From the IMG/VR virus record IMGVR_UViG_3300030329_006583, positions 203,119 to 267,118 of that record: a DNA stretch of 64,000 nt; one strand, given 5' to 3'. The position numbers were made by a program, and so were the translations under genes. Position 1 is the stretch's first letter; each line of letters begins with the position of its first letter. Source of the DNA: a virus. Below are positions 1 through 64,000 of the stretch, piece by piece. The notes under the pieces were generated by a model. The model was not told the origin of the DNA. It saw only the letters and a list, made by a program, of their open reading frames with translations, and ran no database searches.

Positions 1-436
1 TTTTGCCTGACTCAGCACCGGTACGCATACCCAATGATTCATCCTCTTTATCATCATATCCCTGGTGGCCTTCTTCCATATCGTCCTCTGCCAGGTTTTC
101 TTCAACCAATTGGCGAATTCGTTGGCGTAAAGCGGCCTGCTTATTTAATTTCGCTTTTTCTTCTTTTACTATTTGGCGCAGCTGCCTCCTACCCAAGGCT
201 CGGCCTCGGCGGCGACGAGACTCATGTTTTTCTCTTTCATGTTCCAGCTCTTCTTCGTGAGCGCGCTCCATCTCTTCCCGATCATCCTTAATGTCTTTCT
301 CAAGATTATCAATATGATCCTTGTCATCATCAATGTTTTTACGAAGATTATCCAGCTCATCACTGATGCTATCCTCGGCAAGGCGCCGAACTTCTTCCTT
401 TACGATTTTTCTCAATTGTCTCTTTGTGATTCTCAT
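1..436 (-). CDS. Tagged coiled-coil protein, C-terminus beyond left edge
   Basis: First 145 codons of a gene that runs off the left edge. It opens with MRITKRQLRKIVKEEVRRL, the helix shared by about two dozen proteins of this window. Residues 25-80 are a very charged coiled coil rich in D, E, K and R. Two further helix copies follow at about residues 83-93 (RRQLRQIVKEE) and 104-117 (RQRIRQLVEENLAE). The ATG overlaps the TGA of the upstream gene (ATGA), so translation is probably coupled. No enzyme domain is visible; an internal virion protein is only a guess. Confidence 0.8.
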   Translation of the reverse strand, partial: MRITKRQLRKIVKEEVRRLAEDSISDELDNLRKNIDDDKDHIDNLEKDIKDDREEMERAHEEELEHEREKHESRRRRGRALGRRQLRQIVKEEKAKLNKQAALRQRIRQLVEENLAEDDMEEGHQGYDDKEDESLGMRTGAESGK

Positions 437-726
437 CCTCTCATTCTCCTTGCCATTCCCAGCTGTTGTCCCACATTTTGCGCATCAACAGTATCCCCTT
501 GATCCAAATCCTGTTGGCGCTGTTGTGTTAATTTCTTAACTTGATCCGCCGAGGCTTGTTCCTCGTCGACATCATCTCCACTTAATGAAGTATCCATTCC
601 CATGTCACCCACGGCAAGAAAACCTTCATCATCATCACTTTTCTCCTGGGGGGCTGTATAACCCACAACCTGTTCCCGCAGAATCTCCCTTATTACATTT
701 CGCAATCTGTACTCTGTAACTCTCAT
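433..726 (-). CDS. Small tagged protein, acidic middle
   Basis: 97-residue protein starting with the shared helix (MRVTEYRLRNVIREILREQ), then an Asp/Glu-rich linker (residues 28-60) and a Gln-rich end. It overlaps both neighbours by ATGA junctions, so it belongs to one translationally coupled series. The tag ends in ILRE, a possible [L/I]-x-E cleavage site. I do not recognise a domain behind the tag. Confidence 0.75.
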   Translation of the reverse strand: MRVTEYRLRNVIREILREQVVGYTAPQEKSDDDEGFLAVGDMGMDTSLSGDDVDEEQASADQVKKLTQQRQQDLDQGDTVDAQNVGQQLGMARRMRG

Positions 727-1016
727 GCAGTTGTCACCCTACCTATTAACATCATACTGTCACCCTCCGTATCGCCACCTATAATTACGGAGCGTATCTT
801 TTGGCACAATCCCTTTACCCATTCTTTCAAACCCAATCGTTTTGTGGGTACCGGAATTTGCATACATTGTTTGGTATAGGCTTTCATAATAAAACGGGCG
901 GCCAAACGAGAACCATATTTTTTAGCAATTACATGAACAATTTGTTGGGTTTTTGGGTTTAACTCAACAAACATCTCACGTAATTCTGACCTGGTTGGCA
1001 ATTGCCTGTTTTTCAT
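723..1016 (-). CDS. Small basic hypothetical protein
   Basis: 97 residues from the ATG that follows the upstream TAA by one base (MKNRQLPTRSELREMF); a start 18 bases further upstream is possible but lies inside the previous gene. The sequence is basic, with a helix at residues 8-30 and a KKYGSRLAARFIMKAYTKQ stretch. It overlaps the downstream gene as ATGA. It has no clear tag, although SELREMFVELN is faintly similar. Function unknown. Confidence 0.65.
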   Translation of the reverse strand: MKNRQLPTRSELREMFVELNPKTQQIVHVIAKKYGSRLAARFIMKAYTKQCMQIPVPTKRLGLKEWVKGLCQKIRSVIIGGDTEGDSMMLIGRVTTA

Positions 1017-1017
1017 T

Positions 1018-1269
1018 TTATTCACCGTAATCACTTATCAACTCGCTGGCATTTTGTTTGCGGGCCCTATCTGCTGCGGCTTGTAAAAAATCAGCCATAG
1101 TAATACCAGCTAACGCCGGTGCTTGTTCCACCGAGATGTCATCGCGTACTAGTCGAATGGCCTCATCTAAATACATGTGGAAAATATCGGTAACATGATC
1201 CCGAGCTGCCTCAGTGTTAAATTGTTCATGAATTATTTTTTGAAGTTGTTTACGAGTAATTTTCATCAT
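1018..1269 (-). CDS. Small tagged protein
   Basis: 83-residue protein with the shared helix MKITRKQLQKIIHEQFNTE at its start. Two ATGs are adjacent; GAGG lies 5 and 8 bases upstream of them, and the second gives the canonical MKIT start. The remainder is helical (residues 25-78) with no recognised domain. It is the first gene after a 167-base gap that holds a terminator-like hairpin. Confidence 0.75.
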   Translation of the reverse strand: MMKITRKQLQKIIHEQFNTEAARDHVTDIFHMYLDEAIRLVRDDISVEQAPALAGITMADFLQAAADRARKQNASELISDYGE

Positions 1270-1394
1270 TTTAACCTCAGTTTTTCACGCTACATGTGAC
1301 CGGCTAAAACGATATTCAGGTATGCCAGTCTCATTTTATTTTAACGTGGGCGCAGACTCACTATCCCACCGGTTTAATACCACCAATTTAAATA

Positions 1395-1420
1395 TAACAA
1401 AAGGTGACATTAATGCCACC
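1395..1420 (-). terminator. Hairpin followed by a T-rich tail
   Basis: On the minus strand the near-palindrome GGTGGCATTAATGTCACC (1403-1420) is followed by TTTTGTTAT. It lies between the small membrane protein gene ending at 1437 and the tagged gene starting at 1269. The remaining gap to 1270 holds nothing else I recognise. The stem is short and the T-run interrupted, so the call is moderate. Confidence 0.45.
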
Positions 1421-1436
1421 CTTTATTCAATAAAAA

Positions 1437-1544
1437 TTATTGCCCTGTAATCTTCTTAAGCTGGGCCATACACCATTTTAGGCCAACCCATGCAAAAGGG
1501 GCCACCACGGAACCCACAAGGGCACCCCACATAAACTCTGTCAT
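1437..1544 (-). CDS. 35-residue membrane microprotein
   Basis: Short gene with a strong ribosome site (AGGAGG, 6 bases before ATG) and a TAA stop. The product is one hydrophobic segment (MTEFMWGALVGSVVAPFAWV) followed by a short basic tail ending KKITGQ, consistent with a single-span inner-membrane protein. The good ribosome site and its place between two genes on the same strand support it. Role unknown; small holin-like or membrane-modulating proteins look like this. Confidence 0.65.
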   Translation of the reverse strand: MTEFMWGALVGSVVAPFAWVGLKWCMAQLKKITGQ

Positions 1545-1610
1545 AATACACCTCCTACCTAATATTACAAATAATATTTAAAACATAAATATCAAAATTA
1601 CAATTCTTTA

Positions 1611-2441
1611 TTACGCCGGCTTACCAAACCCATCTTCACTTGCATTAACAATGTGGTGATTGAGTTCATAGGCATGATTTAATATTTCATCCGCATATCT
1701 CTCTATGCGGTTCACCAAAGATACGGGAACACCGCGTTCAAATAATCCGGTTTTCCCCAATCTCTCTACCACCGCATCTGTTACATCATTGACCCGACGT
1801 GAATGTAACATATCGGATTCTAAATTTTCCTTTAATAAACCCTTTATGACACTTCGCAATAAGGATTCATTTTGACTATCTTCTACAACCTCCAATATAG
1901 CCCTCCAGTGACTTGGGCTAATACCGGAAGGTATTCCACCACTTGCAGATTGTAAAGCCATGAGTGCATCCCCGTATTTCTTTATTTGCCGTGGACTGGG
2001 ATTGCTGAGAAGGTTGTGCAACATATCTGCCAATTTTACCTTTAGCGATGCCGAATCTCCCAATAAGGACAATACATAATCCTGATACGGCACATTCTTT
2101 TCATGGGTCAATTGACGTACCACACGTAATGCCTCCCGCCCGGATTGCACATCCCCGAATGAAGCGGTGATCATTGAGCTCAGATCCTCTGAGGATTTTA
2201 TATTCCCTAATTCAATTGCATCTTCGAGGGTATCATGTAAAAGAGCAATTGCGCATAGTGTTTGATCCTCTGGGTAGTATTTTTCTATTATCTTAGCAAC
2301 GGCCATGGGATGCTCAATATAGGGTTCCCCACTGCGCCTAGTTTGTCCTAGGTGTGCTAGCTGTGCCGTTGCCATGGCATCATCAACATCGGCGCTAGCC
2401 ATACCACAAATTTCACTAATATATTGGCGCAATAGTTTCAT
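1611..2441 (-). CDS. Tagged HD-domain (p)ppGpp hydrolase-like protein
   Basis: 276 residues. After a tag (MKLLRQYISEICG) comes an HD domain of the RelA/SpoT hydrolase type: the RxSGEPYxEHP block (H44), HD at 69-70 (ALLHDTLED) and KLADMLHNL (D139) are the expected metal ligands. No synthetase domain follows, so it would be a small alarmone hydrolase. A second tag-like helix (ESLLRSVIKGLLKENLE, ~192-208) separates the HD domain from a 65-residue unknown tail. The start overlaps the upstream stop (ATGA). Substrate is inferred from family resemblance; other nucleotide substrates are possible. Confidence 0.75.
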   Translation of the reverse strand: MKLLRQYISEICGMASADVDDAMATAQLAHLGQTRRSGEPYIEHPMAVAKIIEKYYPEDQTLCAIALLHDTLEDAIELGNIKSSEDLSSMITASFGDVQSGREALRVVRQLTHEKNVPYQDYVLSLLGDSASLKVKLADMLHNLLSNPSPRQIKKYGDALMALQSASGGIPSGISPSHWRAILEVVEDSQNESLLRSVIKGLLKENLESDMLHSRRVNDVTDAVVERLGKTGLFERGVPVSLVNRIERYADEILNHAYELNHHIVNASEDGFGKPA

Positions 2442-3463
2442 CCTTCAATCTCCGGTATACCTGTTATCCTGTGACCGGGTCGGACCCCATTCCTTTTAAA
2501 CCAACCGCGGTTCATCTCCAATGCGCATCGGGCAGGGCCATTCGAATAAGTATGTTCCTCCGTGAAGGGTTCCATGTCCTCAATGTTTAAAATATACCCA
2601 TCATCATCCGTATACGCAATAGACAAGGGGAGAGGTGTGTTCCTCATCCAGAAAGATCTTTGATTAGAATCTGGAAAAACAAACAGCATCCCGCTATCTT
2701 CCCCCATCCCGCGACGGAACATTAGGCCCTGTTGACGAGTGGCAGGGGTTGAAGCAATCTCAGTATCGACCTGTATGCCATTTACCATCACCCCCTCAGA
2801 CAATGTTGTAGTTGTTTTGGTTGCGTACCTGACCTCACCCTCATAGATGAACTCATCAACCTGATTAAACCCCAACCCCTGCGCTTCTCCCAATATCTCA
2901 ACTTCAGCCATGCACTCATTTCGAGCACCACCCACCAAATCAGCGCCATTCCACTTTGGTAATTCATCTTCTAAATCGGGAACCCAAAAACCATAGTCTT
3001 CAAGCTCGTCAAACAGAAGCTCGCTAACACCAATCGCTTCTACGTCTTCTTCTTCCAGCTCCTGGATATCTCGGATGTCTTTATCAATCATGTACTTAAC
3101 AATCTCTACAATCGATGATCGATCAAAACACACACTTGAATCCATCACGTCTCGAAAGAAACCGTAGCCCTTATCGAAGAAAGTTGATTTTGATAGCAAT
3201 TCATCGTATGTCTCTTCATCCCAATCCAACTTTTCAAAGTAAAAGTCTTTCAAGGCAGACTCTGATATCATACCGAGCGTGTCTTCACCGTTATAAAGAA
3301 ATAGCACACGGGAATAATTCTCTGCTGCCTCACGAAGCATATCACCGATATCAAAAGGAGTGTTGCTTTCGTACTCAGGCTGGATATCTACTACGACAAG
3401 ACTGCCTTTCGATCCCTGCTCTTGCTCTAGCAATACCCTTATGTATTCGCGGAGTAGTTTCAT
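2438..3463 (-). CDS. Tagged isochorismatase-like / DUF192 fusion
   Basis: 341 residues in three parts. Residues 1-15 are the tag MKLLREYIRVLLEQE. Residues ~20-205 resemble a cysteine hydrolase of the isochorismatase fold (VVVDIQ with D26, and GGARNECMAEV with C184). Residues ~225-335 are a DUF192 domain (QQGLMFRRGM, GMLFVFP, SFWMRNTPLPLSIAY). DUF192 has no agreed activity. The middle assignment is less certain than the DUF192 one. ATGA overlap with the next gene. Confidence 0.65.
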   Translation of the reverse strand: MKLLREYIRVLLEQEQGSKGSLVVVDIQPEYESNTPFDIGDMLREAAENYSRVLFLYNGEDTLGMISESALKDFYFEKLDWDEETYDELLSKSTFFDKGYGFFRDVMDSSVCFDRSSIVEIVKYMIDKDIRDIQELEEEDVEAIGVSELLFDELEDYGFWVPDLEDELPKWNGADLVGGARNECMAEVEILGEAQGLGFNQVDEFIYEGEVRYATKTTTTLSEGVMVNGIQVDTEIASTPATRQQGLMFRRGMGEDSGMLFVFPDSNQRSFWMRNTPLPLSIAYTDDDGYILNIEDMEPFTEEHTYSNGPARCALEMNRGWFKRNGVRPGHRITGIPEIEG

Positions 3464-3903
3464 TTTTCTGGAACCCCCAATAGCTTTTCACATTCATCAG
3501 CCAAAATACTCAATTTTAGGGCGGTCAACCTGACATGTTCAATGAAACCCCTTTGGTGAAATGTTTTCCATGCCTGGTGATTATCTGATTTCATGCGGTC
3601 AAAAATCTTATCGATACCAAGGGCATTACACAAAGAAAAGGAAAACTGAAATGCTGCCTCGCTGTAATCTTCATCCCTAAGTGCCAACAGACCTTTCTCT
3701 GCCGATCTTTTTACTTCACCATATAAAAGTGATACACATTCTGGATTATTTTTAATTTCGCAGGTAAGATTAGGCGAACATGCCCTGTACTCTAGTTCTC
3801 CAAAATACTCGATGGTTACCTGCGTATTGCCTTCCAGGTAATTAGTTTTGGGAGTGCAGGAACAAAAAAGTAGCAACAGCGTTATTAGTAAAGCCCTTAT
3901 CAT
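3460..3903 (-). CDS. Putative lipoprotein
   Basis: 147 residues with a classic lipoprotein signal: MIRALLITLLLLFCSC, lipobox LFCS/C, mature Cys16. The rest is helical and Cys-containing (CSPNLTCEI, PECVSL). It is one of the few untagged genes in the left cluster and overlaps the tagged gene that follows. A phage-encoded lipoprotein could act in superinfection exclusion or lysis, but nothing here decides that. Confidence 0.7.
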   Translation of the reverse strand: MIRALLITLLLLFCSCTPKTNYLEGNTQVTIEYFGELEYRACSPNLTCEIKNNPECVSLLYGEVKRSAEKGLLALRDEDYSEAAFQFSFSLCNALGIDKIFDRMKSDNHQAWKTFHQRGFIEHVRLTALKLSILADECEKLLGVPEK

Positions 3904-3930
3904 CTATTAATCCTCCCTGCCAGTGGGTTT

Positions 3931-4284
3931 TCACCATGGCCCGTGTTGACCCGTCTTCAAACAGTTAACCACCGTTTCCTCGGCAGTATATTCCCGTCGG
4001 ATTTCGGGCTGGAACATGTCATAATAAATATCACGTGGAATTCCTTCTGGCTTGGTATAACTTGACTGCCAGTCAAACACAGTGTCACCTTTCTCCACCC
4101 ACGCATGATCCACAGTTTCCCCAGAGAACTTATCAGTGACCTGCCCATGCACCACCTTAAACTTGGAAAGATCGCTGAATTCTTCATCTGTGGTACCCTG
4201 GGCCATCTTTATTGCGTGTGGATAGCATTGGCCGATTGCTTTTTCCACTAGTAAGGCTCTTATGTACTCACGCAATAGATTCAC
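3931..4284 (-). CDS. Tagged small protein with possible Cys-His-Asp triad
   Basis: 117 residues starting at a GTG that overlaps the upstream TGA (GTGA). Tag MNLLREYIRALLVE, then QCYPHAIKMA (C20), VVHGQV and DHAWVEKGDTVFDW (H60, D71). The order Cys ... His-Ala-Trp ... Asp recalls transglutaminase-like or papain-like folds, but the domain is very short and I infer the triad only from spacing. Function unproven. Confidence 0.6.
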   Translation of the reverse strand: MNLLREYIRALLVEKAIGQCYPHAIKMAQGTTDEEFSDLSKFKVVHGQVTDKFSGETVDHAWVEKGDTVFDWQSSYTKPEGIPRDIYYDMFQPEIRREYTAEETVVNCLKTGQHGPW

Positions 4285-4889
4285 TTTATCACCCCGGCCG
4301 AAGCAAAATCTACAATGTTAATCCCCAGCCCTTCGGTTTCTTCAGACACAACAGACATCAAGTTATCCGGAACCATTATCTCCTTAATTGACCAATTGTC
4401 AACCAAGGCTTCGTTAGCAGAACCAGGAATAAAATCTTTGGAATCAAGAACAAGAAAACCGGGTGACAACAACTCATCCATGTCATGATAGGTACCTTTG
4501 TTTACCCCAGAAGACTGTGCCCTATGTTCTCCTCCTACCCTAGCCGCCGTGGACCCATATCCCGTATTTAGATCCTCATTTGATAATAGGGTTATCCTTC
4601 CATCGATAACCAACCCGACCATAGAAAGCTCATAGCTTTCTGGGTTTATCTGCCCTGGCAAATAAGCTCGAACACTCAATTCATTTCTGGAACCTACGTT
4701 AATTGTTTGCATTAATTTTTGTGGCCTAACCCAATGAACTGTTACTAGCGAGTCAAGAAACTGTTGGTCAGCATTCTTTGCGTAATACTGCTTTATTTCC
4801 CGACCGGTTTTTAGAGCTAACAAATCACGCTCATCTGCTTCGGCAGTTTCGACCAACAATTCCCTTATATATTCACGTAGTAATTTCAT
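4281..4889 (-). CDS. Tagged protein of unknown function
   Basis: 202 residues with the clearest form of the tag, MKLLREYIRELLVE, followed by TAEADE; LVE is a good [L/I]-x-E site. The body is mixed alpha/beta with VHWVRPQKLMQT, SMVGLVIDGRITLLSN and a late EALVDNWSIKEIMVPD block. I do not recognise the family. It sits between two other tagged genes and overlaps the one downstream. Confidence 0.7.
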   Translation of the reverse strand: MKLLREYIRELLVETAEADERDLLALKTGREIKQYYAKNADQQFLDSLVTVHWVRPQKLMQTINVGSRNELSVRAYLPGQINPESYELSMVGLVIDGRITLLSNEDLNTGYGSTAARVGGEHRAQSSGVNKGTYHDMDELLSPGFLVLDSKDFIPGSANEALVDNWSIKEIMVPDNLMSVVSEETEGLGINIVDFASAGVIK

Positions 4890-5173
4890 TTCTTGCCCCT
4901 GATCTTAACCCATGTGCCCCACATTAACGGAACAGCTAACCAATGCAAGCATAATAACCATGCTGCAGGAGCACCGGCATAAAAAGATGGATGAACTGTC
5001 TTTCCCAAGAATATGAAGAGAGCGGGAAACCCAACGTCTTCAATAATTTCCCACAACAAGAATATGACAACGAATGCCAGACCGTTCTCTTTGAGAAAGC
5101 CTTTTAATTTCTCAATAGAAAAATGCTCAAATTTATGAACTAGGCGATCTTTTGTCCACTGAAATAACTTCAT
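4886..5173 (-). CDS. Small integral membrane protein
   Basis: 95 residues. A basic amphipathic start (residues 1-28) is followed by two hydrophobic segments, about 31-58 and 66-88, and a KIRGKK end, so two membrane spans with positive ends are likely. It overlaps the next tagged gene. No family recognised. Confidence 0.65.
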   Translation of the reverse strand: MKLFQWTKDRLVHKFEHFSIEKLKGFLKENGLAFVVIFLLWEIIEDVGFPALFIFLGKTVHPSFYAGAPAAWLLCLHWLAVPLMWGTWVKIRGKK

Positions 5174-6021
5174 TAATAATATTTTGCCCCCATAACATTA
5201 ACATCAGGATACTGCTTTTCCATCTTTTCTTTCAGATGGCCTATCGCGGGGGTCATCATCTTCCCAAAGTCAATAATGCTAGCAGGCTTTGCATACATGC
5301 TGAAAAACTTGTCAACAAGCCGGGTCGCTACTTTTTGGCCACCTTTATCTCCCCGGGTTTTCATATAATCAATATACCAGTAATCCGGCCCTCGTTGGTG
5401 ATAATCTAAAAACCCGATGATGCAAACGTCGCTCACCCCTGGGATTATCTCATCTAGCACTGGTTTTTTAAGTTTTCTTCTGCCACCCTTTGTACGTTTT
5501 CGCCACCTTTCAATTTCTGCGAAATAGTGATCATGAGGCCTCGGGGGATCTGTGACAGAAGAATCACATAAGGCCAAACGTTTCACATTGCCAGAACTGT
5601 GATATTGGAGCGGAGAATCAACTTCACGGAACTCAATTCCCTCTGTCAAAATTCCCCTGACAACTTGACGTACAGACTCTTTCGCATGGGGTGTATCGTT
5701 AATCGTTTTAAGCTTGGCCATGTCAACACCAGAAATGCCGGTCAGATCAGCAATCAGATCATCTATGGTATAACCATCACCTCGCTCAAACCGAACCACC
5801 AGATCGGCCATCTGCTTTCCTTCAGGTGCAGGACGAAGCGAAGCATCCTGGCGCACCGTTATCACATCCGGCAGTCCCCGAATCTTTGTGAGAATGTGTT
5901 CCATGGTAGGCTTATCAGGAGAATCAATGCTGACTCGCACTGTTACGGAGAGATCATCTAACACTGGTTCAGCAGCCGTTTGTTCCAATAAGCCCCTTAT
6001 GTACTCGCGTAGTAGTTTCAT
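5173..6021 (-). CDS. Tagged protein with GNAT-like C-terminal domain
   Basis: 282 residues from the ATG in the TAATG junction with the upstream gene; this start gives MKLLREYIRGLLEQ, as in its siblings. Residues ~20-105 form an alpha/beta domain, and a second tag-like helix (ESVRQVVRGILTEG) lies at ~112-125. The last ~95 residues (DVCIIGFLDYH, RGDKGGQKVATRLVDKFF) have the look of a GNAT acetyltransferase acyl-CoA loop, but key motifs are weak. Function is tentative. Confidence 0.55.
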   Translation of the reverse strand: MKLLREYIRGLLEQTAAEPVLDDLSVTVRVSIDSPDKPTMEHILTKIRGLPDVITVRQDASLRPAPEGKQMADLVVRFERGDGYTIDDLIADLTGISGVDMAKLKTINDTPHAKESVRQVVRGILTEGIEFREVDSPLQYHSSGNVKRLALCDSSVTDPPRPHDHYFAEIERWRKRTKGGRRKLKKPVLDEIIPGVSDVCIIGFLDYHQRGPDYWYIDYMKTRGDKGGQKVATRLVDKFFSMYAKPASIIDFGKMMTPAIGHLKEKMEKQYPDVNVMGAKYY

Positions 6022-7100
6022 TACCATTCCCCCGCTTGTTTGGCCCTGGTACGCATGTGTTCCGGAGTCAATGTGTTAGGAAATGTCTTAACTACATCGA
6101 CTGCACCCTTCGATAAAAAGATCGCCTGCTGTGGTTCATTTTTGTGAATCAAGCCGGTACTGCGATCATAAAAGGCGTCCATACCGATCCCTCTCAATAT
6201 GGCGTTCCACTTTCCAATAGGGGCAGCTGCCTTATCACCGGCACCTGGACTCCCACCTGCTATCATCTTTGTCAATAGCCATATGAGATCAATAGGCCTC
6301 TTTCGGGCTTTCTTTTGTGCCTCTTCATATATGGCAGAATTTCTCATGATCGCCGTTATGGGATTAATTCCTTGGGCCACAGCCTCCTCTACCTTCTGCA
6401 CCTCATCTTCAAATGAGGTACCTGATAAACCAAATCTCTCCACGGTTTCCTGTGTATACAATTGTTTCATCGCATCATATTGCTCTGAAAGTGTGAACTC
6501 AGGTGACGTCACCAAATTTGCTCCTGCGCTGGTTTTTAATATTGAAATGAAAGGTTGTTGTGTAGCAAAAGGCAATCGTTCAGAACCTTTAGGCGAAGTA
6601 AGTTGTTGAACTGTTTTGGGAAAGAGGGGGTAAGCATAAATTCCGGCGGGTGTGTTATAATCAGAGCCGGGGTTGACACCCACCTTATTAATGGCTGTGA
6701 AAGTAATATAATATTCCGGCTTTTCCGATGAATTCCCATCGGCATATGATTGCAATTCATTTTCAAGGGTAGGAAGTTCCACACCTTCTTTATCGGCACG
6801 ACGGGCCTCAGCCAATGTCATTTGTATATACTTGCGCAAGAGCTTCTCATTCATCTTTCCTGTCATCCTCTCCAACATGTCCATGGCCTCTTCCCTGGTT
6901 ACAAAGTAATCACCCTCAATGGTGTAGGGTTTCTCTGAGCCATCAGGTAGAATATAACCTGTACCCACATAAAACCCGTTGGAATTTTGCATCACCTGTA
7001 ATTCTGTGGGACCAAATCCTGGCCGGTGCGGCTTGGGCGACCCTGCCTTTTGAAGTAAAGAATTTCTAAACCACTTAATTTGAAAACCCTTTGGCCACAT
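6021..7100 (-). CDS. Protein with tag at residue 83; possibly two products
   Basis: 359-residue frame. Residues 1-80 form a small domain (GFGPTELQVMQNSNGFYVG, VTREEAMDMLERM). At residue 83 an ATG (6854) with AGGAAAG just upstream begins a perfect tag, MNEKLLRKYIQMTLAEARRAD. The rest contains VGVNPGSDYNTPAGIYAYPL and a C-terminal DLIWLLTKMIAGG block. Either the tag is internal to one protein, or a separate 277-residue tagged protein starts at 6854; the ribosome site favours at least some internal initiation. No enzyme family recognised. Confidence 0.6.
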   Translation of the reverse strand: MWPKGFQIKWFRNSLLQKAGSPKPHRPGFGPTELQVMQNSNGFYVGTGYILPDGSEKPYTIEGDYFVTREEAMDMLERMTGKMNEKLLRKYIQMTLAEARRADKEGVELPTLENELQSYADGNSSEKPEYYITFTAINKVGVNPGSDYNTPAGIYAYPLFPKTVQQLTSPKGSERLPFATQQPFISILKTSAGANLVTSPEFTLSEQYDAMKQLYTQETVERFGLSGTSFEDEVQKVEEAVAQGINPITAIMRNSAIYEEAQKKARKRPIDLIWLLTKMIAGGSPGAGDKAAAPIGKWNAILRGIGMDAFYDRSTGLIHKNEPQQAIFLSKGAVDVVKTFPNTLTPEHMRTRAKQAGEW

Positions 7101-7113
7101 AACCTATCCTTCC

Positions 7114-7449
7114 TTACGCAGAAAAAGACGTTCCACACCCACATGTGGAAGTAGCATTGGGGTTACTAAATTCAAACCCGCTTCCGTTCAGCCCACCTGA
7201 CCAATCCAGAACGGTGCCAATCAAAAATAAGTAGCTCTTTTTGTCTACATATAACTTAATTCCGCTCTCAGACGTGTATACCTTATCACCTTCTTGAATC
7301 TCAGTTTCCAATTCCAAGTTATAAGACAAACCTGCACAACCCCCACCTTGTACACCCACCCTTATTCCGTTAGCAGTAGAATTTTCACGTTCCATGATCT
7401 TACGAATCTGTGTTTCTGCATCCGGTGTTATCTCAATGGTTGGTTTCAT
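7114..7449 (-). CDS. iscA: A-type iron-sulfur carrier protein (IscA/ErpA family)
   Basis: 111 residues from the ATG preceded by GGAGAG; a longer frame exists but lies over iscU. It has the family pattern of three cysteines: GGGCAGLSY (C38) and TCGCGTSF (C103, C105). Such proteins accept an Fe-S cluster from IscU and hand it to target proteins. It overlaps the end of iscU, so the two are co-translated. Full length for the family. Confidence 0.92.
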   Translation of the reverse strand: MKPTIEITPDAETQIRKIMERENSTANGIRVGVQGGGCAGLSYNLELETEIQEGDKVYTSESGIKLYVDKKSYLFLIGTVLDWSGGLNGSGFEFSNPNATSTCGCGTSFSA

Positions 7450-7822
7450 TCTTTTCTCTCCAATCTTTGATTGCAGCCTTGATGGCATCCTCCGCCAACA
7501 CGGAACAATGAATCTTGATGGGTGGCAAATTCAATTCCTCGACAATCTCCACGTTTCTTATCTTTTCGGCATTGTCAACTGTCATTCCCTTTACCCACTC
7601 GGTCGCCAGTGAACTAGCGGCAATCGCACTCCCACAACCAAAAGTCTTGAATTTGGCATCTTCAACAATGCCTTCATCATTTACCTTGATTTGCAATTTC
7701 ATAACATCACCACATTCAGGAGCACCGACCAAACCGGTGCCCACTGTAGTGTCTGTTTTATCCATTGATCCAACGTTCCTGGGATTTTTGTAATGTTCAA
7801 GCACTTTATCTGAGTATGCCAT
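7433..7822 (-). CDS. iscU: Iron-sulfur cluster scaffold IscU
   Basis: 129 residues, nearly the size of the bacterial protein. All functional residues are present: C37 and D39 (APECGD), C63 (FGCGSAIA), and H105-C106 in the LPPIKIHCS block bound by HscA. It would assemble [2Fe-2S] clusters using sulfur from a host cysteine desulfurase; no iscS, hscA or fdx is nearby. It is co-transcribed with iscA. DnaK and DnaJ homologues elsewhere in the window could stand in for HscA/HscB, but that is speculation. Confidence 0.95.
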   Translation of the reverse strand: MAYSDKVLEHYKNPRNVGSMDKTDTTVGTGLVGAPECGDVMKLQIKVNDEGIVEDAKFKTFGCGSAIAASSLATEWVKGMTVDNAEKIRNVEIVEELNLPPIKIHCSVLAEDAIKAAIKDWREKNETNH

Positions 7823-7824
7823 TT

Positions 7825-8025
7825 TTAGCTCTTGAGTTTTCTACCTGGTCTTGTTGCATGCTCATGTGTTTTTGATGCTGCCGCTTCAACCATTCTGGCG
7901 GGCACGTTCTTGAGCGTTTTCTTGCCGAACACAATATCATAATGGCCAATGGCACCGTTCCTGTCAAGACTATGCCACACAATTTTACCCACCCTTTTAG
8001 CCGGGATCCCATATGCCTCCTGCAA
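7825..8025 (-). CDS. Downstream half of a tagged gene split by in-frame TGA
   Basis: 66 codons from a possible TTG start; the frame stays open upstream to a TGA at 8056-8058, and beyond that TGA the same frame continues as the tagged peptide at 8059-8184. Residues include IPAKRVGKIVWHSLDRNG and IGHYDIVFGKKTLKNVPARM, a compact beta-rich domain. It has a GGAG-like sequence only inside the coding region, so separate initiation is uncertain. It looks like the body of the tagged protein. Confidence 0.5.
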   Translation of the reverse strand: MQEAYGIPAKRVGKIVWHSLDRNGAIGHYDIVFGKKTLKNVPARMVEAAASKTHEHATRPGRKLKS

Positions 8026-8055
8026 AGCTGAAGACTTCAGCTTACCATGTGTCAG

Positions 8056-8184
8056 TCACGTGTGCCCGATCAATTCTTCCTCTTCGGGATCCAACTCCGC
8101 TTGTTCCATACCTGACCCGAATGGTGCAGCTTTCTTCAATTCTTCTTTAATAATTTGCCTAAGTTGTCTCTTCGTAATTTTCAT
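8056..8184 (-). CDS. 42-residue tagged peptide ending at TGA
   Basis: Starts with ATG 8 bases after GGAG and encodes MKITKRQLRQIIKEELKK, then an acidic stretch ending LIGHT and a TGA followed by C (ACG TGA CTG). The 77 codons after the TGA are open in the same frame and look conserved. Possible explanations are a nonsense mutation, an assembly error, or read-through at a leaky UGA-C. TGA is a normal stop elsewhere in the window, so a changed genetic code is unlikely. Confidence 0.6.
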   Translation of the reverse strand: MKITKRQLRQIIKEELKKAAPFGSGMEQAELDPEEEELIGHT

Positions 8185-8525
8185 AACTTATATTTTCTCC
8201 ATGCATATGCAGGGCGATATTTTAAATAATGTTCATCATATTGGTTGGTGTATGCCTCTCGTTCAAATCTTATGGATTTATATGCATCAATAAAATTTTT
8301 ATATTTCCATAGTGATATTATAAAATCAAAAAGATATATCAAATAAAAACCAACGATGGCAGTCTCAAATTGTTGACGAATATGGATCATTTCATGTCGT
8401 AATATTGTTTTATTACCTTCCCCTCTCACAAAGATAAATGGAAAAAGTGCAATTGCTTCGACATTAAATGCCCAACTAAATAGGCGCGGAATGCGACTGT
8501 GTTTAAAAATAAATGGTATCACCAT
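8181..8525 (-). CDS. Small membrane protein with HExxH zinc-peptidase motif
   Basis: 114 residues with GGGAG before the ATG. An N-terminal hydrophobic region, then RHEMIHIRQQFE (HExxH), a membrane segment (AIVGFYLIYLFDFIISLW) and FEREAYTNQYDEHYLKYR, which could provide the third zinc ligand. I recall very similar small proteins from Flavobacteriia and other Bacteroidota, which points to transfer from such a host. Peptidase activity is inferred from the motif only. Confidence 0.7.
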   Translation of the reverse strand: MVIPFIFKHSRIPRLFSWAFNVEAIALFPFIFVRGEGNKTILRHEMIHIRQQFETAIVGFYLIYLFDFIISLWKYKNFIDAYKSIRFEREAYTNQYDEHYLKYRPAYAWRKYKL

Positions 8526-8586
8526 TTTTCTCCCATACCAAATCTATAGATTTAATTATGGTTGTAATGGTAATCTATATCAGAAA

Positions 8587-9624
8587 TCACTTAGAATAAT
8601 TAATGTGAGTAGAACTTTCAATTGCACCATTAGGTGTCTGGCGAATGAATTGGGCCCGGGCATGAAGATGTGAAATGGAATTAGCACCGGTATAAGAAAG
8701 ACCTGAACGAATACCCACGGAAATTGTTTGTACAATATCGGCCAAAGGACCTTTCATTGGGATTATTGTGGCTACCCCTTCAATAGAATTAGCGCGTCCC
8801 CGCCAATCATATTGTGCCTCGACAGACGCCATACCCCGATAGGCTTTATATGCAGTGCGCACCGAATGACCATCCACTACCTCAGATTTCTCAATAACAG
8901 CGCCCGGAGATTCAGGGGTACCGGCCAACATAGAGCCTAACATCACACAATCAGCTCCGGCAGCCAAGGCCTTCACAATATCGCCACTATTCCTAATACC
9001 TCCGTCAGCAATAAGCAGGACATTAGCATCAGCGCTAGCACAATCCATAACTGATTGCAAAGTTGGCATGCCGTGACCGGTTTGAATACGAGTGCTACAT
9101 ATCGATCCTCCGCCAATGCCAATCCTGACGCTATCTGCACCCCAATCGGCCAAATCCTCTACCGCTGTGCGGCTAGCCACATTTCCTGCCATGATGTGCA
9201 CCTTAGATCCTAAAACCTCCCTCAATTTAAGGAGGGCACGTTTCATGCGCACATGATGACCGTGAGCAACATCAACACAAATCACCTTAGCACCATAGCT
9301 AACGAGAGCCCCAGCACGAGAAACATAATCTCCTGTTACCCCTACCGCAGCCCCACATATTGCCCCACTAGCCACAATTTTTTTCACCATATCAAATTGT
9401 GTTTGTGGGCTATTATATCGATGTACAATACCGAGTCCCCCCAACCTACTGATTTCGACTGCCGTATCCACACCTGTTACAGTGTCCATGGGGCTTGAAA
9501 TAATAGGTAATTTCAAAACGCCAACCTTGGGAATTTCTACACTAAGATCCACCTCTGTCCGGCTCTCAATAGCTGAATACTGGGGGGCTAAAAGAACATC
9601 GTCAAAACAAACTGTTTCCCTCAT
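8587..9624 (-). CDS. GMP reductase / IMP dehydrogenase family enzyme
   Basis: 345 residues forming one TIM barrel without the CBS pair of classical IMP dehydrogenase. Catalytic cysteine loop [13 protein letters not shown], phosphate-binding [10 protein letters not shown] and YRGMAS are present. The flap between YRGMAS and IPMKGP is short, as in GMP reductases, so interconversion of GMP and IMP with NADP(H) is the likelier reaction; a CBS-less IMP dehydrogenase cannot be excluded. AGGTT precedes the ATG. It follows tilS and the tRNA on the same strand. Confidence 0.85.
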
Positions 9625-9640
9625 TATATAACCTCATGTT

Positions 9641-9718
9641 TGGTGGGCCCTCTGGGATTCGAACCCAGAACTGACGGTTTATGAGACCGGCGCTCTAACC
9701 TGATTGAGCTAAGGGCCC
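9641..9718 (-). tRNA. tRNA with CAU anticodon, probably Ile2 (TilS substrate)
   Basis: The cloverleaf folds cleanly: acceptor GGGCCCU/AGGGCCC, D arm GCUC...GAGC, anticodon loop CUCAUAA, T arm CUGGG-UUCGAAU-CCCAG, encoded CCA. A C-U mismatch sits at 27-43. CAU can mean elongator Met or Ile2. The C4-G69 and C5-G68 pairs match E. coli tRNA-Ile2 and not its elongator tRNA-Met, and tilS ends 11 bases upstream, so Ile2 carrying lysidine (reading AUA) is favoured. Confidence 0.9.
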
Positions 9719-9729
9719 GCATTACAAAT

Positions 9730-10359
9730 CTAAACAGCAACTGCCTCTTTTATAAAAAAAACAGAATTTTCTTCCATTATTTTTTTTGCCAATACCTTCC
9801 GCATACCCGGATTAACATGTAATGCGTGGGGCATCATATTGTGTCGAATAAAATTTCTCATGTATCGCGTATCATCATTGGACACATCTTCCACATAAGG
9901 AACCCCTTTACGATCACACCAAGCATGCAACACACTCTTCGGGGTGGTCAAAAAAGGGCGAATAACATTTTGATTAGAATAAGGGGTGAGTGCCGGTTTG
10001 CCATGAAGGGATGAAAACAACCACCATTCACACACATCATCCAGGTGATGGGCTGTTACCACAGGGGTTTTCAACCCATGCAAAAATGCATATCTTTCAT
10101 CCCGCCAATATTCTTCCCAGCTTTGCGATCCCACCTTCTTCATGGAAGTAGATCCTGTAATCAGCTTGAGGTTATGCGATTCACAATAATCTTGTACAAA
10201 ACTTTGGGCGTAGCCAGAATGGGGGGTATTATGATTAAAATAGGCCACTTCAATTTCACGGCCGCCGCGGCGGAGAAAATCCAGTGCCGCCATCGAATCC
10301 ACCCCGCCTGAACAGGCCATTACGATCTTTTTAGGTACCTGGTTTAACAGCCTAATCAT
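9730..10359 (-). CDS. tilS: tRNA(Ile)-lysidine synthetase, short form
   Basis: 209 residues with the N-type ATP-pyrophosphatase PP-loop SGGVDS (17-22), VAYFNHNT, TAHHLDD and the TilS signature DTRYMRNFIRHNMMP. It would attach lysine to C34 of tRNA-Ile2(CAU). It lacks the C-terminal domains of E. coli TilS, like other compact forms. There is no ribosome site, and a TATAAT lies about 10 bases before the ATG, so the message may be nearly leaderless. It sits directly before the CAU tRNA. Confidence 0.88.
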   Translation of the reverse strand: MIRLLNQVPKKIVMACSGGVDSMAALDFLRRGGREIEVAYFNHNTPHSGYAQSFVQDYCESHNLKLITGSTSMKKVGSQSWEEYWRDERYAFLHGLKTPVVTAHHLDDVCEWWLFSSLHGKPALTPYSNQNVIRPFLTTPKSVLHAWCDRKGVPYVEDVSNDDTRYMRNFIRHNMMPHALHVNPGMRKVLAKKIMEENSVFFIKEAVAV

Positions 10360-10368
10360 GACAAATCA

Positions 10369-10397
10369 ATTATATTCACATTTTTGATTGAGTACAA
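10369..10397 (-). promoter_or_regulatory. Candidate promoter for tilS-tRNA
   Basis: TATAAT at 10369-10374 with TTGTAC exactly 17 bases upstream (10392-10397) on the minus strand. Transcription would begin close to the tilS ATG at 10359. It overlaps the start of the plus-strand gene at 10384. AT-rich sequence makes a chance match possible. Confidence 0.35.
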
Positions 10398-10662
10398 CGA
10401 TTTAATAAAAATACTTATATGCATGGACCCAACGTTAATTATACTCACCTTCGGAAGCATTGTGGGATGTTTTTCCCTAGGGTTTAGTTTGGGAACCTAC
10501 CTCGAAAGAAAACGCATAATTTCTCAGTATGAATGGGATTTAAATATTATGGAACGCCTAAGCAGAATTGAGGATACAGTATCCGAATTTGAAGAATACG
10601 AAGAAAACGAATTAGATGGAATCAAATTAATTCGCATTCAATTTAATCGAACCGAAGATTAA
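10384..10662 (+). CDS. Small single-span membrane protein, plus strand
   Basis: One of only two plus-strand genes. 92 codons from a TTG, or 79 residues from the ATG at 10423 (MDPTLIILTFGSIVG). A membrane span at the start is followed by a charged coiled coil (YLERKRIISQYEWD, EEYEENELDG). Neither start has a good ribosome site, so confidence is moderate. It diverges from tilS and converges on the gene ending at 10709. Confidence 0.55.
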   Translation: MIEYNDLIKILICMDPTLIILTFGSIVGCFSLGFSLGTYLERKRIISQYEWDLNIMERLSRIEDTVSEFEEYEENELDGIKLIRIQFNRTED

Positions 10663-10692
10663 AAAATTAAGGCACCTCTAACCCCGTGCCTT
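10660..10692 (-). terminator. Intrinsic terminator between convergent genes
   Basis: On the minus strand AAGGCAC, a 10-base loop and GTGCCTT (10669-10692) are followed by AATTTTTT. It is well placed to end the transcript of the two envelope proteins at 10709-11428. The plus-strand gene stops at 10662, just before the stem, and lacks a T-run on its side. Confidence 0.65.
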
Positions 10693-10708
10693 CCTGCGGT
10701 TATATCAC

Positions 10709-11071
10709 CTATTCAGAATCAACAGCGGGTGTAGTCTCACTGTTCTTGTTCTCAATAGCCTTAATAGTACTGTCATCACCAGTAACGTCACTAGTACCAG
10801 GTGTGCCTTCTTTGATGGTATTAACCTGAGGCGTGGTGGTGCCCGTTGTAGGTGTAGTCTCACCAGTAACCTGGGGTGTTGTAGTGGTGGGGGGTGTCGT
10901 TGGTGTAGTCGTTGTTGTCTCCGTTACCGTATCCGTGGTGGTTGTAGCCGCCGCAGAAGGTTCAGGGGCTTTGTTCACCAAACCGTCAAAAGCACCAAAA
11001 AAATACAAAGCAACCAAAGACGCCCCAATTAAAATAAGCGTCAATTTATTTTCTTTAATAAAGTTTTTCAT
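10709..11071 (-). CDS. Membrane-anchored Thr/Pro-rich protein
   Basis: 120 residues: a basic start, one membrane span (LTLILIGASLVALYFFGAF, ~10-28), then a long low-complexity tail dominated by Thr, Pro and Val (TTTTTPTTPP, TTPTTGTTTPQV). Its start lies against the end of the acidic lipoprotein gene upstream, and a terminator follows. Such tails resemble surface or periplasmic stalks. No enzyme domain. Confidence 0.65.
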   Translation of the reverse strand: MKNFIKENKLTLILIGASLVALYFFGAFDGLVNKAPEPSAAATTTTDTVTETTTTTPTTPPTTTTPQVTGETTPTTGTTTPQVNTIKEGTPGTSDVTGDDSTIKAIENKNSETTPAVDSE

Positions 11072-11428
11072 TTATTCTTCCTCCTCTTCTTCATCAGATT
11101 CATCTCCATCCTCAGAAGCTTCATTTTCGTCAATATCGCCGGATTCCTGATCGTCACCTGCTGCATCAACTGCCTCTTCTTCCTCGGTTGATTCCTCGGA
11201 ATCAACTTCCTCTTCAGCAGATTCCTCCGCAACGTCTCCTTCCGTTTCCATCACATCTCCGGAATCATCCGCCACGTCACCGGTGGCATCTTCATCCTCA
11301 ACTTGTGGGGTGATAGATTCCTCAACAGAAACAGTCTCCTCATCACACTCACAACCAATAGTCGTGAATACAAGACCAAGCGCAAATACGCTAATTAACA
11401 TGCACATTAGTGCGAATAAACGATTCAT
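11072..11428 (-). CDS. Very acidic putative lipoprotein
   Basis: 118 residues from the ATG downstream of TAAGGAGG. A hydrophobic leader (LFALMCMLISVFALGLVF) ends in TTIGCECDEE, a plausible lipobox with Cys as first mature residue. The mature part is almost wholly Asp, Glu, Ser and Gly and ends in six glutamates. It may bind cations or act as an acidic coat. Function unknown. Confidence 0.65.
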   Translation of the reverse strand: MNRLFALMCMLISVFALGLVFTTIGCECDEETVSVEESITPQVEDEDATGDVADDSGDVMETEGDVAEESAEEEVDSEESTEEEEAVDAAGDDQESGDIDENEASEDGDESDEEEEEE

Positions 11429-11488
11429 CAAAAACCTCCTTACAGATTCTATTGTATTTTTGAATCTAGAGATTATATATCACATCCC

Positions 11489-12103
11489 TTATTTGTTTAA
11501 ATCCAATTCCATACCTTCGGAAGCCAATTGGTGTGAATGAAACGTAAGGATTGTTTCTTCCCGGGTTTTAAATTCCTCTATGCGATTAATCGCCTCTTTT
11601 GCGCGGGTTTTTTCAGCTTTTATCTTATTACGTAATTCTTCTACAAATTGTGAATTATAAGAGTGCAACAAGATTATATCACCATATGCACAAAATTTAA
11701 CTTGAAGGGATGATTTATGATAAGAGGCATTGAGTGATGGGAAAAGAAAGAGTTCACCTAACTGTTTGGCTTCTGGTGTGCTGTTAGCATATACATAACC
11801 CAACCTTAAATACCCCCAACTAACCGTTATTTCATATATCCCCTCCCCTCCGTTCCGTACCAAATTGGTAACCGGTTCCTCCAACCGCCCCCACAAGCGC
11901 GTTAAGCGCCGGGTCAGTGTGGCTTTACGTCGGCCAAGAGAATACCGGGATTTCCCATCAAAAAAACGATGCAAAAGATAAGATTGAACCTGAATCTCTG
12001 AATGGAGATTTAAACCAAAGAGGGTTTTGGCATCATACTCATGACGCGGCGCCTTCCGAAGAAGATCATCAACTATTCGATCTCGCTCTTTATCCCTCAG
12101 CAT
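11489..12103 (-). CDS. Hypothetical protein with C-terminal coiled coil
   Basis: 204 residues, start ATG after GAAGGTAG. N-terminal basic helical part (LGRRKATLTRRLTRLWGRL), central beta-rich part (IYEITVSWGYLRLGYVYA, DIILLHSY) and a coiled coil (ELRNKIKAEKTRAKEAINRIEEF). Not recognised. It follows the gene ending at 12115 and is probably in the same transcript. Confidence 0.65.
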   Translation of the reverse strand: MLRDKERDRIVDDLLRKAPRHEYDAKTLFGLNLHSEIQVQSYLLHRFFDGKSRYSLGRRKATLTRRLTRLWGRLEEPVTNLVRNGGEGIYEITVSWGYLRLGYVYANSTPEAKQLGELFLFPSLNASYHKSSLQVKFCAYGDIILLHSYNSQFVEELRNKIKAEKTRAKEAINRIEEFKTREETILTFHSHQLASEGMELDLNK

Positions 12104-12114
12104 TCATTTGCACG

Positions 12115-12954
12115 CTACCTTCTCTTGCGAATGTCCTTAACATTCACCTCTTCCACATCTCCATTTACCAACAGATCTTGCACCACTGCGCCGTTCTTTT
12201 CATTCACACGTGGTTCCGAAACCACAATGGCAGCTGGACGATTACCTGCCCAAATATTCCTGTAACGCATAGAACCGACTGGATGTTTTCCGTCTGTAAG
12301 TTCTCGCAAAGGCCCCTTGGCACCCTCCAAGACCTTGTTGCAAGACCATTCATCAATTCGCGGCTCATCAGGCAACGGATAATCAGATGGGTTTGGTGCA
12401 CCCGCTTCAGCCATCACCAATTGATGTGCCTCATTACGAACACTCCATTCCAGCCATGTCGATACAGTTCGTAGAGCCTTTGCCGTTCCCCCACGGTGAG
12501 CAAAATAATAGGCCCCCTTGTGAGAAAGAATAGAAGCTGCGGCTTGAAGAAGCGGGATATCCGACGGGCGGAACTTACCATTCTGCCTGATATGTTCCGC
12601 CTCCTTCAGCATCGCATCGAGAAAGTCCTTTTGTTTCCCTGAAAGTTCATTGCCACGAACAACATTCCCTGCAAAATCTTGGAGAACTGAAACTCGATGT
12701 TGCATACCATCCAGGGCAGCTGCATCTTGAATTTCCTTAAGGAGTTTAGGATCACCTTGCGGTTGAGGGGCCCCGTCTTCGATGAGGTTATCCAGCCAGT
12801 TGCGCTGTTTCTTGCTAAGGCCTTTGCCTCTTTCAAGGCGAGAAATCATATCACGGACAAAGCGCATACGATAATCATTAGCCAATCCAACACTAGAACA
12901 TGCCTCTAAAAGCTGAACTGATTGTGAAAGCCTAAGTTCTCTAGATTTCCTCAT
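12115..12954 (-). CDS. Hypothetical protein
   Basis: 279 residues with AAGGAGG before the ATG and a candidate promoter 30-60 bases upstream. Two similar helical units are visible: GLSKKQRNWLDNLIEDG (~45-61) and ELSGKQKDFLDAMLKEA (~103-119), suggesting an internal repeat. The C-terminal part (YRNIWAGNRPAAIVVSEPRV, GAVVQDLLVNGDVEEVNV) is beta-rich. I do not assign a function. Confidence 0.7.
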   Translation of the reverse strand: MRKSRELRLSQSVQLLEACSSVGLANDYRMRFVRDMISRLERGKGLSKKQRNWLDNLIEDGAPQPQGDPKLLKEIQDAAALDGMQHRVSVLQDFAGNVVRGNELSGKQKDFLDAMLKEAEHIRQNGKFRPSDIPLLQAAASILSHKGAYYFAHRGGTAKALRTVSTWLEWSVRNEAHQLVMAEAGAPNPSDYPLPDEPRIDEWSCNKVLEGAKGPLRELTDGKHPVGSMRYRNIWAGNRPAAIVVSEPRVNEKNGAVVQDLLVNGDVEEVNVKDIRKRR

Positions 12955-12986
12955 AGAATCGCCTCCTTTTCCTTCCTGACAATTCT

Positions 12987-13015
12987 ATTATAACTATATC
13001 TCGAACTTTTTGCAC
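12987..13015 (-). promoter_or_regulatory. Promoter GTGCAA-17-TATAAT
   Basis: On the minus strand GTGCAA (13010-13015) stands exactly 17 bases before TATAAT (12987-12992), which is followed by AGAATT. It precedes the gene starting at 12954. The same arrangement is found before several other genes here, with GTGYAA replacing the usual TTGACA. Confidence 0.6.
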
Positions 13016-13027
13016 GCCATCAAGCGT

Positions 13028-13255
13028 TTATTTTGTTTTTTGTTTGAGCTTTTTTTTATTCTTTTTTGATGGTTTTGGGTTAGTCGGGGGTTTGCGAACC
13101 TTGATATTGAAATCACCGTCGGCGGTTTTTTTCACCTTCACTTCCCACGTTGGGTTTTGCTCTATTAATGAATTACGAGCAGCATCAGCCTTGGCATAAT
13201 TTGTGAATGTTTTTACAACGTCCCATGGTTTTCCATGAATCATATTTTCACTCAT
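13028..13255 (-). CDS. Small basic protein
   Basis: 75 residues starting after GGGAGGAG. Residues 1-45 form an alpha/beta unit (PWDVVKTFTNYAKADAARN, WEVKVKKTADGDFNIKVRK) and the tail is almost all Lys and Pro (KPSKKNKKKLKQKTK). The basic tail suggests nucleic-acid binding. It overlaps the TAG of the next small basic gene upstream. Confidence 0.65.
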   Translation of the reverse strand: MSENMIHGKPWDVVKTFTNYAKADAARNSLIEQNPTWEVKVKKTADGDFNIKVRKPPTNPKPSKKNKKKLKQKTK

Positions 13256-13257
13256 TA

Positions 13258-13428
13258 CTATCTCCTCCCTTGACCACGTCGTTTTTTACGATAAGTCCCC
13301 GAAGGACGTGATCCACCAGGGCCACCACCCTTGTGACCATGTTTACTAAATTTTCCGTTACCAATACGGGTTTTTTTAGGACCATTACTATTAAGCTTGT
13401 TTTTATTGGATGATACTTTTCTTGCCAC
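13258..13428 (-). CDS. 56-residue basic protein, GTG start
   Basis: Short gene starting at GTG, 8 bases after GGAGG, and ending in TAG. The product is rich in Lys, Arg, Gly and Asn (KKTRIGNGKFSKHGHKGGG, YRKKRRGQGRR) and probably unstructured and nucleic-acid binding. It is packed tightly between two genes on the same strand, which supports it being real. No homologue recognised. Confidence 0.55.
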   Translation of the reverse strand: MARKVSSNKNKLNSNGPKKTRIGNGKFSKHGHKGGGPGGSRPSGTYRKKRRGQGRR

Positions 13429-13429
13429 C

Positions 13430-13672
13430 TTATTCCTCCATGGTGGGTGTTAGTAAGGGTGATTCACTTACCAGGTTTCTCAAAAATTTGTTCTCATTCA
13501 TCAATTCTTCATTACGTTGATAAAGACTCTTTATTCGTATTTTGTATTCTATTTCATCTCGCACAATTTCTGTCAATTCACGTGTACGTTCATCCATCAA
13601 CGTTTTTAATCTTTCATTTTCACGAATTAATGCCTCAAGTTTTTCTTCCATCTTTTCAAAGGGCGCTGACAT
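13430..13672 (-). CDS. Small coiled-coil protein
   Basis: 80 residues after TAGGAGG. Almost the whole sequence is a coiled coil (KMEEKLEALIRENERLKTLM, YQRNEELMNENKFLRNLV). It lies just downstream of dnaJ. Function unknown; oligomerisation or scaffolding is plausible. Confidence 0.65.
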   Translation of the reverse strand: MSAPFEKMEEKLEALIRENERLKTLMDERTRELTEIVRDEIEYKIRIKSLYQRNEELMNENKFLRNLVSESPLLTPTMEE

Positions 13673-13686
13673 ATAAACCTCCTACA

Positions 13687-14721
13687 TTATACACTTTGTT
13701 GATACAACCGTAAAGCCTCAATTTGACGTTCATTTAAATTTTGAGGAATAACAATTTCCACCTTTGTTAAGTGATCGCCTCGCCTTCCTTTGTGATCCTC
13801 TATCCCTTTACCTTTCATTCTCAAAATGGAATTAGGTTGAGTGCCGGCCGGAACATTAATATCCGTCAGGCCATGTACTGTCTTCACCTTAGTCATTCCC
13901 CCTAGGGTTGCAGTAACCATATCTACATGTAATACATTAAGCACATTAAGACCATCCCTACCATAATACGGTGATTGTTGAATTCTGACGTATACGTTCA
14001 AATCACCAGGTGGCATTACGGATTGGGTGCTTTCGCCTTTTCCTTTAATTTGAACCACATCACCATCATCAATCCCCTTCGGAATTTGAATCTCAATGCC
14101 TTCCTTATTTACAACCTTCCCTTTACCGGTACAACTTTGGCACTTTTCTTTTATTGTTTTCCCATGCCCGCCACAAGATGGACATGTGGTAGTAACACTA
14201 AAAAACCCTTGCTGCCCAATCACCTGCCCTCGGCCTCCGCATGTAATGCATGTTTGCGGCAATGTACCAGGTTTACAGCCGGAACCAGAACAAGTAACAC
14301 AATTAACATAACGTTCAAGTTCTAGAGTGCGTACACAACCTTTAACCGCCTCATCAAAAGACAACGGAATTTCTACGTCAATATTGCGATTGCGCTGGAC
14401 GCGATGAGTTTGTCTTCCAAAGAAATCACCGAAAATACTACCAAATTGATCAAAGATATCCCCAAATCCCGCAGAGGTGGCCCCAAATCCATCAAAATTA
14501 AACGCATCATGTCCACCAGCGTCATATTGTGCACGTTTCTCCGGATCACTTAATACCGCATATGCTTCACTAATTTCCTTAAACTTTTCTTCTGCCTTAA
14601 TATTATCTGGGTTTTTATCTGGATGATATGTAACGGCAAGTTTACGATAAGCTTTTTTGATTTCTGCCCCGGTGGCATTTTCACTTACCCCTAACAAGGT
14701 GTAATAATCTTTTTTTGACAT
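13687..14721 (-). CDS. dnaJ: Chaperone DnaJ (type I Hsp40)
   Basis: 344 residues with every DnaJ part: J domain (residues 1-70, HPD in YHPDKNPDN), Gly/Phe-rich linker ([15 protein letters not shown]), four CxxCxGxG-type zinc motifs ([32 protein letters not shown]) and two substrate-binding beta domains. It would stimulate the ATPase of the DnaK encoded at 22912. A full type I DnaJ is unusual in phages. Confidence 0.95.
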
Positions 14722-14724
14722 GGA

Positions 14725-16194
14725 TTATTCCGATCTTCTCTTAAACTCTTTCATTAATTTTTCCGCCTGCTCCTCATATTCTGCGAGATTTGCCCAAGAT
14801 TTATCAGGGGAAAGCATACTTTCATCAATTCCATTAAATTTTACCGGAATTTTCAAACCTGTATAAGGATGAAGTTGATAATCTGCTTTTTTTAATGTTC
14901 CATCATGAATACCGGCTATTATCTTTCGAGTTACATCGATGGGCATACGATGGCCTATCCCATACCCGCCACCGGTCCACCCTGTATTAACAAGCCAACA
15001 ATCTACTTTATGCTTCTCAATTTTTCCCTTTAATAAGTGTGCATATTCCTGAGGAAACCGGGGCATAAATGGTGCGCCGTAACAATAGGAAAAAGTTGCC
15101 TCCGGTTCTTTCACCCCTGCCTCGGTGCCAGCCACCTTGGCCGTATACCCCAGAAGAAAGTGTTGTACAGCTTCCTCGGGAGTAAGCTTGGAAACCGGGG
15201 GTAGAATCCCAAAGGCATCACATGTTAACATTACAACATTGGCTGGATGTCCAGCGGCACCAGTTTTACTGGAATTACTAATATATTCAATTGGGTAAGA
15301 TGCACGTGTGTTCTCTGTGAGTGTTGCATCATTAAAATCTGGGGTTCTATCATCATGAAGGATAACGTTCTCTAGAATGGCACCGTGCCTTTGGCAGGCA
15401 TTCCAGATTTGTGGTTCAGCTTTCGCGTCAAGCCGAATCACCTTGGCATAACAACCGCCTTCAAAATTATAAAGACCTGTGTCCGACCAAGAGTGTTCAT
15501 CATCCCCAATCAATACCCGATCTTCCTCCGACGAAAGTGTTGTCTTACCTGTCCCAGACAGTCCAAAAAATATTGCCGGAGCCCCTCCATCCTCTGCGGT
15601 GTTCACAGAACAATGCATGGGCAGAATTCCTTTTGCCGGCAGAAGAAAATTCAGAACAGTGAATACGCTTTTCTTAATTTCCCCGGCATAATAAGTACCG
15701 CTAATCAATATTTCTTGTTCTTGAAATGAAATGAGAACCATAGGATCTGAGGTAAAGGTCGGTGCGGCATAAATCGTCCATTCATCTTCTTGCCCTGTTA
15801 ACATGTGTTCAATCAATTCGGGCCTAACAAACATATTCCTTGCAAATATACTGTGCCACAATAATGTTGTATTGACTTTAAGCCTCAAAGTGTTTGCAGG
15901 ATCACGATTGGCGTAAAGCGTTTGTGTATATATTCCGGTTTCCCCCGCTTTTGCAAGGTGCTCTTTCATCCTATCACGGGTATACAGAAATTCGTGATGG
16001 GTAATACTTTGATTGGCATCCCAATTAATTTTTCCTTGCGTAATGGAATCACACACAATAGATTTTGCCTTAGGTGAACGACCCGTGCAATCGCCGGTAG
16101 CGGTGACCAAGGCACCACCCCCAGATTCATTAGCTTCCCCCAATTGGAGGGACATCCGTGTTAATTCTTTTAATGAAAATTCATCTAATAACAT
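14725..16194 (-). CDS. pckA: ATP-dependent phosphoenolpyruvate carboxykinase
   Basis: 489 residues, slightly shorter at the N-terminus than the 520-540 usual for the family. Substrate loop GRSPKAK, metal-site block (SGTYYAGEIKKSVF), P-loop GLSGTGKTTLS, kinase-2 GDDEHSW and the EGGCYAK and NTGWTGG signatures are intact, so it should convert oxaloacetate and ATP to PEP. AAGGAAG precedes the ATG. It makes sense with the isocitrate lyase and malate synthase at the right edge of the window. Confidence 0.95.
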   Translation of the reverse strand: MLLDEFSLKELTRMSLQLGEANESGGGALVTATGDCTGRSPKAKSIVCDSITQGKINWDANQSITHHEFLYTRDRMKEHLAKAGETGIYTQTLYANRDPANTLRLKVNTTLLWHSIFARNMFVRPELIEHMLTGQEDEWTIYAAPTFTSDPMVLISFQEQEILISGTYYAGEIKKSVFTVLNFLLPAKGILPMHCSVNTAEDGGAPAIFFGLSGTGKTTLSSEEDRVLIGDDEHSWSDTGLYNFEGGCYAKVIRLDAKAEPQIWNACQRHGAILENVILHDDRTPDFNDATLTENTRASYPIEYISNSSKTGAAGHPANVVMLTCDAFGILPPVSKLTPEEAVQHFLLGYTAKVAGTEAGVKEPEATFSYCYGAPFMPRFPQEYAHLLKGKIEKHKVDCWLVNTGWTGGGYGIGHRMPIDVTRKIIAGIHDGTLKKADYQLHPYTGLKIPVKFNGIDESMLSPDKSWANLAEYEEQAEKLMKEFKRRSE

Positions 16195-16205
16195 TTATAC
16201 TTCCT

Positions 16206-17129
16206 TTAAGCGGCGGCAATTAAGTGTTTAAAATCTTCAAGGTATTTAAACAACGCCTGTTCTTTGGCTTTACATTCTAACACCACATCCAAATCTAACC
16301 CCAAATCTTGAAAAGGTTCATAATAATATGTAGAATGTGTACATGCAGGAACTTTGGGATCCTCGTATTTTTTCTTGGAATTAGAATGATGACATGTAGG
16401 TGTCACATCCCCCCAAGTTGAAGCCGCCATATGAAGAGCCTCAGAATAAGACTGATCTTGTGGACCTAATTGAAAGTGGTGTGAATCAAATACAATAGGA
16501 ATGCCGACTCGGCGGTATACGCCATCATATAATTGTTTAGTAGAAAACATGTTTCGTTTGTCATCATTCTCAACGGTTAACCTCCTTTGAGTTGTGGGTT
16601 GTAGCAATTCAAAATTTTTGCAAAAGCGAGCCAAAGCAGAGGCACGATCTCCATAGGCACCACCAACATGAATGTTAATCTTGGAATTATGATCAGCAGG
16701 CATGCCTAACATGTCCATAATAATAGCATGATTGTCTAATTCCCTAAGGGCATTATCTACCACGTGTTTTTTAGGGCTGGCGAGGACACAAAATTGACCG
16801 GGGTGAAAAGACAATCGCTGACCACTATGATGAGCCATGCGGCCGGTGGATGCCAACACTTTACGGATCTCCGATATATCCGGTAAATCATCGAAGCGAT
16901 ATTCTGACATCCACGGAAAGAGGCACGAACTAATGCGAAATACGCCTACGTTGTGTTCATTATTCCATTCCACAATTCGCTGAAGTGATTTTACATTGCT
17001 TAATGCAATTTCACTAGCGTAAGGCAAACCCTTGGCCAACCATGTCCTTTTAATCATTCCGCGGTTGGCGCTAATCTTTTCTTTTTTTTGTAGGGTCATA
17101 TTAATACAGGCATATCCGAATCGGGTCAT
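16206..17129 (-). CDS. uvsE: UV damage endonuclease (UvdE/UvsE)
   Basis: 307 residues forming the UVDE TIM barrel. Visible blocks are MTRFGYACIN, RISSCLFPWMSEYRF, SFHPGQFCVLASP, INIHVGGAYGDR, LTVENDDKRNMF and FDSHHFQ; the His, Glu and Asp residues in them are the metal ligands. It nicks DNA 5' to UV photoproducts in a photolyase-independent repair route. AGGAG before the ATG, and a promoter of the local type 27-54 bases upstream. Confidence 0.92.
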   Translation of the reverse strand: MTRFGYACINMTLQKKEKISANRGMIKRTWLAKGLPYASEIALSNVKSLQRIVEWNNEHNVGVFRISSCLFPWMSEYRFDDLPDISEIRKVLASTGRMAHHSGQRLSFHPGQFCVLASPKKHVVDNALRELDNHAIIMDMLGMPADHNSKINIHVGGAYGDRASALARFCKNFELLQPTTQRRLTVENDDKRNMFSTKQLYDGVYRRVGIPIVFDSHHFQLGPQDQSYSEALHMAASTWGDVTPTCHHSNSKKKYEDPKVPACTHSTYYYEPFQDLGLDLDVVLECKAKEQALFKYLEDFKHLIAAA

Positions 17130-17155
17130 ACATCACTCCTAAAGTTTTGTATAAT

Positions 17156-17183
17156 TCTATAATAGAAATGCCAAAATTTACAC
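17156..17183 (-). promoter_or_regulatory. Promoter GTGTAA-16-TATAGA
   Basis: On the minus strand GTGTAA (17178-17183) is followed after 16 bases by TATAGA (17156-17161). It lies 27 bases before the UV-damage endonuclease ATG. The flanks (CGTGTAAATTT and GGCA) are nearly the same as those of the dnaE promoter. Confidence 0.55.
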
Positions 17184-17202
17184 GCAAATTATGAAATTAA
17201 TT

Positions 17203-17679
17203 TTAACCCAGGCCCTGGAATCCATTGGAACCTGTGAGCATCTGCCGTATGGGATTTGACGGAACGGTTGTTAAACCCGCTATAACGTGAATCGTCGCCG
17301 CACCACCATAACCTCCGTCACGGAAAAAAACCCCGCTGGCCTTTACCTCATACGGGCCGGCATAGGTACCTCCCTCAAACACCTTTATGTAATTACGATT
17401 AGAACCGGTGAGATTGTAGCCTGGGTTGGGGGTTGTGACCCCGGCGGTGGCACTTGAACCATGTGTACCATTTGCGGTAAAACCCATCAAAATAGGCGCA
17501 GTTCCACCAACTCCATGCTGTGCCACGTAGATCCATCGCGATACAAAAGGGAAGTGAAAATGGATGAAAGGATTAGAACCATCGAGCTCACCAGTAAGCG
17601 AGGAACTCACGTATGGAATCCCGGATAACTGGTACTCTTGCACGTTGTTGTGATCATTTGCAGGCCAATTTAAACTCAT
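17203..17679 (-). CDS. Small beta-rich protein, paralogue of next gene (copy 2)
   Basis: 158 residues, starting MSLNWPANDHNNVQEYQ. It aligns end to end with the upstream gene at 17684: MSLNW, SGIPYVSSSL, FPFVSRWIYV, GFTANG, TGSNRNY, VIAGLTTVP and LTGSNGFQG are common. Gly-, Ser- and Thr-rich beta character suggests a virion protein such as a fibre or decoration subunit, but this is inference. The start lies against the upstream stop. Confidence 0.7.
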   Translation of the reverse strand: MSLNWPANDHNNVQEYQLSGIPYVSSSLTGELDGSNPFIHFHFPFVSRWIYVAQHGVGGTAPILMGFTANGTHGSSATAGVTTPNPGYNLTGSNRNYIKVFEGGTYAGPYEVKASGVFFRDGGYGGAATIHVIAGLTTVPSNPIRQMLTGSNGFQGLG

Positions 17680-17683
17680 TTAA

Positions 17684-18124
17684 TCACCCAATTCCCTGGA
17701 AACCGTTTGAGCCCGTAAGCAATCGCCTCAAAGGATCGGCTGGAACATTTGTTAAGCCCGCTATTACCTGAACGGTGCTGGCGCCGCCTTCACCTTGGAA
17801 ATAAAGATCTGTGCAACGTACCTCTATGGGTCCCAAGGATTTCCCGGCATCGACCACCGCGTAATTCATGTTTGAACCCGTGGGACTGTAAGCGCCTAGG
17901 TTTGCAGCCAGAATACCGTTTGCGGTAAACGACATTTTAAACCCATTACCTTGTTCAGTACATACCACTTGAATCCAGCGTGTAACAAATGGGAATCTTA
18001 TATGAACCAAATCACCGGCACCGGCAGTCACCTCATTATCTAGCGATGAGGTAACAAACGGAATTCCTGACTGTTGATATGCTGGCACATAATTATGATT
18101 GTTTCCAGCCCAATTTAAACTCAT
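17684..18124 (-). CDS. Small beta-rich protein, paralogue (copy 1)
   Basis: 146 residues after GGAGAG. Shares MSLNW, SGIPFVTSSLD, FPFVTRWIQV, SFTANG, TGSNMNY, VQVIAGLTNVP and LTGSNGFQGIG with the gene at 17203, so the pair arose by tandem duplication. Divergence is spread over the whole length, so the duplication is not recent. Probably structural; no family recognised. Confidence 0.7.
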   Translation of the reverse strand: MSLNWAGNNHNYVPAYQQSGIPFVTSSLDNEVTAGAGDLVHIRFPFVTRWIQVVCTEQGNGFKMSFTANGILAANLGAYSPTGSNMNYAVVDAGKSLGPIEVRCTDLYFQGEGGASTVQVIAGLTNVPADPLRRLLTGSNGFQGIG

Positions 18125-18174
18125 CTTTATCTCTCCATGGAAGCATTATCAGGTTATAATTAGTACCCTACTTA

Positions 18175-18339
18175 TTATTTTATCATTCCTAACTTTCGTA
18201 AATAGTCTCTTATTTTATTACGATACTTTTCTTCCATTCCGGGTTGGTCTAACATGAGATTATTTTCATCAGCCTGTTCATAAGGGGAACTTAATTCATG
18301 ACGTACCGATTCCCTGACAAAACGGCGTAAATGTTTCAT
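18175..18339 (-). CDS. Small tagged protein
   Basis: 54 residues from the ATG that gives MKHLRRFVRESVRHELS, a variant of the shared helix. A longer frame begins 39 bases upstream inside the VWA gene, and neither start has a clear ribosome site. The C-terminus is a second basic helix (RNKIRDYLRKLGMIK). Translation is probably coupled to the lipoprotein gene. Confidence 0.55.
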   Translation of the reverse strand: MKHLRRFVRESVRHELSSPYEQADENNLMLDQPGMEEKYRNKIRDYLRKLGMIK

Positions 18340-18355
18340 TTTTAATCGTATTTTT

Positions 18356-20497
18356 TTATTCGGCACAGGCATTCTCATCCAAAATTTCTAGAAGATTTTC
18401 ATACATGGTGGCCGCAGATTGTGTTAATTCATACCACTTACCACCAAACTGTGTTAAAGGTTCCCACCCTGTCAATTCACCATTCCACTTTTGGGCATTT
18501 TTTAATGTTTCCGGAGTGAAGGTATAAATTTTAAGATCAACTGTACCCTGAATGGTTTGCAGTATCTCTGATTGAGTTAACCCATATCCCATGTTAACAC
18601 CGCCCAAATCCTTGTACAAATAACTTTGTCCCTCTTCGTCTGTAAAAACAATAACTACCCTTTTTGCATCATCTCGCCAATTAATGATAAATTGATCAAG
18701 CGGAGGCTGAGAATCCACGGTTTGCATGGTGCTGTTCCATGTCAAAGACGATAAAGGCCACGGTAATGAAGCAGCGGAACACAAATTATGAATTGCTAAG
18801 TAAACAGCATCATACAACATTTCCACACCACCGTTCAAAGAATTGGGATCAAGCACCGACAATTGTGCCATAAATTGTGAAAATTCTGTAAGTGGACTGA
18901 TCAACTGAAGATATTCAATTGGGCTCCACGCGCCTTGTTGCGGTGGCACCGTTGGCCCAACCACTAACCCCCATTTAATTACTTCTTCATCGCTATAATT
19001 TGTAGCAAACATGTTTAGTGCGGTCATGACAGCTTCAATCTCAATATTCATTGAACCAGACCAATCGATAATAAAAAGAATATCGGTATCCTCCATTTCC
19101 TTTCCATCATCTATAATGCCGTCACAATTATCATCAGTGCCATTACATGCATCCTGATCTGCCGGCACAACCTCATCTAAACAGAGGTTTGGTACAAAAA
19201 GTTCCTCCCCCGCCTCAGTCGTATAATTATTGCCCCACTCACCTTGATGACATATGAGATGACCCGGTTCACATATTCCCACAAACAATGTCTCAGGAGG
19301 ACCGGTATAACAGGCTTCTATAAGATCTTCATCAACCAATTGATTGCAATTATCGTCGTGATTATTGCACATTTCATCTTCAACAAACCCCTTAAACGGA
19401 TCACAATTTGGGGCCGGGGGTTTTTCCCAATAACATTGGGCGTAACACTGGGTCTGTATTATTTCCACACAATCTTCATCTACACATTCACATGTTTTAT
19501 ACCCACCCCCGCATTCTAAGGGTGATTCAAAACACGGAAAAAGAACGCCAACAAGATCAATCGTACATAAACAATCCAAGCCTTCATCAATCAATCCATC
19601 ACAATTATCATCAAACCCATTGCAAATTTCTTCAAAAGGTTGTTTGGCGGAACACCCAATCCAGTTACCATTGACACAAAATTCCAGACCATCCCCACAT
19701 ACAGTGGAACAAGGTTGTATGAGATCTTCATCAATCAGCCCATCGCAGTCATCATCAAATCCATTACAAACATCTTCTGGCACCGGACCACATTGACCAC
19801 ATACGTTAAGTTGATCTTCATCCACTAAACCGTCGCAGTCGTTGTCTTTGTAATCACAAATTTCCTCTTCCGGATCAGGCCCTATGCAGATTTCCATGCC
19901 ATCAACACAAATCAAGTCACCTAACCCACACGGAGTTTCACAAGGAACAATTAAAATATCTTCATCAATTTCCCCATCACAATCATTGTCTAGGTTGTCA
20001 CATATTTCATCAAAACATGGATTACAATCTGAATATTTCCAAACCCCTTTTTCACACCACTTCTGCTGGCTCCCTTGTTGATCATCCACCAAACACTCAA
20101 TAATTTCCACAGTATCATTTGAAGGATCACATTCTAATTTTTCCTCGCAAGGACCTAACTCAATAATTTGAGGAGGATCCTTACAAATATCTGTAACCAA
20201 TTTAAATTGCCATACTGCGTCTAAAGGTGGGCAGAAATACCATTCCTCCTGATAACAATCTTGCATATATTGAAACTCTAAATTAGGTATAGTTGCAGAA
20301 TTAGCCAAGGGGGGTAAATCCTTTATCTTTTCAGCAATTTCTTCAAATGTATATACAGGAGTTTCATCACCAGTATCATTCACAAATTCACCATAACCGG
20401 GGGATTTATCTGAGCAGGCGACAAAAAATAAAAGAATCAGCAATAAGCATAATGTGCTAACAAGAAAGGTTATAATTGAATTGAAGATATGTTCCAT
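18356..20497 (-). CDS. MopE-repeat and von Willebrand A domain lipoprotein
   Basis: 713 residues. Lipoprotein signal with lipobox FVAC (C28). The middle holds at least six Ca-binding-like MopE motifs of the form CNGxDDDCDGxIDED, separated by disulfide-type Cys-rich segments. The last third is a von Willebrand A domain with the MIDAS motif DWSGS (DILFIIDWSGSMN). Proteins of this design are typical of Myxococcota and related bacteria and sit on the cell surface. Here it suggests a host-derived adhesin or surface modifier. A promoter-like TTGAAA-17-TATAGT lies upstream. Confidence 0.85.
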   Translation of the reverse strand: MEHIFNSIITFLVSTLCLLLILLFFVACSDKSPGYGEFVNDTGDETPVYTFEEIAEKIKDLPPLANSATIPNLEFQYMQDCYQEEWYFCPPLDAVWQFKLVTDICKDPPQIIELGPCEEKLECDPSNDTVEIIECLVDDQQGSQQKWCEKGVWKYSDCNPCFDEICDNLDNDCDGEIDEDILIVPCETPCGLGDLICVDGMEICIGPDPEEEICDYKDNDCDGLVDEDQLNVCGQCGPVPEDVCNGFDDDCDGLIDEDLIQPCSTVCGDGLEFCVNGNWIGCSAKQPFEEICNGFDDNCDGLIDEGLDCLCTIDLVGVLFPCFESPLECGGGYKTCECVDEDCVEIIQTQCYAQCYWEKPPAPNCDPFKGFVEDEMCNNHDDNCNQLVDEDLIEACYTGPPETLFVGICEPGHLICHQGEWGNNYTTEAGEELFVPNLCLDEVVPADQDACNGTDDNCDGIIDDGKEMEDTDILFIIDWSGSMNIEIEAVMTALNMFATNYSDEEVIKWGLVVGPTVPPQQGAWSPIEYLQLISPLTEFSQFMAQLSVLDPNSLNGGVEMLYDAVYLAIHNLCSAASLPWPLSSLTWNSTMQTVDSQPPLDQFIINWRDDAKRVVIVFTDEEGQSYLYKDLGGVNMGYGLTQSEILQTIQGTVDLKIYTFTPETLKNAQKWNGELTGWEPLTQFGGKWYELTQSAATMYENLLEILDENACAE

Positions 20498-20531
20498 TTC
20501 CCCACATTAGATTGCTATGTTCATAAACATA

Positions 20532-20560
20532 ACTATAGCAGTTGCTGGGGTACTTTTCAA
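20532..20560 (-). promoter_or_regulatory. Candidate promoter for the VWA lipoprotein
   Basis: TTGAAA (20555-20560) and TATAGT (20532-20537) on the minus strand are 17 bases apart, 35 bases before the lipoprotein ATG. The -35 is closer to the sigma-70 consensus than the GTGYAA type found elsewhere in the window. Confidence 0.45.
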
Positions 20561-20581
20561 ATTTAATTTAGAACATTAAGA

Positions 20582-20827
20582 TTAATCGGTAATTATTTCT
20601 AGCTTGGAGCACTTGGCGGGACCAAAAAAACAACACTTTCCACAATTCACACAATAATTGCCTATCTCTTCCATGGTGTTAATTTGTAATTGTTCCTCCA
20701 TGGTGCGAAGGCGTTCTTTTTTAGTGTCAATAAAAATACAATCTACAAAAAGTTGATTGGCGCCATTCCACGGATATTGGCGGCATGTCTCCGGTCTTTC
20801 TTTGTAAATAGAACAAATAAATTTCAT
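20582..20827 (-). CDS. Cys-cluster protein of the YkgJ (UPF0153) type
   Basis: 81 residues from the ATG in the TAATG junction. It has CSIYKERPETCRQYPW and CVNCGKCCFFGPAKC, the CxxCxxCC cluster of the YkgJ family, here with the order changed: in the classical family the CxxCGxCC block is N-terminal and the RPxxCRxYP block follows it. That makes it a possible circular permutation. Metal or Fe-S binding is expected from the family; role unknown. Confidence 0.65.
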   Translation of the reverse strand: MKFICSIYKERPETCRQYPWNGANQLFVDCIFIDTKKERLRTMEEQLQINTMEEIGNYCVNCGKCCFFGPAKCSKLEIITD

Positions 20828-21177
20828 TAGCAAAGTTTGGCTAGCTCTTCACGAATCAATTTCCTCAATTCTTTAGTGTTGAGCTTTTTATTCTCCATCA
20901 AACCAGGTGAACCTGGGCGAACTCCCATGGGATCCCACTCACCTTCTCGTTGATAAAGGTACTGATCCGTAATTCTATTTCTCTCGTTTTTCATCCAATA
21001 CGCGATCTTATTGGCTTGATCATAATCCAAATCATGCTCAATTACCAGATCCCCAAATGTCATTGTGTTTAAAATCTCGTATTCTTCCTTAGTTAAAGGT
21101 GCAGATGATAGTGACTTTTGGATTGCTGCAGCCAGCAATTCTTCGTCTGTCGCCTCTGTTAATATACGCTTGCTCAT
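20827..21177 (-). CDS. Small protein carrying the tag at its C-terminus
   Basis: 116 residues from the ATG preceded by CAGGAG; an earlier frame start lacks a ribosome site. The end of the protein, KLNTKELRKLIREELAKLC, is the shared helix placed C-terminally. The body is helical (EELLAAAIQKSLSSAPL, DYDQANKIAYWMKNERN). It shows that the motif is not confined to N-termini. Confidence 0.65.
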   Translation of the reverse strand: MSKRILTEATDEELLAAAIQKSLSSAPLTKEEYEILNTMTFGDLVIEHDLDYDQANKIAYWMKNERNRITDQYLYQREGEWDPMGVRPGSPGLMENKKLNTKELRKLIREELAKLC

Positions 21178-21217
21178 ATTACGCTCCTGATAGTGACGTA
21201 CCAATAAATATACATAT

Positions 21218-21244
21218 GCCCCGCAATATTATATACCACGGGGC
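21218..21244. promoter_or_regulatory. Inverted repeat enclosing TATAAT
   Basis: GCCCCG and CGGGGC (6 bp) flank a 15-base loop that contains TATAAT on the minus strand, upstream of the gene at 21177. It could be an operator over a -10 element or a weak terminator for the gene ending at 21269; there is no T-run. No matching -35 was seen. Confidence 0.3.
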
Positions 21245-21268
21245 AACTCAACGTTAATTAAGCATTTA

Positions 21269-21571
21269 TTAATTGGTCAAATCCAACATATCATAAACCA
21301 ATTTAGCCCGATGTAGGTAATGAGAGTACCTCAGATCATCTTTTGATAAACCAACCCCGCACTGGCGACTCAGGTTTTCGAAAACCTCCGGGGAACTTGA
21401 GTGATAGCGCAATGCCTTTCTCCATAATTTTCGAAATTTACGACGAACTCGATTCAGGTCTTCCGGAGGTAAACTCTCAAATCCGGCGTCCAGAACATCA
21501 CGGGGCCAGCCGTAAGGAACGATTCCTTTCTCAATCATTTTTATCAAAATTAGAGTTTCATTGGTTCGCAA
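21269..21571 (-). CDS. Hypothetical helical protein
   Basis: 100 residues, mainly helical (ETLILIKMIEKGIVPYGW, DLNRVRRKFRKLWRKALRY). No tag and no known domain. A promoter of the local GTGCAA type lies between it and tRNA-Arg, so it begins its own transcript. Confidence 0.6.
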   Translation of the reverse strand: MRTNETLILIKMIEKGIVPYGWPRDVLDAGFESLPPEDLNRVRRKFRKLWRKALRYHSSSPEVFENLSRQCGVGLSKDDLRYSHYLHRAKLVYDMLDLTN

Positions 21572-21592
21572 TTTTCCCTCCCTGGAGTGTAT

Positions 21593-21622
21593 ATTATATT
21601 ATTCCTGTGATGGCTTTTGCAC
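21593..21622 (-). promoter_or_regulatory. Promoter GTGCAA-18-TATAAT
   Basis: On the minus strand GTGCAA (21617-21622) is followed after 18 bases by TATAAT (21593-21598), 22 bases before the ATG at 21571. It starts just after the 3' end of the tRNA-Arg gene. Confidence 0.55.
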
Positions 21623-21647
21623 GTATGATTATTGATAAAGCAAACAT

Positions 21648-21725
<78 letters not shown>

Positions 21726-21730
21726 GGACA

Positions 21731-22033
21731 TTATTGGGAAAATTTTAAAACACGATAACAAGTATCTAATTGATTTTTTAACTGGCGAGAATGATCCACA
21801 ACATGTTCACGATTAACTGCGCGGACATCATAGAAAATCCCTTTAGTAGGGGTAATATAATTCGGCAACAAATCCTCTACCGCCTCCTTGCTCTCTGCCA
21901 ACAAATACCGAATATGACTATGGTAACGACGGTTGTGAGGGTAAACAGCTGAATCTAATTTATAGATCTCATAAATGCCAACACCCTCATTTGTATCCGG
22001 ATTCATGAACGAAAAAGATAACTGTTGAGCCAT
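21731..22033 (-). CDS. Hypothetical protein
   Basis: 100 residues with GAGGGCG upstream of the ATG. Starts MAQQLSFSFMNPDTNEGVGI, then YPHNRRYHSHIRYLLAESKE. Ends 6 bases from the tRNA-Arg gene and is probably co-transcribed with it. Not recognised. Confidence 0.6.
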   Translation of the reverse strand: MAQQLSFSFMNPDTNEGVGIYEIYKLDSAVYPHNRRYHSHIRYLLAESKEAVEDLLPNYITPTKGIFYDVRAVNREHVVDHSRQLKNQLDTCYRVLKFSQ

Positions 22034-22084
22034 GACGCCCTCCTTTACTTTAATTTATCCACCAAAATCATTAATTGTATAACC

Positions 22085-22831
22085 TCATTCTTCATCACCT
22101 AAATATTCCGCTAGAGTTTGATCAACTATATCCTGCGTAACACCTGCAATTTTTAAGGACAAAGCATGGGTCTTCAGTGCACTAGCCATTAATTCACGAT
22201 CACCTTTGGCGCGCCCCCATATCCATAACGTTGTGTGTTGTGCATTCATAATCTCCAACCGCAACTCCTCGGTGTTTTGTCTAATATAATCTATTACGCC
22301 TTGCGTCTCTGAAGCTTCAAACCTATTTAATTCAATGTCTAAATCTACCGCCATATCCAAAAGGGCGGCTGTATTTTTTTCTTTATAAAAAGATTTAGCG
22401 TCCACAAACCTTTGGGTTACCTCCTCTTCACTCAATGGGTGTTGCATTGAGCCGCTGGTGTATAACAGTTTATCCGGATGGGTTTTTACAGCGATATCGC
22501 GATAGAGTTGTTTCATCCATTTAGGGAATTCTTCCATAGAATCTGCAAGTTCTTTCTCTTCACTTTCGCTGGATTCTGTTTCTGCTTCATGGGTAGTGGG
22601 AGGACAATGTGGTTTTTCTTGTGATTCAGGTATACCTTCGTGCTCTTCGGGCGGAGATGATGATGTCGCCTCTTTACAACGGCGCAAAAGAATCTCTAGG
22701 GCACCTCGGATGTCATCATTATACATCTTTAAAAGATTGTATGAATCCTCCTTTTCATCCCTATAATATCTCCACGCCCTCAAAGAGCGGCGTAAATCTA
22801 TCTGTAATTCCAACTCTTCATTACGTGACAT
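22085..22831 (-). CDS. J-domain protein (DnaK co-chaperone-like)
   Basis: 248 residues from the ATG preceded by GGTGGAG. An acidic, Glu/Ser-rich linker (~60-100) leads to a J-like domain: MKQLYRDIAVKTHPDKLLY with the HPD tripeptide, then FVDAKSFYKEKNTAALLDMA. The position directly downstream of dnaK suggests it directs DnaK to a phage-specific client. The ends are helical and unassigned. Confidence 0.75.
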   Translation of the reverse strand: MSRNEELELQIDLRRSLRAWRYYRDEKEDSYNLLKMYNDDIRGALEILLRRCKEATSSSPPEEHEGIPESQEKPHCPPTTHEAETESSESEEKELADSMEEFPKWMKQLYRDIAVKTHPDKLLYTSGSMQHPLSEEEVTQRFVDAKSFYKEKNTAALLDMAVDLDIELNRFEASETQGVIDYIRQNTEELRLEIMNAQHTTLWIWGRAKGDRELMASALKTHALSLKIAGVTQDIVDQTLAEYLGDEE

Positions 22832-22884
22832 GCATGGCTCCACCTTATGGTATATCTAAATAGGTGGTAAAGCCGAGAGTAGAT

Positions 22885-22906
22885 CGGCCGGCCCGAAGGC
22901 CGGCCG
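22885..22906 (-). terminator. Very stable UUCG-tetraloop hairpin after dnaK
   Basis: Nine perfect base pairs (CGGCCGGCC/GGCCGGCCG) closed by UUCG on the minus strand, 6 bases after the dnaK stop. The stem is all G and C in an AT-rich region. No T-run follows, so it may be a processing or mRNA-stabilising 3' structure instead of a true intrinsic terminator. Confidence 0.6.
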
Positions 22907-22911
22907 AATAA

Positions 22912-24792
22912 TTAAACATCAGTAATTTCTGGCTCAGGGGAACCCGGGTTTGGATCCGTGGGATTAACGTCTTCCGGACTGACGGGGGCTGATGCCGCCA
23001 TTTTTTCATAAGCAATTTTTGCCACATTCTGAACACATGCATTTAACGCATTATAAGCATCATCAACCTCTTGGCGTGTTTCAGATGTTAAAGCGCTTTT
23101 GGCACTTTCAGCGGCAGTTACCAACGCCTCAATATCAGCTTCATCCAAACTTTCCGCCATGTTTTCCTTCATTTTAAAAGCCTGGTGAACTAGGGAATCT
23201 AATTTATTTCTAGATTCAATCATCTCACGTTTTTTCTGATCTTCAGCTTCGTATTTGGTGGCCTCCTTGATTTTTTCTTCAATCTCCTCGGGGTTTAGGC
23301 CCGTAGAATCTGTAATAACAATACTTTGATCCTTACCGGTGGCCTTGTCGCTGGCAGACACTGTCAAAATACCATTAGCATCAATATCAAAGGTTACTTC
23401 AATTTGTGGTACACCTCTCGGTGCAGGTGGAATTCCATCCAATGTAAATTTGCCCAGTGTACGATTATCACCCGCCATCTGCCTTTCACCCTGAAGTACA
23501 TGTACCTCGACTGTTGATTGACCATCTGCTGCGGTAGAAAATATTTCCTGCTTTTTAGCCGGAATTGTAGTATTACGCTCAATGAGCCGAGTACACACAC
23601 CGCCCATCGTTTCAATCCCCAAAGATAAAGGGGTAACATCCAACAACAGGATGTCTTTTACATCCCCACTCAGCACGCCTCCCTGAACCGCGGCGCCCAA
23701 AGCAACTACCTCATCCGGATTAACACCTTGTGACGGAGACTTTCCAAAAAATTCCTCCACCTTTTTAACCACCAAGGGAATCCGTGTAGAACCACCAACC
23801 AACAAAATCTGATCAATATCTGTTGATTTCTTACCGGCGTCCTTAAGTGCCTGCTTACAAGATTTAAAAGTCTTATCAATCACGCCCTCAATCAATTGTT
23901 CGAATTTAGAACGCGTCAAATTCATCACCAAGTGTTTGGGCCCATTAGCGTCAGCAGTCAAAAATGGCAAATTAATATCAGCTGTCATAGCCGAGCTTAA
24001 TTCCACCTTTGCCTTTTCGGCAGTTTCACGAATACGTTGCAAAGCCATTTTATCCTCTGCAACATCTACCCCTGTTTCCTTCTTAAATTCCGCAATCATA
24101 TAATCAATGAGAGCCTCATCAACGTTATCACCGCCTAGGTATGTATCCCCTGAAGTTGACAGTACTTCCACGACATCTCCGGAAACATCCAAAACTGACA
24201 CATCAAAAGTACCACCACCAAAATCATAAACCACTACCACTTGTTCTGTATTGGTGCCGAGACCATAAGCCAAAGCAGCGGCAGTGGGTTCATTAATAAT
24301 TCTCTTGACATCTAGGCCCGCAATCGTACCTGCATCCTTGGTCGCCTGTCGTTGGGAATCATTAAAATAGGCAGGAACTGTAATTACGGCTTCTGTAATT
24401 TTCTCCCCCAGGTAATTCTCAGCAGATCGCTTTAATTTTTGTAGCACTTTGGCTGAAATTTCTGGTGGTGTGAACGCCTTGTCTCCCACGGTGATGTTAA
24501 CGCCACCCTTCTTACCTGCACTAACATTATACGCAACCTTGCCGGCAACGTCTGATACTTCATTGAATTTAGATCCAATGAATCTTTTCGCAGAATAAAT
24601 CGTCTGTTCCGGTTTGACAACAGCTTGTCGGCGTGCGGTGACACCAACCAAAATATCGTCATCATTAAAAGATACCACAGAAGGTGTTGTGCGAGAACCT
24701 TCCTCGTTCACCATCACAACAGGTTGTTCTCCTTCCATAACCGCCACGCAGCTGTTAGTAGTCCCCAAATCAATACCAATAATTTTACCCAT
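22912..24792 (-). CDS. dnaK: Chaperone DnaK (Hsp70)
   Basis: 626 residues from the ATG after GGAGGAAG. All Hsp70 hallmarks are intact: [83 protein letters not shown], and a substrate-binding and lid domain. The end, EPEITDV, differs from the bacterial EEVKDKK type. With the DnaJ at 13687 it could form a complete folding machine except for GrpE, which is not seen here. Confidence 0.96.
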
Positions 24793-24841
24793 GATCTCTT
24801 CCTCCATTCATTTCCACGGTAAAGTTTTTTCTTACAATGTC

Positions 24842-24870
24842 AATATAGTCATCGATGTGTCGTTGAACAC
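24842..24870 (-). promoter_or_regulatory. Promoter GTGTTC-17-TATATT before dnaK
   Basis: On the minus strand GTGTTC (24865-24870) and TATATT (24842-24847) are 17 bases apart, leaving a leader of about 45 bases before the dnaK ATG. The -35 resembles the local GTGYAA element. The 3' end of the deformylase gene lies at 24889, so the promoter fills the gap. Confidence 0.5.
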
Positions 24871-24888
24871 CCTTGCAATGCATTTTTT

Positions 24889-25521
24889 TCATTTTTTTCT
24901 TTTTTTTCTTTTTTTCTTACGTTTACCCGGGCCATGTGTTAGGCGGGTATCCATTGGTTCTCGTTCAATTTTTGGCCTTGCGATCTTACGCAATGGCGGC
25001 CTTAATGTCCTATAAATTTTTTTCTTTAATTCTTGTCTGGCACGTTTTCCCAACCTATCAATGAACACATAACCATCTAGATGATCACACTCATGTTGTA
25101 AGGCACCGCTAAAAGGCCAACCCACCAACATTTCGTGTGAAGTGCCTCCCATGTCGCAATACCTTAATTTTACATGACTCTTACGACGGACTGTGCCACT
25201 ATACCTTGGTACTGATAGGCAGCTTTCTCGCCACATCATATCATCACCGTTCAGTTCCAATTCCGGATTAATCAACACAAAAATATTTTCATCTCTTTCA
25301 TAAGGTGATGGGTTGGCAAAAGAAAACGAAGAACAATTAAGAATTATTACGCGTTCTAGAACACCAATCTGTGGTGCTGCTAACCCAGCACCATTAACTA
25401 CGTTAAGGGTATCATACATGTCACCCACTAATTTCACCAAGGTTTCATCAAAACAAACCACCGGTTTGCTTTTCTCCTTAAGCCCGGGATGAGGCCATTG
25501 TAGTATTTTACGATATGCCAT
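24889..25521 (-). CDS. def: Peptide deformylase with basic tail
   Basis: 210 residues. The three deformylase motifs are present: GAGLAAPQIG, ESCLSVP (Gly to Ser variant of EGCLS, catalytic Cys kept) and QHECDHLDG with both zinc His. It removes the formyl group from nascent proteins. A C-terminal extension ends in KRKKKRKKRKK, which is not part of the enzyme fold and may bind ribosomes or nucleic acid. No clear ribosome site precedes the ATG. Confidence 0.92.
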   Translation of the reverse strand: MAYRKILQWPHPGLKEKSKPVVCFDETLVKLVGDMYDTLNVVNGAGLAAPQIGVLERVIILNCSSFSFANPSPYERDENIFVLINPELELNGDDMMWRESCLSVPRYSGTVRRKSHVKLRYCDMGGTSHEMLVGWPFSGALQHECDHLDGYVFIDRLGKRARQELKKKIYRTLRPPLRKIARPKIEREPMDTRLTHGPGKRKKKRKKRKK

Positions 25522-25530
25522 GAATGATTA

Positions 25531-25761
25531 TTAAGAAATTGTGATTTTAGCAGAAACTGCTTCAAACATTTGATCCAACTGGTATTCTGAATCACCTAAT
25601 TTGGATCTGATTTTAGCAATTTGAACAGCGGCCTTAAATGCCTTAATATCCAACCTCTCCTTATATTCATCAAATAAATTCTTCTTATCATCTTGAAGGG
25701 TTTTCATTTCATTCTCAAGAACAACGAGCCTCTCTATTAATTCTTTTACATTGTTATCCAT
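25531..25761 (-). CDS. Small coiled-coil protein, GapR/DUF2312-like pattern
   Basis: 76 residues from MDNNVKELIERLVVLENEM; a start 24 bases upstream overlaps the previous gene. A coiled coil is followed by DEYKERLDIKAFKAAVQIAK, whose spacing recalls the DUF2312/GapR DNA-binding coiled coil. The match is faint and I hold it loosely. Confidence 0.5.
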   Translation of the reverse strand: MDNNVKELIERLVVLENEMKTLQDDKKNLFDEYKERLDIKAFKAAVQIAKIRSKLGDSEYQLDQMFEAVSAKITIS

Positions 25762-26011
25762 CGTTTGTATTCCCTGTTTTTGCAAATTGATCCTGCCATG
25801 CGAGTAAAAGATTGTCCTTTACCAAGACCGACCAACACTCCAATTCACGCACCTGGTCCACCCCTTGCCGTTCCACCAACACCCCACGTAATTCATCACC
25901 AACATTTACATATGGTGAATCATTAATAGAACTGGTTTTGACTTTCAGATATTTACCTGGAATTAGCTTTACTAAATTCCCTGCCACTGCATCATGATTT
26001 TGATTTTTCAT
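25754..26011 (-). CDS. Small beta-rich hypothetical protein
   Basis: 85 residues from the ATG at 26011 (MKNQNHDAVAGNLVKLIPG), overlapping the previous gene by 20 bases; longer readings of this frame lie inside that gene. Pattern LVKLIPGKYLKVKTSS, YVNVGDELRGVLVERQG, CWSVLVKDNLLLAWQ suggests a small beta barrel. Function unknown. Confidence 0.6.
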   Translation of the reverse strand: MKNQNHDAVAGNLVKLIPGKYLKVKTSSINDSPYVNVGDELRGVLVERQGVDQVRELECWSVLVKDNLLLAWQDQFAKTGNTNDG

Positions 26012-26309
26012 TTTTCTTTGCAGCACTCTTTTTACGAGAAGATTTCTTTTTAGTTGCAACAGATTTCTTGGGCTTGGAACTGTCGCCCTTTGATTCCTGA
26101 ACCCCTGTGGAATTTGGAGCAACATTTTTTTTATCATCCGGAGACATGCCAAGCTTATTCAAGGCATCATTAAACTCATCTTCTGAAGGTGGGTTAACAC
26201 CCTTTATTTTCAAAAATTTTACAAAATTTTCAAATTCAAACATAGAATTTTTTAAAATAACCCGAGATAATGGCATTCCTATTCTACGCAACCATGATTG
26301 TAGATCCAT
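25992..26309 (-). CDS. Small protein with histone-like basic tail
   Basis: 105 residues from the ATG after AAGGAGG. N-terminal helical part (MDLQSWLRRIGMPLSRVILK, FENFVKFLKIKG), then a Lys/Ser/Ala tail (KPKKSVATKKKSSRKKSAAKK) like those of histone H1-type proteins. It is probably DNA or RNA binding. It lies downstream of the split sigma factor genes and overlaps the region-4-like gene. Confidence 0.6.
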   Translation of the reverse strand: MDLQSWLRRIGMPLSRVILKNSMFEFENFVKFLKIKGVNPPSEDEFNDALNKLGMSPDDKKNVAPNSTGVQESKGDSSKPKKSVATKKKSSRKKSAAKKNEKSKS

Positions 26310-26610
26310 CACTATCCTCCTTATGTGGTCCCGCATTCATATCATTAAACATTTCAATCATACTTTCTTGAAACCTGGGATCACGTGCTGTTTTGTCTAT
26401 TTGATTAATATCGGTGACGCCATATAATTCACATAATGGACTTGCCAGTTTTTTCATAGCTCGCAGAAAAACATTTCTTGCAGTTGCATGATTCATTTTA
26501 TGACCGCGCTCTGTCATGATTTCTGCGATTGTACGGTAATCATTACCATCATACTCAGAAGAAACTGTGGCATAACCACCTTCACTCTTAAATCCTTTAG
26601 GCATGCTCAT
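26284..26610 (-). CDS. Stand-alone sigma region 4.2-like HTH protein
   Basis: 108 residues. YRTIAEIMTERGHKMNHATA followed by RNVFLRAMKKLASP matches the order and spacing of sigma-70 region 4.2, where TLEEVG...[20 protein letters not shown] recognises the -35 box. Its ATG overlaps the TGA of the sigma-like gene upstream (ATGA), and that protein lacks region 4.2. I infer the two act as one split sigma factor; a separate helix-turn-helix regulator is the alternative. Confidence 0.6.
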   Translation of the reverse strand: MSMPKGFKSEGGYATVSSEYDGNDYRTIAEIMTERGHKMNHATARNVFLRAMKKLASPLCELYGVTDINQIDKTARDPRFQESMIEMFNDMNAGPHKEDSDGSTIMVA

Positions 26611-27389
26611 TGAATCATCTCCTTGGTTTGTTGATTTAATTTTAGAAAATCCTTTTCATTCACCACAAAATCCGAACGAGACTCAGGGGTTGAAATACCA
26701 AACCTTAAACGAATCACCTGTTCTTCCCTGTGACTCAAGCTTTTTAAGGCCTCCTTGAGCAATCGTGATACCTTTTCTCCGTCCAGCAAAGACTCAACGT
26801 TAGGCGTATCCAAATCTGGAATCACCTCCCGCAAAGTCCTGCTACCGGAATCACCGCTGTTTTTATAATTGATCGGTCGATCAAGGGAAACGGGGGATGT
26901 TGCACATGTAGAAATATTTTTAAGCATTTTCAATGTAACGCCAACCAAATCGGCAACTTCTTCTTGGGATGGTTGTACACCGAATTCCTTATAATATTCT
27001 TCCTGCGCTTGCTTTATTTTCCACAACAGATTACGCGTATATGAAGGTAGTTTTACAGAAGTCGATTGTGAAGTGACATGACGCCGAACAGCCTGCTTTA
27101 TCCACCAACAGGCATATGTTGAAAACTTAAAACCCCTTCGCCAATCGTAACGATCAACCGCTTTCATCAATCCAATGTTAGACTCCTGAATTAAATCTTC
27201 TAAATCACAACCTTTGTCTTGATATTTTTTAGCAATACTGATGGCCAATCGAATATTAGCCCTCACCATATGATCACGCGCCCGAGTATCCCCTTTTTCA
27301 ATGCGCTGAGATAATTCAATTTCTTGTTCACGGGTCAATAGGGATGTTTTTGACACATCTTTGAAAAAACTTTCCAAACTATTTTGCAT
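26607..27389 (-). CDS. Sigma-70 family factor lacking region 4.2
   Basis: 260 residues. Region 1.2 (LESFFKDVSKTSLLTREQEI), region 2 (DLEDLIQESNIGLMKAVDRY, FKFSTYACWWIKQAVRRHV) and region 3 are clear. Region 4 begins with LSHREEQVIRLRFGIS and then stops resembling sigma: the last 22 residues (SDFVVNEKDFLKLNQQTKEM) are not the -35-binding helix-turn-helix. The missing part seems to be encoded by the overlapping next gene. It should bind core RNA polymerase and the -10 element. AAGGATAG precedes the ATG. Confidence 0.85.
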   Translation of the reverse strand: MQNSLESFFKDVSKTSLLTREQEIELSQRIEKGDTRARDHMVRANIRLAISIAKKYQDKGCDLEDLIQESNIGLMKAVDRYDWRRGFKFSTYACWWIKQAVRRHVTSQSTSVKLPSYTRNLLWKIKQAQEEYYKEFGVQPSQEEVADLVGVTLKMLKNISTCATSPVSLDRPINYKNSGDSGSRTLREVIPDLDTPNVESLLDGEKVSRLLKEALKSLSHREEQVIRLRFGISTPESRSDFVVNEKDFLKLNQQTKEMIQ

Positions 27390-27428
27390 TTACTATCCTT
27401 TGATTAGTTGATTGATGTACCAAAAACG

Positions 27429-27626
27429 TTATCTTGCTCGCGACTGCCTCAATTGCCATTCACGTTGAAGATAACAATAATCCATCTCCAGAGCCTTATT
27501 TTCATTATTTTTCCGCCCACCTTCAACAATCTGAGTTTTATAACTCATCATAAGCTGTTTTACCTCTGAATCGCTCAAGGCATTAATTACATCACGAGAA
27601 AGACAACGATTATATGACTTAGACAT
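27429..27626 (-). CDS. Small helical hypothetical protein
   Basis: 65 residues after TAGGAGAG; sequence MSKSYNRCLSRDVINALSD, then a helix (VKQLMMSYKTQIVEGGRKN) and a basic end. It lies upstream of the sigma factor gene and may share its transcript. Not recognised. A weak promoter-like TATAAT stands at 27667-27672 without the GTGYAA element at the usual distance. Confidence 0.6.
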   Translation of the reverse strand: MSKSYNRCLSRDVINALSDSEVKQLMMSYKTQIVEGGRKNNENKALEMDYCYLQREWQLRQSRAR

Positions 27627-27695
27627 TTAAACTCTCCTATTAAAGTATGATAATTGCCTTACAAAAATTATACACCCACTCAAAAAAGTACAAAA

Positions 27696-29306
27696 TTATG
27701 TTAAAATTTCTTCATCATCCACAATGGCACAACCCACAGAAAGTAACATCCTCGCAACTGATGATGCATTTTCCAAGGCTGTTCTCACAACCTTTACGGG
27801 ATCAATGATTCCTGTTTCAAACATATTTACCCACTCCCCGGTGGCCGCATTATATCCACTATTATAACTTGTTTTTATTGCCTTTTGCACGACAATTTCT
27901 GAACTTCCTCCAGAATTATCTACAATTTGTTTAAGCGGGGCGCAACATGCTTTGGAAACAATGTCAATGCCTACTTTAAAATCCTCTGATTCCTTAACAG
28001 ATTTGCGATTTTTTTTCAAACTGGATGATGCACGAACTAACGCCATACCACCCCCTGATACCACGCCTTCTTCGGAGGCAGCCTGGGTGGCGTGTAACGC
28101 ATCTTCTACGCGATCTTTTCTCTCCAGCAATTCTACCTCGGTAGGTGCACCCACACGAAGAACAGCAACCCCACCTGCCAAGCGTTGAATTCTTCTCGCC
28201 AAAGCCTCTCTTTCACCCGGGTCAAGGGTCATATCCTCTAAAATAGATTTTACCTCACACAATGCCTGTTTCCGAGATTCTTCACTGCCCCCTACGCCCA
28301 CAAACACAGTGCGATGTTTATAACACAAAACCTTCTTACATTTTCCTAAATCATTTAATTCGATTTTCTGTAATGACTCAGGATCAGCTGTCACCACTGG
28401 CTCACAATCCAACATTACCCCCATATCACGTATAGCAGCAACTCGAGATTCACCAAATTCCGGAGCTCGAATAGCACATACATTCAAAGTACCTTTCATT
28501 CGATTTAAAACCAGGCCTTGCAATGCCTCCCCATCCACATCATCTGCCACAATGAGTAGAGAACGCTGTTGGCGACTTACTTTTTCTAATATAGGCAGAA
28601 TCTCCTGTAAGGATGTAAGTTTCTTATTGATAAGCAAAACGGCGGGATTTTCCAAAACTGCTGCCATTTTATCCTGATCAGTCACAAAATAAGGGGAAAG
28701 AAAACCGCGATCTAATTCTAAACCCTCCACCACATCCAAGCTAGTTTGAAACCCCTTGGCTTCCTCCACAGTAATAATACCATCTTTCCCAACCTGTTTC
28801 ATGGCCGAAGCGATTAATTCACCAATGGAATCCTCTCCATTTGCTGAGATTGTACCTACCTGCGCAATTTCTTCCATGCTGGTAATGGGATTTGCCATTT
28901 CATGCAATTCACTAATAACATACTTTACCCCATATTCCATTCCCTTTTGAAGCTCTGCCGAAGAATAACCTGCAGCTAGCATCTTTAAACCTTCGGAAAA
29001 CATAGTCTGGGCAAGGACGGTAGCAGTTGTGGTACCATCCCCGGCAACATCCGCAGTGCGAGAAGAAGCTTCCTTCACCATCTGCACCCCTAAATTCCTA
29101 AACTTATCACGCAAATTAATGGATTTAGCAACTGTTACCCCATCCTTGGTCAAATGCGGCATCATTCCGGGGCGTTCAATAATAACATTCTGCCCTTTTG
29201 GCCCCATGGTAACCTTAACAGCATTGGCCAAAATATTGACCCCGTCAACCAATTCTGACCGGGCTGTTTCATCAAATTTTAAAGTTTTAAATTCTGTATC
29301 GTGCAT
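27696..29306 (-). CDS. groEL: Chaperonin GroEL (60 kDa)
   Basis: 536 residues with VTMGPKGQNVIIERP, KDGVTVAKSI, VAGDGTTTATVLAQ, GFLSPYFVTD, EEGVVSGGGMALVRA and a final NMFETGIIDPVKVVRTALENA, so the ATPase and apical parts are complete. The usual GGM-repeat tail is absent; it ends in DDEEILT. No groES lies beside it: the gene directly upstream is an unrelated 61-residue protein. The co-chaperonin may be host GroES or encoded elsewhere. Confidence 0.95.
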   Translation of the reverse strand: MHDTEFKTLKFDETARSELVDGVNILANAVKVTMGPKGQNVIIERPGMMPHLTKDGVTVAKSINLRDKFRNLGVQMVKEASSRTADVAGDGTTTATVLAQTMFSEGLKMLAAGYSSAELQKGMEYGVKYVISELHEMANPITSMEEIAQVGTISANGEDSIGELIASAMKQVGKDGIITVEEAKGFQTSLDVVEGLELDRGFLSPYFVTDQDKMAAVLENPAVLLINKKLTSLQEILPILEKVSRQQRSLLIVADDVDGEALQGLVLNRMKGTLNVCAIRAPEFGESRVAAIRDMGVMLDCEPVVTADPESLQKIELNDLGKCKKVLCYKHRTVFVGVGGSEESRKQALCEVKSILEDMTLDPGEREALARRIQRLAGGVAVLRVGAPTEVELLERKDRVEDALHATQAASEEGVVSGGGMALVRASSSLKKNRKSVKESEDFKVGIDIVSKACCAPLKQIVDNSGGSSEIVVQKAIKTSYNSGYNAATGEWVNMFETGIIDPVKVVRTALENASSVARMLLSVGCAIVDDEEILT

Positions 29307-29491
29307 TATCCCTTCAACACCCTTTTATTTCCTTCGCTTAATAACCCACGAGTATCTAAAACCCTGCGTTCTTTTGTCACAACATTTTCAGCTACCACAA
29401 GATCACCCGATCTCAAAGCCACTTCATCCTGTTGCAACACACCCGCATTTCTCAATTTTATTAACTCATCACTAGTTAAAACATTTTCCAT
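29306..29491 (-). CDS. 61-residue protein in the groES position
   Basis: MENVLTSDELIKLRNAGVLQ, then a beta segment (DEVALRSGDLVVAENVVTKE). It ends in a TAATG overlap with groEL, so the two are co-translated. It lacks the GroES mobile loop and dome sequence and is shorter (61 against about 95 residues). Function unknown. Confidence 0.6.
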   Translation of the reverse strand: MENVLTSDELIKLRNAGVLQQDEVALRSGDLVVAENVVTKERRVLDTRGLLSEGNKRVLKG

Positions 29492-29492
29492 A

Positions 29493-30305
29493 TTAAACTC
29501 CCGCAGACTGTTCTAATCTTAGAAATGTCTGGTAAAATTTTACCCAAGATTTATCATTTGTAATTGAATCAAATCCAAAATCCTCAAATTTGCCCTTAAG
29601 AGATTCCCACTGCACCATAGGGGTTGAAACCTCAAATCCCCCCAACTCCTCACGCAAATCTGCAAAACCAATCAACGCCTGATTTCTCTCAAATATAAGG
29701 CGATTTTCGCCTTTTGCAAGTAGTTCCTGTAACTTTTCAGGCTCTTTCATCAATGCTTGGGCACGTTTATCACCAATCCCCTTAATCCCCTTGATGTTAT
29801 CGGCCCCGTCACCACGCAATGATTTCCATGTTACATAATCATACCCAGGATGATCTAATACCTTTTTTCGCACAGGATTGTAAATCTTGACATTGGCGTG
29901 AGTATTATATAGTTGTAGAAAATCTGTATCGCTAGAAACGACTATACAATTATCATTAGCATGTGTATATCTCACCAAATGACCCAAAACATCATCACAT
30001 TCATAATCGGGATGGCGTATTGTGGTAATTGGAAAATATTCTTCCATAAGGTTGATAATTGTTTTTTTCTGGCGTTGAAATGAATCGTCGTAAGTCCTGT
30101 CACGAGTGCCTTTATAATCGGGTGCCATTTCATATCTGTGTTTGGGATATCCTTCCAACACAAAATATGCTTTATCGGGATTAAATTTTTCAATCAAAGG
30201 CCGAAGGGAACGAAAAAAACCAAAGACAGTAGCATTATCCCCTTTCATAAACCCATAACGAGCACGATGAATGAGATTATACCCATCCAAAAACAAGACT
30301 TGCAT
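29493..30305 (-). CDS. 5'-3' exonuclease / flap endonuclease (RNase H-like)
   Basis: 270 residues of the PIN/FEN fold. Acidic metal-site blocks are LFLDGYNLIHR, YECDDVLGHLV and VVSSDTDFLQLY; the helix-hairpin-helix DNA-binding segment is DNIKGIKGIGDKRAQALM, preceded by LRGDGAD. Like the T4 rnh product and the Pol I 5' nuclease, it would remove RNA primers. AGGAG before the ATG. Confidence 0.92.
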   Translation of the reverse strand: MQVLFLDGYNLIHRARYGFMKGDNATVFGFFRSLRPLIEKFNPDKAYFVLEGYPKHRYEMAPDYKGTRDRTYDDSFQRQKKTIINLMEEYFPITTIRHPDYECDDVLGHLVRYTHANDNCIVVSSDTDFLQLYNTHANVKIYNPVRKKVLDHPGYDYVTWKSLRGDGADNIKGIKGIGDKRAQALMKEPEKLQELLAKGENRLIFERNQALIGFADLREELGGFEVSTPMVQWESLKGKFEDFGFDSITNDKSWVKFYQTFLRLEQSAGV

Positions 30306-30313
30306 TGACTCTC

Positions 30314-30763
30314 CTAATTCGTCACTTTTTTTTTATTTATAAAAACATTTTCACCAACTGAAACACCGTCCCCAATTTTAACATTTGCAACAGTGCCATC
30401 ATCCAATACAACTTTCACGGCTGTATCGTCACCTGATATTAACGGAGTTAGCTCTTCTGGGGTAGGGATGGGGTGTTCTGTTGGAAAATGTGTATGAGCC
30501 AACTCCACCGCTTGTTGGGTCATTTCGGTAATGGCGATATCGGCATTTTGGCGCAATTGTGCCTGAACTTCGTCAATAGTGGAATATATTTCGGAACCCA
30601 ATCTACCCAAATCTATAGATTCATCCCTTCCTGGAACATTTACCAGATATTGAATAGACTCACCATCAACAGATCTGCGAACAATTTGCTCTACTATTTT
30701 AACCGGTATGACGCGTTGTTTTTTAGTAAAAATAACGTAAACGACTTGCCCAACTTGATACAT
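30314..30763 (-). CDS. Hypothetical protein with two beta modules
   Basis: 149 residues from the ATG preceded by GGAAGGTGAG; an upstream GTG reading is less likely. N-terminal beta module (YQVGQVVYVIFTKKQRVIPV), a helical middle and a C-terminal beta helix-like stretch (VLDDGTVANVKIGDGVSVGE). It resembles phage structural or baseplate accessory proteins in composition only. Confidence 0.6.
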   Translation of the reverse strand: MYQVGQVVYVIFTKKQRVIPVKIVEQIVRRSVDGESIQYLVNVPGRDESIDLGRLGSEIYSTIDEVQAQLRQNADIAITEMTQQAVELAHTHFPTEHPIPTPEELTPLISGDDTAVKVVLDDGTVANVKIGDGVSVGENVFINKKKVTN

Positions 30764-30819
30764 AAATCTCACCTTCCTGGATAATATTATCTAGAAAGAC
30801 GAACATTTATAAAATAATA

Positions 30820-31152
30820 TTACATAAACCCGGGACCGGCAAAGCCTAATGTAGGTTGCCATTTTTTAGATGGGGTTTGGGTTGCCTGTGGCTGAGAGGG
30901 CCTCTGGAATCCAGGACCGGCAAAACCCATCGTGGTCGACAGATTGCCGTTAGCGAAACCGGTGTTAATTTGCTGCGCCTTTTGTTCGCGCAAATAAGCC
31001 GCTATTTCCTCCCGGATGATGCGCCGGATCTTCTCCTCAGCCAACAGGTCTTGAGTGGACTCAGTTACAACTTGCGGGGTGGATTCCACCATGACGTCAT
31101 TCTGAGATTTAATTCCTGACAAGACTTGCATACGTTCAACATTATATTTCAT
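30820..31152 (-). CDS. Tag-containing protein with GFAGPGF repeats
   Basis: 110 residues after AAGGAG. The tag helix is internal (EEKIRRIIREEIAAYLREQ, ~38-56). The Gly/Pro/Gln-rich C-terminal half has the repeated peptide GFAGPGF (in TMGFAGPGFQRP and at the end in TLGFAGPGFM), plus a shorter NTGFANG. Probably unstructured apart from the tag helix. Function unknown. Confidence 0.6.
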   Translation of the reverse strand: MKYNVERMQVLSGIKSQNDVMVESTPQVVTESTQDLLAEEKIRRIIREEIAAYLREQKAQQINTGFANGNLSTTMGFAGPGFQRPSQPQATQTPSKKWQPTLGFAGPGFM

Positions 31153-31188
31153 GTCGTTTCTCCTTACAAACCATATATATCACGTTCT

Positions 31189-31842
31189 TTAAGAAATTGA
31201 TTCCAATTCAAAACTATATTTTGTTGGAGAATGCACCCAATATTGGATACGTTCCCTGAGCTTTTGTTTTTGTTTCTCTGTTTTGGCATGTTGCAACTTA
31301 ATCCTTAGCTTATTCAGGTTAATATCATTGATATTAATTGCCTCCCCCACCAAAACACTGCATTTCTGCATACCCCTGTGCTTAGCCATGGCTACTTTCC
31401 CCCGGGAACCATTGGATACCTCCCGAAAATCCTCGGTTGTGAGATCCTTAAAATGAAGCACGGCAAACTTCATGAAATCTATGTCAGCAATAATATAAAG
31501 ATAATCCAGCGAACCTTTTTGATGAAGGGTTTGATAATCAGATTGAAAACTAATTGCCCCACCTTTATGACGACTAGTTAACTTACATTCCAATTCTTTA
31601 TCAATAGAAGGGATTACAATATCAGGTTGTCCGGTTCTCCCATCCTCATGTGCATCCGGATAGTGTTCCTTAAGAGCCTGGGCAAAGAATGCCTCCTGAG
31701 CCTGTGACATTACAATATTACGCCTGCCAAGATTATCCAAAAGATCCATGTTGTGACGTTCATATAACGACACCGCCTCTTGGTGAAAATTTTTCATTTT
31801 AGTCAAAGCTGATAGTGCCATTTCCCGTGTAACATAACCCAT
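31189..31842 (-). CDS. PD-(D/E)XK endonuclease-like protein
   Basis: 217 residues. The catalytic pattern is visible as QPDIVIPS (PD at 73-74) and LECKLTS (E85, K87), in the order of restriction-endonuclease-like enzymes. HKGGAISFQSDYQTL and YLYIIADIDF follow. No DNA-binding domain is obvious and no methylase is near, so a recombination, repair or host-DNA-degrading role is as likely as restriction. It has its own GTGTAA-type promoter. Confidence 0.7.
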   Translation of the reverse strand: MGYVTREMALSALTKMKNFHQEAVSLYERHNMDLLDNLGRRNIVMSQAQEAFFAQALKEHYPDAHEDGRTGQPDIVIPSIDKELECKLTSRHKGGAISFQSDYQTLHQKGSLDYLYIIADIDFMKFAVLHFKDLTTEDFREVSNGSRGKVAMAKHRGMQKCSVLVGEAININDINLNKLRIKLQHAKTEKQKQKLRERIQYWVHSPTKYSFELESIS

Positions 31843-31867
31843 CTAGACCTCCGTTGTAGACCTAAAA

Positions 31868-31896
31868 ATTATACCACATATGGGGCATAATTACAC
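31868..31896 (-). promoter_or_regulatory. Promoter GTGTAA-17-TATAAT
   Basis: On the minus strand GTGTAA (31891-31896) and TATAAT (31868-31873) are exactly 17 bases apart, 26 bases before the nuclease ATG at 31842. It is one of the cleanest copies of the local promoter. Confidence 0.6.
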
Positions 31897-31908
31897 GGGA
31901 ATAACGAA

Positions 31909-32265
31909 TTATTTTTGAGGATTATAACCTAGCTTTTCTCGAACAGATTGGGTAATTTCTTTACCTTTTGCAGCTGCTTCAGCAAAGGGACCTAGGCCTA
32001 GAACCCACCGAACATTATCGTATTCTATCGGTGTCAGCCCCTTTTTTAAGGCATCCATATCACAATATTGATGCAAGGTAATTTCGGTGACAGGAAGATC
32101 TTCGCCTTGGGGGCCGGGTTCAATCTCACCTGTTTCCCTAGATTCAAAAACATATAAAACCTTTGGCATTTTCTCAGTATCAGGTACATTAATAAAAGGG
32201 ATCTTTGAAGTCAATCCCTCTTCCGACTCTTCATATAATATTTCCGGAACCCATTGTTCACTCAT
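31909..32265 (-). CDS. Hypothetical protein
   Basis: 118 residues after AAGGAGG. Acidic N-terminal half (ILYEESEEGLTSKIPFINV, ESRETGEIEPGPQGED) and helical C-terminal half (FAEAAAKGKEITQSVREKLG). No tag and no recognised domain. Confidence 0.6.
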   Translation of the reverse strand: MSEQWVPEILYEESEEGLTSKIPFINVPDTEKMPKVLYVFESRETGEIEPGPQGEDLPVTEITLHQYCDMDALKKGLTPIEYDNVRWVLGLGPFAEAAAKGKEITQSVREKLGYNPQK

Positions 32266-32326
32266 AGATTAAATCCTCCTTACAACCTATTATTTTAAAA
32301 TTATCTTTTAATGTAAAAATTTTAAT

Positions 32327-32518
32327 TTAGTCGTGAAAATCTTCCGTATAAATGAAGGCAACCTTATTAATGACATAATGAATATCTCCCCGTGGGCCCC
32401 ACTTAAAAAATGGTATCATTCCACGTAACATCACACATATTCCGCTACCCATTAAAAACAGTCCCACCTTACAATGCAGTTTTAACTTTTTATAATATTC
32501 ATTCATGGGGATGCTCAT
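32327..32518 (-). CDS. Small hydrophobic protein
   Basis: 63 residues, one hydrophobic segment at about 17-38 (VGLFLMGSGICVMLRGMIPF), basic start. Overlaps the upstream tagged gene as ATGA, so it is translationally coupled. Role unknown. Confidence 0.55.
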   Translation of the reverse strand: MSIPMNEYYKKLKLHCKVGLFLMGSGICVMLRGMIPFFKWGPRGDIHYVINKVAFIYTEDFHD

Positions 32519-33738
32519 TTTTTCTTGAGATCATATGAATTTCTGAAATCATTTAAAACATCTAACAATGTTTTGCCTTGTGCTGTTTTGGCCAATGATC
32601 CCTCGTCAATCCCAAATTCTGCCTGTAAAGCCGCTAATTCTTCCTGTAACGATGATTGTAAATTCATCAGGGAATCCTGAAGTTGTTGACGCGTAGTATC
32701 TGTCGATTGTTGAAAGATTTTTTCAGCAGCGGATTTAAGTAATTCATCCTCATTAACATCGGGTAATGCCTCGTCGGGATTAAGTTTTTTACCTTCTTCT
32801 TGTGCTAGCGCCCTAATTAATTCATCTCGTTGTTCCGGATTACTTAAAAATTCCTTAGCGGATTTTTCCAGTGAAGAACGTAATGTATTTGGGTTTGCGC
32901 CCCCCAGATCCATGCCTGCCTTGGAAGCCTTTTGGAGCCCTTCTATATATTCATCCAGAGTTTTGCTATTCATCATTTCACCTATAAGTTGCCTTGAAGG
33001 CATATAAATTTCATCTAAATTTTCCAATGCATCCCTAAAACCCTCAAGGAGCTGATCAGAAGCATCCTTGAATTCGTCCAGGATACCCATTTCTTCCATC
33101 ACATCGATGATGTCAGATTGCGATATTGCACCCCCTTGTTCCAGCAAGAGATCGTTGGTTGGATAATAAGATTCTGCCACCCCAAAAAAGAACACTTTTT
33201 TTAGTGCATTAAATGCAGTTCCTATTAAACCGGTTGGATCCTTTATTTTATCTCCGCTCTCCGCGGATTCTTTTTCAGAAGGTTTACCAAATCCAGCCTC
33301 ACCAAAAAAATCTCTCACAGCATCTTTGGAATCCCAGCCTTGTTGAAGTGCCGACGCCGCCAAATACCCACCTGGATTCAATAAAAACGCTGCTAATTTA
33401 AGATCCTCTGTATCAGCGCCTAATTTTTGGCGCAAATCAGCATGTTCCTGTTTAAGGGTTTTCACCCTTTCCTTGTAATTGGTTCTTAATTCCTTTAATT
33501 TTTTAGGATCAATAGTAACCAAAACATCAAATAAAAATTTAGTGGAAGTTAGTACATCCTTAAACCCCAGCTTAGCTGCCTTGAATACATCGCTAAAAGG
33601 TTCAACAAAAATTTTACTAAATTCGCTGGTTGACATTGCAGCAAATTCATCTTCCCTCAACAGAACCTTGGCATCTGTTTCGTGTAAGATATTGCGAATA
33701 TATTTTCTTACCAACTTTTCCTGGGTAATTGCTTTCAT
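32515..33738 (-). CDS. Large tagged protein, helical
   Basis: 407 residues. Tag MKAITQEKLVRKYIRNILHE, the glutamate being a possible cleavage point. The rest is mostly helical, with a coiled coil (NYKERVKTLKQEHADLRQ), a Gly/Ala segment (AFLLNPGGYLAASAL) and a Gln/Glu-rich end (DSLMNLQSSLQEELAALQAE). The composition suits an internal head or scaffold-type protein. No enzyme domain seen. Confidence 0.7.
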   Translation of the reverse strand: MKAITQEKLVRKYIRNILHETDAKVLLREDEFAAMSTSEFSKIFVEPFSDVFKAAKLGFKDVLTSTKFLFDVLVTIDPKKLKELRTNYKERVKTLKQEHADLRQKLGADTEDLKLAAFLLNPGGYLAASALQQGWDSKDAVRDFFGEAGFGKPSEKESAESGDKIKDPTGLIGTAFNALKKVFFFGVAESYYPTNDLLLEQGGAISQSDIIDVMEEMGILDEFKDASDQLLEGFRDALENLDEIYMPSRQLIGEMMNSKTLDEYIEGLQKASKAGMDLGGANPNTLRSSLEKSAKEFLSNPEQRDELIRALAQEEGKKLNPDEALPDVNEDELLKSAAEKIFQQSTDTTRQQLQDSLMNLQSSLQEELAALQAEFGIDEGSLAKTAQGKTLLDVLNDFRNSYDLKKK

Positions 33739-33971
33739 TCAGGTAACCTCAATTTTTTCTTGGCTTCATTTTCATAATATTGTATCACCTCTCTTTCAAA
33801 CGCATTCAACACCTGCTTTTTTGTATAGGGATCGCGCGTTGAAAACAAGGTCCTCAATTTAGGTGACAATGATTTTAATAAATATTTCTTTACCATCATC
33901 CAATCATCAAAAAATAGTCGATGGGATATCATTATATCCAATTCTTTGATAACTTGTGATGGAATATCCAT
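33735..33971 (-). CDS. Small helical hypothetical protein
   Basis: 78 residues after GAAAGG. Helical with many Lys (WMMVKKYLLKSLSPKLRTLF, YYENEAKKKLRLPE). Overlaps the next gene as ATGA. It is the first gene of a minus-strand unit that diverges from the plus-strand gene at 34074. Confidence 0.6.
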   Translation of the reverse strand: MDIPSQVIKELDIMISHRLFFDDWMMVKKYLLKSLSPKLRTLFSTRDPYTKKQVLNAFEREVIQYYENEAKKKLRLPE

Positions 33972-33999
33972 AATAAATCCTTTCTCTAATAATATCTAT

Positions 34000-34039
34000 G
34001 TTATAAGAAATTGAAAAACGTTTTTCAACGTTCATTTAA
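34000..34039. promoter_or_regulatory. Divergent promoter region on an 18-bp palindrome
   Basis: TTGAAAAACGTTTTTCAA (34011-34028) is a perfect palindrome whose arms are the -35 boxes of two opposed promoters. On the minus strand TTGAAA is 17 bases from TATAAC (34000-34005). On the plus strand TTGAAA is 17 bases from ATTTAA (34034-34039), a weaker -10. A dimeric regulator bound here could control both directions. Confidence 0.5.
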
Positions 34040-34073
34040 ATAAGACGTAAATACACTTCTTAAAGGGGGAAAC

Positions 34074-34499
34074 ATGAGTGTAGGAGCAGTAGGAGCAGTA
34101 TCCAGTGGAGGCGGTGCAGCCGCAGCAGGGGCAGGACGCGTGTCTCATGGTGGTGGGGTTAGTAAAGCCGGGGCCAGTGCCGGGGTAACACCAGCAGGAA
34201 ATTCTGGTGGCAATAAATCCATATCAATGGGTGATGGAAACATGGTTGGGAATTCCCAAACACAAAACATTACCACACATAATCATTTCAACATGGGTTC
34301 TCAAGACTTTTGTGCCCTGCACAATATGTCCAATGGCAGTCAGGCCGGCGGTGTACAGGCCATGCAAGGTGGAGAGCAAATGTCAATGGAAGACATGATG
34401 AAGCTTATGATGATGATGATCATGATGAAGCTTATGGAAAAAATGATGGAAGCATTGGGCGGTGGCCAAGGCGGTGGAGCTGCAATGGCGGGTGGTTAG
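34074..34499 (+). CDS. Gly/Ala/Met-rich low-complexity protein, plus strand
   Basis: 141 residues after AAAGGGGG on the plus strand. The N-terminal half is Gly, Ala and Ser (AVSSGGGAAAAGAGRVSHGG), the middle Asn/His/Gln-rich, and the end a run of methionines (MMKLMMMMIMMKLMEKMM) before Gly-rich repeats. The Met-rich helix is amphipathic and could bind membranes, hydrophobic partners or metal. It faces against nearly all other genes. No homologue recognised. Confidence 0.7.
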   Translation: MSVGAVGAVSSGGGAAAAGAGRVSHGGGVSKAGASAGVTPAGNSGGNKSISMGDGNMVGNSQTQNITTHNHFNMGSQDFCALHNMSNGSQAGGVQAMQGGEQMSMEDMMKLMMMMIMMKLMEKMMEALGGGQGGGAAMAGG

Positions 34500-34501
34500 A
34501 A

Positions 34502-35107
34502 TTAACCCATTATGATTTGCCGTACATAAGTTCTTAACATATTTTCTTGCATTCCGGGGCAAAGGATGTCACGCACATTCTTCACATCAACTCCGGCCGG
34601 CATTCCTTTCTGAAACGTATCTAGATCACAGATCTCTAAGGCATGGCGCATGGCAGTCCCCGAAATATCTGGGGTTCCCACCCCACGGGTGACGCTATCC
34701 GGATCGTCTTCTGCGACAAATATCACCTTGCCACTCTCATATAAATCTGGAAAATACCTTAGGCGATTAGAGGTAGGGTAGTTCAAGGCAGTGTCTTCCG
34801 GATCCGAATAGACCCTATAGACATCATCACCCAGGGCCTCGTTTGCCCTCTCTAGGGCACTGTAGACCTTTCGAACAGGGGAACCACCATACTCTATGGA
34901 AACATTACTCGGCATGATTGGCTCTAGCTCTTCTTTCCACACCTGTTCCATAGCGGAGCCTAGGATAGGAAGCTGGCCTTTGCGCTTACGATCTGAAATG
35001 GAAACGTATAGGATCACCTGATCATTTTCTTCTGCGGCCTTAACAACCAGCGCATGGTGACCGGCGTGATAGGGTTTCGCAGATACAGGAACCAATCCAA
35101 TTTTCAT
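34502..35107 (-). CDS. HxGH nucleotidyltransferase (NMNAT-like) with C-terminal tag
   Basis: 201 residues. The HAGH motif (14-17, in PVSAKPYHAGHHALVVKAA) and the later GTPDISGTAMR block, like the ISxTxxR motif, place it among adenylyl/cytidylyltransferases such as nicotinamide-nucleotide adenylyltransferase. The end, ENMLRTYVRQIIMG, is the shared tag in C-terminal position. An NAD-salvage role is possible, as known for some large phages, but the substrate cannot be fixed from sequence. Confidence 0.75.
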   Translation of the reverse strand: MKIGLVPVSAKPYHAGHHALVVKAAEENDQVILYVSISDRKRKGQLPILGSAMEQVWKEELEPIMPSNVSIEYGGSPVRKVYSALERANEALGDDVYRVYSDPEDTALNYPTSNRLRYFPDLYESGKVIFVAEDDPDSVTRGVGTPDISGTAMRHALEICDLDTFQKGMPAGVDVKNVRDILCPGMQENMLRTYVRQIIMG

Positions 35108-35124
35108 TTAATTTTTCCTTTCAA

Positions 35125-35478
35125 TTAAAATGTATTCAATACCACATGCGCAAACAGGGTCTCAGTTTGAGGATCCCAATAAAATTGCTTAGGCCCACCG
35201 GGCATGCCGGGAGTCAATGATGAAAAGAAATGATCGGCTTGCTCTTGCGGCGGGAGACCTTTCTTAGACGACCACACCTCATGCTGATCCGGCTTATAAC
35301 TTGCCCGCGGGATATTCTGGGTCATTGCCCTAACCTCTTCCACTGTCCCAATCTTAACATCCATCTCTCTTCCGGATGGAGTTACAATCACAGTGGGGGC
35401 GCCCATGAGTTCTGCACTCTGCTCTCGCAAGAGTACTTCACCAATAATTTTCCTGAGTCGATTCTTTGTAATTTTCAC
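35125..35478 (-). CDS. Small tagged protein, GTG start
   Basis: 117 residues from a GTG 8 bases after AAGGTG. Tag MKITKNRLRKIIGEVLLRE, then TVIVTPSGREMDVKIGTVEE and a C-terminal FYWDPQTETLFAHVVLNTF beta segment. No known domain. Closely followed by the nucleotidyltransferase gene. Confidence 0.7.
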   Translation of the reverse strand: MKITKNRLRKIIGEVLLREQSAELMGAPTVIVTPSGREMDVKIGTVEEVRAMTQNIPRASYKPDQHEVWSSKKGLPPQEQADHFFSSLTPGMPGGPKQFYWDPQTETLFAHVVLNTF

Positions 35479-35481
35479 TTA

Positions 35482-36636
35482 TTACACCTTGATTCTATCA
35501 ATAATTTGGGGGGAGCTCATAGCGAGATCCTTGTATAATTTTTTCATGACAGCCTTGGAGATGTCTCCAATCTCTTGTTTGGTCGCCTTGTCCTTTAAGA
35601 TCTTCTTCACTTCATCCTGGATTGTCTTCACAAAGTTGGTACCCACCACCTTGTCAATCTCTTTTTTTGCTTGCTTACGGGCGATTTTCTCGATCTCTTT
35701 CTTATCGGTTTTGGTGAGCTCTTCAAATAATAAGGATTCACGTACTAATGCACCTATAATATCCTTAATCTCACTTATTTCAGGTGACGAAGTTGAAGAT
35801 AAAAATTGATACAAGCAAGCAAATGGATTGATCTTCCCAGCGCCCTCCATGGATTCCCCGGCCAAGGCTGAAAAAGAAGAATTAGGGGGATTAAAAGTTG
35901 TTATTTTTAATTCAGGTTGAATTTCATAAAACTGACTACGAGTCGAGACCCTGATCTTAAAATTTCCCGAACCAGCCACCATGGGAATGCTGGAATTTAA
36001 ACCACAGAATTCCAAGGCACCTTTAAGGCCCAAAGGATCTTGATCGCCAATTGTATAAAAATCATCCCCGGCCTGAAGATAGTGGGCAGCGGCCGCCTTA
36101 CCGATAAGATAATGCTGGGTTATAAGATTACCTACATCCACATTTTCTTCGTTAACAAAATAACGGCTCCCTCTTTCGTTAACGAAATTTCTCATCACCT
36201 CTAGAGGAACCGCCGCCGGATCCTTTAAGCCACCTTTGGTTGTGGGAATCTTGATAATGGTGTCCGGAGATACACCCATATATACCTTGAGGTCATCAAT
36301 AAATTGTGATGCAGTAGATGAATTATTCGCTAAATCCACAGCGGCATCTGCCACGGGTGATGTAGCATTAGAAGCCCAGGTCGAACCGTCATAATAAATT
36401 CGAGGATTGGCTAAGTTGTCTTTGTGGCCCATTTTAACTTCTACGTAAGTGGATCCCACTCCAGGAACCTCTACCAAAACATCCGGATATCTTACATCTC
36501 CGCCAGCTGCAGAAGCCTTAAATATTTCACGACCTGCATTATTAATTGCGCCGGCGACCTCGGCCTCAAAAGCATCAGAGGCTTTAGATTCCATTAATAG
36601 CACTTGAACCCATTTACGCAATAAACGATCATTCAT
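35482..36636 (-). CDS. Tagged PD-(D/E)XK nuclease-like protein
   Basis: 384 residues. Tag MNDRLLRKWVQVLLME, then a nuclease-like core: GGDVRYPDVLVEV (PD at 51-52) and STYVEVKMG (E66, K68). The C-terminal 100 residues are a Lys/Glu coiled region with another helix of tag type (EIKDIIGALVRESLLFEEL, ~290). If the tag sends it into the head, it would enter the cell with the genome and could cut host DNA. Its start overlaps the ligase-like gene. Confidence 0.7.
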   Translation of the reverse strand: MNDRLLRKWVQVLLMESKASDAFEAEVAGAINNAGREIFKASAAGGDVRYPDVLVEVPGVGSTYVEVKMGHKDNLANPRIYYDGSTWASNATSPVADAAVDLANNSSTASQFIDDLKVYMGVSPDTIIKIPTTKGGLKDPAAVPLEVMRNFVNERGSRYFVNEENVDVGNLITQHYLIGKAAAAHYLQAGDDFYTIGDQDPLGLKGALEFCGLNSSIPMVAGSGNFKIRVSTRSQFYEIQPELKITTFNPPNSSFSALAGESMEGAGKINPFACLYQFLSSTSSPEISEIKDIIGALVRESLLFEELTKTDKKEIEKIARKQAKKEIDKVVGTNFVKTIQDEVKKILKDKATKQEIGDISKAVMKKLYKDLAMSSPQIIDRIKV

Positions 36637-37922
36637 CCCATTCCACCCACAAATTCCCTTACATAATTACGGAGGAGCGACTCATTTTGACTCTTGGGAA
36701 TGCGCATTGCAGCACCGATGATCTGGTTGAGGGGTGCAAAGGCCCCTGTGAGCTTGTAAAGTGCCTTGCTTCCAGGAGGATGTTCGAACACGATCCCCTC
36801 CATGCTGGAAGTGATGTTCTCGGATGATCCCAATTTGCCCAACTGTTTCTCCAACATCTTGCGTCTATCATCAGCCTTGGCATCCCGCGCAGATGCAATC
36901 GCTTTCTTGGCGGATTCCAGCTCATCCTTAAGCCGATTCAATTCCTCGTCATGGCCACCGGTTAACGCCGAAGCCAATCCTGCCAACACCTCAACAGACA
37001 TATCATGAATAATTATCTCCACCGGAGACAAAATGGTACCCAAGGCTTTCATCGCATTGGCCTGAGTACCGAGGGCACTAATGCTTTTCTGCACGTCCTT
37101 CGGAAGATCTTTCTTGATATCAGCGATGGGAGGTAGGTCTTTGGATTCCATCCCTTGCCCAATCCCCATGATTCTCTTGATCAGCGTCTCTTGTTTGTGA
37201 ACCGGAATTGGCAGGTCTCCGACCAAACCCGTTCGTAGTTTTTCCTCAGCATAATCGCCCAGCGTCATGTTATCTGTAACGCCTAACCCATCAAGTCGAC
37301 TCGCAAGAGTATCATATAGCTCGGTACCGCTTAGGTCCTGCAGTTCTATCACCTGCGGACCAATCATCTTCCAGGTCTCATCATCCAGATCTACCTGGGA
37401 ATCATCAATGGCCTGCACAAGCTTACCGAACTCACCACCGTTCAATTGGACGTCAGCCAGTTTACCAGCTTCATCAAACTCCTGAAGGTTGTGCATGACG
37501 ATGTAGTCACCACCGTAATTGATGACATTGGGCTTACCCGTATAGATAATCTCAGCGTTGATGAAACGTTGACCGCCGGACTCAAAGATCTCTTCCAGCT
37601 CCATGGGACTCAGTCGACCCAATCCCCGTTCAATAGCTGCAAACCCATTCATAAAAGCGCCTTTTGCGGGATGACCTTCCCATTTGGCAGTGAACTCAGC
37701 GGGGTTCATCCCACCCTTGAGTAGATCACCCTTATTCCGAGCTGTTCGAATATTGCCTGTTTTGGGATCAATCTTAAACGCAAAGAAGATGTTTTGGCCA
37801 TCAACCTTTTCAACCACCGGCATATCACCCCTAATCACCTTTTGGAGCACACCTTTCAATTCCCCAAAGGTAATATCCAGGTTTTCTTGTAAATGATTTA
37901 GATGACCTGCTAGCGCTCCCAT
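36633..37922 (-). CDS. Ligase/nucleotidyltransferase-fold protein with C-terminal tag
   Basis: 429 residues. It carries motif I of the DNA/RNA ligase superfamily, EKVDGQN (K39 as possible AMP acceptor), then RTARNKGDL, FINAEIIYTG, and late SMEGIVFEHPPG plus KALYKLTG resembling motifs IV and V. A coiled coil (~330-365) is inserted before motif IV. The end, NESLLRNYVREFVGGMG, is the tag. Nucleic-acid end repair is the likely activity, substrate unknown. TATAAT with ATGCAA 17 bases upstream precedes the gene. Confidence 0.7.
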   Translation of the reverse strand: MGALAGHLNHLQENLDITFGELKGVLQKVIRGDMPVVEKVDGQNIFFAFKIDPKTGNIRTARNKGDLLKGGMNPAEFTAKWEGHPAKGAFMNGFAAIERGLGRLSPMELEEIFESGGQRFINAEIIYTGKPNVINYGGDYIVMHNLQEFDEAGKLADVQLNGGEFGKLVQAIDDSQVDLDDETWKMIGPQVIELQDLSGTELYDTLASRLDGLGVTDNMTLGDYAEEKLRTGLVGDLPIPVHKQETLIKRIMGIGQGMESKDLPPIADIKKDLPKDVQKSISALGTQANAMKALGTILSPVEIIIHDMSVEVLAGLASALTGGHDEELNRLKDELESAKKAIASARDAKADDRRKMLEKQLGKLGSSENITSSMEGIVFEHPPGSKALYKLTGAFAPLNQIIGAAMRIPKSQNESLLRNYVREFVGGMG

Positions 37923-37945
37923 GTAACCTCCTATATTACATAGAT

Positions 37946-37974
37946 ATTATACCATATCTCATGTAATTTTGCAT
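37946..37974 (-). promoter_or_regulatory. Promoter ATGCAA-17-TATAAT
   Basis: On the minus strand ATGCAA (37969-37974) stands 17 bases before TATAAT (37946-37951), about 24 bases before the ATG at 37922. It would drive the ligase, nuclease and adenylyltransferase group. The -35 overlaps the stop region of the gene ending at 37974. Confidence 0.55.
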
Positions 37975-38246
37975 TAAGGTTGTTCTATTTTTCTAGAAGC
38001 ACGTAATTGGCGCCGAAGGATTTTTAAAAGGCCATTATAATGTTCACGGGCGTCGGTCCTACCGGGGCAACAATCACGGTGGTGTTTGGCGTCTTCAATC
38101 CGGTGTTCCAAATCCAAGGTACATGCCTTAGTGCCAAAAGACACCATTTTGCCCGACATTGTAAGGTGTTTATCGGGGACCGCTAGTTTGGTAGGGGATT
38201 CCTGAAGAATTTGACGAATCATATGTCGCAATCTGATATTATCCAT
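37974..38246 (-). CDS. Small tagged protein with His/Cys-rich middle
   Basis: 90 residues from the ATG in a TAATG overlap. Tag MDNIRLRHMIRQILQES. The middle has HRIEDAKHHRDCCPGRTDAR, a possible metal site, and the end is basic (LKILRRQLRASRK). Function unknown. Confidence 0.65.
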   Translation of the reverse strand: MDNIRLRHMIRQILQESPTKLAVPDKHLTMSGKMVSFGTKACTLDLEHRIEDAKHHRDCCPGRTDAREHYNGLLKILRRQLRASRKIEQP

Positions 38247-38890
38247 TATTTCCATAACTCCCGAATTTTCATACGAACCCCGGATTTATCTGCTGCTTCG
38301 CCCACCACGATGGGCATATCTTCGTCCCCTTCTTCTTCCTTTGTTTTTACAGTGGTTACCTTAATTTCCTCTGTCTCTTCTTCCCTTGAAGGTTTCTCGG
38401 TTGGTTTCATTTCAATGCCGGCCTTCCCGGGATCAAGGGCTAGTGTCCCAGGTTCACCATCTACCATCATATCTGCCAACCCGGCCAGGAAAACATATAG
38501 CGATTGTTTCTCGGCTGTCGTCAATTGCTCGATGTAGGTAGTAAGAGCCTTTTTCACCTTGGCATCCTTAACTGATTTACCTGAGCGCATTAGATTTAAC
38601 ATTTTAAAAATATCGCCGGTTTGAGGATCTGCAATTTTTTCCTGGCCCGGTTTTGCGACGTCTGTAGTGGTGATTGTCTCCTCAGAGGTTTCTTCCTCCG
38701 TTTCTTCTTCAGCTTCATCGACATTTTTTTTCTGCGAATTATCATCTTGCTCGGCTGTTTGCTGTGCCAATTGTTTTTGACGAAGGCGTTCCAATGTGCC
38801 GGTATCTTCCATTGCTGCGTCCACAGCCTCACGTACAATATTACCCAAAAAATGTTCTAGATCTTTCACATTATTAAATACCCTAGACAT
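38246..38890 (-). CDS. Acidic protein with weak tag
   Basis: 214 residues from the ATG after GAGGGGG. N-terminal helix MSRVFNNVKDLEHFLGNIVREAV is a divergent tag. A Glu/Thr-rich linker (~55-85) and a helical segment (FKMLNLMRSGKSVKDAKV, TAEKQSLYVFLAGLADMM) follow, then another acidic linker. Probably structural. TAATG overlaps join it to both neighbours. Confidence 0.65.
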   Translation of the reverse strand: MSRVFNNVKDLEHFLGNIVREAVDAAMEDTGTLERLRQKQLAQQTAEQDDNSQKKNVDEAEEETEEETSEETITTTDVAKPGQEKIADPQTGDIFKMLNLMRSGKSVKDAKVKKALTTYIEQLTTAEKQSLYVFLAGLADMMVDGEPGTLALDPGKAGIEMKPTEKPSREEETEEIKVTTVKTKEEEGDEDMPIVVGEAADKSGVRMKIRELWK

Positions 38891-39069
38891 TATTTGCCCC
38901 CTCGCAACCACTTAATCCTATTCTGCCACCGCTCTGCATAAAGGCGGCGGTACTTTCTTTGCGGGGATTCTGTTGGTTCATTGGGTTGACGTGTATTTTT
39001 ATGACGTGATTCATTCTCTTTTTGAAGAATAGAATCCATAAATTTATCAAACTGAGATTTTTTACTCAC
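38890..39069 (-). CDS. 59-residue basic protein, GTG start
   Basis: Small gene from GTG, preceded by AGGAG, to a TAA that overlaps the next ATG (TAATG). Sequence begins MSKKSQFDKFMDSILQKE (first codon GTG) and ends with a Trp- and Arg-rich helix (YRRLYAERWQNRIKWLRGG). The coupling to the next gene and the ribosome site support it. Nucleic-acid binding is possible. Confidence 0.6.
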   Translation of the reverse strand: MSKKSQFDKFMDSILQKENESRHKNTRQPNEPTESPQRKYRRLYAERWQNRIKWLRGGK

Positions 39070-39087
39070 TTGCTTCTCCTATTAATA

Positions 39088-39534
39088 TTACTTATCAATT
39101 TCGTGAGGAATTATCACCGAAACTTCAGCACAATGATTTTCATCATCAAACGATATTGTATAACCTATATCTGTATCCACCTGGCGAGAATCAACAACAT
39201 CATCATAAATGGTTTTGCAAACATACCCAGTTAACTTACCCGCTGATATCATTTTAATTGCCTGATCATCAGAGGCAACAATTGTAATAATTTGTTCTTT
39301 TGAATCCTTAATTAAGCCTTTAAGTGCACCAGCAATGACAACATCCCCAAACGTAAAATGACAGGTAAAATTAGAAACACCCCATACGTCGGGATCTTCC
39401 GCTAAATCAAAATCCACCATTCCTTCAAGGGAATCGCTGATTATTAAATTATCAGGATTTGATAATACCCTATCAAATTCTTGATCAATATTCTGTGTAG
39501 TGTCCTTCGAATTCAAAATTTTGCTCCGTAACAA
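39088..39534 (-). CDS. Hypothetical protein, start uncertain
   Basis: Frame of 148 codons whose first 16 lie inside the upstream gene; the apparent start is TTG without a ribosome site, so the true start may be further down. The body is alternating beta/alpha (DVVIAGALKGLIKDSKEQII, IGYTISFDDENHCAEVSVII). It follows the pterin-dehydratase-like gene and may work with it. Not recognised. Confidence 0.55.
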   Translation of the reverse strand: MLRSKILNSKDTTQNIDQEFDRVLSNPDNLIISDSLEGMVDFDLAEDPDVWGVSNFTCHFTFGDVVIAGALKGLIKDSKEQIITIVASDDQAIKMISAGKLTGYVCKTIYDDVVDSRQVDTDIGYTISFDDENHCAEVSVIIPHEIDK

Positions 39535-39910
39535 TATTTTTCTTTATAGCATCAGCAGTTTGTGCATATTCCTTATCCAGCTCAGTAATGTCATCCACCT
39601 CGTGTGTATAAACTTCAATAATTACATCGGGATAATTAATGGTTATTTTTGCATGATGATTAAACTCTTCCTGGAAATCTAGGATATCACCAACAAATAA
39701 AGCCAATTCGCGCTGTGAATCGAAAACATATGTTTTCATTAAACGCCTGGGTGATTCTACTACACGCCAAGTAGCCTTATGTGGAATAACAGGCGATTTG
39801 TGATCCATATTTTTTAACTGGGGTAAAAGATCCACTAAACATGAATCATCGGAACCTTTTTCTTCCACGTCAAAATATTCACACATTAATTTTCGCAAAT
39901 TGGATTCCAT
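39485..39910 (-). CDS. Pterin-4a-carbinolamine dehydratase-like protein
   Basis: 141 residues. Residues 60-122 fit the PCD/DCoH fold: YVFDSQRELALFVGDI, then FNHHAKITINY (H85, H86), IIEVYTHEVDDITELD (H103, D112), with the spacing of the family motif; only the Pro after HH is replaced by Ala. The first 12 residues (MESNLRKLMCEYF) resemble a degenerate tag. The catalytic His residues are present, so dehydratase activity is possible, although phage relatives may be structural. Confidence 0.65.
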   Translation of the reverse strand: MESNLRKLMCEYFDVEEKGSDDSCLVDLLPQLKNMDHKSPVIPHKATWRVVESPRRLMKTYVFDSQRELALFVGDILDFQEEFNHHAKITINYPDVIIEVYTHEVDDITELDKEYAQTADAIKKNIVTEQNFEFEGHYTEY

Positions 39911-41146
39911 TTATTCTTTCCCAAATTCATCCTGATGGGTTGCGGTTGCCTGTAATGCTTGTGCCAACACCTTCTTTCTTTTACTAGCCCCTGCTTTATT
40001 CCAGGCATCGTAAGCAGTTGAAATTAAATCACCTTCAACCTTTGCTAAATTTGAAAGTTTAGAAAAAGCCTGCAAAGCATTTTTTACAGCTTTTTCAGTT
40101 TGATTAACATCCATTTTTTCTGAAGCTGCATCTTTCATAATCTTATTTTTTAATTTTTCCGGATTTTTTGGTGTATCCCCAAAAACCTGGTGGAGTAGGG
40201 TTTGTTTGCTTCTTTTGGGCAGGCCCAATTTTTCAATTTCACTCTCCACACGTTTGCGTGTCGTTCTCAAAATATTTTGATATGCGGGTAATAAAAATCC
40301 TCCCACCAAAAAAAACCTAAATGAATCCAAAGCCTCAACCTCACCAGGCGCAGCCAAGAGGTCTGCCATATCATTTTTATCAATATACCCCTCGCCTTCT
40401 AGCATTTCAACAAACTCACTAATCGCAGTCTGCTTAATTGCATCCAACTCTGACTCATCAACATTTTCCATGGTAAAATTCAATCGACCAAGGATTCTCT
40501 CCAGGCTTTGTCTAACTCCACTAGCGGCGCTATAACCAAATTTGGTAGCAAGATCCTCTAGGCCCATCCCCTCTATTTGTTCCACCTGATCCAGTGTTAA
40601 GGATTCTTCTTCCTCCTCTTCCGGATCGAAGGTTTGATACCCTTTGCGAAATTCTTCGTATTCATTTTCATCAAAATCAATATCCATTTGTTCCAGAAGA
40701 ATTTTAAGGCTTTTTCTTAATTTCTCAATCTTGTGACTTTCATTGGTTTCCAATTCAACTACCTCTGCGTCGGTGACATCATCTGCAATTTCGGGATTTT
40801 CATGTTTTTCCACCGCGGAATCCAGTAAATCCTGCAAACGATTATAAAAATATTCAACCTGATCATTAGGAACACGCTGCCCGAGAGCGTCTGCAGCCAA
40901 ACCTAATTCAACCGGATTTGCCGGTATATATGTATCATCATCTACAGGTGGGAGATTAGCCGATAATTGTACCGCCATTTGTTCAGAAGGCAACACCGGG
41001 GTTTCGGGCGGTGAAGGTATATCAGCGGGCTCAAATTGTGTACCGGCACGTGAATTATCCACGTCGGTATAAGTGTTATACACGTCTTCAAATAAAACCC
41101 TTTTGAGATAATTCTCCAAAACGGCCTTCGTAATCTTAATACTCAT
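39911..41146 (-). CDS. Large tagged protein, helical
   Basis: 411 residues from the ATG after AGGAGTTGAG; a longer reading overlaps the previous gene and lacks a ribosome site. Tag MSIKITKAVLENYLKRVLFE. Helical, acidic body with a second tag-like helix (HKIEKLRKSLKILLEQMD) and a run EEEEEE in the middle. C-terminal half has helices such as LPAYQNILRTTRKRVESEIE. Likely an internal or structural protein. Confidence 0.7.
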   Translation of the reverse strand: MSIKITKAVLENYLKRVLFEDVYNTYTDVDNSRAGTQFEPADIPSPPETPVLPSEQMAVQLSANLPPVDDDTYIPANPVELGLAADALGQRVPNDQVEYFYNRLQDLLDSAVEKHENPEIADDVTDAEVVELETNESHKIEKLRKSLKILLEQMDIDFDENEYEEFRKGYQTFDPEEEEEESLTLDQVEQIEGMGLEDLATKFGYSAASGVRQSLERILGRLNFTMENVDESELDAIKQTAISEFVEMLEGEGYIDKNDMADLLAAPGEVEALDSFRFFLVGGFLLPAYQNILRTTRKRVESEIEKLGLPKRSKQTLLHQVFGDTPKNPEKLKNKIMKDAASEKMDVNQTEKAVKNALQAFSKLSNLAKVEGDLISTAYDAWNKAGASKRKKVLAQALQATATHQDEFGKE

Positions 41147-41154
41147 CTCAACTC

Positions 41155-41637
41155 CTAATCTGCAACCTGCCCCAAGGCATAACCCGTGGCTATGGTCACT
41201 ACTATCCCACCAATCAACCCAACAGAAAACCAAAATTCACCAGATTCATACCATGGTGTAGGTTGAAATTTACTCTCCAAAAAACCAATTTGATCTTCCT
41301 TGATTTCCAGGATTTGATCATGTTTAAACTTTAGGGCATCCAGCTCCGCAATTTTTAGATCTAATTGCAATTTATGCTGAATAGATAATACCTCTAAAGC
41401 CTTATCCTTTTCAATCTTGCACTGTTTGTCTTTGTTTTCTAATTCAACCGCAAGATTGGCGGCTGCCTCAGTACTGAAAAGTGTACCTGCAAATGGGGCT
41501 TTTGCACCCTTTTGAATTGTAATTATTTTTTCACCCGGGGAATCTGCAAAAGCGGAAATGGGATAAATACATACAAAACCAATGAAAAAAAGGTTAGTGA
41601 AAAATGCTATCCATTTTATCATGATTATCTTTAACAT
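41155..41637 (-). CDS. Secreted, membrane-anchored coiled-coil protein (spanin-like)
   Basis: 160 residues: signal sequence (IAFFTNLFFIGFVCIYPISAFA), then KGAKAPFAGTLFSTEAAANL, a coiled coil (~55-120) with one Cys, and a C-terminal membrane span (FSVGLIGGIVVTIATGYALG). A periplasmic coiled coil tethered to the inner membrane is the plan of spanin-type lysis proteins. It is the first of several membrane proteins up to 43624. Assignment is by architecture only. Confidence 0.6.
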   Translation of the reverse strand: MLKIIMIKWIAFFTNLFFIGFVCIYPISAFADSPGEKIITIQKGAKAPFAGTLFSTEAAANLAVELENKDKQCKIEKDKALEVLSIQHKLQLDLKIAELDALKFKHDQILEIKEDQIGFLESKFQPTPWYESGEFWFSVGLIGGIVVTIATGYALGQVAD

Positions 41638-42725
41638 TAGTCATTTAACCCTGCCAGCCTGTGCCACCTTTCCAAAACAAGATCGTCGCGATTTTCCCGA
41701 CTTTCCTTTTGGGGATTGCCCAAAGCGTTTCCAATAGACGTCAGCATCGGGATTAACTCGTCGGCATTGCCGTCCACAATATGAACATTGTCATGTGTTA
41801 ATCCACCGCCGGTCCCAATATAGGCGCCTGACCATCGATGGTGACCGTCTAAAATTTCCCCAGCAGAGGTCACGAATGCACCACCCATATCACTCAAATC
41901 AGTATTACCCGTCCCCTGCAGAAATGCAAATAGCAATGACTTGCCAGCAAGAATATTACTTTGGGTAGGAATCATGGCAGAATTTGCAAGGGAACCTCCC
42001 ACTTTAACATCAATATTATCGTCCCCTTGATCACCGTCATATTTTCCTTTTGTCAAAAACGCAAGAGCCTTCCCTACCGGATCTGCACCGCCGCCGGGCA
42101 TTGCATTCATTCCATGCCGAGGATATTTATCTTCTCTTACTAATCCCTCTTCTTTCGGCTCGGGTTGTTTTCCTGCTTCAAATTCCTTCTTTTTTTCATC
42201 AGAAAGGGTATCCAACCAAGCATCCAAACCTTCTTTGTCGGCGGCATAACTTGCCTCAATATCCACGTTGAATTTACCCCCGGGCGTCAATGCATCCTTC
42301 ACCGCAGCGGCATCCTCACCCTCCAGGGCTGGCATATCTTTTTTTGCAGGCGCAGTGTTGGGCAGGGCAGCACCAACTTTTTCTATCCTATTTGTCAATG
42401 ATTCCTTGCCTACTGACTCTGCCCATTTCTTAATGGCATCAGCGCCGCCGGCTTTTGCAATCGCGCCATTAGCCCAACCTGTTGCATTCATCATCGCTTG
42501 AATCAACGGGGCATTCTCGTCTCCCGACACCAATTGTTCATATGCATCTGCACCACCAAGATCGGCAATATTTGTCTTCGTGGTAACATCAATAAATGCG
42601 GCGTCGTCGGTGGTATCCCCTTGTTCAAACAACAAGGTCGCCAGGTTTGGTGAATTGGTAGTTTTTAAATCTTTGGTTTCTTGCAAAATTAAATATCGTA
42701 ATTGAGCCGGTGTTAACTTTTTCAT
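41637..42725 (-). CDS. Tagged ParB-like nuclease-fold protein
   Basis: 362 residues from the ATG that follows GGAG; gives tag MKKLTPAQLRYLILQE. The C-terminal third contains TQSNILAGKSLLFAFL and GEILDGHHRWSGAYI; the DGHHRW box is the ParB/sulfiredoxin-fold signature (phosphate-binding helix start). The very end, LERWHRLAGLND, carries an RWxxLAGL motif also seen in the protein at 46009. A nucleotide- or DNA-acting enzyme is likely, substrate unknown. Confidence 0.68.
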   Translation of the reverse strand: MKKLTPAQLRYLILQETKDLKTTNSPNLATLLFEQGDTTDDAAFIDVTTKTNIADLGGADAYEQLVSGDENAPLIQAMMNATGWANGAIAKAGGADAIKKWAESVGKESLTNRIEKVGAALPNTAPAKKDMPALEGEDAAAVKDALTPGGKFNVDIEASYAADKEGLDAWLDTLSDEKKKEFEAGKQPEPKEEGLVREDKYPRHGMNAMPGGGADPVGKALAFLTKGKYDGDQGDDNIDVKVGGSLANSAMIPTQSNILAGKSLLFAFLQGTGNTDLSDMGGAFVTSAGEILDGHHRWSGAYIGTGGGLTHDNVHIVDGNADELIPMLTSIGNALGNPQKESRENRDDLVLERWHRLAGLND

Positions 42726-42754
42726 TCTTTTCTTCTGCTCCACTTTGGGGAAAT

Positions 42755-43165
42755 TTATCCCTCTCCTGTATATATATCAAATCCGGTCAGTTCCGACAAT
42801 TTGTTTGTTATCTCATCTGGGTTGTCTAAATTTTTTTCTATTATTTTTTTGACTTCCTGCTTTTTCTTTTCGGACAATTGTTTTTCCAAATCATCGTATT
42901 TCTTTTCTATCGCTGCGATCGCTTCCTGGTATTTTCTCTCTGCTTCTTCTTTCTTTTGTATCTCCATACGGTGGGCTTCCTCTATTATCCCTATCTCTTT
43001 TTCATAATCTTTTTTAATTCTATCTGTGATTTCGGAATAGTTAAAGTCGCGTCGAGCCACCAACCAAATCATTACAGGTATGGCTATCCCTAGAAATAAT
43101 TTCCAGTTTCTTTTACACCACGCCCAACATTTTTTACCTAATGAACTCAACGCTACCCAGGTCAT
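42755..43165 (-). CDS. Membrane-anchored coiled-coil protein (i-spanin-like)
   Basis: 136 residues from the ATG after GGAGCATAAG. A membrane span (WKLFLGIAIPVMIWLVA) near the start is followed by a long charged coiled coil (RKYQEAIAAIEKKYDDLEKQ) and a short tail. This type II arrangement matches inner-membrane spanins such as Rz. It lies next to two holin-like genes. Confidence 0.6.
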   Translation of the reverse strand: MTWVALSSLGKKCWAWCKRNWKLFLGIAIPVMIWLVARRDFNYSEITDRIKKDYEKEIGIIEEAHRMEIQKKEEAERKYQEAIAAIEKKYDDLEKQLSEKKKQEVKKIIEKNLDNPDEITNKLSELTGFDIYTGEG

Positions 43166-43167
43166 CC

Positions 43168-43353
43168 TTATGCTCCATGTTTCCAGGCCATCACAGCATC
43201 GATGACACTTTGGCCACCAATATATACCACTGCAATCATACCCCATGTCTCAGAATCTAGATTGGAATAAGCCATCAAACCGGTGGCTGTCAGGAAGACC
43301 AAAAGCTTCCTGGAGATTAATTTTGCTAGCACCTTATCTAAAGCTGCCCTCAT
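43168..43353 (-). CDS. Small membrane protein (holin-like)
   Basis: 61 residues with two hydrophobic segments (LLVFLTATGLMAYSNL and WGMIAVVYIGGQSVIDAVM) and a basic start. Its size and layout are those of class II holins. Ends 3 bases before the spanin-like gene. Family inferred from architecture. Confidence 0.6.
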   Translation of the reverse strand: MRAALDKVLAKLISRKLLVFLTATGLMAYSNLDSETWGMIAVVYIGGQSVIDAVMAWKHGA

Positions 43354-43378
43354 ATCATTACTCCTTTAGTGAAAGCGA

Positions 43379-43624
43379 TTACGCCTTACCGGCTAACCCT
43401 CGGCTAAAAATGCCGTGAAGAACACCCAAAGCAACCAGGCCGACAAGGCCCTCGCTACCGAGCGACTTTGTCAGCGCCACGATGCCACCGACCACGTCTA
43501 CTGGGAAAAATGGAACCGCAGCCCCAAAAAGAATTTGCAAAACCACCGCGAGGGCCAAAAGGCACACGCTAAGTTCCGTAAATGCTTTAACGCCATTTGT
43601 TACTTTTTCTAATGCACTCATCAC
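43379..43624 (-). CDS. Small membrane protein (holin-like)
   Basis: 81 residues (80 if translation starts at the second ATG). Two or three hydrophobic segments (LSVCLLALAVVLQILFGAAV, LVGLVALGVLHGIF) and Gly/Ala-rich ends. First gene of the membrane cassette 41155-43624. Local GC is higher than in its neighbours. Short inverted repeats stand upstream (43630-43675). Confidence 0.6.
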   Translation of the reverse strand: MMSALEKVTNGVKAFTELSVCLLALAVVLQILFGAAVPFFPVDVVGGIVALTKSLGSEGLVGLVALGVLHGIFSRGLAGKA

Positions 43625-43701
43625 TTTTCTCCTATGTTAACCTCCCATAATGGGAAGCGCAACTTACGTTGCAAGCGATGTTTATAATTATTAGGCACAG
43701 A

Positions 43702-43956
43702 TTAGTTTGGCAAGTTCTCATCCGGATCATCGTCACCCCTTATAAAATAGTCGTAAGGATCCGGTTCGGTAAGGCTTTTTAACACCTTATAAATTTCTGA
43801 CATGTCTGTGGTAAGCTCTGCGTTAGTAATTGCAAGATATCCCAAAACTGTATTTACTTCCTCTAATTTCTTTTCCAACAGCTCTACGCGCCTACCTATT
43901 TTGGTATAATCATGACTAACTGATTGCGATAAATGTGTAATTGCCTTTTCCTTCAT
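43702..43956 (-). CDS. Small coiled-coil protein
   Basis: 84 residues with a coiled coil (IGRRVELLEKKLEEVNTVLG) and an acidic tail (DDDPDENLPN). No obvious ribosome site immediately before the ATG. Function unknown. Confidence 0.55.
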   Translation of the reverse strand: MKEKAITHLSQSVSHDYTKIGRRVELLEKKLEEVNTVLGYLAITNAELTTDMSEIYKVLKSLTEPDPYDYFIRGDDDPDENLPN

Positions 43957-43998
43957 ATTTCAAATATAACCAATAAAATATTATTTTTTAAGTTTTAA

Positions 43999-44280
43999 TT
44001 ATTCACCTGTTATCGGATTGGAATCCTCAATTACGCGAAATATAGATTCAGCGTCCGTCTGGGAAAATTTACGACCTGCTTTGGTTCTCTTGCGAAGCTG
44101 CATTTCTTCCAATGTTTTTTGCATGTGAGAATCACCCTCCACTATTTGTCGTGCCAATTCCTCAAATATCTCTTGCATCGATAGACCATGCCGAAAAGCA
44201 GTTATCTTGATTTCTGTATGTGTTTCTTTGGTTAGATTTATGTGAAGTGATTTTTTGGTCTCGAAATCACGATATGACAT
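43999..44280 (-). CDS. Ribbon-helix-helix regulator-like protein
   Basis: 93 residues. SLHINLTKETHTEIKITAF plus HGLSMQEIFEELARQIV follow the beta-alpha-alpha pattern of Arc/CopG DNA-binding proteins; a basic helix (MQLRKRTKAGRKFSQ) follows. It could be a transcription regulator of this phage. No toxin gene is adjacent. Confidence 0.65.
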   Translation of the reverse strand: MSYRDFETKKSLHINLTKETHTEIKITAFRHGLSMQEIFEELARQIVEGDSHMQKTLEEMQLRKRTKAGRKFSQTDAESIFRVIEDSNPITGE

Positions 44281-44288
44281 TTAGTGTC

Positions 44289-44897
44289 CTATATCCCGCC
44301 TTCAGCTGCGATTGGGCTAGCCCCTACACCCATCGGATCCACTAAATCCTGAGGGATGTCTAGACTAATATCGTACCTGAGATCTAAAATATCCAACATC
44401 GCGGCTGCCTGCTCGGGCCCGTATTTGTCGGTGATATAATCTTCTGCTTTTTTTACAATTAACGCCTTCATATCCAGAAGTGAATCATAATTCTTGGCTA
44501 ACCTTGCTACGTCACCTGCAAATGTTTCCATATCAATTACCGGAATTTCCTCCTGTTCGTAAAGCACACGAACTATTGAGTATTTGTTGGCCTCATTTTG
44601 TGCCTGACCTTTGGCGGCATTGATAGCATCTGTCTCAAAATCCACAAAAAGGGCATTAAGTTCATCATCAACTGATTTACCCAAAGGTTCCACTTCATCC
44701 ACCCCTGGTTCTATTTGGGCCTCTTCCGCCTCAGCTTCAACTTCCGCTTCTGGGCCTTCTTCATCACCAGGTGTTTCTTCCGCATCTTCCTCAGTGGCTT
44801 CTTCAGTATCAGCCATATCGGCTTCTTCTTCTTGTTCCACAAGGAGCCTGAACTCTTCGTTTATTAGCTTTTTTAAATACTTTTTTGTCAATTTCAT
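44289..44897 (-). CDS. Tagged acidic protein
   Basis: 202 residues. Extended tag MKLTKKYLKKLINEEF followed by RLLVEQEEEAD, giving two possible [L/I]-x-E sites. A long Glu/Ala/Asp linker (~25-75) leads to a helical domain (KSVDDELNALFVDFETDAIN, FAGDVARLAKNYDSLLDM). Overlaps the SOD-like gene upstream as ATGA. Likely an internal virion protein. Confidence 0.7.
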   Translation of the reverse strand: MKLTKKYLKKLINEEFRLLVEQEEEADMADTEEATEEDAEETPGDEEGPEAEVEAEAEEAQIEPGVDEVEPLGKSVDDELNALFVDFETDAINAAKGQAQNEANKYSIVRVLYEQEEIPVIDMETFAGDVARLAKNYDSLLDMKALIVKKAEDYITDKYGPEQAAAMLDILDLRYDISLDIPQDLVDPMGVGASPIAAEGGI

Positions 44898-45592
44898 TTG
44901 ATTGCCTTCCCGATTTTTTCAGCCTTTTTAACCCTTTTCTCAATTACATCCCAATCTAATTCTTTCATCATAGCAAAAACATACGTCTTTCTGTCATTCA
45001 AATAATCACGATAATAAGAATTTTCCGAACAATCTAAAACAACAATTGGAAACGATGCAAAAGGAACATTAATATTATGCAGATCTACACACACATTAAT
45101 ATAACGTTGAAGAAAGGTATTATAGACAGTGACTGCCCACCCATTTCTAGATGACATAGCGCATGCAATAAAATCCTTTTGCCACGCATCAAAAGAACCA
45201 AAATCCCTCTCCAACCTTATAAAAGTAAGAGAATCCATTACTAATTGACTTTTGAGATCACTAATATTTTCAAAAAACAAAGCATTCAAAAATGAAGCAT
45301 TAAGATTGTAGGTTTCATCAATCTTCAAAGAACGAAATTCTGAATTATTGGCATTTGCATCTTCACGATTAACAACATCCAATTCAATACTAATACGATT
45401 AAGGGTATCTATGTATCCTTCAAGCAATTCAAAATGAGCACGTTTATTTTTTTCACTTAAAAATTCTGTAGCTAAATTATATCGTTTGGCTTGGGTAACA
45501 TATGCCTCCTTAATGGTGGCGTGTCCTTCTTTTTCTTCCAACCCCAACGTTTCCCTGATCGTTCTTTTTATTTCATCATCAGATATGCTCAT
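44894..45592 (-). CDS. Superoxide-dismutase-fold protein lacking metal ligands
   Basis: 232 residues from MSISDDEIKRTIRETLGLEE, a tag-like start. The body follows Fe/Mn-SOD order: RAHFELLEGYIDTLN, NASFLNALFFENI, DFGSFDAWQKDF, NGWAVTVYNTF, VVLDCSENSYYRDYLNDRKTY and LDWDVIEKRV. At the metal positions the first His block is changed, NHxFYW has become NASFLN, and DxWEHAYY has become DCSENSYY, so of the four ligands only the Asp is kept. It should be catalytically dead and may be structural. Confidence 0.65.
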   Translation of the reverse strand: MSISDDEIKRTIRETLGLEEKEGHATIKEAYVTQAKRYNLATEFLSEKNKRAHFELLEGYIDTLNRISIELDVVNREDANANNSEFRSLKIDETYNLNASFLNALFFENISDLKSQLVMDSLTFIRLERDFGSFDAWQKDFIACAMSSRNGWAVTVYNTFLQRYINVCVDLHNINVPFASFPIVVLDCSENSYYRDYLNDRKTYVFAMMKELDWDVIEKRVKKAEKIGKAIK

Positions 45593-45593
45593 T

Positions 45594-46019
45594 TTATTTA
45601 ACCTCATATTCTTTTTCAAATTCTTCTTGATCCACCACAAACACCTCTTCATCAGGATCATCGGGTATTAATTCTGTTTGTATTTTATCTAAATTAATTA
45701 ATTCATCTTCACCTAATATTGCCGCAATTTTTTTATCACTGATCAAAGTATCCTCTTGATCGGGTGGGGGATCAAAACGGGGTTCATCAGGCAATCTTAA
45801 AACAATGTCAATTTTACCGGTCTCCGGATCTTCCAAAACATCATCCACAGTGTATTCATATTGAGAATCTTTATGCCTCACCTTTAAATCACGCGTTATA
45901 AGAATATTACCGTCGTCATCTATCACGTCAGATTCCCAAAGGGCTTCGTTTAAACGATCCTCGTAATAATTACGCAATAAATCAATTATAACATTTTCTG
46001 ATAAAATTTTATTTTTCAT
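45594..46019 (-). CDS. Acidic protein with tag-like N-terminus
   Basis: 141 residues. N-terminal helix VIIDLLRNYYEDRLNEALWE is a tag variant ending in LWE. The body is acidic with TVDDVLEDPETGKIDIVLRL and many Asp/Pro. It starts inside the last codons of the upstream gene (GGATGAAAAATAA). Function unknown. Confidence 0.62.
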   Translation of the reverse strand: MKNKILSENVIIDLLRNYYEDRLNEALWESDVIDDDGNILITRDLKVRHKDSQYEYTVDDVLEDPETGKIDIVLRLPDEPRFDPPPDQEDTLISDKKIAAILGEDELINLDKIQTELIPDDPDEEVFVVDQEEFEKEYEVK

Positions 46020-47124
46020 CCTTTAGTCCCGCCATTTTTAACCAACGACTATGCATGGTGTTATTATTGGAAATTAATGATTCTCTTAACACCCCTTTAA
46101 TCTCTGTGTAAGTATAAAATACCCCTTCAGAAAATACTGGTTTTCCAATAATCTGATTTAGTGCCCCGCCTAGGGCGCGCGTTTGGCTCTTCTTTTTAGA
46201 TTTAGCCTGATCCATTGCACCTTTGATATCTTTAAGGTTTTGACGAGTTAATGATATGCCGTCTCCCCCTGGGGGCGCTTCGGTAGCACCAGGTGAAGTT
46301 TCTGTGGCAATGTCTTTCATTTCATTGTCCAAACCGGCATCAGTAACAATGGCATCAATTGCTTGTACTGGATCGTCGTCGCCAGGCTGCGCGGCGTCAT
46401 CTAAATCTGTGGCTGCACTTTTCAAAAATGAATCTAATTCATCAGGTGTTAAAGTAAGCATTTCCTCCACAAACTGTTGCTGTTGTAATCCAAAACCAAT
46501 ATCACGGGTGGAGCCCAATCCCAGGCTACCTAACATGTTGGAAAAACCTTGTCCCAACCCACCGAAGACCCCTTTCGGTGCTTTCAGTTGTGCAATAATA
46601 GCCTTTTCAAAATCAGTCCTACTAGGGATTCCTGCAATATCTGCCGAGTATAGATCCAATAAGCCACCCAATGTTTTGTCACGATCTTCTTCATTGGTTG
46701 CAATTTTGGCACCAAGATCCCCTAATGCGCCTTGCACAGTTTGAAAGGCATTCGCAATCGAACCCTGTAAAATCTGCACATTTGCAAATAACTTCGAAAG
46801 TTGCTTCATGGGATCACCCAACAGGTTGGAAAGACTTATCCCCGTCTTTAATCGGTTTGCCGCAACTTCTTTTTTGGCGTTATTAAGAGCATCACGAAGA
46901 TTACCCATTTTTTGGGGGACCTTACCTAATATATCATCGAGGCTCTTCGTGGCCTTATCTGCAGCTGCATTCAAATCTGACACCACTGCATCAGCCTGAT
47001 TTGTTTGTTCCCATAACAATCCGGTCAATCGATGATTCTTAAATGATTCTTCAATCAACGCCTCTTGATCTGTTTGGTATTTTTCACATTTTAGCCATGC
47101 GTTTTCAATTAATCTTAAATACAT
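46009..47124 (-). CDS. Large protein with tag elements and RWxxLAGL-type end
   Basis: 371 residues from the second ATG, which follows AGGGA. Tag-like helix near the start (EALIEESFKNHRLTGLLWEQ) and another near the end (YTEIKGVLRESLISN), then HSRWLKMAGLKDEK. The middle is Ala/Leu/Asp-rich and helical with a Gly-rich stretch (GVFGGLGQGFSNMLGSLGLG). The end matches that of the ParB-like protein. Structural or packaged protein suspected. Confidence 0.65.
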   Translation of the reverse strand: MYLRLIENAWLKCEKYQTDQEALIEESFKNHRLTGLLWEQTNQADAVVSDLNAAADKATKSLDDILGKVPQKMGNLRDALNNAKKEVAANRLKTGISLSNLLGDPMKQLSKLFANVQILQGSIANAFQTVQGALGDLGAKIATNEEDRDKTLGGLLDLYSADIAGIPSRTDFEKAIIAQLKAPKGVFGGLGQGFSNMLGSLGLGSTRDIGFGLQQQQFVEEMLTLTPDELDSFLKSAATDLDDAAQPGDDDPVQAIDAIVTDAGLDNEMKDIATETSPGATEAPPGGDGISLTRQNLKDIKGAMDQAKSKKKSQTRALGGALNQIIGKPVFSEGVFYTYTEIKGVLRESLISNNNTMHSRWLKMAGLKDEK

Positions 47125-47162
47125 CACCATTCCCTGGGTAGATCACTATAATACATATTACG

Positions 47163-47687
47163 CTAAAGAGGAAGGTGATCGGTCTTTATGCCGGAATTAA
47201 TTAACAACTCCACCCCCGCTGTATCGCGATATTCATTTGCATAATACACCTCATTAATGCCGGCATTTATCATTGCTTTGGCACACATACGACACGGAGA
47301 CAAAGTAACATACATTTTTTTCTTTTTGTGCGTATTATAATCCATTTTTAGTAATGCATTAATTTCGGCATGAATCATTCCGGAATGACCGGGCTCAGTT
47401 GACTCTACCTCGTTTGGCCCGCCGGCATAATTCCCATTATACCCCACCGCTAAAACCTGAGTATTGTCACCGGAAACTACAATGGCACCCACTTGATTTC
47501 TAGGATCGTAAGAACGTCGACTGATGGAATTTGCAAATTCCATCCAAATTTCATCCCACGGAGGCCGGTGTTTAGTGCGCCGAGATGGCATTACTTTTTC
47601 TACCCCTTCCTTTAATTGCGCAGTTACCTCTGCCCTTAATTCCTCCGGAACGTATTGTTCTATTATTTCAAATATCTTTCCCAACAT
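47163..47687 (-). CDS. dCMP deaminase
   Basis: 174 residues. Zinc motifs are HAEINALL and SPCRMCAKAM, with VGAIVV and GYNGNYAGGPNEVE typical of the deoxycytidylate deaminase family. A 40-residue N-terminal helical extension precedes the domain. It makes dUMP, the substrate of the ThyX at 58976. It overlaps the thymidine kinase gene by 20 bases. Confidence 0.92.
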   Translation of the reverse strand: MLGKIFEIIEQYVPEELRAEVTAQLKEGVEKVMPSRRTKHRPPWDEIWMEFANSISRRSYDPRNQVGAIVVSGDNTQVLAVGYNGNYAGGPNEVESTEPGHSGMIHAEINALLKMDYNTHKKKKMYVTLSPCRMCAKAMINAGINEVYYANEYRDTAGVELLINSGIKTDHLPL

Positions 47688-48243
47688 TATCTTCCTTTTG
47701 ATTTATAAAGGGGTAATGTTCCCAACACCTAGGTTCATAATATTCAGCACCACCCACTGTAATCTCATCCAATCCCTTCACTTTGTGGTGAGTATAATAA
47801 GCATCGCGCCCAGTGCGAGGGCACACAGCGGGACAAATTTCAATTTTGGTAGCCCAAGGCATCATATCCCTCACCTCCTCAAAAACTTTCCCAGCAGCTG
47901 ATAATTGTAAAGATGACACAACAACTGTCACCCCGGTTTGAAAAATCTTCAAAAGTGCGATAGCTGAGCCATCAATCATGAACGCTTCATCCACCCCTAC
48001 CACATCAGGTTTGTATTCGGTGACCGCATCCCAGATTTCCTTCCCGTTAGAAACCAACGTGGCAGGAAACGTAGTACCTGAATGTGTGCTTATCTCTTTT
48101 TCAGTGTATCTATCGTCCATCCTTGGTTTAAATGCCATTACGCGTAAATTTTGATATGTAAATCTCTCAAGTGACGCCAACATTCGGGTGGTTTTAGAAC
48201 CAAACATAGGCCCTGTAAAAATAATAAAACTAGGATCTCTCAA
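47668..48243 (-). CDS. tdk: Thymidine kinase (TK1 type)
   Basis: 191 residues from a TTG 6-7 bases after GGAGGAG. P-loop TGPMFGSKTTRML, kinase-2 DVVGVDEAFMI and a lasso/zinc region (ICPAVCPRTGRDAYY) mark type II thymidine kinase. It phosphorylates salvaged thymidine. It overlaps the dCMP deaminase gene, forming a pyrimidine pair. Confidence 0.9.
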   Translation of the reverse strand: MRDPSFIIFTGPMFGSKTTRMLASLERFTYQNLRVMAFKPRMDDRYTEKEISTHSGTTFPATLVSNGKEIWDAVTEYKPDVVGVDEAFMIDGSAIALLKIFQTGVTVVVSSLQLSAAGKVFEEVRDMMPWATKIEICPAVCPRTGRDAYYTHHKVKGLDEITVGGAEYYEPRCWEHYPFINQKEDNVGKDI

Positions 48244-49254
48244 TTAATTCTCCTCCAATCCCCACCACGCAAATGTTTTTTCCAAGCCGGCGGCCAAATT
48301 TGTCTGGGGTGTGTATCCCAATTTTTCTTGTGCCAACGATGTATCAGCCAGGGTCTTCATTACATCACCTGGGCGCCAAGGGGCATGTTTAATTTTAATA
48401 TCATTGAACTTATTTTTAAAAATCTCCAGAATTTCATTATTTGAACATGATTCACCATACCCTACATTAAACACATTACCGCATACGTCATCTTTTGTAG
48501 TCGCGGCCAAAATATTTGCATTGACCACATCATCAACAAAAACCATATCCCTCACTTGAGTACCGTCACCATCACTACGAAGGGGGAGATTATTTTTTGT
48601 AGCATGACACCACGCGCCAATTGCAGTAGAATAAGGGCTGTCGCCGTATTGGTGTGGCCCATAAACATTGAAATACCTCAAAGACACAATTTTCATCCCA
48701 TAAAGTTTATGAAACAACTCAGCAAAATATTCTCCGCACAACTTTTGTAACGCATAAGGTGATTGAGGATCTTTCTCCATTGTTTCCGGCGTAGGAAAAA
48801 TCTGGGCATCTCCATATACCGATGATGAACTTGAAAATATTACACGCCGAGTATTGCCAACTGACACCTGAAATAAGGCTATGGTTTTAAATAAATTTGT
48901 TTCTGTGGTGGCCACTGGATCATCCACGGAATGTTCCACCCGGGGAAGGGCCGCCATATGAAAAACATAATCGTATATTCCTGATTTTACCCTATTTAAC
49001 ACATTATCATGCGCAAAATCGCCGGTTATAACCAAAACTTGTGTGGGGTTGATTTCGTGTTTATCTTCATGCTCTTCCTCATAAAGATGTAATAAATCTG
49101 CATGGACTGTGCGAGGTTTAACGCTGTCCAAAAAATCTAAATATCCGTTGGACATATCATCAACTACGTCCACAGACCAACCTTTTTTATGCAGCCCAAG
49201 AACTAAGTTGCTGCCAATAAAACCACACCCACCTGTCACCAAACATTTAACCAT
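48244..49254 (-). CDS. NAD-dependent sugar-nucleotide epimerase
   Basis: 336 residues from the ATG after AGGGG. Extended SDR: TGGCGFIGSN nucleotide motif, FHMAALPRV, SSSSSVYGD and the catalytic SPYALQK (YxxxK), then RYFNVYGPHQ. UDP-hexose or UDP-HexNAc 4-epimerase is the likely class. In this operon it could prepare the donor sugar for the glycosyltransferase at 50258. Confidence 0.88.
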   Translation of the reverse strand: MVKCLVTGGCGFIGSNLVLGLHKKGWSVDVVDDMSNGYLDFLDSVKPRTVHADLLHLYEEEHEDKHEINPTQVLVITGDFAHDNVLNRVKSGIYDYVFHMAALPRVEHSVDDPVATTETNLFKTIALFQVSVGNTRRVIFSSSSSVYGDAQIFPTPETMEKDPQSPYALQKLCGEYFAELFHKLYGMKIVSLRYFNVYGPHQYGDSPYSTAIGAWCHATKNNLPLRSDGDGTQVRDMVFVDDVVNANILAATTKDDVCGNVFNVGYGESCSNNEILEIFKNKFNDIKIKHAPWRPGDVMKTLADTSLAQEKLGYTPQTNLAAGLEKTFAWWGLEEN

Positions 49255-49264
49255 AATTTTCCCC

Positions 49265-50257
49265 TTATTCCAAAATATGATATCCCACAAAATTGGTGGA
49301 ATTTTGAACCGCAATCGAATCTTTTTCCAAGCCTAATTTTTTAAGCCGATGAGATACCAAAATTTTCCCCCAATCTTTCCAATATGAAACATCATCAATC
49401 TCAAGGCCATCAATTTCCTCGATTAACGCATTAATTTCTTCAACGTCATTCAATAAACGTAGATGTTTTTCAAATAACATCATTTCCTTAATCGGCATAT
49501 CCTTTGATAATGCCGGCATTTCACCGCGAGCCAATTGAAGCATTTTTGATTGACCTACTTCCTCGGAACGTAAAATATTCTCAACCATTTCAAAATGCCT
49601 TTCATAAATGTGAAGTGAATTACTGATATGTGTATATGTCCCTAACTCCACACCTAGTTCCAAAGCCAACATTTCTTGAAACATGGTAAATGCAGGAATA
49701 TCATAGGCAATCCCAAGTATCAAATCTGATGATCTCATATTAGTAATCATATGCAATTTTTCATCCCTGATCAAAAATTGCAAGGTGAGAGTACAAGGCA
49801 CATCCAGCTTTGCACTAACAGAATCCCATGGGCTCCGAATGTGAATGACGGCCCTCCTAGAATCTGGATCTTTCTTCAATTCATCAATAATGTATTCCCA
49901 CTGAATCAAGGAAAAATTAGCAATCCTGCCATGTGGTTTAAATATCCTGGCACCATATGCCGAATTAGCTGTCTTACCATCATCACTAATATTATTCCAA
50001 AATGACGAATAATTTGCGATCCACTCTGTTGAGTCATCCCCGGAAAGATACCACAATAACTCCGCAATCATATAATGCATTGAAAATTTACGTGGCCGAA
50101 CATAAGGAATTCTATTCCTTGGGTTTTTCAGCACAAACTTCACTGCCAATTTCTCTTTCACTTTTTGGCCACGGGGACTGGAAATATAATCAGGGGAATT
50201 GTAGACGTCATTTAACAAACTTAAATAACAATCGGTAAAATTATCAAAATTACGCAT
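49265..50257 (-). CDS. ThyA-family enzyme with Asp at base-selecting site, candidate dCMP hydroxymethylase
   Basis: 330 residues after AAGGAGG. The thymidylate synthase core is clear: RR at 134-135, VPCTLTLQF (catalytic C155), MRSSDLILGIAYDIPAF and NSLHIY (H216, Y218). The residue that in E. coli ThyA is Asn177 (GLPFNIASY) is Asp186 here. This exchange is known in T4 dCMP hydroxymethylase and, as an engineered mutation, switches thymidylate synthase from dUMP to dCMP. With ThyX also encoded, the best prediction is hydroxymethylation (or methylation) of dCMP. A C-terminal 60-residue extension is unassigned. Confidence 0.82.
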   Translation of the reverse strand: MRNFDNFTDCYLSLLNDVYNSPDYISSPRGQKVKEKLAVKFVLKNPRNRIPYVRPRKFSMHYMIAELLWYLSGDDSTEWIANYSSFWNNISDDGKTANSAYGARIFKPHGRIANFSLIQWEYIIDELKKDPDSRRAVIHIRSPWDSVSAKLDVPCTLTLQFLIRDEKLHMITNMRSSDLILGIAYDIPAFTMFQEMLALELGVELGTYTHISNSLHIYERHFEMVENILRSEEVGQSKMLQLARGEMPALSKDMPIKEMMLFEKHLRLLNDVEEINALIEEIDGLEIDDVSYWKDWGKILVSHRLKKLGLEKDSIAVQNSTNFVGYHILE

Positions 50258-51580
50258 TTAATTGTCCTCCTTCACTGATTTTTCAACAGATAAAAGTCTC
50301 ATTTTACGCAAAGCCGCAGTGGTTGTACGCTCATAACTACACCTTTTTTGAACGGCATTTCGCAAACCCCATTCATCATTAAATGTCACGGTACCAATTT
50401 CATCCTCTGAAGTATAACAGTTTTTTTGAGCATTGTCAATCAAATTATCCAAAACATTCACCACATCACTCAAATCCGGATTGGCAACATATGGATAGTT
50501 CACTTCATCTGCAATTAATTTATATTCATAATTGTCTACCCAAAGTGGTAAACACCCCAATTCAATGCATTCACGAGCCGCAGTGCCACCATAGCTATCG
50601 ACGTTATAAAGACCCACGGCAATATGTGATTTGCGTGCTACGTATCGATATTCATTTCTGGTAAATGTATCATCAATCAAATGAAGATAAGGTTGGCAAT
50701 ATTGTTGTAATTCTTTATTTGAAAATTTCTGTGAAGGATTGCCTGCAATTACCACAAAATCCTGCCTTTTTTCATAAAGTTGATTACACAATTCAAATAA
50801 AAATTTACCACAATTTGTATAATCAGAGCTCCTACCCATTCCACCCACACGATTAGGTACAAAAATCACAGTTTTATCAGCAGGTATTTCAAACCTAAGT
50901 TCATTGACATCAACATTTTTTGTGATTTCTTCCTTAGAATAACCATCATCCCATGGGGAAGATTTCTCTGCGATTTGTGTAACTAATTTATCCTTATGTT
51001 CTACAGCCAATGAATCCAAGAAAATATTCAATGCAGATTCACATTGCCAAAAATTATAGTCTGCTTTGTCAGCAGCCTCAATTTGCCCGCGCCATAATGA
51101 ACCCTCCAACGGAAATTTAGGTGCCGCAGGATTATCAATAAAATGAGAATGCACTGCAAAAAAGGGTTGATATCCCCCTTCCAGAAAAAACAAGGTTTTA
51201 AAATTCCTCAGCAACATGGGATCATTAATATACACATGAGAATAACGTAGTGAATTTTGGGTTTTATGCCCTTTTAAATTAAGCAAGATTGCCAGCGCTT
51301 CAAAATCAAAATCATAACGTGTGGCAAGAGCATTAGGAATGATTTTGTGCCTGAGATAATTAACCCTTGGGTTTATATTAATATCCGGATATAACTGTTC
51401 AGGCTGGGTTATGACCTGTTCACGCAACGGGCACATAATATCAATATGCAAATCTGGTACCAGATCTAACATTACCCTCACCCTTCCCATCACCATCTGC
51501 CAGCCGGAATCTGCCTCTAGAATAAATTTTCCATTAGAATCATAATTTGACAATTGGGTTTGAATCAATAGTTTTTTCAT
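50258..51580 (-). CDS. GT-B glycosyltransferase
   Basis: 440 residues after AAAGG. The second half has the GT-B pattern: TVIFVPNRVGGMGRSSDY, VVIAGNPSQKFS, and NVDSYGGTAARECIELGCLPL, whose Glu/Gly segment binds the donor in GT4-like enzymes. The first half is not family-typical. It lies between the ThyA-like gene and the dNMP kinase, which suggests that it glycosylates modified DNA bases; cell-envelope targets remain possible. Confidence 0.75.
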   Translation of the reverse strand: MKKLLIQTQLSNYDSNGKFILEADSGWQMVMGRVRVMLDLVPDLHIDIMCPLREQVITQPEQLYPDININPRVNYLRHKIIPNALATRYDFDFEALAILLNLKGHKTQNSLRYSHVYINDPMLLRNFKTLFFLEGGYQPFFAVHSHFIDNPAAPKFPLEGSLWRGQIEAADKADYNFWQCESALNIFLDSLAVEHKDKLVTQIAEKSSPWDDGYSKEEITKNVDVNELRFEIPADKTVIFVPNRVGGMGRSSDYTNCGKFLFELCNQLYEKRQDFVVIAGNPSQKFSNKELQQYCQPYLHLIDDTFTRNEYRYVARKSHIAVGLYNVDSYGGTAARECIELGCLPLWVDNYEYKLIADEVNYPYVANPDLSDVVNVLDNLIDNAQKNCYTSEDEIGTVTFNDEWGLRNAVQKRCSYERTTTAALRKMRLLSVEKSVKEDN

Positions 51581-52107
51581 TTTTTACCTTTTAAAAATGC
51601 TGTAATTTCATCAATCTCTTGTTCTAAATCTTCACTATCAACATTCAAATAATAAATGTCGCATTGTGTCCATTTACCAAATTCAAAATAAAGCTTTGAT
51701 AATTTATTTAAATTTTCCTCTGTTAATAAATCGGGGCGATCTTCATCATATAAACCAGAATAATCAGATCTGAAACATACAATGATTTTGGTACCCAATG
51801 ATGCAAAATGTCGATCAGAATTTCTCACCGCTGATAAATCTGTTTCTCGATGAAAAAATTGAGAATATACCCACTCACAAGGATAGGCACGATCCAATAT
51901 CAAAGAATAGCCGGTTTGGCTTAGTAAATCCAACATACGTGGATCTGCATATCTCATTTCATTAATAAAGTTTTTTTCATTTCTAAATTTTGATTTTTCA
52001 TCACAAGCCTTAAAGGTTGGAATACCTAATCGGGAGGATAATTCATGCGCAATTTCTGTTTTTCCTGTTTTATCCGGACCACAAAAAATTATAAGTTGCT
52101 GTTCCAT
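51577..52107 (-). CDS. Deoxynucleoside monophosphate kinase-like
   Basis: 176 residues. P-loop FCGPDKTGKTEIA, DRAYPCEWVYSQFF as the DR-type substrate block of thymidylate kinases, and FRSDYSGLYDEDRPDLL as the lid. It overlaps the glycosyltransferase gene as ATGA. It could be the analogue of T4 gp1, which phosphorylates hm-dCMP, dTMP and dGMP; specificity is not readable. Confidence 0.78.
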   Translation of the reverse strand: MEQQLIIFCGPDKTGKTEIAHELSSRLGIPTFKACDEKSKFRNEKNFINEMRYADPRMLDLLSQTGYSLILDRAYPCEWVYSQFFHRETDLSAVRNSDRHFASLGTKIIVCFRSDYSGLYDEDRPDLLTEENLNKLSKLYFEFGKWTQCDIYYLNVDSEDLEQEIDEITAFLKGKK

Positions 52108-52155
52108 TTTAAAATCACCAATTAAAGATTAATAACCAGGTTTAAATTATTTAAA

Positions 52156-55100
52156 TTAAGTTAACAGTTGTTTAAATTTACCAAAATTAGTAGACATTCC
52201 AAATTCATTTTGATTGATCTCAGCAACACAAATTGAATAAGCCGGAACATCTGTTTTGCCATCCCAACCCCACATAAACATTTTTGAAACTTTCCCTGAT
52301 GATCCTGTAATCTCAAGCAAAAGATAGGGTCGTTTGTTTTTTGTCAATTTAGAATGTGCAGCCTTTACAACAAACCAATATAAATCTTTGCCGTGATATT
52401 CATCAATTGCTGCAATTTCTTTTTCAGCAAATTTTTGTTTAATTTGTTCCGGAATTAAAAGACTGGCGTCAAAACTACCAAGCAAAGAAGTACTCATCTC
52501 AGCCCTTTCCTTGGCACCCCATTCATCACACCTTTCTTCTTCCAGTATGGCCTGACGATAATTGTTAATCCCACGTTCAGGATCACTTTTTGTTCGCTTT
52601 CTTAAATCATTATAGTGATCAATCAAAACATGATGCATATGCTTATAACTGGAAAATTCTTTGTTATCTCCTACCACATCCATGGATTCAAAAGCGCCAA
52701 TTTTAATTAAATTTTCCAATGCGCGTTTATTAAATTTTGAATGCCTCCAAATTCCTTCTTCATCCCACAACATTTCCCTTATGTTTCGATAAGGTCTTTT
52801 TTCAACAATTTCATCAATTGCAGAAGATCCCACGCCTTTACAAGAAAGAAATGAAGGCATAAACTTCTTGCCGTCAAGGATAGTCCAACTATCTGTGGCA
52901 TAATTAACGTCAATAGGGATAATATCATATCCCAACGCCCTAACCTCTGAAAATGCTTTGGCACGCTTATCAGCATTTGATGACATGGATTCCAGGTATG
53001 CACAAAGCCATTCCTCTTCATAATACGTCATCAGCCATGCACAAAAATATGAATCCATTGCATAAGAAACAGCGTGACTCATATTAAAACCATACCCGGC
53101 AAAATAAAGAATCTTTTCGTAAAGATCACTAGCAACTGAATTTGGTACCCCGTTTTTAACGGCGCCTTCAACAAAACTGCTTTTTAATTCATTAGCCTTT
53201 TTAATTGCCGCTGCACCACCGGAGATGCTGCGTTTCATGATAGCCTTTCTGACTTTATCGCATTCATCCTTGGGAAAACCTGCGACTACATTAGCTAATT
53301 TCATTACCTGTTCTTGAAAAATAATCATCCCATACGTAGGCTCTAAAACCTCCTTAATCAACGGATGTTGGTAATCAATATTCTCAGGTTCCAGCTTGTT
53401 TTTAATGTATAATTTATGAACATTGGCCGCCAGAGGCCCTGGGCGATAAATAGAGGTAAGAGTAGCAATATCAATTAAATTACGAGGCTTTGCCTTCATA
53501 AATAGTCGCTGGGCACCCCTATTTGTTAATTGAAAGATTCCGCCCCACCTACCGGAATGATATACATACTCATACACCTGTGGGTCATCAAAATCTATCA
53601 CACTTGGTGCCATGTTTTCTTCGTACCATTTTCTTACATCTGCAAATGCCGGTTTATCTACACCGCAGTGCCTCTGCAAAATCAATTCAATGGCACGTTC
53701 TACAATGCGAAGTGTTTCCAAACCCAGGAGATCAAATTTAATCCAACCAAATTCTTCCAGGTGTTTAAAATTTGTACCTTCCACCCACGGCGTTTGGGTT
53801 TCACCTTTGGCCAAAATAAGAGGCATTCTTTGGGGAACATTCTCTGAAACAATAACCCCGCCTGCATGACGACCTAGCGCCTTGTTTTGCTTAAACAATA
53901 CTCCCATGGGATTAGCCACTTCCGGGTATTTATCAATGAATTTTTTAAATGATTCACTGTGTTTAATTGCATCTTCGTATTTTAACACAAAAAGATTCTT
54001 GTCTTCACCGTGTTTGGTAACAGCTTTACGAACATCCTGTTCCACCGTCCGGGTGGCTGCATTGGCTTCATCAAAAGGAATCCCATAAAATCTCGATATA
54101 TCTTTCACCAACGTCTTTAATTTAAATGTGTTATAATTGGAAATTGGAACAATGTTCTCACCCCCAAAATTATCTTTAAGCAAATCAATAAGCAAATCCC
54201 GATTGGAAATATCTGTGTCAATATCAGGATATTCTAAACGATACTTGCTCAAAAAACGTTCAAAAAGAAGGTTGTATTTAATAGGATCGACGTCGGTGAT
54301 ATAAAGAACATAATTAACCAGTGAACCCGCACCGGAACCGCGGCCTGGACCGATTAACATCCGATCTCGAGCAACATCCAAAATTGCTTTCATCGTTAAA
54401 AAGTAGGCACTAAATTTGCGTTCTTTAATAACCGCCAGTTCCATTTTTAACCGATCGATATATTCTGGCTCATCAGCTAACCCACGTTTTATGAGTCCCT
54501 CTTTACACGCCTCCAATAATGCTTTATCGGCAGTCAAACCCTCGGGAATAACATAAGAAGGCAATTTAGGACTTTGATCGGGGTGAATGTCCCCAATTTC
54601 TTCATACACAATATCATGAGTACGTTCAATTGCCCCATGAATTATGTTATCATCATAAAAATCATACTGTTTAGTTGTGTCTTGATAGGATTCCCAAACC
54701 TGATTGGCGTTTTTGGGATAAAGTTCACACTTTAAATCCTCTTTGGACTGAGGGAGTTTGGAAGGATCAAAATCACGATAATTAAGCCAGCCCAATTTTT
54801 TATAAAGTTCCCGCTCCTTCCAATGTTCAGGACGGGCATAATGAGAATCTGTGGTTACAACGAGCTGTTCCTGCAAACCGGCATTGTCTGCAAATTTCAT
54901 AATGGCCCTATTGACCAGGTGCTGTGCCGGTAATTGGTTGAATTGAAGCTCTAGTTTAACATTCCCACGACCCACTGAATGTTCCAGTTGTTCATAAGCA
55001 TTCCCTACCCCCAATAATACCTTTTCAAACAAATTCTTATCATCCAACAAACTGGCATGTAAATTATCAAATTCTACTTCCTGTAGGTGTTTAAAAACCT

Positions 55101-55758
55101 CATAACATAAGGGACCGCCCAAACATGCGGTAGAGATCATCAGGTGACCTCCCTTCGCCGCTTCTTTTAGCATCTTATAATCAACTCGAGGAAACCGATA
55201 AAACCCCTCCATGTACCCACGAGACACCAGGTGAAACAAGCGTTGAAGACCTTCCGACGTTTTTGGAAGCACCACCAGGTGGTGGCGGCGCTTAATTGGA
55301 TCATAAAACTTACCTGATTTAGTTTCCTCCTCGTTTTCAATTGTTAGGCTAGCTGCATCTGTAGAAATATCAAGGGTTTCATCATCACCATCTAATTTAG
55401 CAGTGAGGGGGGTAACTAATTTTTCCCGTTGGGCACGCAATACAGCTAGTGCATCAGTGTCACCTTTCTTTGCCGCTTTTTGAATTTCGTAATCAAGCTT
55501 CCATGCCTCAAGATCCGGATGAACATACATTTCACAACCAGGTACAAACTTAAAATTAGCACCGGCTTTATTCAATTTTTCCGCATGCAAATAAGCATGT
55601 GCAAAACTATTCATATGGCCATGGTTCGTCAAACACCACGCATCCATTCCATTTCCCCTCACAAAATCAATGTGTTCCTGAGGGTAATCCAACCCATCAA
55701 AAGTGGAAAATCCATCATGGGCATGCAGGCTTACAAAACGATTCGGTTCTCTACTCAT
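52156..55758 (-). CDS. dnaE: DNA polymerase III alpha subunit (C-family replicase)
   Basis: 1200 residues after AAGAGG. PHP domain at the N-terminus (FVSLHAHDGFSTFDG, CLTNHGHMNSFA), palm with GPGRGSGAGSLVNYV and YPDIDTDIS (catalytic Asp pair), TLTSIYRPGPL, fingers, HhH region and a C-terminal OB-like part (GSSGKVSKMFMWGW). The PHP domain has an insertion of about 60 residues rich in charged amino acids. It is presumably the phage replicase. Its promoter overlaps a strong hairpin at 55789-55818. Confidence 0.96.
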   Translation of the reverse strand: MSREPNRFVSLHAHDGFSTFDGLDYPQEHIDFVRGNGMDAWCLTNHGHMNSFAHAYLHAEKLNKAGANFKFVPGCEMYVHPDLEAWKLDYEIQKAAKKGDTDALAVLRAQREKLVTPLTAKLDGDDETLDISTDAASLTIENEEETKSGKFYDPIKRRHHLVVLPKTSEGLQRLFHLVSRGYMEGFYRFPRVDYKMLKEAAKGGHLMISTACLGGPLCYEVFKHLQEVEFDNLHASLLDDKNLFEKVLLGVGNAYEQLEHSVGRGNVKLELQFNQLPAQHLVNRAIMKFADNAGLQEQLVVTTDSHYARPEHWKERELYKKLGWLNYRDFDPSKLPQSKEDLKCELYPKNANQVWESYQDTTKQYDFYDDNIIHGAIERTHDIVYEEIGDIHPDQSPKLPSYVIPEGLTADKALLEACKEGLIKRGLADEPEYIDRLKMELAVIKERKFSAYFLTMKAILDVARDRMLIGPGRGSGAGSLVNYVLYITDVDPIKYNLLFERFLSKYRLEYPDIDTDISNRDLLIDLLKDNFGGENIVPISNYNTFKLKTLVKDISRFYGIPFDEANAATRTVEQDVRKAVTKHGEDKNLFVLKYEDAIKHSESFKKFIDKYPEVANPMGVLFKQNKALGRHAGGVIVSENVPQRMPLILAKGETQTPWVEGTNFKHLEEFGWIKFDLLGLETLRIVERAIELILQRHCGVDKPAFADVRKWYEENMAPSVIDFDDPQVYEYVYHSGRWGGIFQLTNRGAQRLFMKAKPRNLIDIATLTSIYRPGPLAANVHKLYIKNKLEPENIDYQHPLIKEVLEPTYGMIIFQEQVMKLANVVAGFPKDECDKVRKAIMKRSISGGAAAIKKANELKSSFVEGAVKNGVPNSVASDLYEKILYFAGYGFNMSHAVSYAMDSYFCAWLMTYYEEEWLCAYLESMSSNADKRAKAFSEVRALGYDIIPIDVNYATDSWTILDGKKFMPSFLSCKGVGSSAIDEIVEKRPYRNIREMLWDEEGIWRHSKFNKRALENLIKIGAFESMDVVGDNKEFSSYKHMHHVLIDHYNDLRKRTKSDPERGINNYRQAILEEERCDEWGAKERAEMSTSLLGSFDASLLIPEQIKQKFAEKEIAAIDEYHGKDLYWFVVKAAHSKLTKNKRPYLLLEITGSSGKVSKMFMWGWDGKTDVPAYSICVAEINQNEFGMSTNFGKFKQLLT

Positions 55759-55780
55759 TCAAACTTACCTCTTCCGGAAA

Positions 55781-55818
55781 ATAAAAAAGCACTCAATTGT
55801 ATTGTAACAATTGAGTGC
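55781..55818 (-). terminator. Perfect 12-bp hairpin with T-run before dnaE
   Basis: GCACTCAATTGT/ACAATTGAGTGC (12 bp, 6-base loop) followed on the minus strand by TTTTTTATTTT: the form of an intrinsic terminator for the gene ending at 55848. It also overlaps the -10 of a good promoter, so it may instead act as an operator or attenuator for dnaE. Confidence 0.7.
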
Positions 55819-55829
55819 CAAATTTACAC
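55801..55829 (-). promoter_or_regulatory. Promoter GTGTAA-17-TACAAT overlapping the hairpin
   Basis: GTGTAA (55824-55829) and TACAAT (55801-55806) on the minus strand are 17 bases apart. The flank CGTGTAAATTT-GGCA is the same as at the UV-damage endonuclease promoter. The -10 lies in the hairpin loop, and transcription would start inside the 3' arm of the hairpin, about 40 bases before dnaE. Confidence 0.55.
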
Positions 55830-55847
55830 GAATATTGATAAATTAAT

Positions 55848-56243
55848 CTATTTTTTTGTAGAAGTCCCAACAATATATTGCGCAATCTCTTCTTTGATTA
55901 TTTGACTCATGCGTTCTGGACTAATGCCTTCGCCAATTTTCACGCCGGTTCCTTCGGAAGATGCTTTATCAAGCGCCTTAGTGCCCAATGTTTCAGCATA
56001 ATTAAGCATTTTTTGAAAAGCAGGCACATCGTGTTGTGCCATGGCGATCAGTACCTGAAGGATTATGGCCATTTCATCATTAAATTTTACAGGAATATTG
56101 GCCACTAAGTCAGCGGCATCTGTTTTAAGGGCCTTTGTAAATTCTGCGTTTGTCAAACGAGCCTGATCATCTTGTTCCAATAAAAAACGTAATGCCAACT
56201 CTTCTTTTATGATTTTTCGCAATAATCTATTGTTTAGGTGCAT
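55848..56243 (-). CDS. Protein tagged at both ends
   Basis: 131 residues after CAGGAG. N-terminal tag MHLNNRLLRKIIKEELAL with RFLLEQDD; C-terminal tag SPERMSQIIKEEIAQYIVG. Between them is a helical domain (FNDEMAIILQVLIAMAQHDV). It ends upstream of the hairpin that precedes dnaE. Function unknown. Confidence 0.7.
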   Translation of the reverse strand: MHLNNRLLRKIIKEELALRFLLEQDDQARLTNAEFTKALKTDAADLVANIPVKFNDEMAIILQVLIAMAQHDVPAFQKMLNYAETLGTKALDKASSEGTGVKIGEGISPERMSQIIKEEIAQYIVGTSTKK

Positions 56244-56286
56244 CTATAATCTCCTGCTTGGTAATTTTAATTATCCAATTCATTAA

Positions 56287-56673
56287 TTAATAACCATTAT
56301 CAAGCCGAGAATGAATAATATTATCCTTGGTTTTATAGGCATTAAAAAGCTCCGAGGCATCCACACCCACCAATACTAACACAGATAGAAAATAATTGAA
56401 AGCATCCACCATTTCCTCAACAAACTCGTCCCTATTGAATTCACCGTTTTGTGTATCACGGTGGGGTTTCCAGTTCTTCAGGTGTTGCAATGCCTCAAAC
56501 ATCTCCTCCACCCCTCTTAATGCCATATCTCGCACATGTTGCTGTGACTTTTTATCACCAACATTAATAGGCCATTCGGGATACTCACCAGGCTTGATTT
56601 GTTGTAATCTCTTCATAAATGCCTGGCGTAGTTCAAACATTTCATGAAGTGAATCAGTTTGGTTCATCTTCAC
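56287..56673 (-). CDS. MazG-like all-alpha NTP pyrophosphatase (dUTPase/dCTPase type)
   Basis: 128 residues. Metal-binding helices LRGVEEMFEALQHL and DEFVEEMVDAFNYFLSVLV carry the ExxE and ExxD motifs of the dimeric dUTPase/MazG superfamily. T4 gp56, which destroys dCTP so that only hydroxymethyl-dCTP is used, belongs to this superfamily. Substrate not decidable, but the context favours dUTP or dCTP. Confidence 0.75.
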   Translation of the reverse strand: MKMNQTDSLHEMFELRQAFMKRLQQIKPGEYPEWPINVGDKKSQQHVRDMALRGVEEMFEALQHLKNWKPHRDTQNGEFNRDEFVEEMVDAFNYFLSVLVLVGVDASELFNAYKTKDNIIHSRLDNGY

Positions 56674-56878
56674 CTATACCCTCCAACATTGCCTCAATAT
56701 TGTTTTCAAATTGAGATTTATATTCCTCGGCCAGATAAATGGTGTCATCAGCCACCGTTAACCTCGCCTGCCTAAAATGATCTACCACATCTGTTCCAGA
56801 AATGATTGCCATTTGCACCAATTTCGCAATTTGACCAATCACCTCATCGGAAAGTTTTAAATTTGTATTATCACTCAT
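56654..56878 (-). CDS. Small acidic hypothetical protein
   Basis: 74 residues from the ATG after AGGAG. Helical (DEVIGQIAKLVQMAIISGTD) with an acidic end (EAMLEGIGEDEPN). It overlaps the MazG-like gene by 20 bases and may be its partner. Not recognised. Confidence 0.6.
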   Translation of the reverse strand: MSDNTNLKLSDEVIGQIAKLVQMAIISGTDVVDHFRQARLTVADDTIYLAEEYKSQFENNIEAMLEGIGEDEPN

Positions 56879-56886
56879 TTTTTCTC

Positions 56887-57690
56887 CTATATTTGAATGG
56901 CAGGACACCAGTGGGTAGTCCTACCGTCTGCAGTTTGCTCCCTAATTACTTCATTTCCATCAGGATCTGTTTTTTGATTATATACCAAAAATTTCCTAGC
57001 GTATTCACCTTCTGATCCATCAAAATTTTTATAAGTTTTAATGGTAGCCCCACCACTCTCAAAACTTTCTCGCATCACTAATTGAATAGAACGATTAAGT
57101 GAAATTAATTCCTGGTCTGACATATCAATTACTCGACGATAGGGGCTGATTTTTGACAACCAAAGAGAATCTGCCTTTATGTAATTTCCCACCCCTGCAA
57201 CCACAGATTGATCCATCAATGCCTTTGTAATTTCCCACTTATTCTTTTTCCGCAATCTACCAATGAACATTTCATTATCTACATCAGTGGCTAACATATC
57301 TGGGCCTAGTGAGGTTAATTTTTCAATCAAGTTAAATTTCCCTCTGACAAATTTAATTGTGCCAAAATTACGTTGATCATTAAAATATACCATACCATCA
57401 TTTAAATGAAAACGCAAACGAGGGTGTTTAGTGACGACTTCGCTCCATCCCCCAGTCATCCCAAGCGTACACCATATAGAATATTCGTCATCCAATAACC
57501 AATACATAAATTTTCCATGGCATCCCGCACCGACGACCCTGATTGGAAATCTAGGGGCAATTATTTCAATGCCACTTGGTGGTTTTTTTTGATAACGCCC
57601 ATCTAAAATTTCAACAGCTTTTAGCGTACGCCCAGATACACGTTCCGCCAGTTGTTGTGCAATCCTTCTAACCTCTGGACCTTCAGGCAC
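56887..57690 (-). CDS. Fpg/Nei-family DNA glycosylase with degenerate zinc finger
   Basis: 267 residues from a GTG that overlaps the previous stop. N-terminus MPEGPEVRRIA (catalytic P2, E3), beta sandwich, and helix-two-turn-helix VVAGVGNYIKADSLWLSKISP. The C-terminal finger keeps GRTTHWCPA but lacks the first CxxC pair, as in zincless-finger NEIL1-like enzymes. It excises oxidised bases and cuts by beta/delta elimination. It partners the MBD4-like gene. Confidence 0.9.
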   Translation of the reverse strand: MPEGPEVRRIAQQLAERVSGRTLKAVEILDGRYQKKPPSGIEIIAPRFPIRVVGAGCHGKFMYWLLDDEYSIWCTLGMTGGWSEVVTKHPRLRFHLNDGMVYFNDQRNFGTIKFVRGKFNLIEKLTSLGPDMLATDVDNEMFIGRLRKKNKWEITKALMDQSVVAGVGNYIKADSLWLSKISPYRRVIDMSDQELISLNRSIQLVMRESFESGGATIKTYKNFDGSEGEYARKFLVYNQKTDPDGNEVIREQTADGRTTHWCPAIQI

Positions 57691-58108
57691 GACCAGCCTC
57701 CATCAACCAATTATGGTAATCATTTAAAGCATGATCAGTAGGTTGTACATGTTCCCAATCACCTTTGCAAAATATTCGCCATGCATCATCGGCATACTTG
57801 CCACACCCATAAAGATCGGAGGCTGTCTCCCAATCGCCTGTTAAAAAACCTTTTGAGAATTTTTTCAAAGTATTAATCCGACGATTGTACATACCTAAAG
57901 GCTTAAGAATTTCTCGCAATCCCAATTCATCAGCATCTAAAATTGCTTGTGCATTTGGGTATTTTTTAAAAAACTCATCAATCATAGGATCTACTTGTTT
58001 ACGTGAAGTTTGATTCAACAATAAACAACATACCAGGATCTTCCACTGATCAGGCCAGTAATCCTCTTGTAATAATGCATGCGGTGATCTCGGTGGTTGC
58101 CAGTGCAT
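57683..58108 (-). CDS. MBD4-like HhH-GPD DNA glycosylase
   Basis: 141 residues from the ATG after AAGGAGG. The whole length aligns by eye with the glycosylase domain of MBD4: LLNQTSRKQVDPMIDEFF, ILKPLGMYNRRINTLKKFS, the hairpin LYGCGKYADDAWRIFC and the catalytic-Asp block VQPTDHALNDYHNWL (D125). MBD4 removes T, U or 5-hydroxymethyl-U opposite G. In a phage that may hold hydroxymethylcytosine, the deamination product would be its substrate. Confidence 0.85.
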   Translation of the reverse strand: MHWQPPRSPHALLQEDYWPDQWKILVCCLLLNQTSRKQVDPMIDEFFKKYPNAQAILDADELGLREILKPLGMYNRRINTLKKFSKGFLTGDWETASDLYGCGKYADDAWRIFCKGDWEHVQPTDHALNDYHNWLMEAGRA

Positions 58109-58154
58109 CACTACCTCCTTCACAATAATAAAAAGAATAAAAATGGTGTATAAA

Positions 58155-58979
58155 TTATCGGTCCTGAATTCCTACAATTTTAACCGGGGTGGCAATATAT
58201 TCATTCCACAAGCTGGTCCTTACGCTTCCATCGCAACTATCCAGTTCATAACATATATTGTTGAGATCTTTACCGGGATATTCTAGCCGATACATATTGC
58301 ATGCACGCCGACCATTATCTAGTGCCATTGATTTAATGTCACTGCGAAAACCTGCACGGACATTACCGATAAATGTCACTAACACCGTGGATTCAGGACG
58401 AAAAAATTCTCGTTCCATAACTGTAAAAGCAGAAATATCAAATTCAGGACCTGATTCCAGGGATTTCATTAATCTATCCAATCCTTCAGGGGAAGTATAG
58501 TGGGATAGGAACTTAAGGTTATACGTGGAACCGTAAAGCTGTGTTGTATATACATCATCAAGCATCACATAAGGTTCCATATCTCCGCGTGAATAAAAAA
58601 ATGCAAATCTTAATTCTCTAATATCTGGGAAATAGTGGCCGTATTCATTTTCAAATGCCCACAACCTATGATTCACAAAATCTTCAATGAAATCCAAAAC
58701 ATTCTTTTTTGTTAATAATTCCCACCTATCGACTTCATCGCTAAGTTGGTATCCAAAAAACTGAGATATAAGACCTAGAAAATTCTCAAAATCTTCTGCA
58801 CTGCAGGAAACAGGATGTTTACAACTTAATTTTCCACCCCGGGAATCAAAGCCTAATCCTTGAAGTTCCAGGAGATACAGCGCCATTTCTTCCCATTCAC
58901 CCAATGTATGAAAAGACGAAGCTGGTTTCATGTATCCCCTAACTTTTGTTGATTCTTTCATAGTACCAATAACTATCAT
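58155..58979 (-). CDS. Hypothetical protein
   Basis: 274 residues, starting in an ATGA overlap with thyX (a second ATG stands 18 bases downstream). Notable blocks are FLSHYTSPEGLDRLMKSLE, FFRPESTVLVTFIGNV, FRSDIKSMALDNGRRACNM and YELDSCDG. They look conserved and enzyme-like, but I do not know the family. Located between ThyX and the DNA glycosylases. Confidence 0.65.
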   Translation of the reverse strand: MIVIGTMKESTKVRGYMKPASSFHTLGEWEEMALYLLELQGLGFDSRGGKLSCKHPVSCSAEDFENFLGLISQFFGYQLSDEVDRWELLTKKNVLDFIEDFVNHRLWAFENEYGHYFPDIRELRFAFFYSRGDMEPYVMLDDVYTTQLYGSTYNLKFLSHYTSPEGLDRLMKSLESGPEFDISAFTVMEREFFRPESTVLVTFIGNVRAGFRSDIKSMALDNGRRACNMYRLEYPGKDLNNICYELDSCDGSVRTSLWNEYIATPVKIVGIQDR

Positions 58980-59710
58980 TCATCAGTTAAAGATGACCTA
59001 AGTTCCCTATATGCACCTACCGTAATGGGGAATAAATTTTCCGCAATACCCAACACGGCAATTGCCACCTGTTGAATTTCCCACTGCGCGCCTTCATGAA
59101 TGCGAAGATCAACGAATTTAAGAATATTGTTCAGGTTTGCCGTCCCGTAGTATTCGGTATACATATTTTGTGGAAGGACACCGCGGGCTTGTTCACGACA
59201 AACACCGGACTCCAAAAGTCGATCCAGGAGTTTAAGTGAGTTAACATGGTGTTTTCGAACTAATTCACTAGCCTCCGTTTCAACCAAACTCGCCATCAAC
59301 GGATGATCGATCTTGATGCTGGGATTAATCAATTTGTTAACAGATGCCTGCCTGTTGGATTCGCTCTGTTTCCTAAAAGCTTTAGGCTCATAGAATTCTA
59401 TGTTAAAATCTGTGTACCTTCTGCTAATTTCATTATAGGACCATGTCCTATGGCGCATATGCTGTTTGGAAATAAACAGAGGCACCTTAAAACGAAAAGT
59501 AATAGAACAATGTTCTAAAGTGCTGGTATGTTTGTGTTTAATAAGGTAATTGATCAATCTTTTGTCTTTTTCGTCAATATCTTCTTTATGTTTACCAAAA
59601 GAAACACGAGCGCTATTGACCACGGAAAGATCGCTACCAAGGTGATCAACCAATTCCACAAATCCGATTCCATCATCGTATAATTCTGTCCGTTCTTTGG
59701 GAAGTGTCAT
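58976..59710 (-). CDS. thyX: Flavin-dependent thymidylate synthase ThyX
   Basis: 244 residues after AGGATG. The ThyX signature RHRTWSYNEIS (RHR, seven residues, Ser) is present, followed by RRYTDF; STLEHCSITFRFKVP and VLPQNMYTEYYGTANLNNIL are further family blocks. It makes dTMP from dUMP with FAD and methylene-tetrahydrofolate. Its presence makes the ThyA homologue at 49265 unnecessary for dTMP. Confidence 0.95.
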   Translation of the reverse strand: MTLPKERTELYDDGIGFVELVDHLGSDLSVVNSARVSFGKHKEDIDEKDKRLINYLIKHKHTSTLEHCSITFRFKVPLFISKQHMRHRTWSYNEISRRYTDFNIEFYEPKAFRKQSESNRQASVNKLINPSIKIDHPLMASLVETEASELVRKHHVNSLKLLDRLLESGVCREQARGVLPQNMYTEYYGTANLNNILKFVDLRIHEGAQWEIQQVAIAVLGIAENLFPITVGAYRELRSSLTDE

Positions 59711-59711
59711 T

Positions 59712-60590
59712 TTAACATCCTATTATAAATACATCGCTAAGATCTAAAGCATTATCGCCAATTTTACCATGAGGCCAAGATTTTCTATCTAACACCTCTA
59801 AATAAAGGTGACAAGGTATTTTTTTCTTAAATCTGTTGCGAAAAGTTTCCTTAATTTTTATATAAGGTTTATCCCATTTTCTCACCAAGATGTGCTGATC
59901 AATGATTGTCTTCCCTAAACATCCTTTCCATGCTAAATCAAACCAACTCCCATAACTAGCATCTGACCAAACCACTAGTTCGGGTTTTAATTTGCATATA
60001 TCCCCGGCACGACTTGCACTGGTGAGTGCAGAACCGCCGGCAGAATGGCCAACAAAAATCCAACGAATTTTTTCTATTTTTTTATTATGAACCTGAATAG
60101 ACCATTTTTCCAATCGTGCATGCACCGCATTTATATAATGTTGAAGAGAACCTGGTTTTTTCCACACCTGTTTTTGACGACCCCTGGGGGTTTGTGTATT
60201 AACTGACCAAGGCATTTCCGGAATTGCAATTGCAAAAGACCCGTTTTCTGACGCGGCTTTATTTAATTGGGGGATTATTCTTTTTTGAAACGTTTTATCA
60301 CTAAAACCCCCCAAACCATGAAACCAAACGATTACTGTAATATCTTCCGGTATTGATTCATTAGAAACCAATAAAACTGAATCCCTCCACCCATTACGAT
60401 GCTTAAAATCACGAGCGTCTTCAGAGGGATTTTGAAATAGCCATGTAGTAAAAGAAAACTCGGCTGACGGTAGTGCATTCAACCAACGCGTGACTGTTTG
60501 CGAATAAACGTTAGGTTCAATGAACACATCATCCGCAAATGTTTGAAGTGGCATAAACACAACCAGCACACATATGAGCCACTTAATCAT
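59712..60590 (-). CDS. Secreted alpha/beta hydrolase
   Basis: 292 residues from the ATG in a TAATG overlap. Signal peptide MIKWLICVLVVFMPLQTFA. Oxyanion block VIVWFHGLGGFSD and nucleophile elbow FVGHSAGGSALTSAS (GxSxG) mark an alpha/beta hydrolase; a late KSWPHGKIGDN may hold the catalytic His. An exported esterase could act on host envelope or exopolymer. It overlaps the YkuD-like gene, which also suggests cell-wall work. Confidence 0.75.
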   Translation of the reverse strand: MIKWLICVLVVFMPLQTFADDVFIEPNVYSQTVTRWLNALPSAEFSFTTWLFQNPSEDARDFKHRNGWRDSVLLVSNESIPEDITVIVWFHGLGGFSDKTFQKRIIPQLNKAASENGSFAIAIPEMPWSVNTQTPRGRQKQVWKKPGSLQHYINAVHARLEKWSIQVHNKKIEKIRWIFVGHSAGGSALTSASRAGDICKLKPELVVWSDASYGSWFDLAWKGCLGKTIIDQHILVRKWDKPYIKIKETFRNRFKKKIPCHLYLEVLDRKSWPHGKIGDNALDLSDVFIIGC

Positions 60591-61222
60591 TACGATAAAC
60601 ACATTCCCAAATCGTCTTCTGTAATGAGGGTATAAGTAAATTTATTTCCATATACATCAGCAGAAAAATGACATGTTTCCATGAATTCATAGAAATCTTT
60701 GCTACTCTGAAAAACTTGGCATCCGGCGCTTACCCCACCGGTGTATTCTCTTTCGTCGGATCCCCAATGTCGATGAATGTTGATGCCATACATTCCTTCA
60801 TGAATCTTACCGGTATAATCGGGTTTACGATCACGGTTATCATCCCGCCAAATCTTCACCTTGCCCAAACGTTGACATAATGCCGTGTACTTTCTTTTGC
60901 CACCATGGGTATCTATCTTGTATACACCGCGATATTGGTTTGGTACCAAAATGGCTGTACCACCTTTCACAATGGGCCGGCGAAGGATGCGAGTCCCAGG
61001 CTCGGTGGTAATAATATAACTATCCACCACCCATTCCCCACTCACCCGATAAATAACGTTCATGAAATCATCAAATTTATCAGCATTACCTGAATGATTG
61101 CGAATACCAATAATATTGATATTGTAATCACCGTTCTCAAAAAACGCATACCCCTTTTTGTTCAAGGTATCCTTAAATTGACCAGCAATATTTCTTGCCT
61201 GTAAACCTGTAAAACGTGCCAT
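60590..61222 (-). CDS. YkuD-like (L,D-transpeptidase-fold) cell-wall enzyme
   Basis: 210 residues after AAAGGA. The region GMYGINIHRHW, then GGVSAGCQVFQSSKDF, gives the His and SxGC catalytic pair of the L,D-transpeptidase/YkuD fold. There is no signal peptide, so it would need a holin or other export route. Endolysin or virion wall-degrading function is plausible. First 90 residues form an alpha/beta lead-in domain. Confidence 0.65.
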   Translation of the reverse strand: MARFTGLQARNIAGQFKDTLNKKGYAFFENGDYNINIIGIRNHSGNADKFDDFMNVIYRVSGEWVVDSYIITTEPGTRILRRPIVKGGTAILVPNQYRGVYKIDTHGGKRKYTALCQRLGKVKIWRDDNRDRKPDYTGKIHEGMYGINIHRHWGSDEREYTGGVSAGCQVFQSSKDFYEFMETCHFSADVYGNKFTYTLITEDDLGMCLS

Positions 61223-61231
61223 TACATTCCT

Positions 61232-62476
61232 TTAAAATTGTTCCGCTTCCGTAGAATCTTCCAATGCCAATGTAGAACTCTCACCGGAAGATATCACCTG
61301 AGAAACTGCATCAAAATAACCGGTTCCAACCTCTCGTTGATGGCGATGTGCCGTGTACCCCAATTCCTCCGCAGCGAATTCAGCGTCCTGCAAATCAGCA
61401 TACGCAGACATATCCCTATCATTATAATCGAGTGCAAGCTGAAACATGTGATGATTAAGATTATGAAAACCGGCCAGCGTAATAAATTGAAATTTATAAC
61501 CCATTTTTCCCAATTCACTTTGAAACTTAGCGATTGTTTTGTTATCTAGATTTTTCCTCCAGTTGAAACTCGGGGAACAGTTATAGGCCAATAATTTACC
61601 TGGGAATTTTTTATGAATTGCATCAGCAAACCTCTGGGCTTCTTCCAGATCGGGGGTACTAGTTTCACACCATAAAAGATCTGCATAAGGTGCATATTGC
61701 AGCCCCCTAGAAATTGCCATGTCAATCCCACCGGTAATTCTATGAAAACCCTCAGGTGTTCGTTTAGAATCTGTGATAAATTCCTTATCTGTTTCATCAA
61801 TATCTGATGTTAATAATTTGGCACTATTGGCATCGGTTCTTGCAATTATAACGGTGTCTGTACCCATCACATCACTAGCTAGGCGTGCCGCAATAAGCTT
61901 TTTTACAAACTCAGATGCCGGTACCAAAACCTTTCCCCCTAAATGCCCGCATTTTTTGGCGGAAGAAAGTTGATCTTCAAAGTGTACACCGGCGGCACCA
62001 GCGCGGATCATTGATTTCATTAATTCAAACACATTTAATGAACCCCCAAATCCTGCCTCTGCATCTGCAACAATTGGGGCATACCAATCACGTGATGCCG
62101 TCCCTTTGTTTTCATTCCACTCAATCTGATCAGCCCGACGAAGAGAATTATTAATTTTTTGCACCAACATTGGAACGCTGTGTACTGCATACAGGCTTTG
62201 ATCGGGATACATTTCATGAGAATCATTTGCATCGGCAGCCACCTGCCAACCCGAACAATAGATGGCAGGGGTACCGGCTTTTACCATTTGCATCGCCTGA
62301 TTACCGGTGACTGCACCCATCGCATGCACATAATCCATTTCATTCATTAGCCGTCGCAACGTCGCCGCCGTTCTTTTAGCCAATGTGTGTTCCTCTGCAA
62401 GTGAACCCCTCAGGAGTTCAACATCACGTTCAGTGTAAGGTCTTTTAATATCATCAGTCAATTTACAGTTCCTCAT
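61232..62476 (-). CDS. aceA: Isocitrate lyase
   Basis: 414 residues, about 20 shorter than the E. coli enzyme. Active-site KKCGHLGGK (C176), [34 protein letters not shown] and YNCSPSFNW are intact. The ATG at 62476 lies inside the malate synthase end; a TTG five codons on, with AGGA upstream, is an alternative. It splits isocitrate to succinate and glyoxylate. It is co-translated with malate synthase. Confidence 0.96.
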
Positions 62477-64000
62477 AAAGTCTTGTTGTCAAGAAATCTT
62501 CCATTTTATCCTGAAAACAAAAGGACGATAGCAATTCCACTTCCTCTGGTTCCATATCGCTTAATAGTTCATCAATTATATCTTGAACTAGTTTTTTAGA
62601 AACAACTGTCCCATTAGATAATGTAACGTTGTATGTTAACCATTGCCAAATTTGTGCCCGTGATATCTCAGCCGTAGCTGCATCTTCCATTAGGTTGTTA
62701 ATGGGAACACAACCATTGCCTTCCAGCCAGGCGTTAAGATATTCAAACATTACTGCCAAATTTTTCTTCAATCCGCTCAAAGTGCATGTACCCTTTGGCA
62801 GGCACAACAAATCACGACCACCAATTGATGCATTGGTAATATGAGGGATATCAATTTGATTAGCATCCGGCATGTGTTCATCAAATATCTCTTTCGCAAG
62901 AGGTATCAACCCGGGATGGGCTACCCACGTACCATCATGACCACTCAAAACCTCGCGCAATTTATCGTTTTTAACCTTTTCCATGGCTTTGTGATTTGCC
63001 TGAGGTGCATTTTTAATGGGAATCTGTGCCGCCATCCCTCCCATTGCATGCACTCGACGACGATGGCATGTTTGAATCAACAATTGCGAATAACAACTCA
63101 TAAAATGTTGATTCATTCCCACCTGATCCCGATCAGGCATTATCATCTTAGGATTATTCCGAAATGTTTTAATAAAACTAAAAATATAATCCCATCTCCC
63201 ACAGTTCAGCCCAGCAGTATGGTTTCTGAGCTCATATATAATTTCATTCATTTGAAATACAGCGGGAAGTGTTTCAATTAAACATGTTACCTTTGTGGTT
63301 CCCACCTCGATACCTACGTATTCTTCAGAATATGTAATAATCTCGTTCCACAAACGAGCCTCTAAATAATGTTCCATTTTCGGAAGATAAAAATAAGGTG
63401 CGCTTGATCTATTTGCAAGTTCTTGTGCGTTATGAAAGAAATAAAGACCAAAATCAAACAACATGGCTGGAATGGGTTTTTTATTATATGTTACATTATT
63501 TTCTTTTAGGTGAAAACCCCGCGGGCGAACAAATAATATAGCTGGGTTCTCCCCTAGCTTGTAAAATTTACCTGTTTTGGGATTGGTATATGTAATTGTA
63601 CGCCTAACTGCATCATACAAATTCCTTTGACCATTCACACAATTCTTCCACGTTGGAGAATTAGAATCTTCAAAATCAGCCATAAATACATTGGCCCCAG
63701 AATTAAGGGCATTAATAATCATTTTTCTATCAACAGGTCCTGTGATTTCAACCCTGCGATCCTGAAGCTCTTGAGGAATAGGATCTGCAACCCAATCCCC
63801 TTCACGAACATCCAACGTAGTAGAAACAAAATCAGGCATATCACCTAAATCATATTTTCTTTGTGCCGTTTCTCTTTTCTTCAGTGCTGCCTCTATGCGA
63901 GGACCAAATTTCTCCACTAAGGATGATAAAAATTCCAATGCATCATATGAGAATATTAACGTATCACTTTTTACATCTTTTACTTCTAGCAATTTTATAC
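62463..64000 (-). CDS. aceB: Malate synthase A; 5' end at or beyond the right edge
   Basis: 509 residues from a TTG at 63992; the frame remains open to the window edge, so a few N-terminal residues may be missing. Signatures [67 protein letters not shown] and [20 protein letters not shown] are complete. It joins glyoxylate and acetyl-CoA to malate. With isocitrate lyase it forms the glyoxylate bypass. Confidence 0.96.

What the first reader, a model, noticed from the sequence alone, without database searches (positions are those of the whole stretch)
1..56243. A common amphipathic helix tags about 25 otherwise unrelated proteins
Proteins at 1, 433, 1018, 1611, 2438, 3931, 4281, 5173, 6021, 8056, 18175, 32515, 35125, 35482, 37974, 39911, 41637, 44289, 44894 and 55848, among others, carry the pattern M-K-[ILT]-x-x-x-x-[LI]-[RK]-x-[IL]-[IL]-x-E, for example MKLLREYIRELLVE or MKITKRQLRQIIKEE. 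What follows differs each time: HD hydrolase, DUF192, nuclease, ParB-like, SOD-like. Seen directly: most tags end in [L/I]-x-E. Established: in T4 a short N-terminal capsid-targeting sequence, cut by the prohead protease at [L/I]-x-E, packages internal proteins and Alt. Inference: this is a large capsid cargo-targeting system that delivers a set of enzymes with the DNA.
Basis: partly seen in the sequence, partly recalled or inferred. Interest (0 to 1): 0.92.

Follow-up and report, generated by a model that had tools for sequence, protein, structure and literature searches.

The report
Shared packaging tags on phage proteins
A giant bacterial virus and many relatives put the same short, apparently cleavable address label on dozens of otherwise unrelated proteins, most likely to load them into the virus head, a much enlarged version of a trick known from phage T4.

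Summary
Two related N-terminal amphipathic-helix tags (MKITKRQLRRIIKEE and MKLLREYIRELLVE types) score on 38 of 382 ORFs of this 267-kb phage genome, 18 of them in the window. The first type matches at least 118 other viral contig stretches but only 7 in cellular genome assemblies. The genome has a T4-type head module with a gp21-like protease. The inferred capsid-protein cut is L-[RK]-E in 80 of 80 relatives, the kind of site that follows most tags. Three tests fit capsid targeting plus cleavage. Tag Glu-14 is nearly invariant (168 of 178; the same DNA pattern with Asp gives 0 stretches, with Lys 2). A tagged SOD-like family keeps [LIV]-x-E-[AS] in a disordered linker before the fold (Glu 51 of 51). 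All 13 tag contigs in which I found the capsid gene also have the protease. A second label appeared: the scaffold-like protein's C-terminal RWxxLAG[IL] (55 of 55) recurs at the ends of other proteins. "A set of enzymes" is only partly right: 0 of 116 sampled tagged proteins hit Pfam. Virion presence, cleavage and ejection are untested. Best reading: a much expanded variant of the T4 capsid-targeting-sequence system.

The parts
392..436 (-). N-terminal tag MRITKRQLRKIVKEE of the ORF running off the window start (1-436)
670..726 (-). tag MRVTEYRLRNVIREILREQ, gene 433-726; ends in L-R-E-Q
1222..1269 (-). tag MMKITRKQLQKIIHEQ, gene 1018-1269
2409..2441 (-). class II tag MKLLRQYISEI, gene 1611-2441 (Pfam HD_4); second tag-like copy ESLLRSVIKGLLKEN near residue 193
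3422..3463 (-). class II tag MKLLREYIRVLLEQ, gene 2438-3463 (VDIQPEYE domain, then DUF192; LSE-G lies between the two)
4243..4284 (-). class II tag (GTG start) NLLREYIRALLVE, gene 3931-4284
4848..4889 (-). class II tag MKLLREYIRELLVE, gene 4281-4889
5980..6027 (-). class II tag MVMKLLREYIRGLLEQ, gene 5173-6027; internal copy ESVRQVVRGILTEG near residue 117
6021..6854 (-). gene with class II tag MNEKLLRKYIQMTLAEA if translation starts at the ATG at 6854 (longest ORF 6021-7100)
8056..8184 (-). 42-aa ORF that starts MKITKRQLRQIIKEE
18175..18378 (-). gene with tag MKHLRRFVRESVRHE near its start
30820..31152 (-). gene with N-terminal VERMQVLSGI (variant of the second label) and class I helix IRRIIREEIAAYLREQ
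33679..33738 (-). class II tag MKAITQEKLVRKYIRNILHE, gene 32515-33738
34502..35107 (-). nucleotidyltransferase-like gene (weak Pfam match below cut-off) with a C-terminal tag MLRTYVRQIIMG
35419..35478 (-). tag (GTG start) KITKNRLRKIIGEVLLREQ, gene 35125-35478
36586..36636 (-). class II tag MNDRLLRKWVQVLLMES, gene 35482-36636
36633..37922 (-). gene with a C-terminal tag ESLLRNYVREFVGGMG
38196..38255 (-). class II tag MEIMDNIRLRHMIRQILQES, gene 37974-38255
39911..41233 (-). gene with weak class II tag VLENYLKRVLFED (fails leave-one-out) and internal LLEQ
42678..42743 (-). N-terminal tag KKLTPAQLRYLILQE of gene 41637-42743, which also has a C-terminal scaffold-type label
41640..41672 (-). C-terminal ERWHRLAGLND label of gene 41637-42743 (ILDGHHRW, ParB-like by eye)
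44832..44897 (-). tag MKLTKKYLKKLINEEFRLLVEQ, gene 44289-44897
44894..45592 (-). SOD-like protein: N-terminal helix (residues 5-15), linker with IKE-A, then the SOD fold
46009..47130 (-). gene with C-terminal SRWLKMAGLKDEK label and LLWEQ near the N-terminus
56172..56243 (-). tag MHLNNRLLRKIIKEELALRFLLEQ, gene 55848-56243

Best explanation
The tags are capsid-targeting propeptides, functionally like those of T4 internal proteins. During prohead assembly the amphipathic helix binds a common partner in the scaffold core and carries the tagged protein inside. The gp21-like prohead protease then cuts at [LI]-x-E sites at or just after the tag, the tag is lost, and the cargo stays in the head with the DNA and is probably ejected with it. 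A second label, the scaffold-like protein's own C-terminal RWxxLAG[IL], serves the same purpose on other proteins or on the same ones. Shown by sequence: tags, their spread, the protease, the conserved sites, the second label. Inferred: binding, cleavage, packaging, ejection.
For: (1) Head module: protease phrog_207 E 6.9e-50 and PDB 5jbl (T4 gp21) E 9.7e-16; portal phrog_213; capsid protein phrog_138. (2) Capsid protein: L-[RK]-E at one place in 80 of 80 relatives (74 counted, the 6 that its filter missed read) and in every capsid ORF read from tag contigs (14 of 15 loci gave one); ours is E60, near the end of T4's 65-residue propeptide by alignment (PMC5694885 passages). (3) 28/38 tagged ORFs have [LIVF]xE[QASTGN] within 36 residues of the tag start against 71/344 untagged (p 8e-11) and 921/4280 random internal windows. 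(4) Glu-14: 168/178 tags that did not match the fetch pattern; in the same DNA pattern Asp gives 0 stretches, Lys 2, Glu at least 118. In T4, Asp at the matching residue 10 blocks processing but not targeting (PMC9026906 passages). (5) T4 residues 4, 7 (targeting) and 8, 10 (processing) of MKTYQEFIAEA fall on tag positions 8, 11, 12, 14; L8, I12, E14 are at least 90% conserved in 116 proteins, which were chosen by the tag. (6) SOD-like family: Glu 51/51, P3 [LIV] 50/51, P1' A/S 49/51, in a stretch of pLDDT near 59. (7) 13/15 tag contigs over 100 kb carry the protease and the same 13 the capsid gene; of the other two, one has no portal match and one a portal match at the contig end. (8) In 24 of 27 relatives' loci with a recognisable protease ORF, a gene within 1-3 ORFs of it starts with a class I-like helix (over 9 bits).
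Against: No virion proteomics. Residue 15 of class I tags is mostly Glu (119/178), never seen after the capsid site (60 distinct N-termini) or the SOD site, so E14 itself may not be the cut. 10/38 tagged ORFs lack a matching site. The general motif is not enriched in the Mel-JY01 slice (p 0.31). Contigs found through the SOD-like gene carry the protease in only 8/24, through VDIQPEYE in 5/14; 7 of those 25 without it were tested for the portal and none has it, which fits fragments but does not prove it. Base rate of the protease in large viral contigs was not measured.
Confidence: 0.75

Rival explanations
1. The tagged proteins are prohead core or scaffold components that act only in head assembly and are then degraded, like T4 gp22, gp67 and gp68; nothing is delivered.
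For: Tagged small proteins lie 1-3 ORFs from the protease here and in 24 of 27 relatives' loci; some tagged proteins, such as 44289, look acidic by eye.
Against: The genome would need dozens of different core proteins; some carry folded domains (HD_4, DUF192, SOD-like).
Confidence: 0.12
2. The helix is an address for another site inside the infected cell (membrane, replication compartment, polymerase) and the Glu is structural.
For: Basic amphipathic helices often bind membranes or partners (recalled); the helix is kept where the downstream site varies.
Against: Glu rather than Asp or Lys; sites at domain junctions in three families; the same helix on small proteins beside the head protease.
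Confidence: 0.08
3. Targeting without processing: the tag binds the core or shell but is not cut; LxE reflects helix preference.
For: Class I residue 15 is mostly Glu; 10 of 38 lack a nearby site.
Against: The SOD-like family keeps LxE-[AS] in a linker, not in the helix; site rate in tagged ORFs is far above background.
Confidence: 0.04
4. A repeated or mobile DNA element, or gene-calling artefact.
For: Tagged genes are clustered and near-identical in peptide; some ORFs hold two tags with an apparent internal start.
Against: Identical peptides are spelt with different codons (272 synonymous of 924 codon pairs); at least 118 viral contig stretches; 116 dissimilar proteins share only the tag.
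Confidence: 0.01

Closest known systems
T4 capsid-targeting sequences (IPI, IPII, IPIII) cut by gp21 (PMC9026906, PMC5694885, PMC3012670, passages)
   Same: Short N-terminal propeptide on unrelated proteins; hydrophobic positions followed by [LI]-x-E; homologous protease, portal and capsid protein; cargo diverse and poorly conserved.
   Different: 38 scoring ORFs here against a handful in T4 (recalled); different helix sequence; C-terminal and internal copies; second label from the scaffold tail; cut and packaging not shown.
Phage P1 DarB N-terminal packaging signal (PMC9024508, passages)
   Same: N-terminal 30 residues suffice to load a reporter into the head.
   Different: No consensus among the Dar N-termini reported there.
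phiKZ/SPN3US head propeptides (PMC5694885, passages)
   Same: Jumbo phage; head protease cuts after Glu; ejected proteins inside the head; two SPN3US paralogs, gp53 and gp54, share an identical N-terminal 15 residues.
   Different: Motif A-x-E there and several propeptides over 100 residues; the passages read report no short tag shared by dozens of unrelated proteins.
Encapsulin cargo-loading peptides (PMC8346489, passages) and P22 scaffold-fusion cargo (PMC9962691, passages)
   Same: Short terminal peptide places cargo inside an HK97-fold shell; cargo fused to the P22 scaffold protein is loaded into the shell.
   Different: P22 loading is engineered; RWxxLAG[IL] would be a natural scaffold-tail label, here beside an N-terminal tag and a protease.
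Polyvalent proteins (PMC5512222, passages)
   Same: Multi-domain phage proteins, many predicted to be packaged and injected.
   Different: No common short tag with a protease site in the passages read.

Membership tests
T4-type capsid-targeting sequence system | Homologous gp21-type prohead protease in the same genome | tested here: met
T4-type capsid-targeting sequence system | Short N-terminal peptide shared by otherwise unrelated proteins | tested here: met
T4-type capsid-targeting sequence system | [LI]-x-E protease site at or after the peptide | tested here: met
   28 of 38 tagged ORFs by a slightly wider motif; SOD-like family 50-51 of 51; 10 of 38 lack it
T4-type capsid-targeting sequence system | Spacing of the residues needed for targeting and processing in T4 IPIII (4, 7, 8, 10) | tested here: met
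   correspondence by inspection; in some class II tags the Glu is shifted by one
T4-type capsid-targeting sequence system | Tagged protein present inside the virion | not testable with these tools
   needs proteomics
T4-type capsid-targeting sequence system | Cleavage by the protease after Glu | not testable with these tools
   needs N-terminal analysis
T4-type capsid-targeting sequence system | Sequence homology of the tag to T4's | tested here: not met
   class I matrix on a 50-kb T4 slice: no IP protein among the four best, gp67 1.7 bits; class II not tried. Works like, not shown to descend from.
Fe/Mn superoxide dismutase (44894-45661) | Metal-ligand His of the DxWEH motif | tested here: not met
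   window has DCSEN; His kept in 44 of 51 sequences; the motif's role is recalled
Encapsulin-type cargo peptide (second label) | Peptide bound by the shell protein | not tested
   only its conservation on scaffold-like and other proteins was tested

The most novel reading that the evidence does not exclude
A large group of environmental phages runs a two-label head-loading system: an N-terminal cleavable helix whose sequence is kept uniform within each genome, and a copy of the scaffold's own C-terminal tail (RWxxLAG[IL]) grafted onto other proteins, so that each virion carries dozens of different cargo proteins, some made as two-domain precursors with protease sites between domains.
Probability: 0.45. 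Interest if true: 0.88.

Novelty: new variant of a known kind. Interest (0 to 1): 0.74.

Why it matters
If true, the tag lets one list, from sequence alone, the proteins that many uncultured phages carry in their heads: candidate first-minute effectors against host defences, nearly all of unknown function. It also gives two short peptides for loading proteins into capsids, and a natural counterpart to engineered scaffold-fusion loading.

Tried and rejected
T4 gp67 looked like class I tags by eye (LIKEEK) but scores 1.7 bits: rejected. P1' co-variation between capsid site and tags: dropped, because P1' varies in the capsid protein (A 24, Q 24, S 7, V 3, R 1, T 1 of 60 distinct N-termini). Internal tags as proof of polyproteins: the E-x-x-M upstream of many internal copies can be a read-through Shine-Dalgarno sequence, so these may be in-frame fused genes with internal starts; cleaner cases are L273 (LLEQ kept at an internal domain junction) and the ParB-like family (E at the domain start in 3 of 3). 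Structure of 41637-42743: pLDDT 34 with 3 sequences, not used. tblastn of the tag against cultured phages: one uncultured record only. tblastn of the SOD-like protein against cultured phages: one fragment. Papers: ten searches were made; the listings of the seven aimed at targeting or head proteolysis showed no description of these tags or of RWxxLAG[IL] as a label; preprint servers and most subscription journals are outside that library, so this is no proof of novelty. RaK2's 'N-terminal motif' (PMC3622015, passages) is a tail-spike motif: not this. VDIQPEYE family: 24 loci gave 16 distinct proteins; in 14 the junction was printed (13, L273) and an [LIM]-x-E precedes the domain, with no background count made; in 2 (L274, L275) the domain lies deep inside and the junction was not examined; 2 loci (L276, L281) gave no ORF. 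One search queried only the C-terminal part of 2438-3463 (the DUF192 end), not the first domain. In one search six of 80 capsid loci failed my filter; their sites were read.
Full report
What the window is. The window is bases 203119-267118 of a 267,118-base virus record; nearly all genes are on the minus strand. The rest was read as separate stretches. It has a T4-type head block in T4-like order: terminase 48602, portal 46593-48548 (phrog_213, E 9.1e-75), head maturation protease 45139-45747 (phrog_207, E 6.9e-50; PDB 5jbl, T4 gp21, E 9.7e-16, with the GVASRG stretch of gp21 aligned to GISSRG), two small tagged genes 44716 and 44362, a scaffold-like gene 40545-42233, and the major capsid protein 38553-40505 (phrog_138, E 1.2e-71; T4 gp23 in PDB) (terminase and scaffold named by eye and position). 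All are record coordinates outside the window.

Check of the observation. The literal pattern occurs in 12 of 386 ORFs and in none of 200 shuffled proteomes. Two score matrices find 38 of 382 ORFs, 18 in the window. The seeds come from the same genome, but leave-one-out scores hold for 26 of 27 seeds; some low scorers outside the seeds (189374, 170187) may be false. Identical peptides use different codons, 272 synonymous differences in 924 codon pairs, so the peptide, not the DNA, is what is kept. A general form, hydrophobic-x-x-hydrophobic-[LIVF]-x-E near the start, is enriched 2.6-fold genome-wide (42/5595 against 223/77774 positions, p 2e-7) and 4-fold in the window (18/1425 against 58/18567). 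The same test on a T4 slice gives 3-fold (8 proteins of 69, among them IPII, IPIII, gp68 and gp24), while T7 and slices of phiKZ and SPO1 give 5/2640 against 114/39600 (ratio 0.66). Flavobacterium phage immuto shows 2.9-fold (p 3e-6); a slice of Mel-JY01 does not (p 0.31).

Spread. In 257 billion bases of bacterial and archaeal genomes it matched 7 stretches on 5 contigs, all labelled metagenome-assembled. Two of those assemblies were tested and encode the phage protease. One of the five contigs has the same length, 101,404 bases, as an IMG/VR contig; that IMG/VR contig itself has no protease match (G041), so in that assembly the protease is probably on another contig. In the 118 loci, 333 matches are N-terminal, 53 internal, 6 C-terminal (N-terminal matches are inflated because the loci were fetched by the tag). 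116 dissimilar tagged proteins align to MKITKxQLKxIIKEE followed by nothing, with M1, L8, I12 and E14 at 90% or more (they were chosen by the tag). None of the 116 has a Pfam match at 0.001; four PHROG families match one or two members each, none with a described function.

Link to the head protease. 13 of 15 tag contigs over 100 kb carry phrog_207 and the same 13 carry the capsid gene. Of the other two, one has no portal match and one has a portal match at its own end. For contigs found through the SOD-like gene the figure is 8 of 24, and through the VDIQPEYE domain 5 of 14; of the 25 without it, seven were tested for the portal and none has it, so they look like fragments. In 27 capsid loci of relatives where a protease ORF could be recognised, 24 have a class I-like helix (over 9 bits) at the start of a gene within 1-3 ORFs of it.

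Cleavage sites. In 80 of 80 capsid relatives the N-terminus keeps L-[RK]-E at one place (74, 6), followed by A 24, Q 24, S 7, V 3, R 1, T 1 among 60 distinct N-termini; in ours it is E60, and the alignment to mature T4 gp23 begins at our residue 72. T4 gp23 loses 65 residues (PMC5694885, passages). 28 of 38 tagged ORFs have such a site within 36 residues of the tag start, against 71 of 344 untagged ORFs and 921 of 4280 random internal windows. In the SOD-like family of 51 sequences the site [LIV]-x-E-[AS] is kept (50, 51 and 49 of 51) between the N-terminal helix and the fold, and that Glu is the only invariant residue before position 88. The model (mean pLDDT 89.9) shows helix 5-15, a stretch around residues 21-30 at pLDDT 59 that holds this Glu, and helices of the fold from residue 47. 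In the VDIQPEYE family the N-termini differ between phages, yet an [LIM]-x-E precedes the domain in the 14 proteins whose junction was printed (2 of 16 not examined; no background count). In one virus this domain is fused behind another tagged protein and still keeps LLEQ at the junction (L273). In three ParB-like relatives (ParB-like by eye) a Glu stands at the start of the conserved ED[KR][YF]PR block.

Glu test. In 178 tags that did not match the fetch pattern, position 14 is Glu in 168, Lys in 5, Asp in 1. Replacing Glu by Asp in the otherwise same DNA pattern gives 0 IMG/VR stretches, and by Lys 2 (the Lys pattern is two bases shorter). T4 IPIII residues 4 and 7 act in targeting, 8 and 10 in processing, and Asp at 10 blocks processing but not targeting (PMC9026906, passages). 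Shifted by four, these are tag positions 8, 11, 12 and 14. Against this reading, residue 15 is Glu in 119 of 178, which is not seen after the inferred capsid or SOD sites, so the actual cut may be the downstream L-x-E-Q.

Second label. The scaffold-like protein upstream of the capsid gene ends in RWxxLAG[IL] in 55 of 55 distinct cases read, and in RWQKLAGI and RMKKLAGI in immuto and Mel-JY01. The same motif ends other proteins: in the tag loci 9 C-terminal matches against 0.35 expected, at least three of them scaffold-like by eye; 9 against none in 20 shuffles in the SOD, VDIQPEYE and ParB-like loci, on proteins of 353-836 aa; in the window at 41637 and 46009, with a variant at the N-terminus of 30820. 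In our genome alone the count, 5 (one internal) against 0.73 (shuffle maximum 4), is weak, and the T4 slice has none. Two immuto proteins carry it at the N-terminus as RMQxLAGIITES, that is, followed by an I-T-E-S site. The window protein 41637-42743 has both labels, as do a protein in L180 and one in L295; its relative in L296 lacks the C-terminal label. I infer that the scaffold tail is copied as a second address.

Within-genome uniformity. In the 306-kb contig NHDW01000006.1 most class II tags read MKHLRQYIRQIL or close to it, also on its VDIQPEYE protein, whose relative here has MKLLREYIRVLL. This suggests that tags follow the genome (a common receptor) rather than the gene; one gene pair is only a hint.

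Verdict. It works like the T4 capsid-targeting system and shares its protease family, but packaging and cleavage are untested and no sequence homology of the tag to T4's was found, so I file it as a new variant. The recognisable 'enzymes' are few: HD_4, DUF192 and an SOD-like fold with a lost His.

Noticed in passing
record 150-177 kb (L003, L004); also L322, L326: Many small genes that start MKVGDLV or MKIGDLV, another short start shared by different small proteins.
   Followed up: no
window 44894-45661 and L216-L270: An SOD-like family; in 8 of its loci a nearby large protein ends in RWxxLAG or a close variant; the WEH His is kept in 44 of 51 and lost in the window copy.
   Followed up: partly
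record 25939-29226 and 29265-32546: Two adjacent, similar tail-sheath-like genes of about 1,095 aa (by eye); three similar small genes at 36870, 37372 and 37901.
   Followed up: no
L314/L319 and L315/L318: Two related viruses carry two adjacent copies of the major capsid gene.
   Followed up: no
window 22912-24807, 27696-29306, 7114-7822: DnaK-, GroEL- and IscA/IscU-like genes (named by eye, DnaK also), none among the tagged ORFs.
   Followed up: no
NHDW01000006.1 (L321, L324, L325), PBIO01000025.1 (L323): Contigs filed under bacterial metagenome-assembled genomes that look viral: dense tags, and the phage protease in the same assembly.
   Followed up: partly

Follow-up and report, generated by a model that had tools for sequence, protein, structure and literature searches.

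A putative operon for 5-hydroxymethylcytosine synthesis and glycosylation in an uncultured large phage

Phage T4 (Tevenvirinae) encodes a set of proteins that yield glucosyl-hydroxymethylcytosine DNA (gp42, alpha/beta-GT, gp1, gp56, cd, tk). The locus described here shares with it a putative dCMP hydroxymethylase whose base-recognition position is Asp, a dCMP deaminase, a thymidine kinase, a glycosyltransferase (GT) near the polymerase, and a MazG-like protein that is locally similar to the gp56 dCTPase. It differs in that the hydroxymethylase is long and MilA-like rather than of the short gp42 type (which occurs in relatives), and in having a DnaE replicase, an in-operon epimerase, ThyX, and a GT without sequence similarity to the T4 GTs. 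The arabinosyl-hydroxycytosine cluster of RB69/NP Mosigvirus likewise groups a DNA polymerase, a ThyA-superfamily enzyme, a small P-loop kinase, and sugar genes, but the RB69 enzyme lacks the hydroxymethylase residues, and the cluster has isomerases and an NTP-transferase-like gene among its sugar genes in place of one C4 epimerase. Bacillus phage G has a DnaE-like polymerase, a dCMP deaminase, two genes annotated as alpha glucosyl transferase, and a ThyA homologue with Asp177 (gp319; 33% identical over 95%), although its gp313 belongs with the T4 alpha-GT and not with the GT family found here, and the 19 kb of annotation inspected include no epimerase. Metavirome contigs of uncultured phages encoding a 5-hydroxymethylcytosine carbamoyltransferase (PMC8670742) likewise have an Asp177 ThyA homologue, with dCMP deaminase and PRA-PH (MazG-like) domains next to it; there, however, the decoration is a carbamoyl group and no sugar is involved.

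The window analyzed here is a 64,000-nucleotide stretch of the IMG/VR record IMGVR_UViG_3300030329_006583, and all of the genes named are intact open reading frames on its minus strand. Seven of them form a single tightly packed unit (55758-47163), which begins with the replicase, a DnaE-type DNA polymerase III alpha (52156..55758; TIGR00594, E 1.3e-172). This is followed by a P-loop nucleotide kinase (51577..52107; phrog_761 thymidylate kinase, E 2.4e-8), a glycosyltransferase of predicted GT-B fold (50258..51580; without a family match), the ThyA-superfamily candidate dCMP hydroxymethylase (49265..50257; PF00303, E 6e-36), an extended-SDR sugar-nucleotide C4 epimerase (GalE/WbpP-like; 48244..49254; PF16363, E 4e-47, and PF01370), a thymidine kinase (47668..48243; PF00265, E 2.8e-32), and a dCMP deaminase with HAE and PCxxC zinc motifs (47163..47687; PF00383, E 3.3e-21; phrog_174, E 2.8e-45). 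Starting with the kinase, successive genes either overlap or lie no more than ~10 bases apart; the epimerase reading frame opens at 49314, although ATG 49254, preceded by a Shine-Dalgarno-like AAGGGG, is the likelier start. A strong intrinsic terminator between the replicase and gp55848 (minus strand, 55788..55819; a stem of 13 pairs, then TTTTTATTTT) marks the 5' boundary of the unit. Because this terminator stands between them, the gene for the MazG-like NTP pyrophosphohydrolase (56287..56673; phrog_12184, E 1.1e-17; PF08761, E 5e-4, below cut-off) is assigned to a separate transcription unit. An earlier note on this DNA had described one continuous gene series, with a bacterial-type replicase, over 47163-57690; the genes, their order, and the replicase type are borne out, but the series is continuous only over 55758-47163, and the gene at 56887-57690, for a Nei/Fpg-type DNA glycosylase, is not part of the operon. 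A ThyX thymidylate synthase is also present (58976..59710; PF02511, E 5e-50). As a gene set, an operon for 5-hydroxymethylcytosine (5hmC) synthesis and sugar addition is well supported.

Residue evidence points strongly to the ThyA homologue being a dCMP hydroxymethylase. Its catalytic set is intact, and it carries all tested published markers of this activity: Asp177, Thr147, Ser167, and Arg126 (E. coli numbering). Positions 177 and 147 are Asp/Thr in both this enzyme and T4 gp42, Asn/His in E. coli thymidylate synthase (TS), and Asn/Asn in the SPO1 dUMP hydroxymethylase. A metavirome study (PMC8670742) ranked these two positions highest as markers of cytosine-modified contigs, and the validity of Asp177/Thr147 as dCMP hydroxymethylase markers derives from that work and PMC6841964. 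The best PDB match is the CMP hydroxymethylase MilA (E 3e-47), in which Ala at 167 and Lys at 126 confer ribo-preference (PMC5175136), and a deoxy substrate is thus favored by the retained Ser167 and Arg126. As a candidate TS, the protein lacks Asn177/His147 and scores below every NCBIfam TS cut-off; a hydroxymethyl-dUMP route was rejected on Asp177. The tree places the protein apart from the gp42 clade, with 27% identity to gp42, and as sister to the enzyme of the L033 locus (98/95). Database labels were left aside in judging specificity, since an Agathobaculum phage protein annotated as deoxyuridylate hydroxymethyltransferase also carries Asp177. Taken alone, the sequence is also compatible with an enzyme that may methylate instead of hydroxymethylate.

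Searches of Pfam, PHROG, PDB sequences, and GenBank phages (INPHARED) returned no match for the GT. Comparison by hhalign with both the T4 alpha-GT and beta-GT detected no similarity, and the PF11440 profile (T4 DNA alpha-glucosyltransferase) matched neither this protein nor anything else in genome G000; the proposal that the GT is other than those of T4 thus stands at the level of sequence. AlphaFold predicts a GT-B fold with confidence (pLDDT 87.5, pTM 0.86), and the N-terminal half, singled out earlier for a fold search, is predicted to be an ordinary GT-B N-terminal domain. Foldseek matches in the PDB are retaining GT-B enzymes (best E 9e-12, TM ~0.6), with users of glucose donors among the closest solved folds, and the viral structural neighbors include the S-TIM5 DNA alpha-GT and the SP-15 GT; the nearest structural relative is the GT of Arthrobacter phage Kitkat. 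Glu337, Arg244, Lys285, and His144/146 are invariant in the family and may include an EX7E glutamate and basic residues that contact the donor phosphate. The family is acidic (pI 5.2-6.3), although T4 alpha-GT is much the same at pI 6.1, and the EX7E motif usual in GT4 enzymes lacks a conserved first acidic residue; both features were counted against a role of the operon in cytosine hypermodification, as were the lack of sequence likeness to the T4 GTs and the service of GT-B folds on glycans too. A seed scan of genomes from 84,980 bacterial and archaeal species found no relatives of the GT and so gave no sign that it acts on host glycans. Its predicted fold, its gene linkage, and the enzyme swapping described below suggest that it glycosylates 5hmC in DNA.

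The GT family occurs in 15 other contigs of uncultured phages (47-62% GT identity), where the order kinase, GT, epimerase/ThyA, (thymidine kinase), dCMP deaminase is found again, far beyond chance. In every one of these contigs the GT lies <6 kb from an epimerase and a cytosine-type hydroxymethylase with Asp177. This hydroxymethylase is of the long window type in five contigs, of the T4 gp42 clade in nine (that of L008 is ~50% identical to T4 gp42), and divergent in L054, which was left out of the tree placement. The hydroxymethylase has been swapped non-orthologously within the GT cassette, between at least two distinct types. The GT varies as well: L033 and L036 have the same kinase adjoining a GT of a different family (PF13524), and at L045 a PF11440 DNA alpha-glucosyltransferase sits between hydroxymethylase and epimerase. 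A kinase near the GT is conserved in all loci with upstream DNA (14/14), and relatives of the replicase (50-74% identity) stand first in the same cassette. Since scanning viral contigs with just the epimerase turned up a single weak relative, linkage of this gene was tallied at the GT and polymerase loci.

In two-sequence comparisons, the kinase is locally similar to the RB69 kinase adjoining the 5-hydroxy-dCMP synthase of that phage (E 3e-6), and the MazG-like protein to the C-terminus of T4 gp56 (40% over 42 aa, E 6e-7). We infer that the former is a (hydroxymethyl-)dCMP kinase and the latter a dCTPase/dUTPase. The MazG gene is present only in the nearest relatives; its absence beside more distant cassettes and the weak kinase profile match were also counted against the hypermodification role.

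The best explanation of the locus as a whole is an operon for cytosine hypermodification, in which hydroxymethyl-dCMP would be made, polymerized, and then glycosylated (probability about 0.77, judged from sequence and predicted structure). The ThyA homologue would convert dCMP to 5-hydroxymethyl-dCMP, which the adjacent kinase would phosphorylate, while MazG, going by its family, would cut the dCTP/dUTP pool, and dCMP deaminase, thymidine kinase, and ThyX would rebalance the thymidine supply. The replicase would insert hydroxymethyl-dCTP into DNA in place of ordinary cytosine, and after replication the GT-B enzyme would move a sugar from a nucleotide-sugar donor onto the hydroxymethyl group. 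The epimerase may supply or top up this donor, most simply UDP-galactose or UDP-glucose via C4 epimerization, and this is the weakest step. By analogy with T4, the product may protect phage DNA against restriction and CRISPR enzymes. The residue tests, the swaps of hydroxymethylase and GT, and the fold prediction agree with the T4-like logic proposed earlier, with hydroxymethyl-dCMP made at the nucleotide level; with the conserved linkage, they thus make a glycosylated hydroxymethylcytosine genome likely.

Other readings of the gene set differ in how much of it they explain. Phages with canonical DNA often carry dCMP deaminase, thymidine kinase, kinase, and MazG genes, as would suit an operon for routine nucleotide synthesis in which the ThyA homologue is a thymidylate synthase and the DNA bases are unmodified; yet Asp177 and Thr147 contradict a dUMP enzyme, a second TS is unnecessary because the ThyX of the same genome supplies dTMP independently, and the conserved adjoining GT and epimerase would be left unexplained, making this reading very improbable. 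We give equally little credence to a ThyA homologue that makes 5-hydroxy-dCMP, with arabinose attached to C5 itself, the arrangement of RB69-type phages. Mosigvirus clusters do combine polymerase, ThyA homologue, kinase, and sugar genes in the same manner, but Glu58, Trp80, Asp169, and Tyr209, all kept here, are Phe, Ala, Asn, and Phe in the RB69 homologue (ORF048; 27% identical), which is of the kind reported as 5-hydroxy-dCMP synthase, and on these catalytic residues the route was rejected. The T4-clade enzymes that replace the window type reach ~50% identity to T4 gp42, and no RB69-like isomerase or NTP-transferase gene was found in the window cassette. It is also unlikely, if less so, that the hydroxymethylase makes 5hmC DNA while the nearby GT and epimerase serve virion or host-surface glycans. 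GT4-like GT-B enzymes commonly act on glycans, and the same genome has a glycan cluster (about 97-114 kb; DegT aminotransferase, formyltransferases, a GT2-like enzyme, three SDRs, and UDP-galactopyranose mutase) whose mutase could use UDP-galactose. This cluster, however, is ~140 kb from the operon and comes with SDRs of its own. Of the 11 other GT-bearing records searched, only one contains the mutase, whereas the GT is linked to kinase, hydroxymethylase, and epimerase in 15 other contigs and its position in relatives is filled by other GTs, once by a DNA alpha-glucosyltransferase.

Within the preferred reading of 5hmC glycosylation, the identity of the sugar is a separate matter. The epimerase has the intact GxxGxxG (GGxGFIG) and YxxxK motifs of extended SDRs and matches the Epimerase profile; its nearest PDB entries are UDP-hexose 4-epimerases. 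Naming the sugar from this enzyme failed, as its best NCBIfam family, galE (TIGR01179), scores 168 bits against a 262-bit cut-off. The epimerase is not specific to the window GT, since it also accompanies the alpha-glucosyltransferase at L045 and another GT at L033. For this reason, and because the mutase of the glycan cluster could draw on UDP-galactose, the claim in the earlier note that an epimerase implies a sugar other than plain glucose is not established, and its new type of glycosylated-cytosine DNA is a fair hypothesis and not a result. Plain glucose from host UDP-glucose, with the epimerase recycling UDP-galactose to UDP-glucose or serving the glycan cluster, comes not far short of an even chance; this is a variant of the preferred reading, and the probabilities of the two overlap. 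The L045 and L033 loci and the glucose-donor enzymes among the closest GT folds favor it, yet UDP-glucose is already made by the host and T4 does without an epimerase, while the gene is kept in 15/15 other GT loci. Tentatively, uncultured large phages may instead carry 5hmC with a non-glucose sugar (e.g., galactose or N-acetylgalactosamine), added by an undescribed DNA GT family with a donor from the epimerase of the same operon. A literature search for UDP-galactose and phage 5hmC surfaced the RB69 work alone, and such a sugar would make this a DNA base not reported before.

If the hypermodification reading is right, the locus would add another family of hydroxymethylcytosine GTs, with no sequence relationship to either T4 enzyme, and would supply a set of enzymes, ready for marking 5hmC, whose sugar specificity may be new. 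Whether uncultured large phages use non-glucose DNA sugars against restriction and CRISPR would become a testable matter. The same reading would also mean that hydroxymethylase and GT have been exchanged independently inside one operon; the GT occupying this position at L045 is 41% identical to gp313 of Bacillus phage G.

The genes that the earlier note had assembled into a candidate DNA hypermodification operon were all found on the minus strand of the window, which spans the final 64 kb of a virus record 267,118 bases long, and each of them except the glycosyltransferase has database support. From 55758 down to 47163, the order is replicase, P-loop kinase, glycosyltransferase, ThyA homologue, epimerase, thymidine kinase, and dCMP deaminase, and the genes from the kinase through the dCMP deaminase overlap or almost abut; the probable start codon of the epimerase is the ATG at 49254, immediately after the ThyA stop. 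Because a strong intrinsic terminator (55819-55788, minus strand) precedes the replicase, the unit runs from 55758 to 47163, and the proposed single gene series holds from replicase to dCMP deaminase but excludes MazG (56287-56673, minus strand), which lies in the preceding transcription unit, beyond the terminator.

The ThyA homologue (49265-50257) was aligned with E. coli ThyA, T4 gp42, SPO1 gp29, phage G gp319, RB69 ORF048, and the relatives recovered in this analysis; at E. coli positions 177 and 147 it carries Asp and Thr, respectively. Asp177 changes the substrate preference from dUMP to dCMP, and these two positions are the best markers for cytosine-modified phage contigs (PMC8670742); the T4 structure accounts for the dCMP switch via Asp179 (PMC6841964). 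The closest solved relative is MilA (E 3e-47), a CMP hydroxymethylase whose preference for CMP is due to two residues, Ala176 and Lys133 (PMC5175136); the window enzyme has Ser and Arg at these sites instead, which favors dCMP as the substrate. The RB69 homologue, one of a kind reported as 5-hydroxy-dCMP synthase (PMC13390438), has lost Glu58, Trp80, Asp169, and Tyr209, all four of which the window enzyme retains. By these residue tests, the protein is a predicted dCMP hydroxymethylase. Sequence alone would allow the methylene intermediate to end as either methyl or hydroxymethyl; the adjoining glycosyltransferase argues for hydroxymethyl. A separate ThyX (58976-59710) can supply dTMP.

Searches of Pfam, PHROGs, 50,697 phage records, and the PDB (by sequence) gave no match to the glycosyltransferase (50258-51580), and it has no sequence link to either T4 alpha-GT or beta-GT. 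Its relatives occur in 15 other IMG/VR contigs of up to 369 kb (two of which, L012 and L013, gave identical results across the compared stretch), and an alignment of 14 proteins has a mean identity of 61% and numerous invariant residues. Foldseek placed its AlphaFold model (mean pLDDT 87.5, pTM 0.86) among GT-B enzymes, with E as low as 9e-12; the best solved matches are GlgM, sucrose-phosphate synthase, OtsA, BshA, and HepE, and phage neighbors include the cyanophage S-TIM5 DNA alpha-GT and the SP-15 GT. The enzyme is real, and its family is without a database match.

As a whole the cassette is conserved, and individual parts are swapped for others of the same function. Both an Asp177 hydroxymethylase and the epimerase are found no more than 6 kb from the glycosyltransferase in every one of the 15 other contigs; wherever a contig reaches far enough (14/14) the kinase is nearby too, and the dCMP deaminase is present in 14 of the 15 and thymidine kinase in 13. 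The hydroxymethylase is of the window's long type in five, of the T4 gp42 clade in nine (that of L008 is ∼50% identical to T4's), and divergent in one (L054, left out of the tree). Every aligned ThyA homologue from polymerase relatives lacking this glycosyltransferase likewise has Asp177. The L033 hydroxymethylase is sister to the window's (support 98/95), yet L033 and L036 carry a different glycosyltransferase (PF13524) adjoining the same kinase, and in L045 a PF11440 DNA alpha-glucosyltransferase, 41% identical to phage G gp313, sits between hydroxymethylase and epimerase. Such independent swapping is expected if the common task is making and decorating hydroxymethylcytosine. We put the presence of hydroxymethylcytosine in this genome at roughly 85%, and its glycosylation by the window glycosyltransferase is likely. 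The parallel with T4 drawn previously applies to the way of working and not to family membership, as neither gp42 orthology nor homology to the two T4 glycosyltransferases was found.

In some relatives the replicase gene is split by 1-3 kb inserts, which are likely inteins or introns and several of which contain other ORFs: L003:4254-9429, L006:10-5971, L009:967-3809, and L054:1014-7281. A second SDR near the hydroxymethylase (L003:11330-12319 and L033:15231-16223, 68% identical, in phages with different glycosyltransferases) was not found adjoining the window's cassette, and a C5-cytosine DNA methylase gene (L045:18032-19189) has the DNA alpha-glucosyltransferase and the epimerase as its immediate neighbors on either side.

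The epimerase (48244-49254) is an intact extended SDR closest to UDP-hexose 4-epimerases; its best NCBIfam match, GalE, scores 168 bits where the cut-off is 262, and UDP-galactose could be its product. It had been read as a sign of a non-glucose sugar, but it also accompanies the L045 alpha-glucosyltransferase and the other glycosyltransferase of L033, and so is not tied to the window's glycosyltransferase. The window's own record also has a large, separate surface-glycan cluster (G000:C1 about 97016-114174; stretches L020 and L021) with a DegT aminotransferase, two formyltransferases, a UDP-galactopyranose mutase, three SDR genes, and a GT2-like gene. Since the mutase turned up in just one of a further 21 records, many of which are partial, it is no general explanation for the epimerase. 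A sugar other than glucose is possible, at about even odds or less.

Several other minus-strand genes were also observed. Overlapping genes for Nei/Fpg-type (56887-57690) and HhH-GPD (57683-58123) DNA glycosylases, conserved in relatives adjoining MazG/ThyX, possibly represent base-excision repair adapted to modified DNA. Downstream of the dCMP deaminase, a protein with an Fe/Mn superoxide dismutase C-terminal domain (PF02777; 44894-45661) is kept in 14/15 cassette loci; where L054 has DCWEHSY, the window protein has DCSENSY, suggesting that a metal ligand may have been lost. The N-terminal motif L(K/R)(K/R)(L/I)I(K/N)EE, which may be a leader peptide that is cleaved off or serves for targeting, is common to otherwise different minus-strand proteins (window 56243 and 44897; L025:18955). 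A phage-encoded GroEL chaperonin lies at 27696-29306 (phrog_5725, E 2e-153). Finally, isocitrate lyase (61232-62476; PF00463, E 2e-97; active-site motif KKCGH intact) and an overlapping malate synthase at the record end (62463-63992; PF01274, E 2e-107) form a complete glyoxylate bypass carried by a phage genome, and isocitrate lyase also occurs in the relative containing L033 (G012) and in Phage C48C1 (56% identical).
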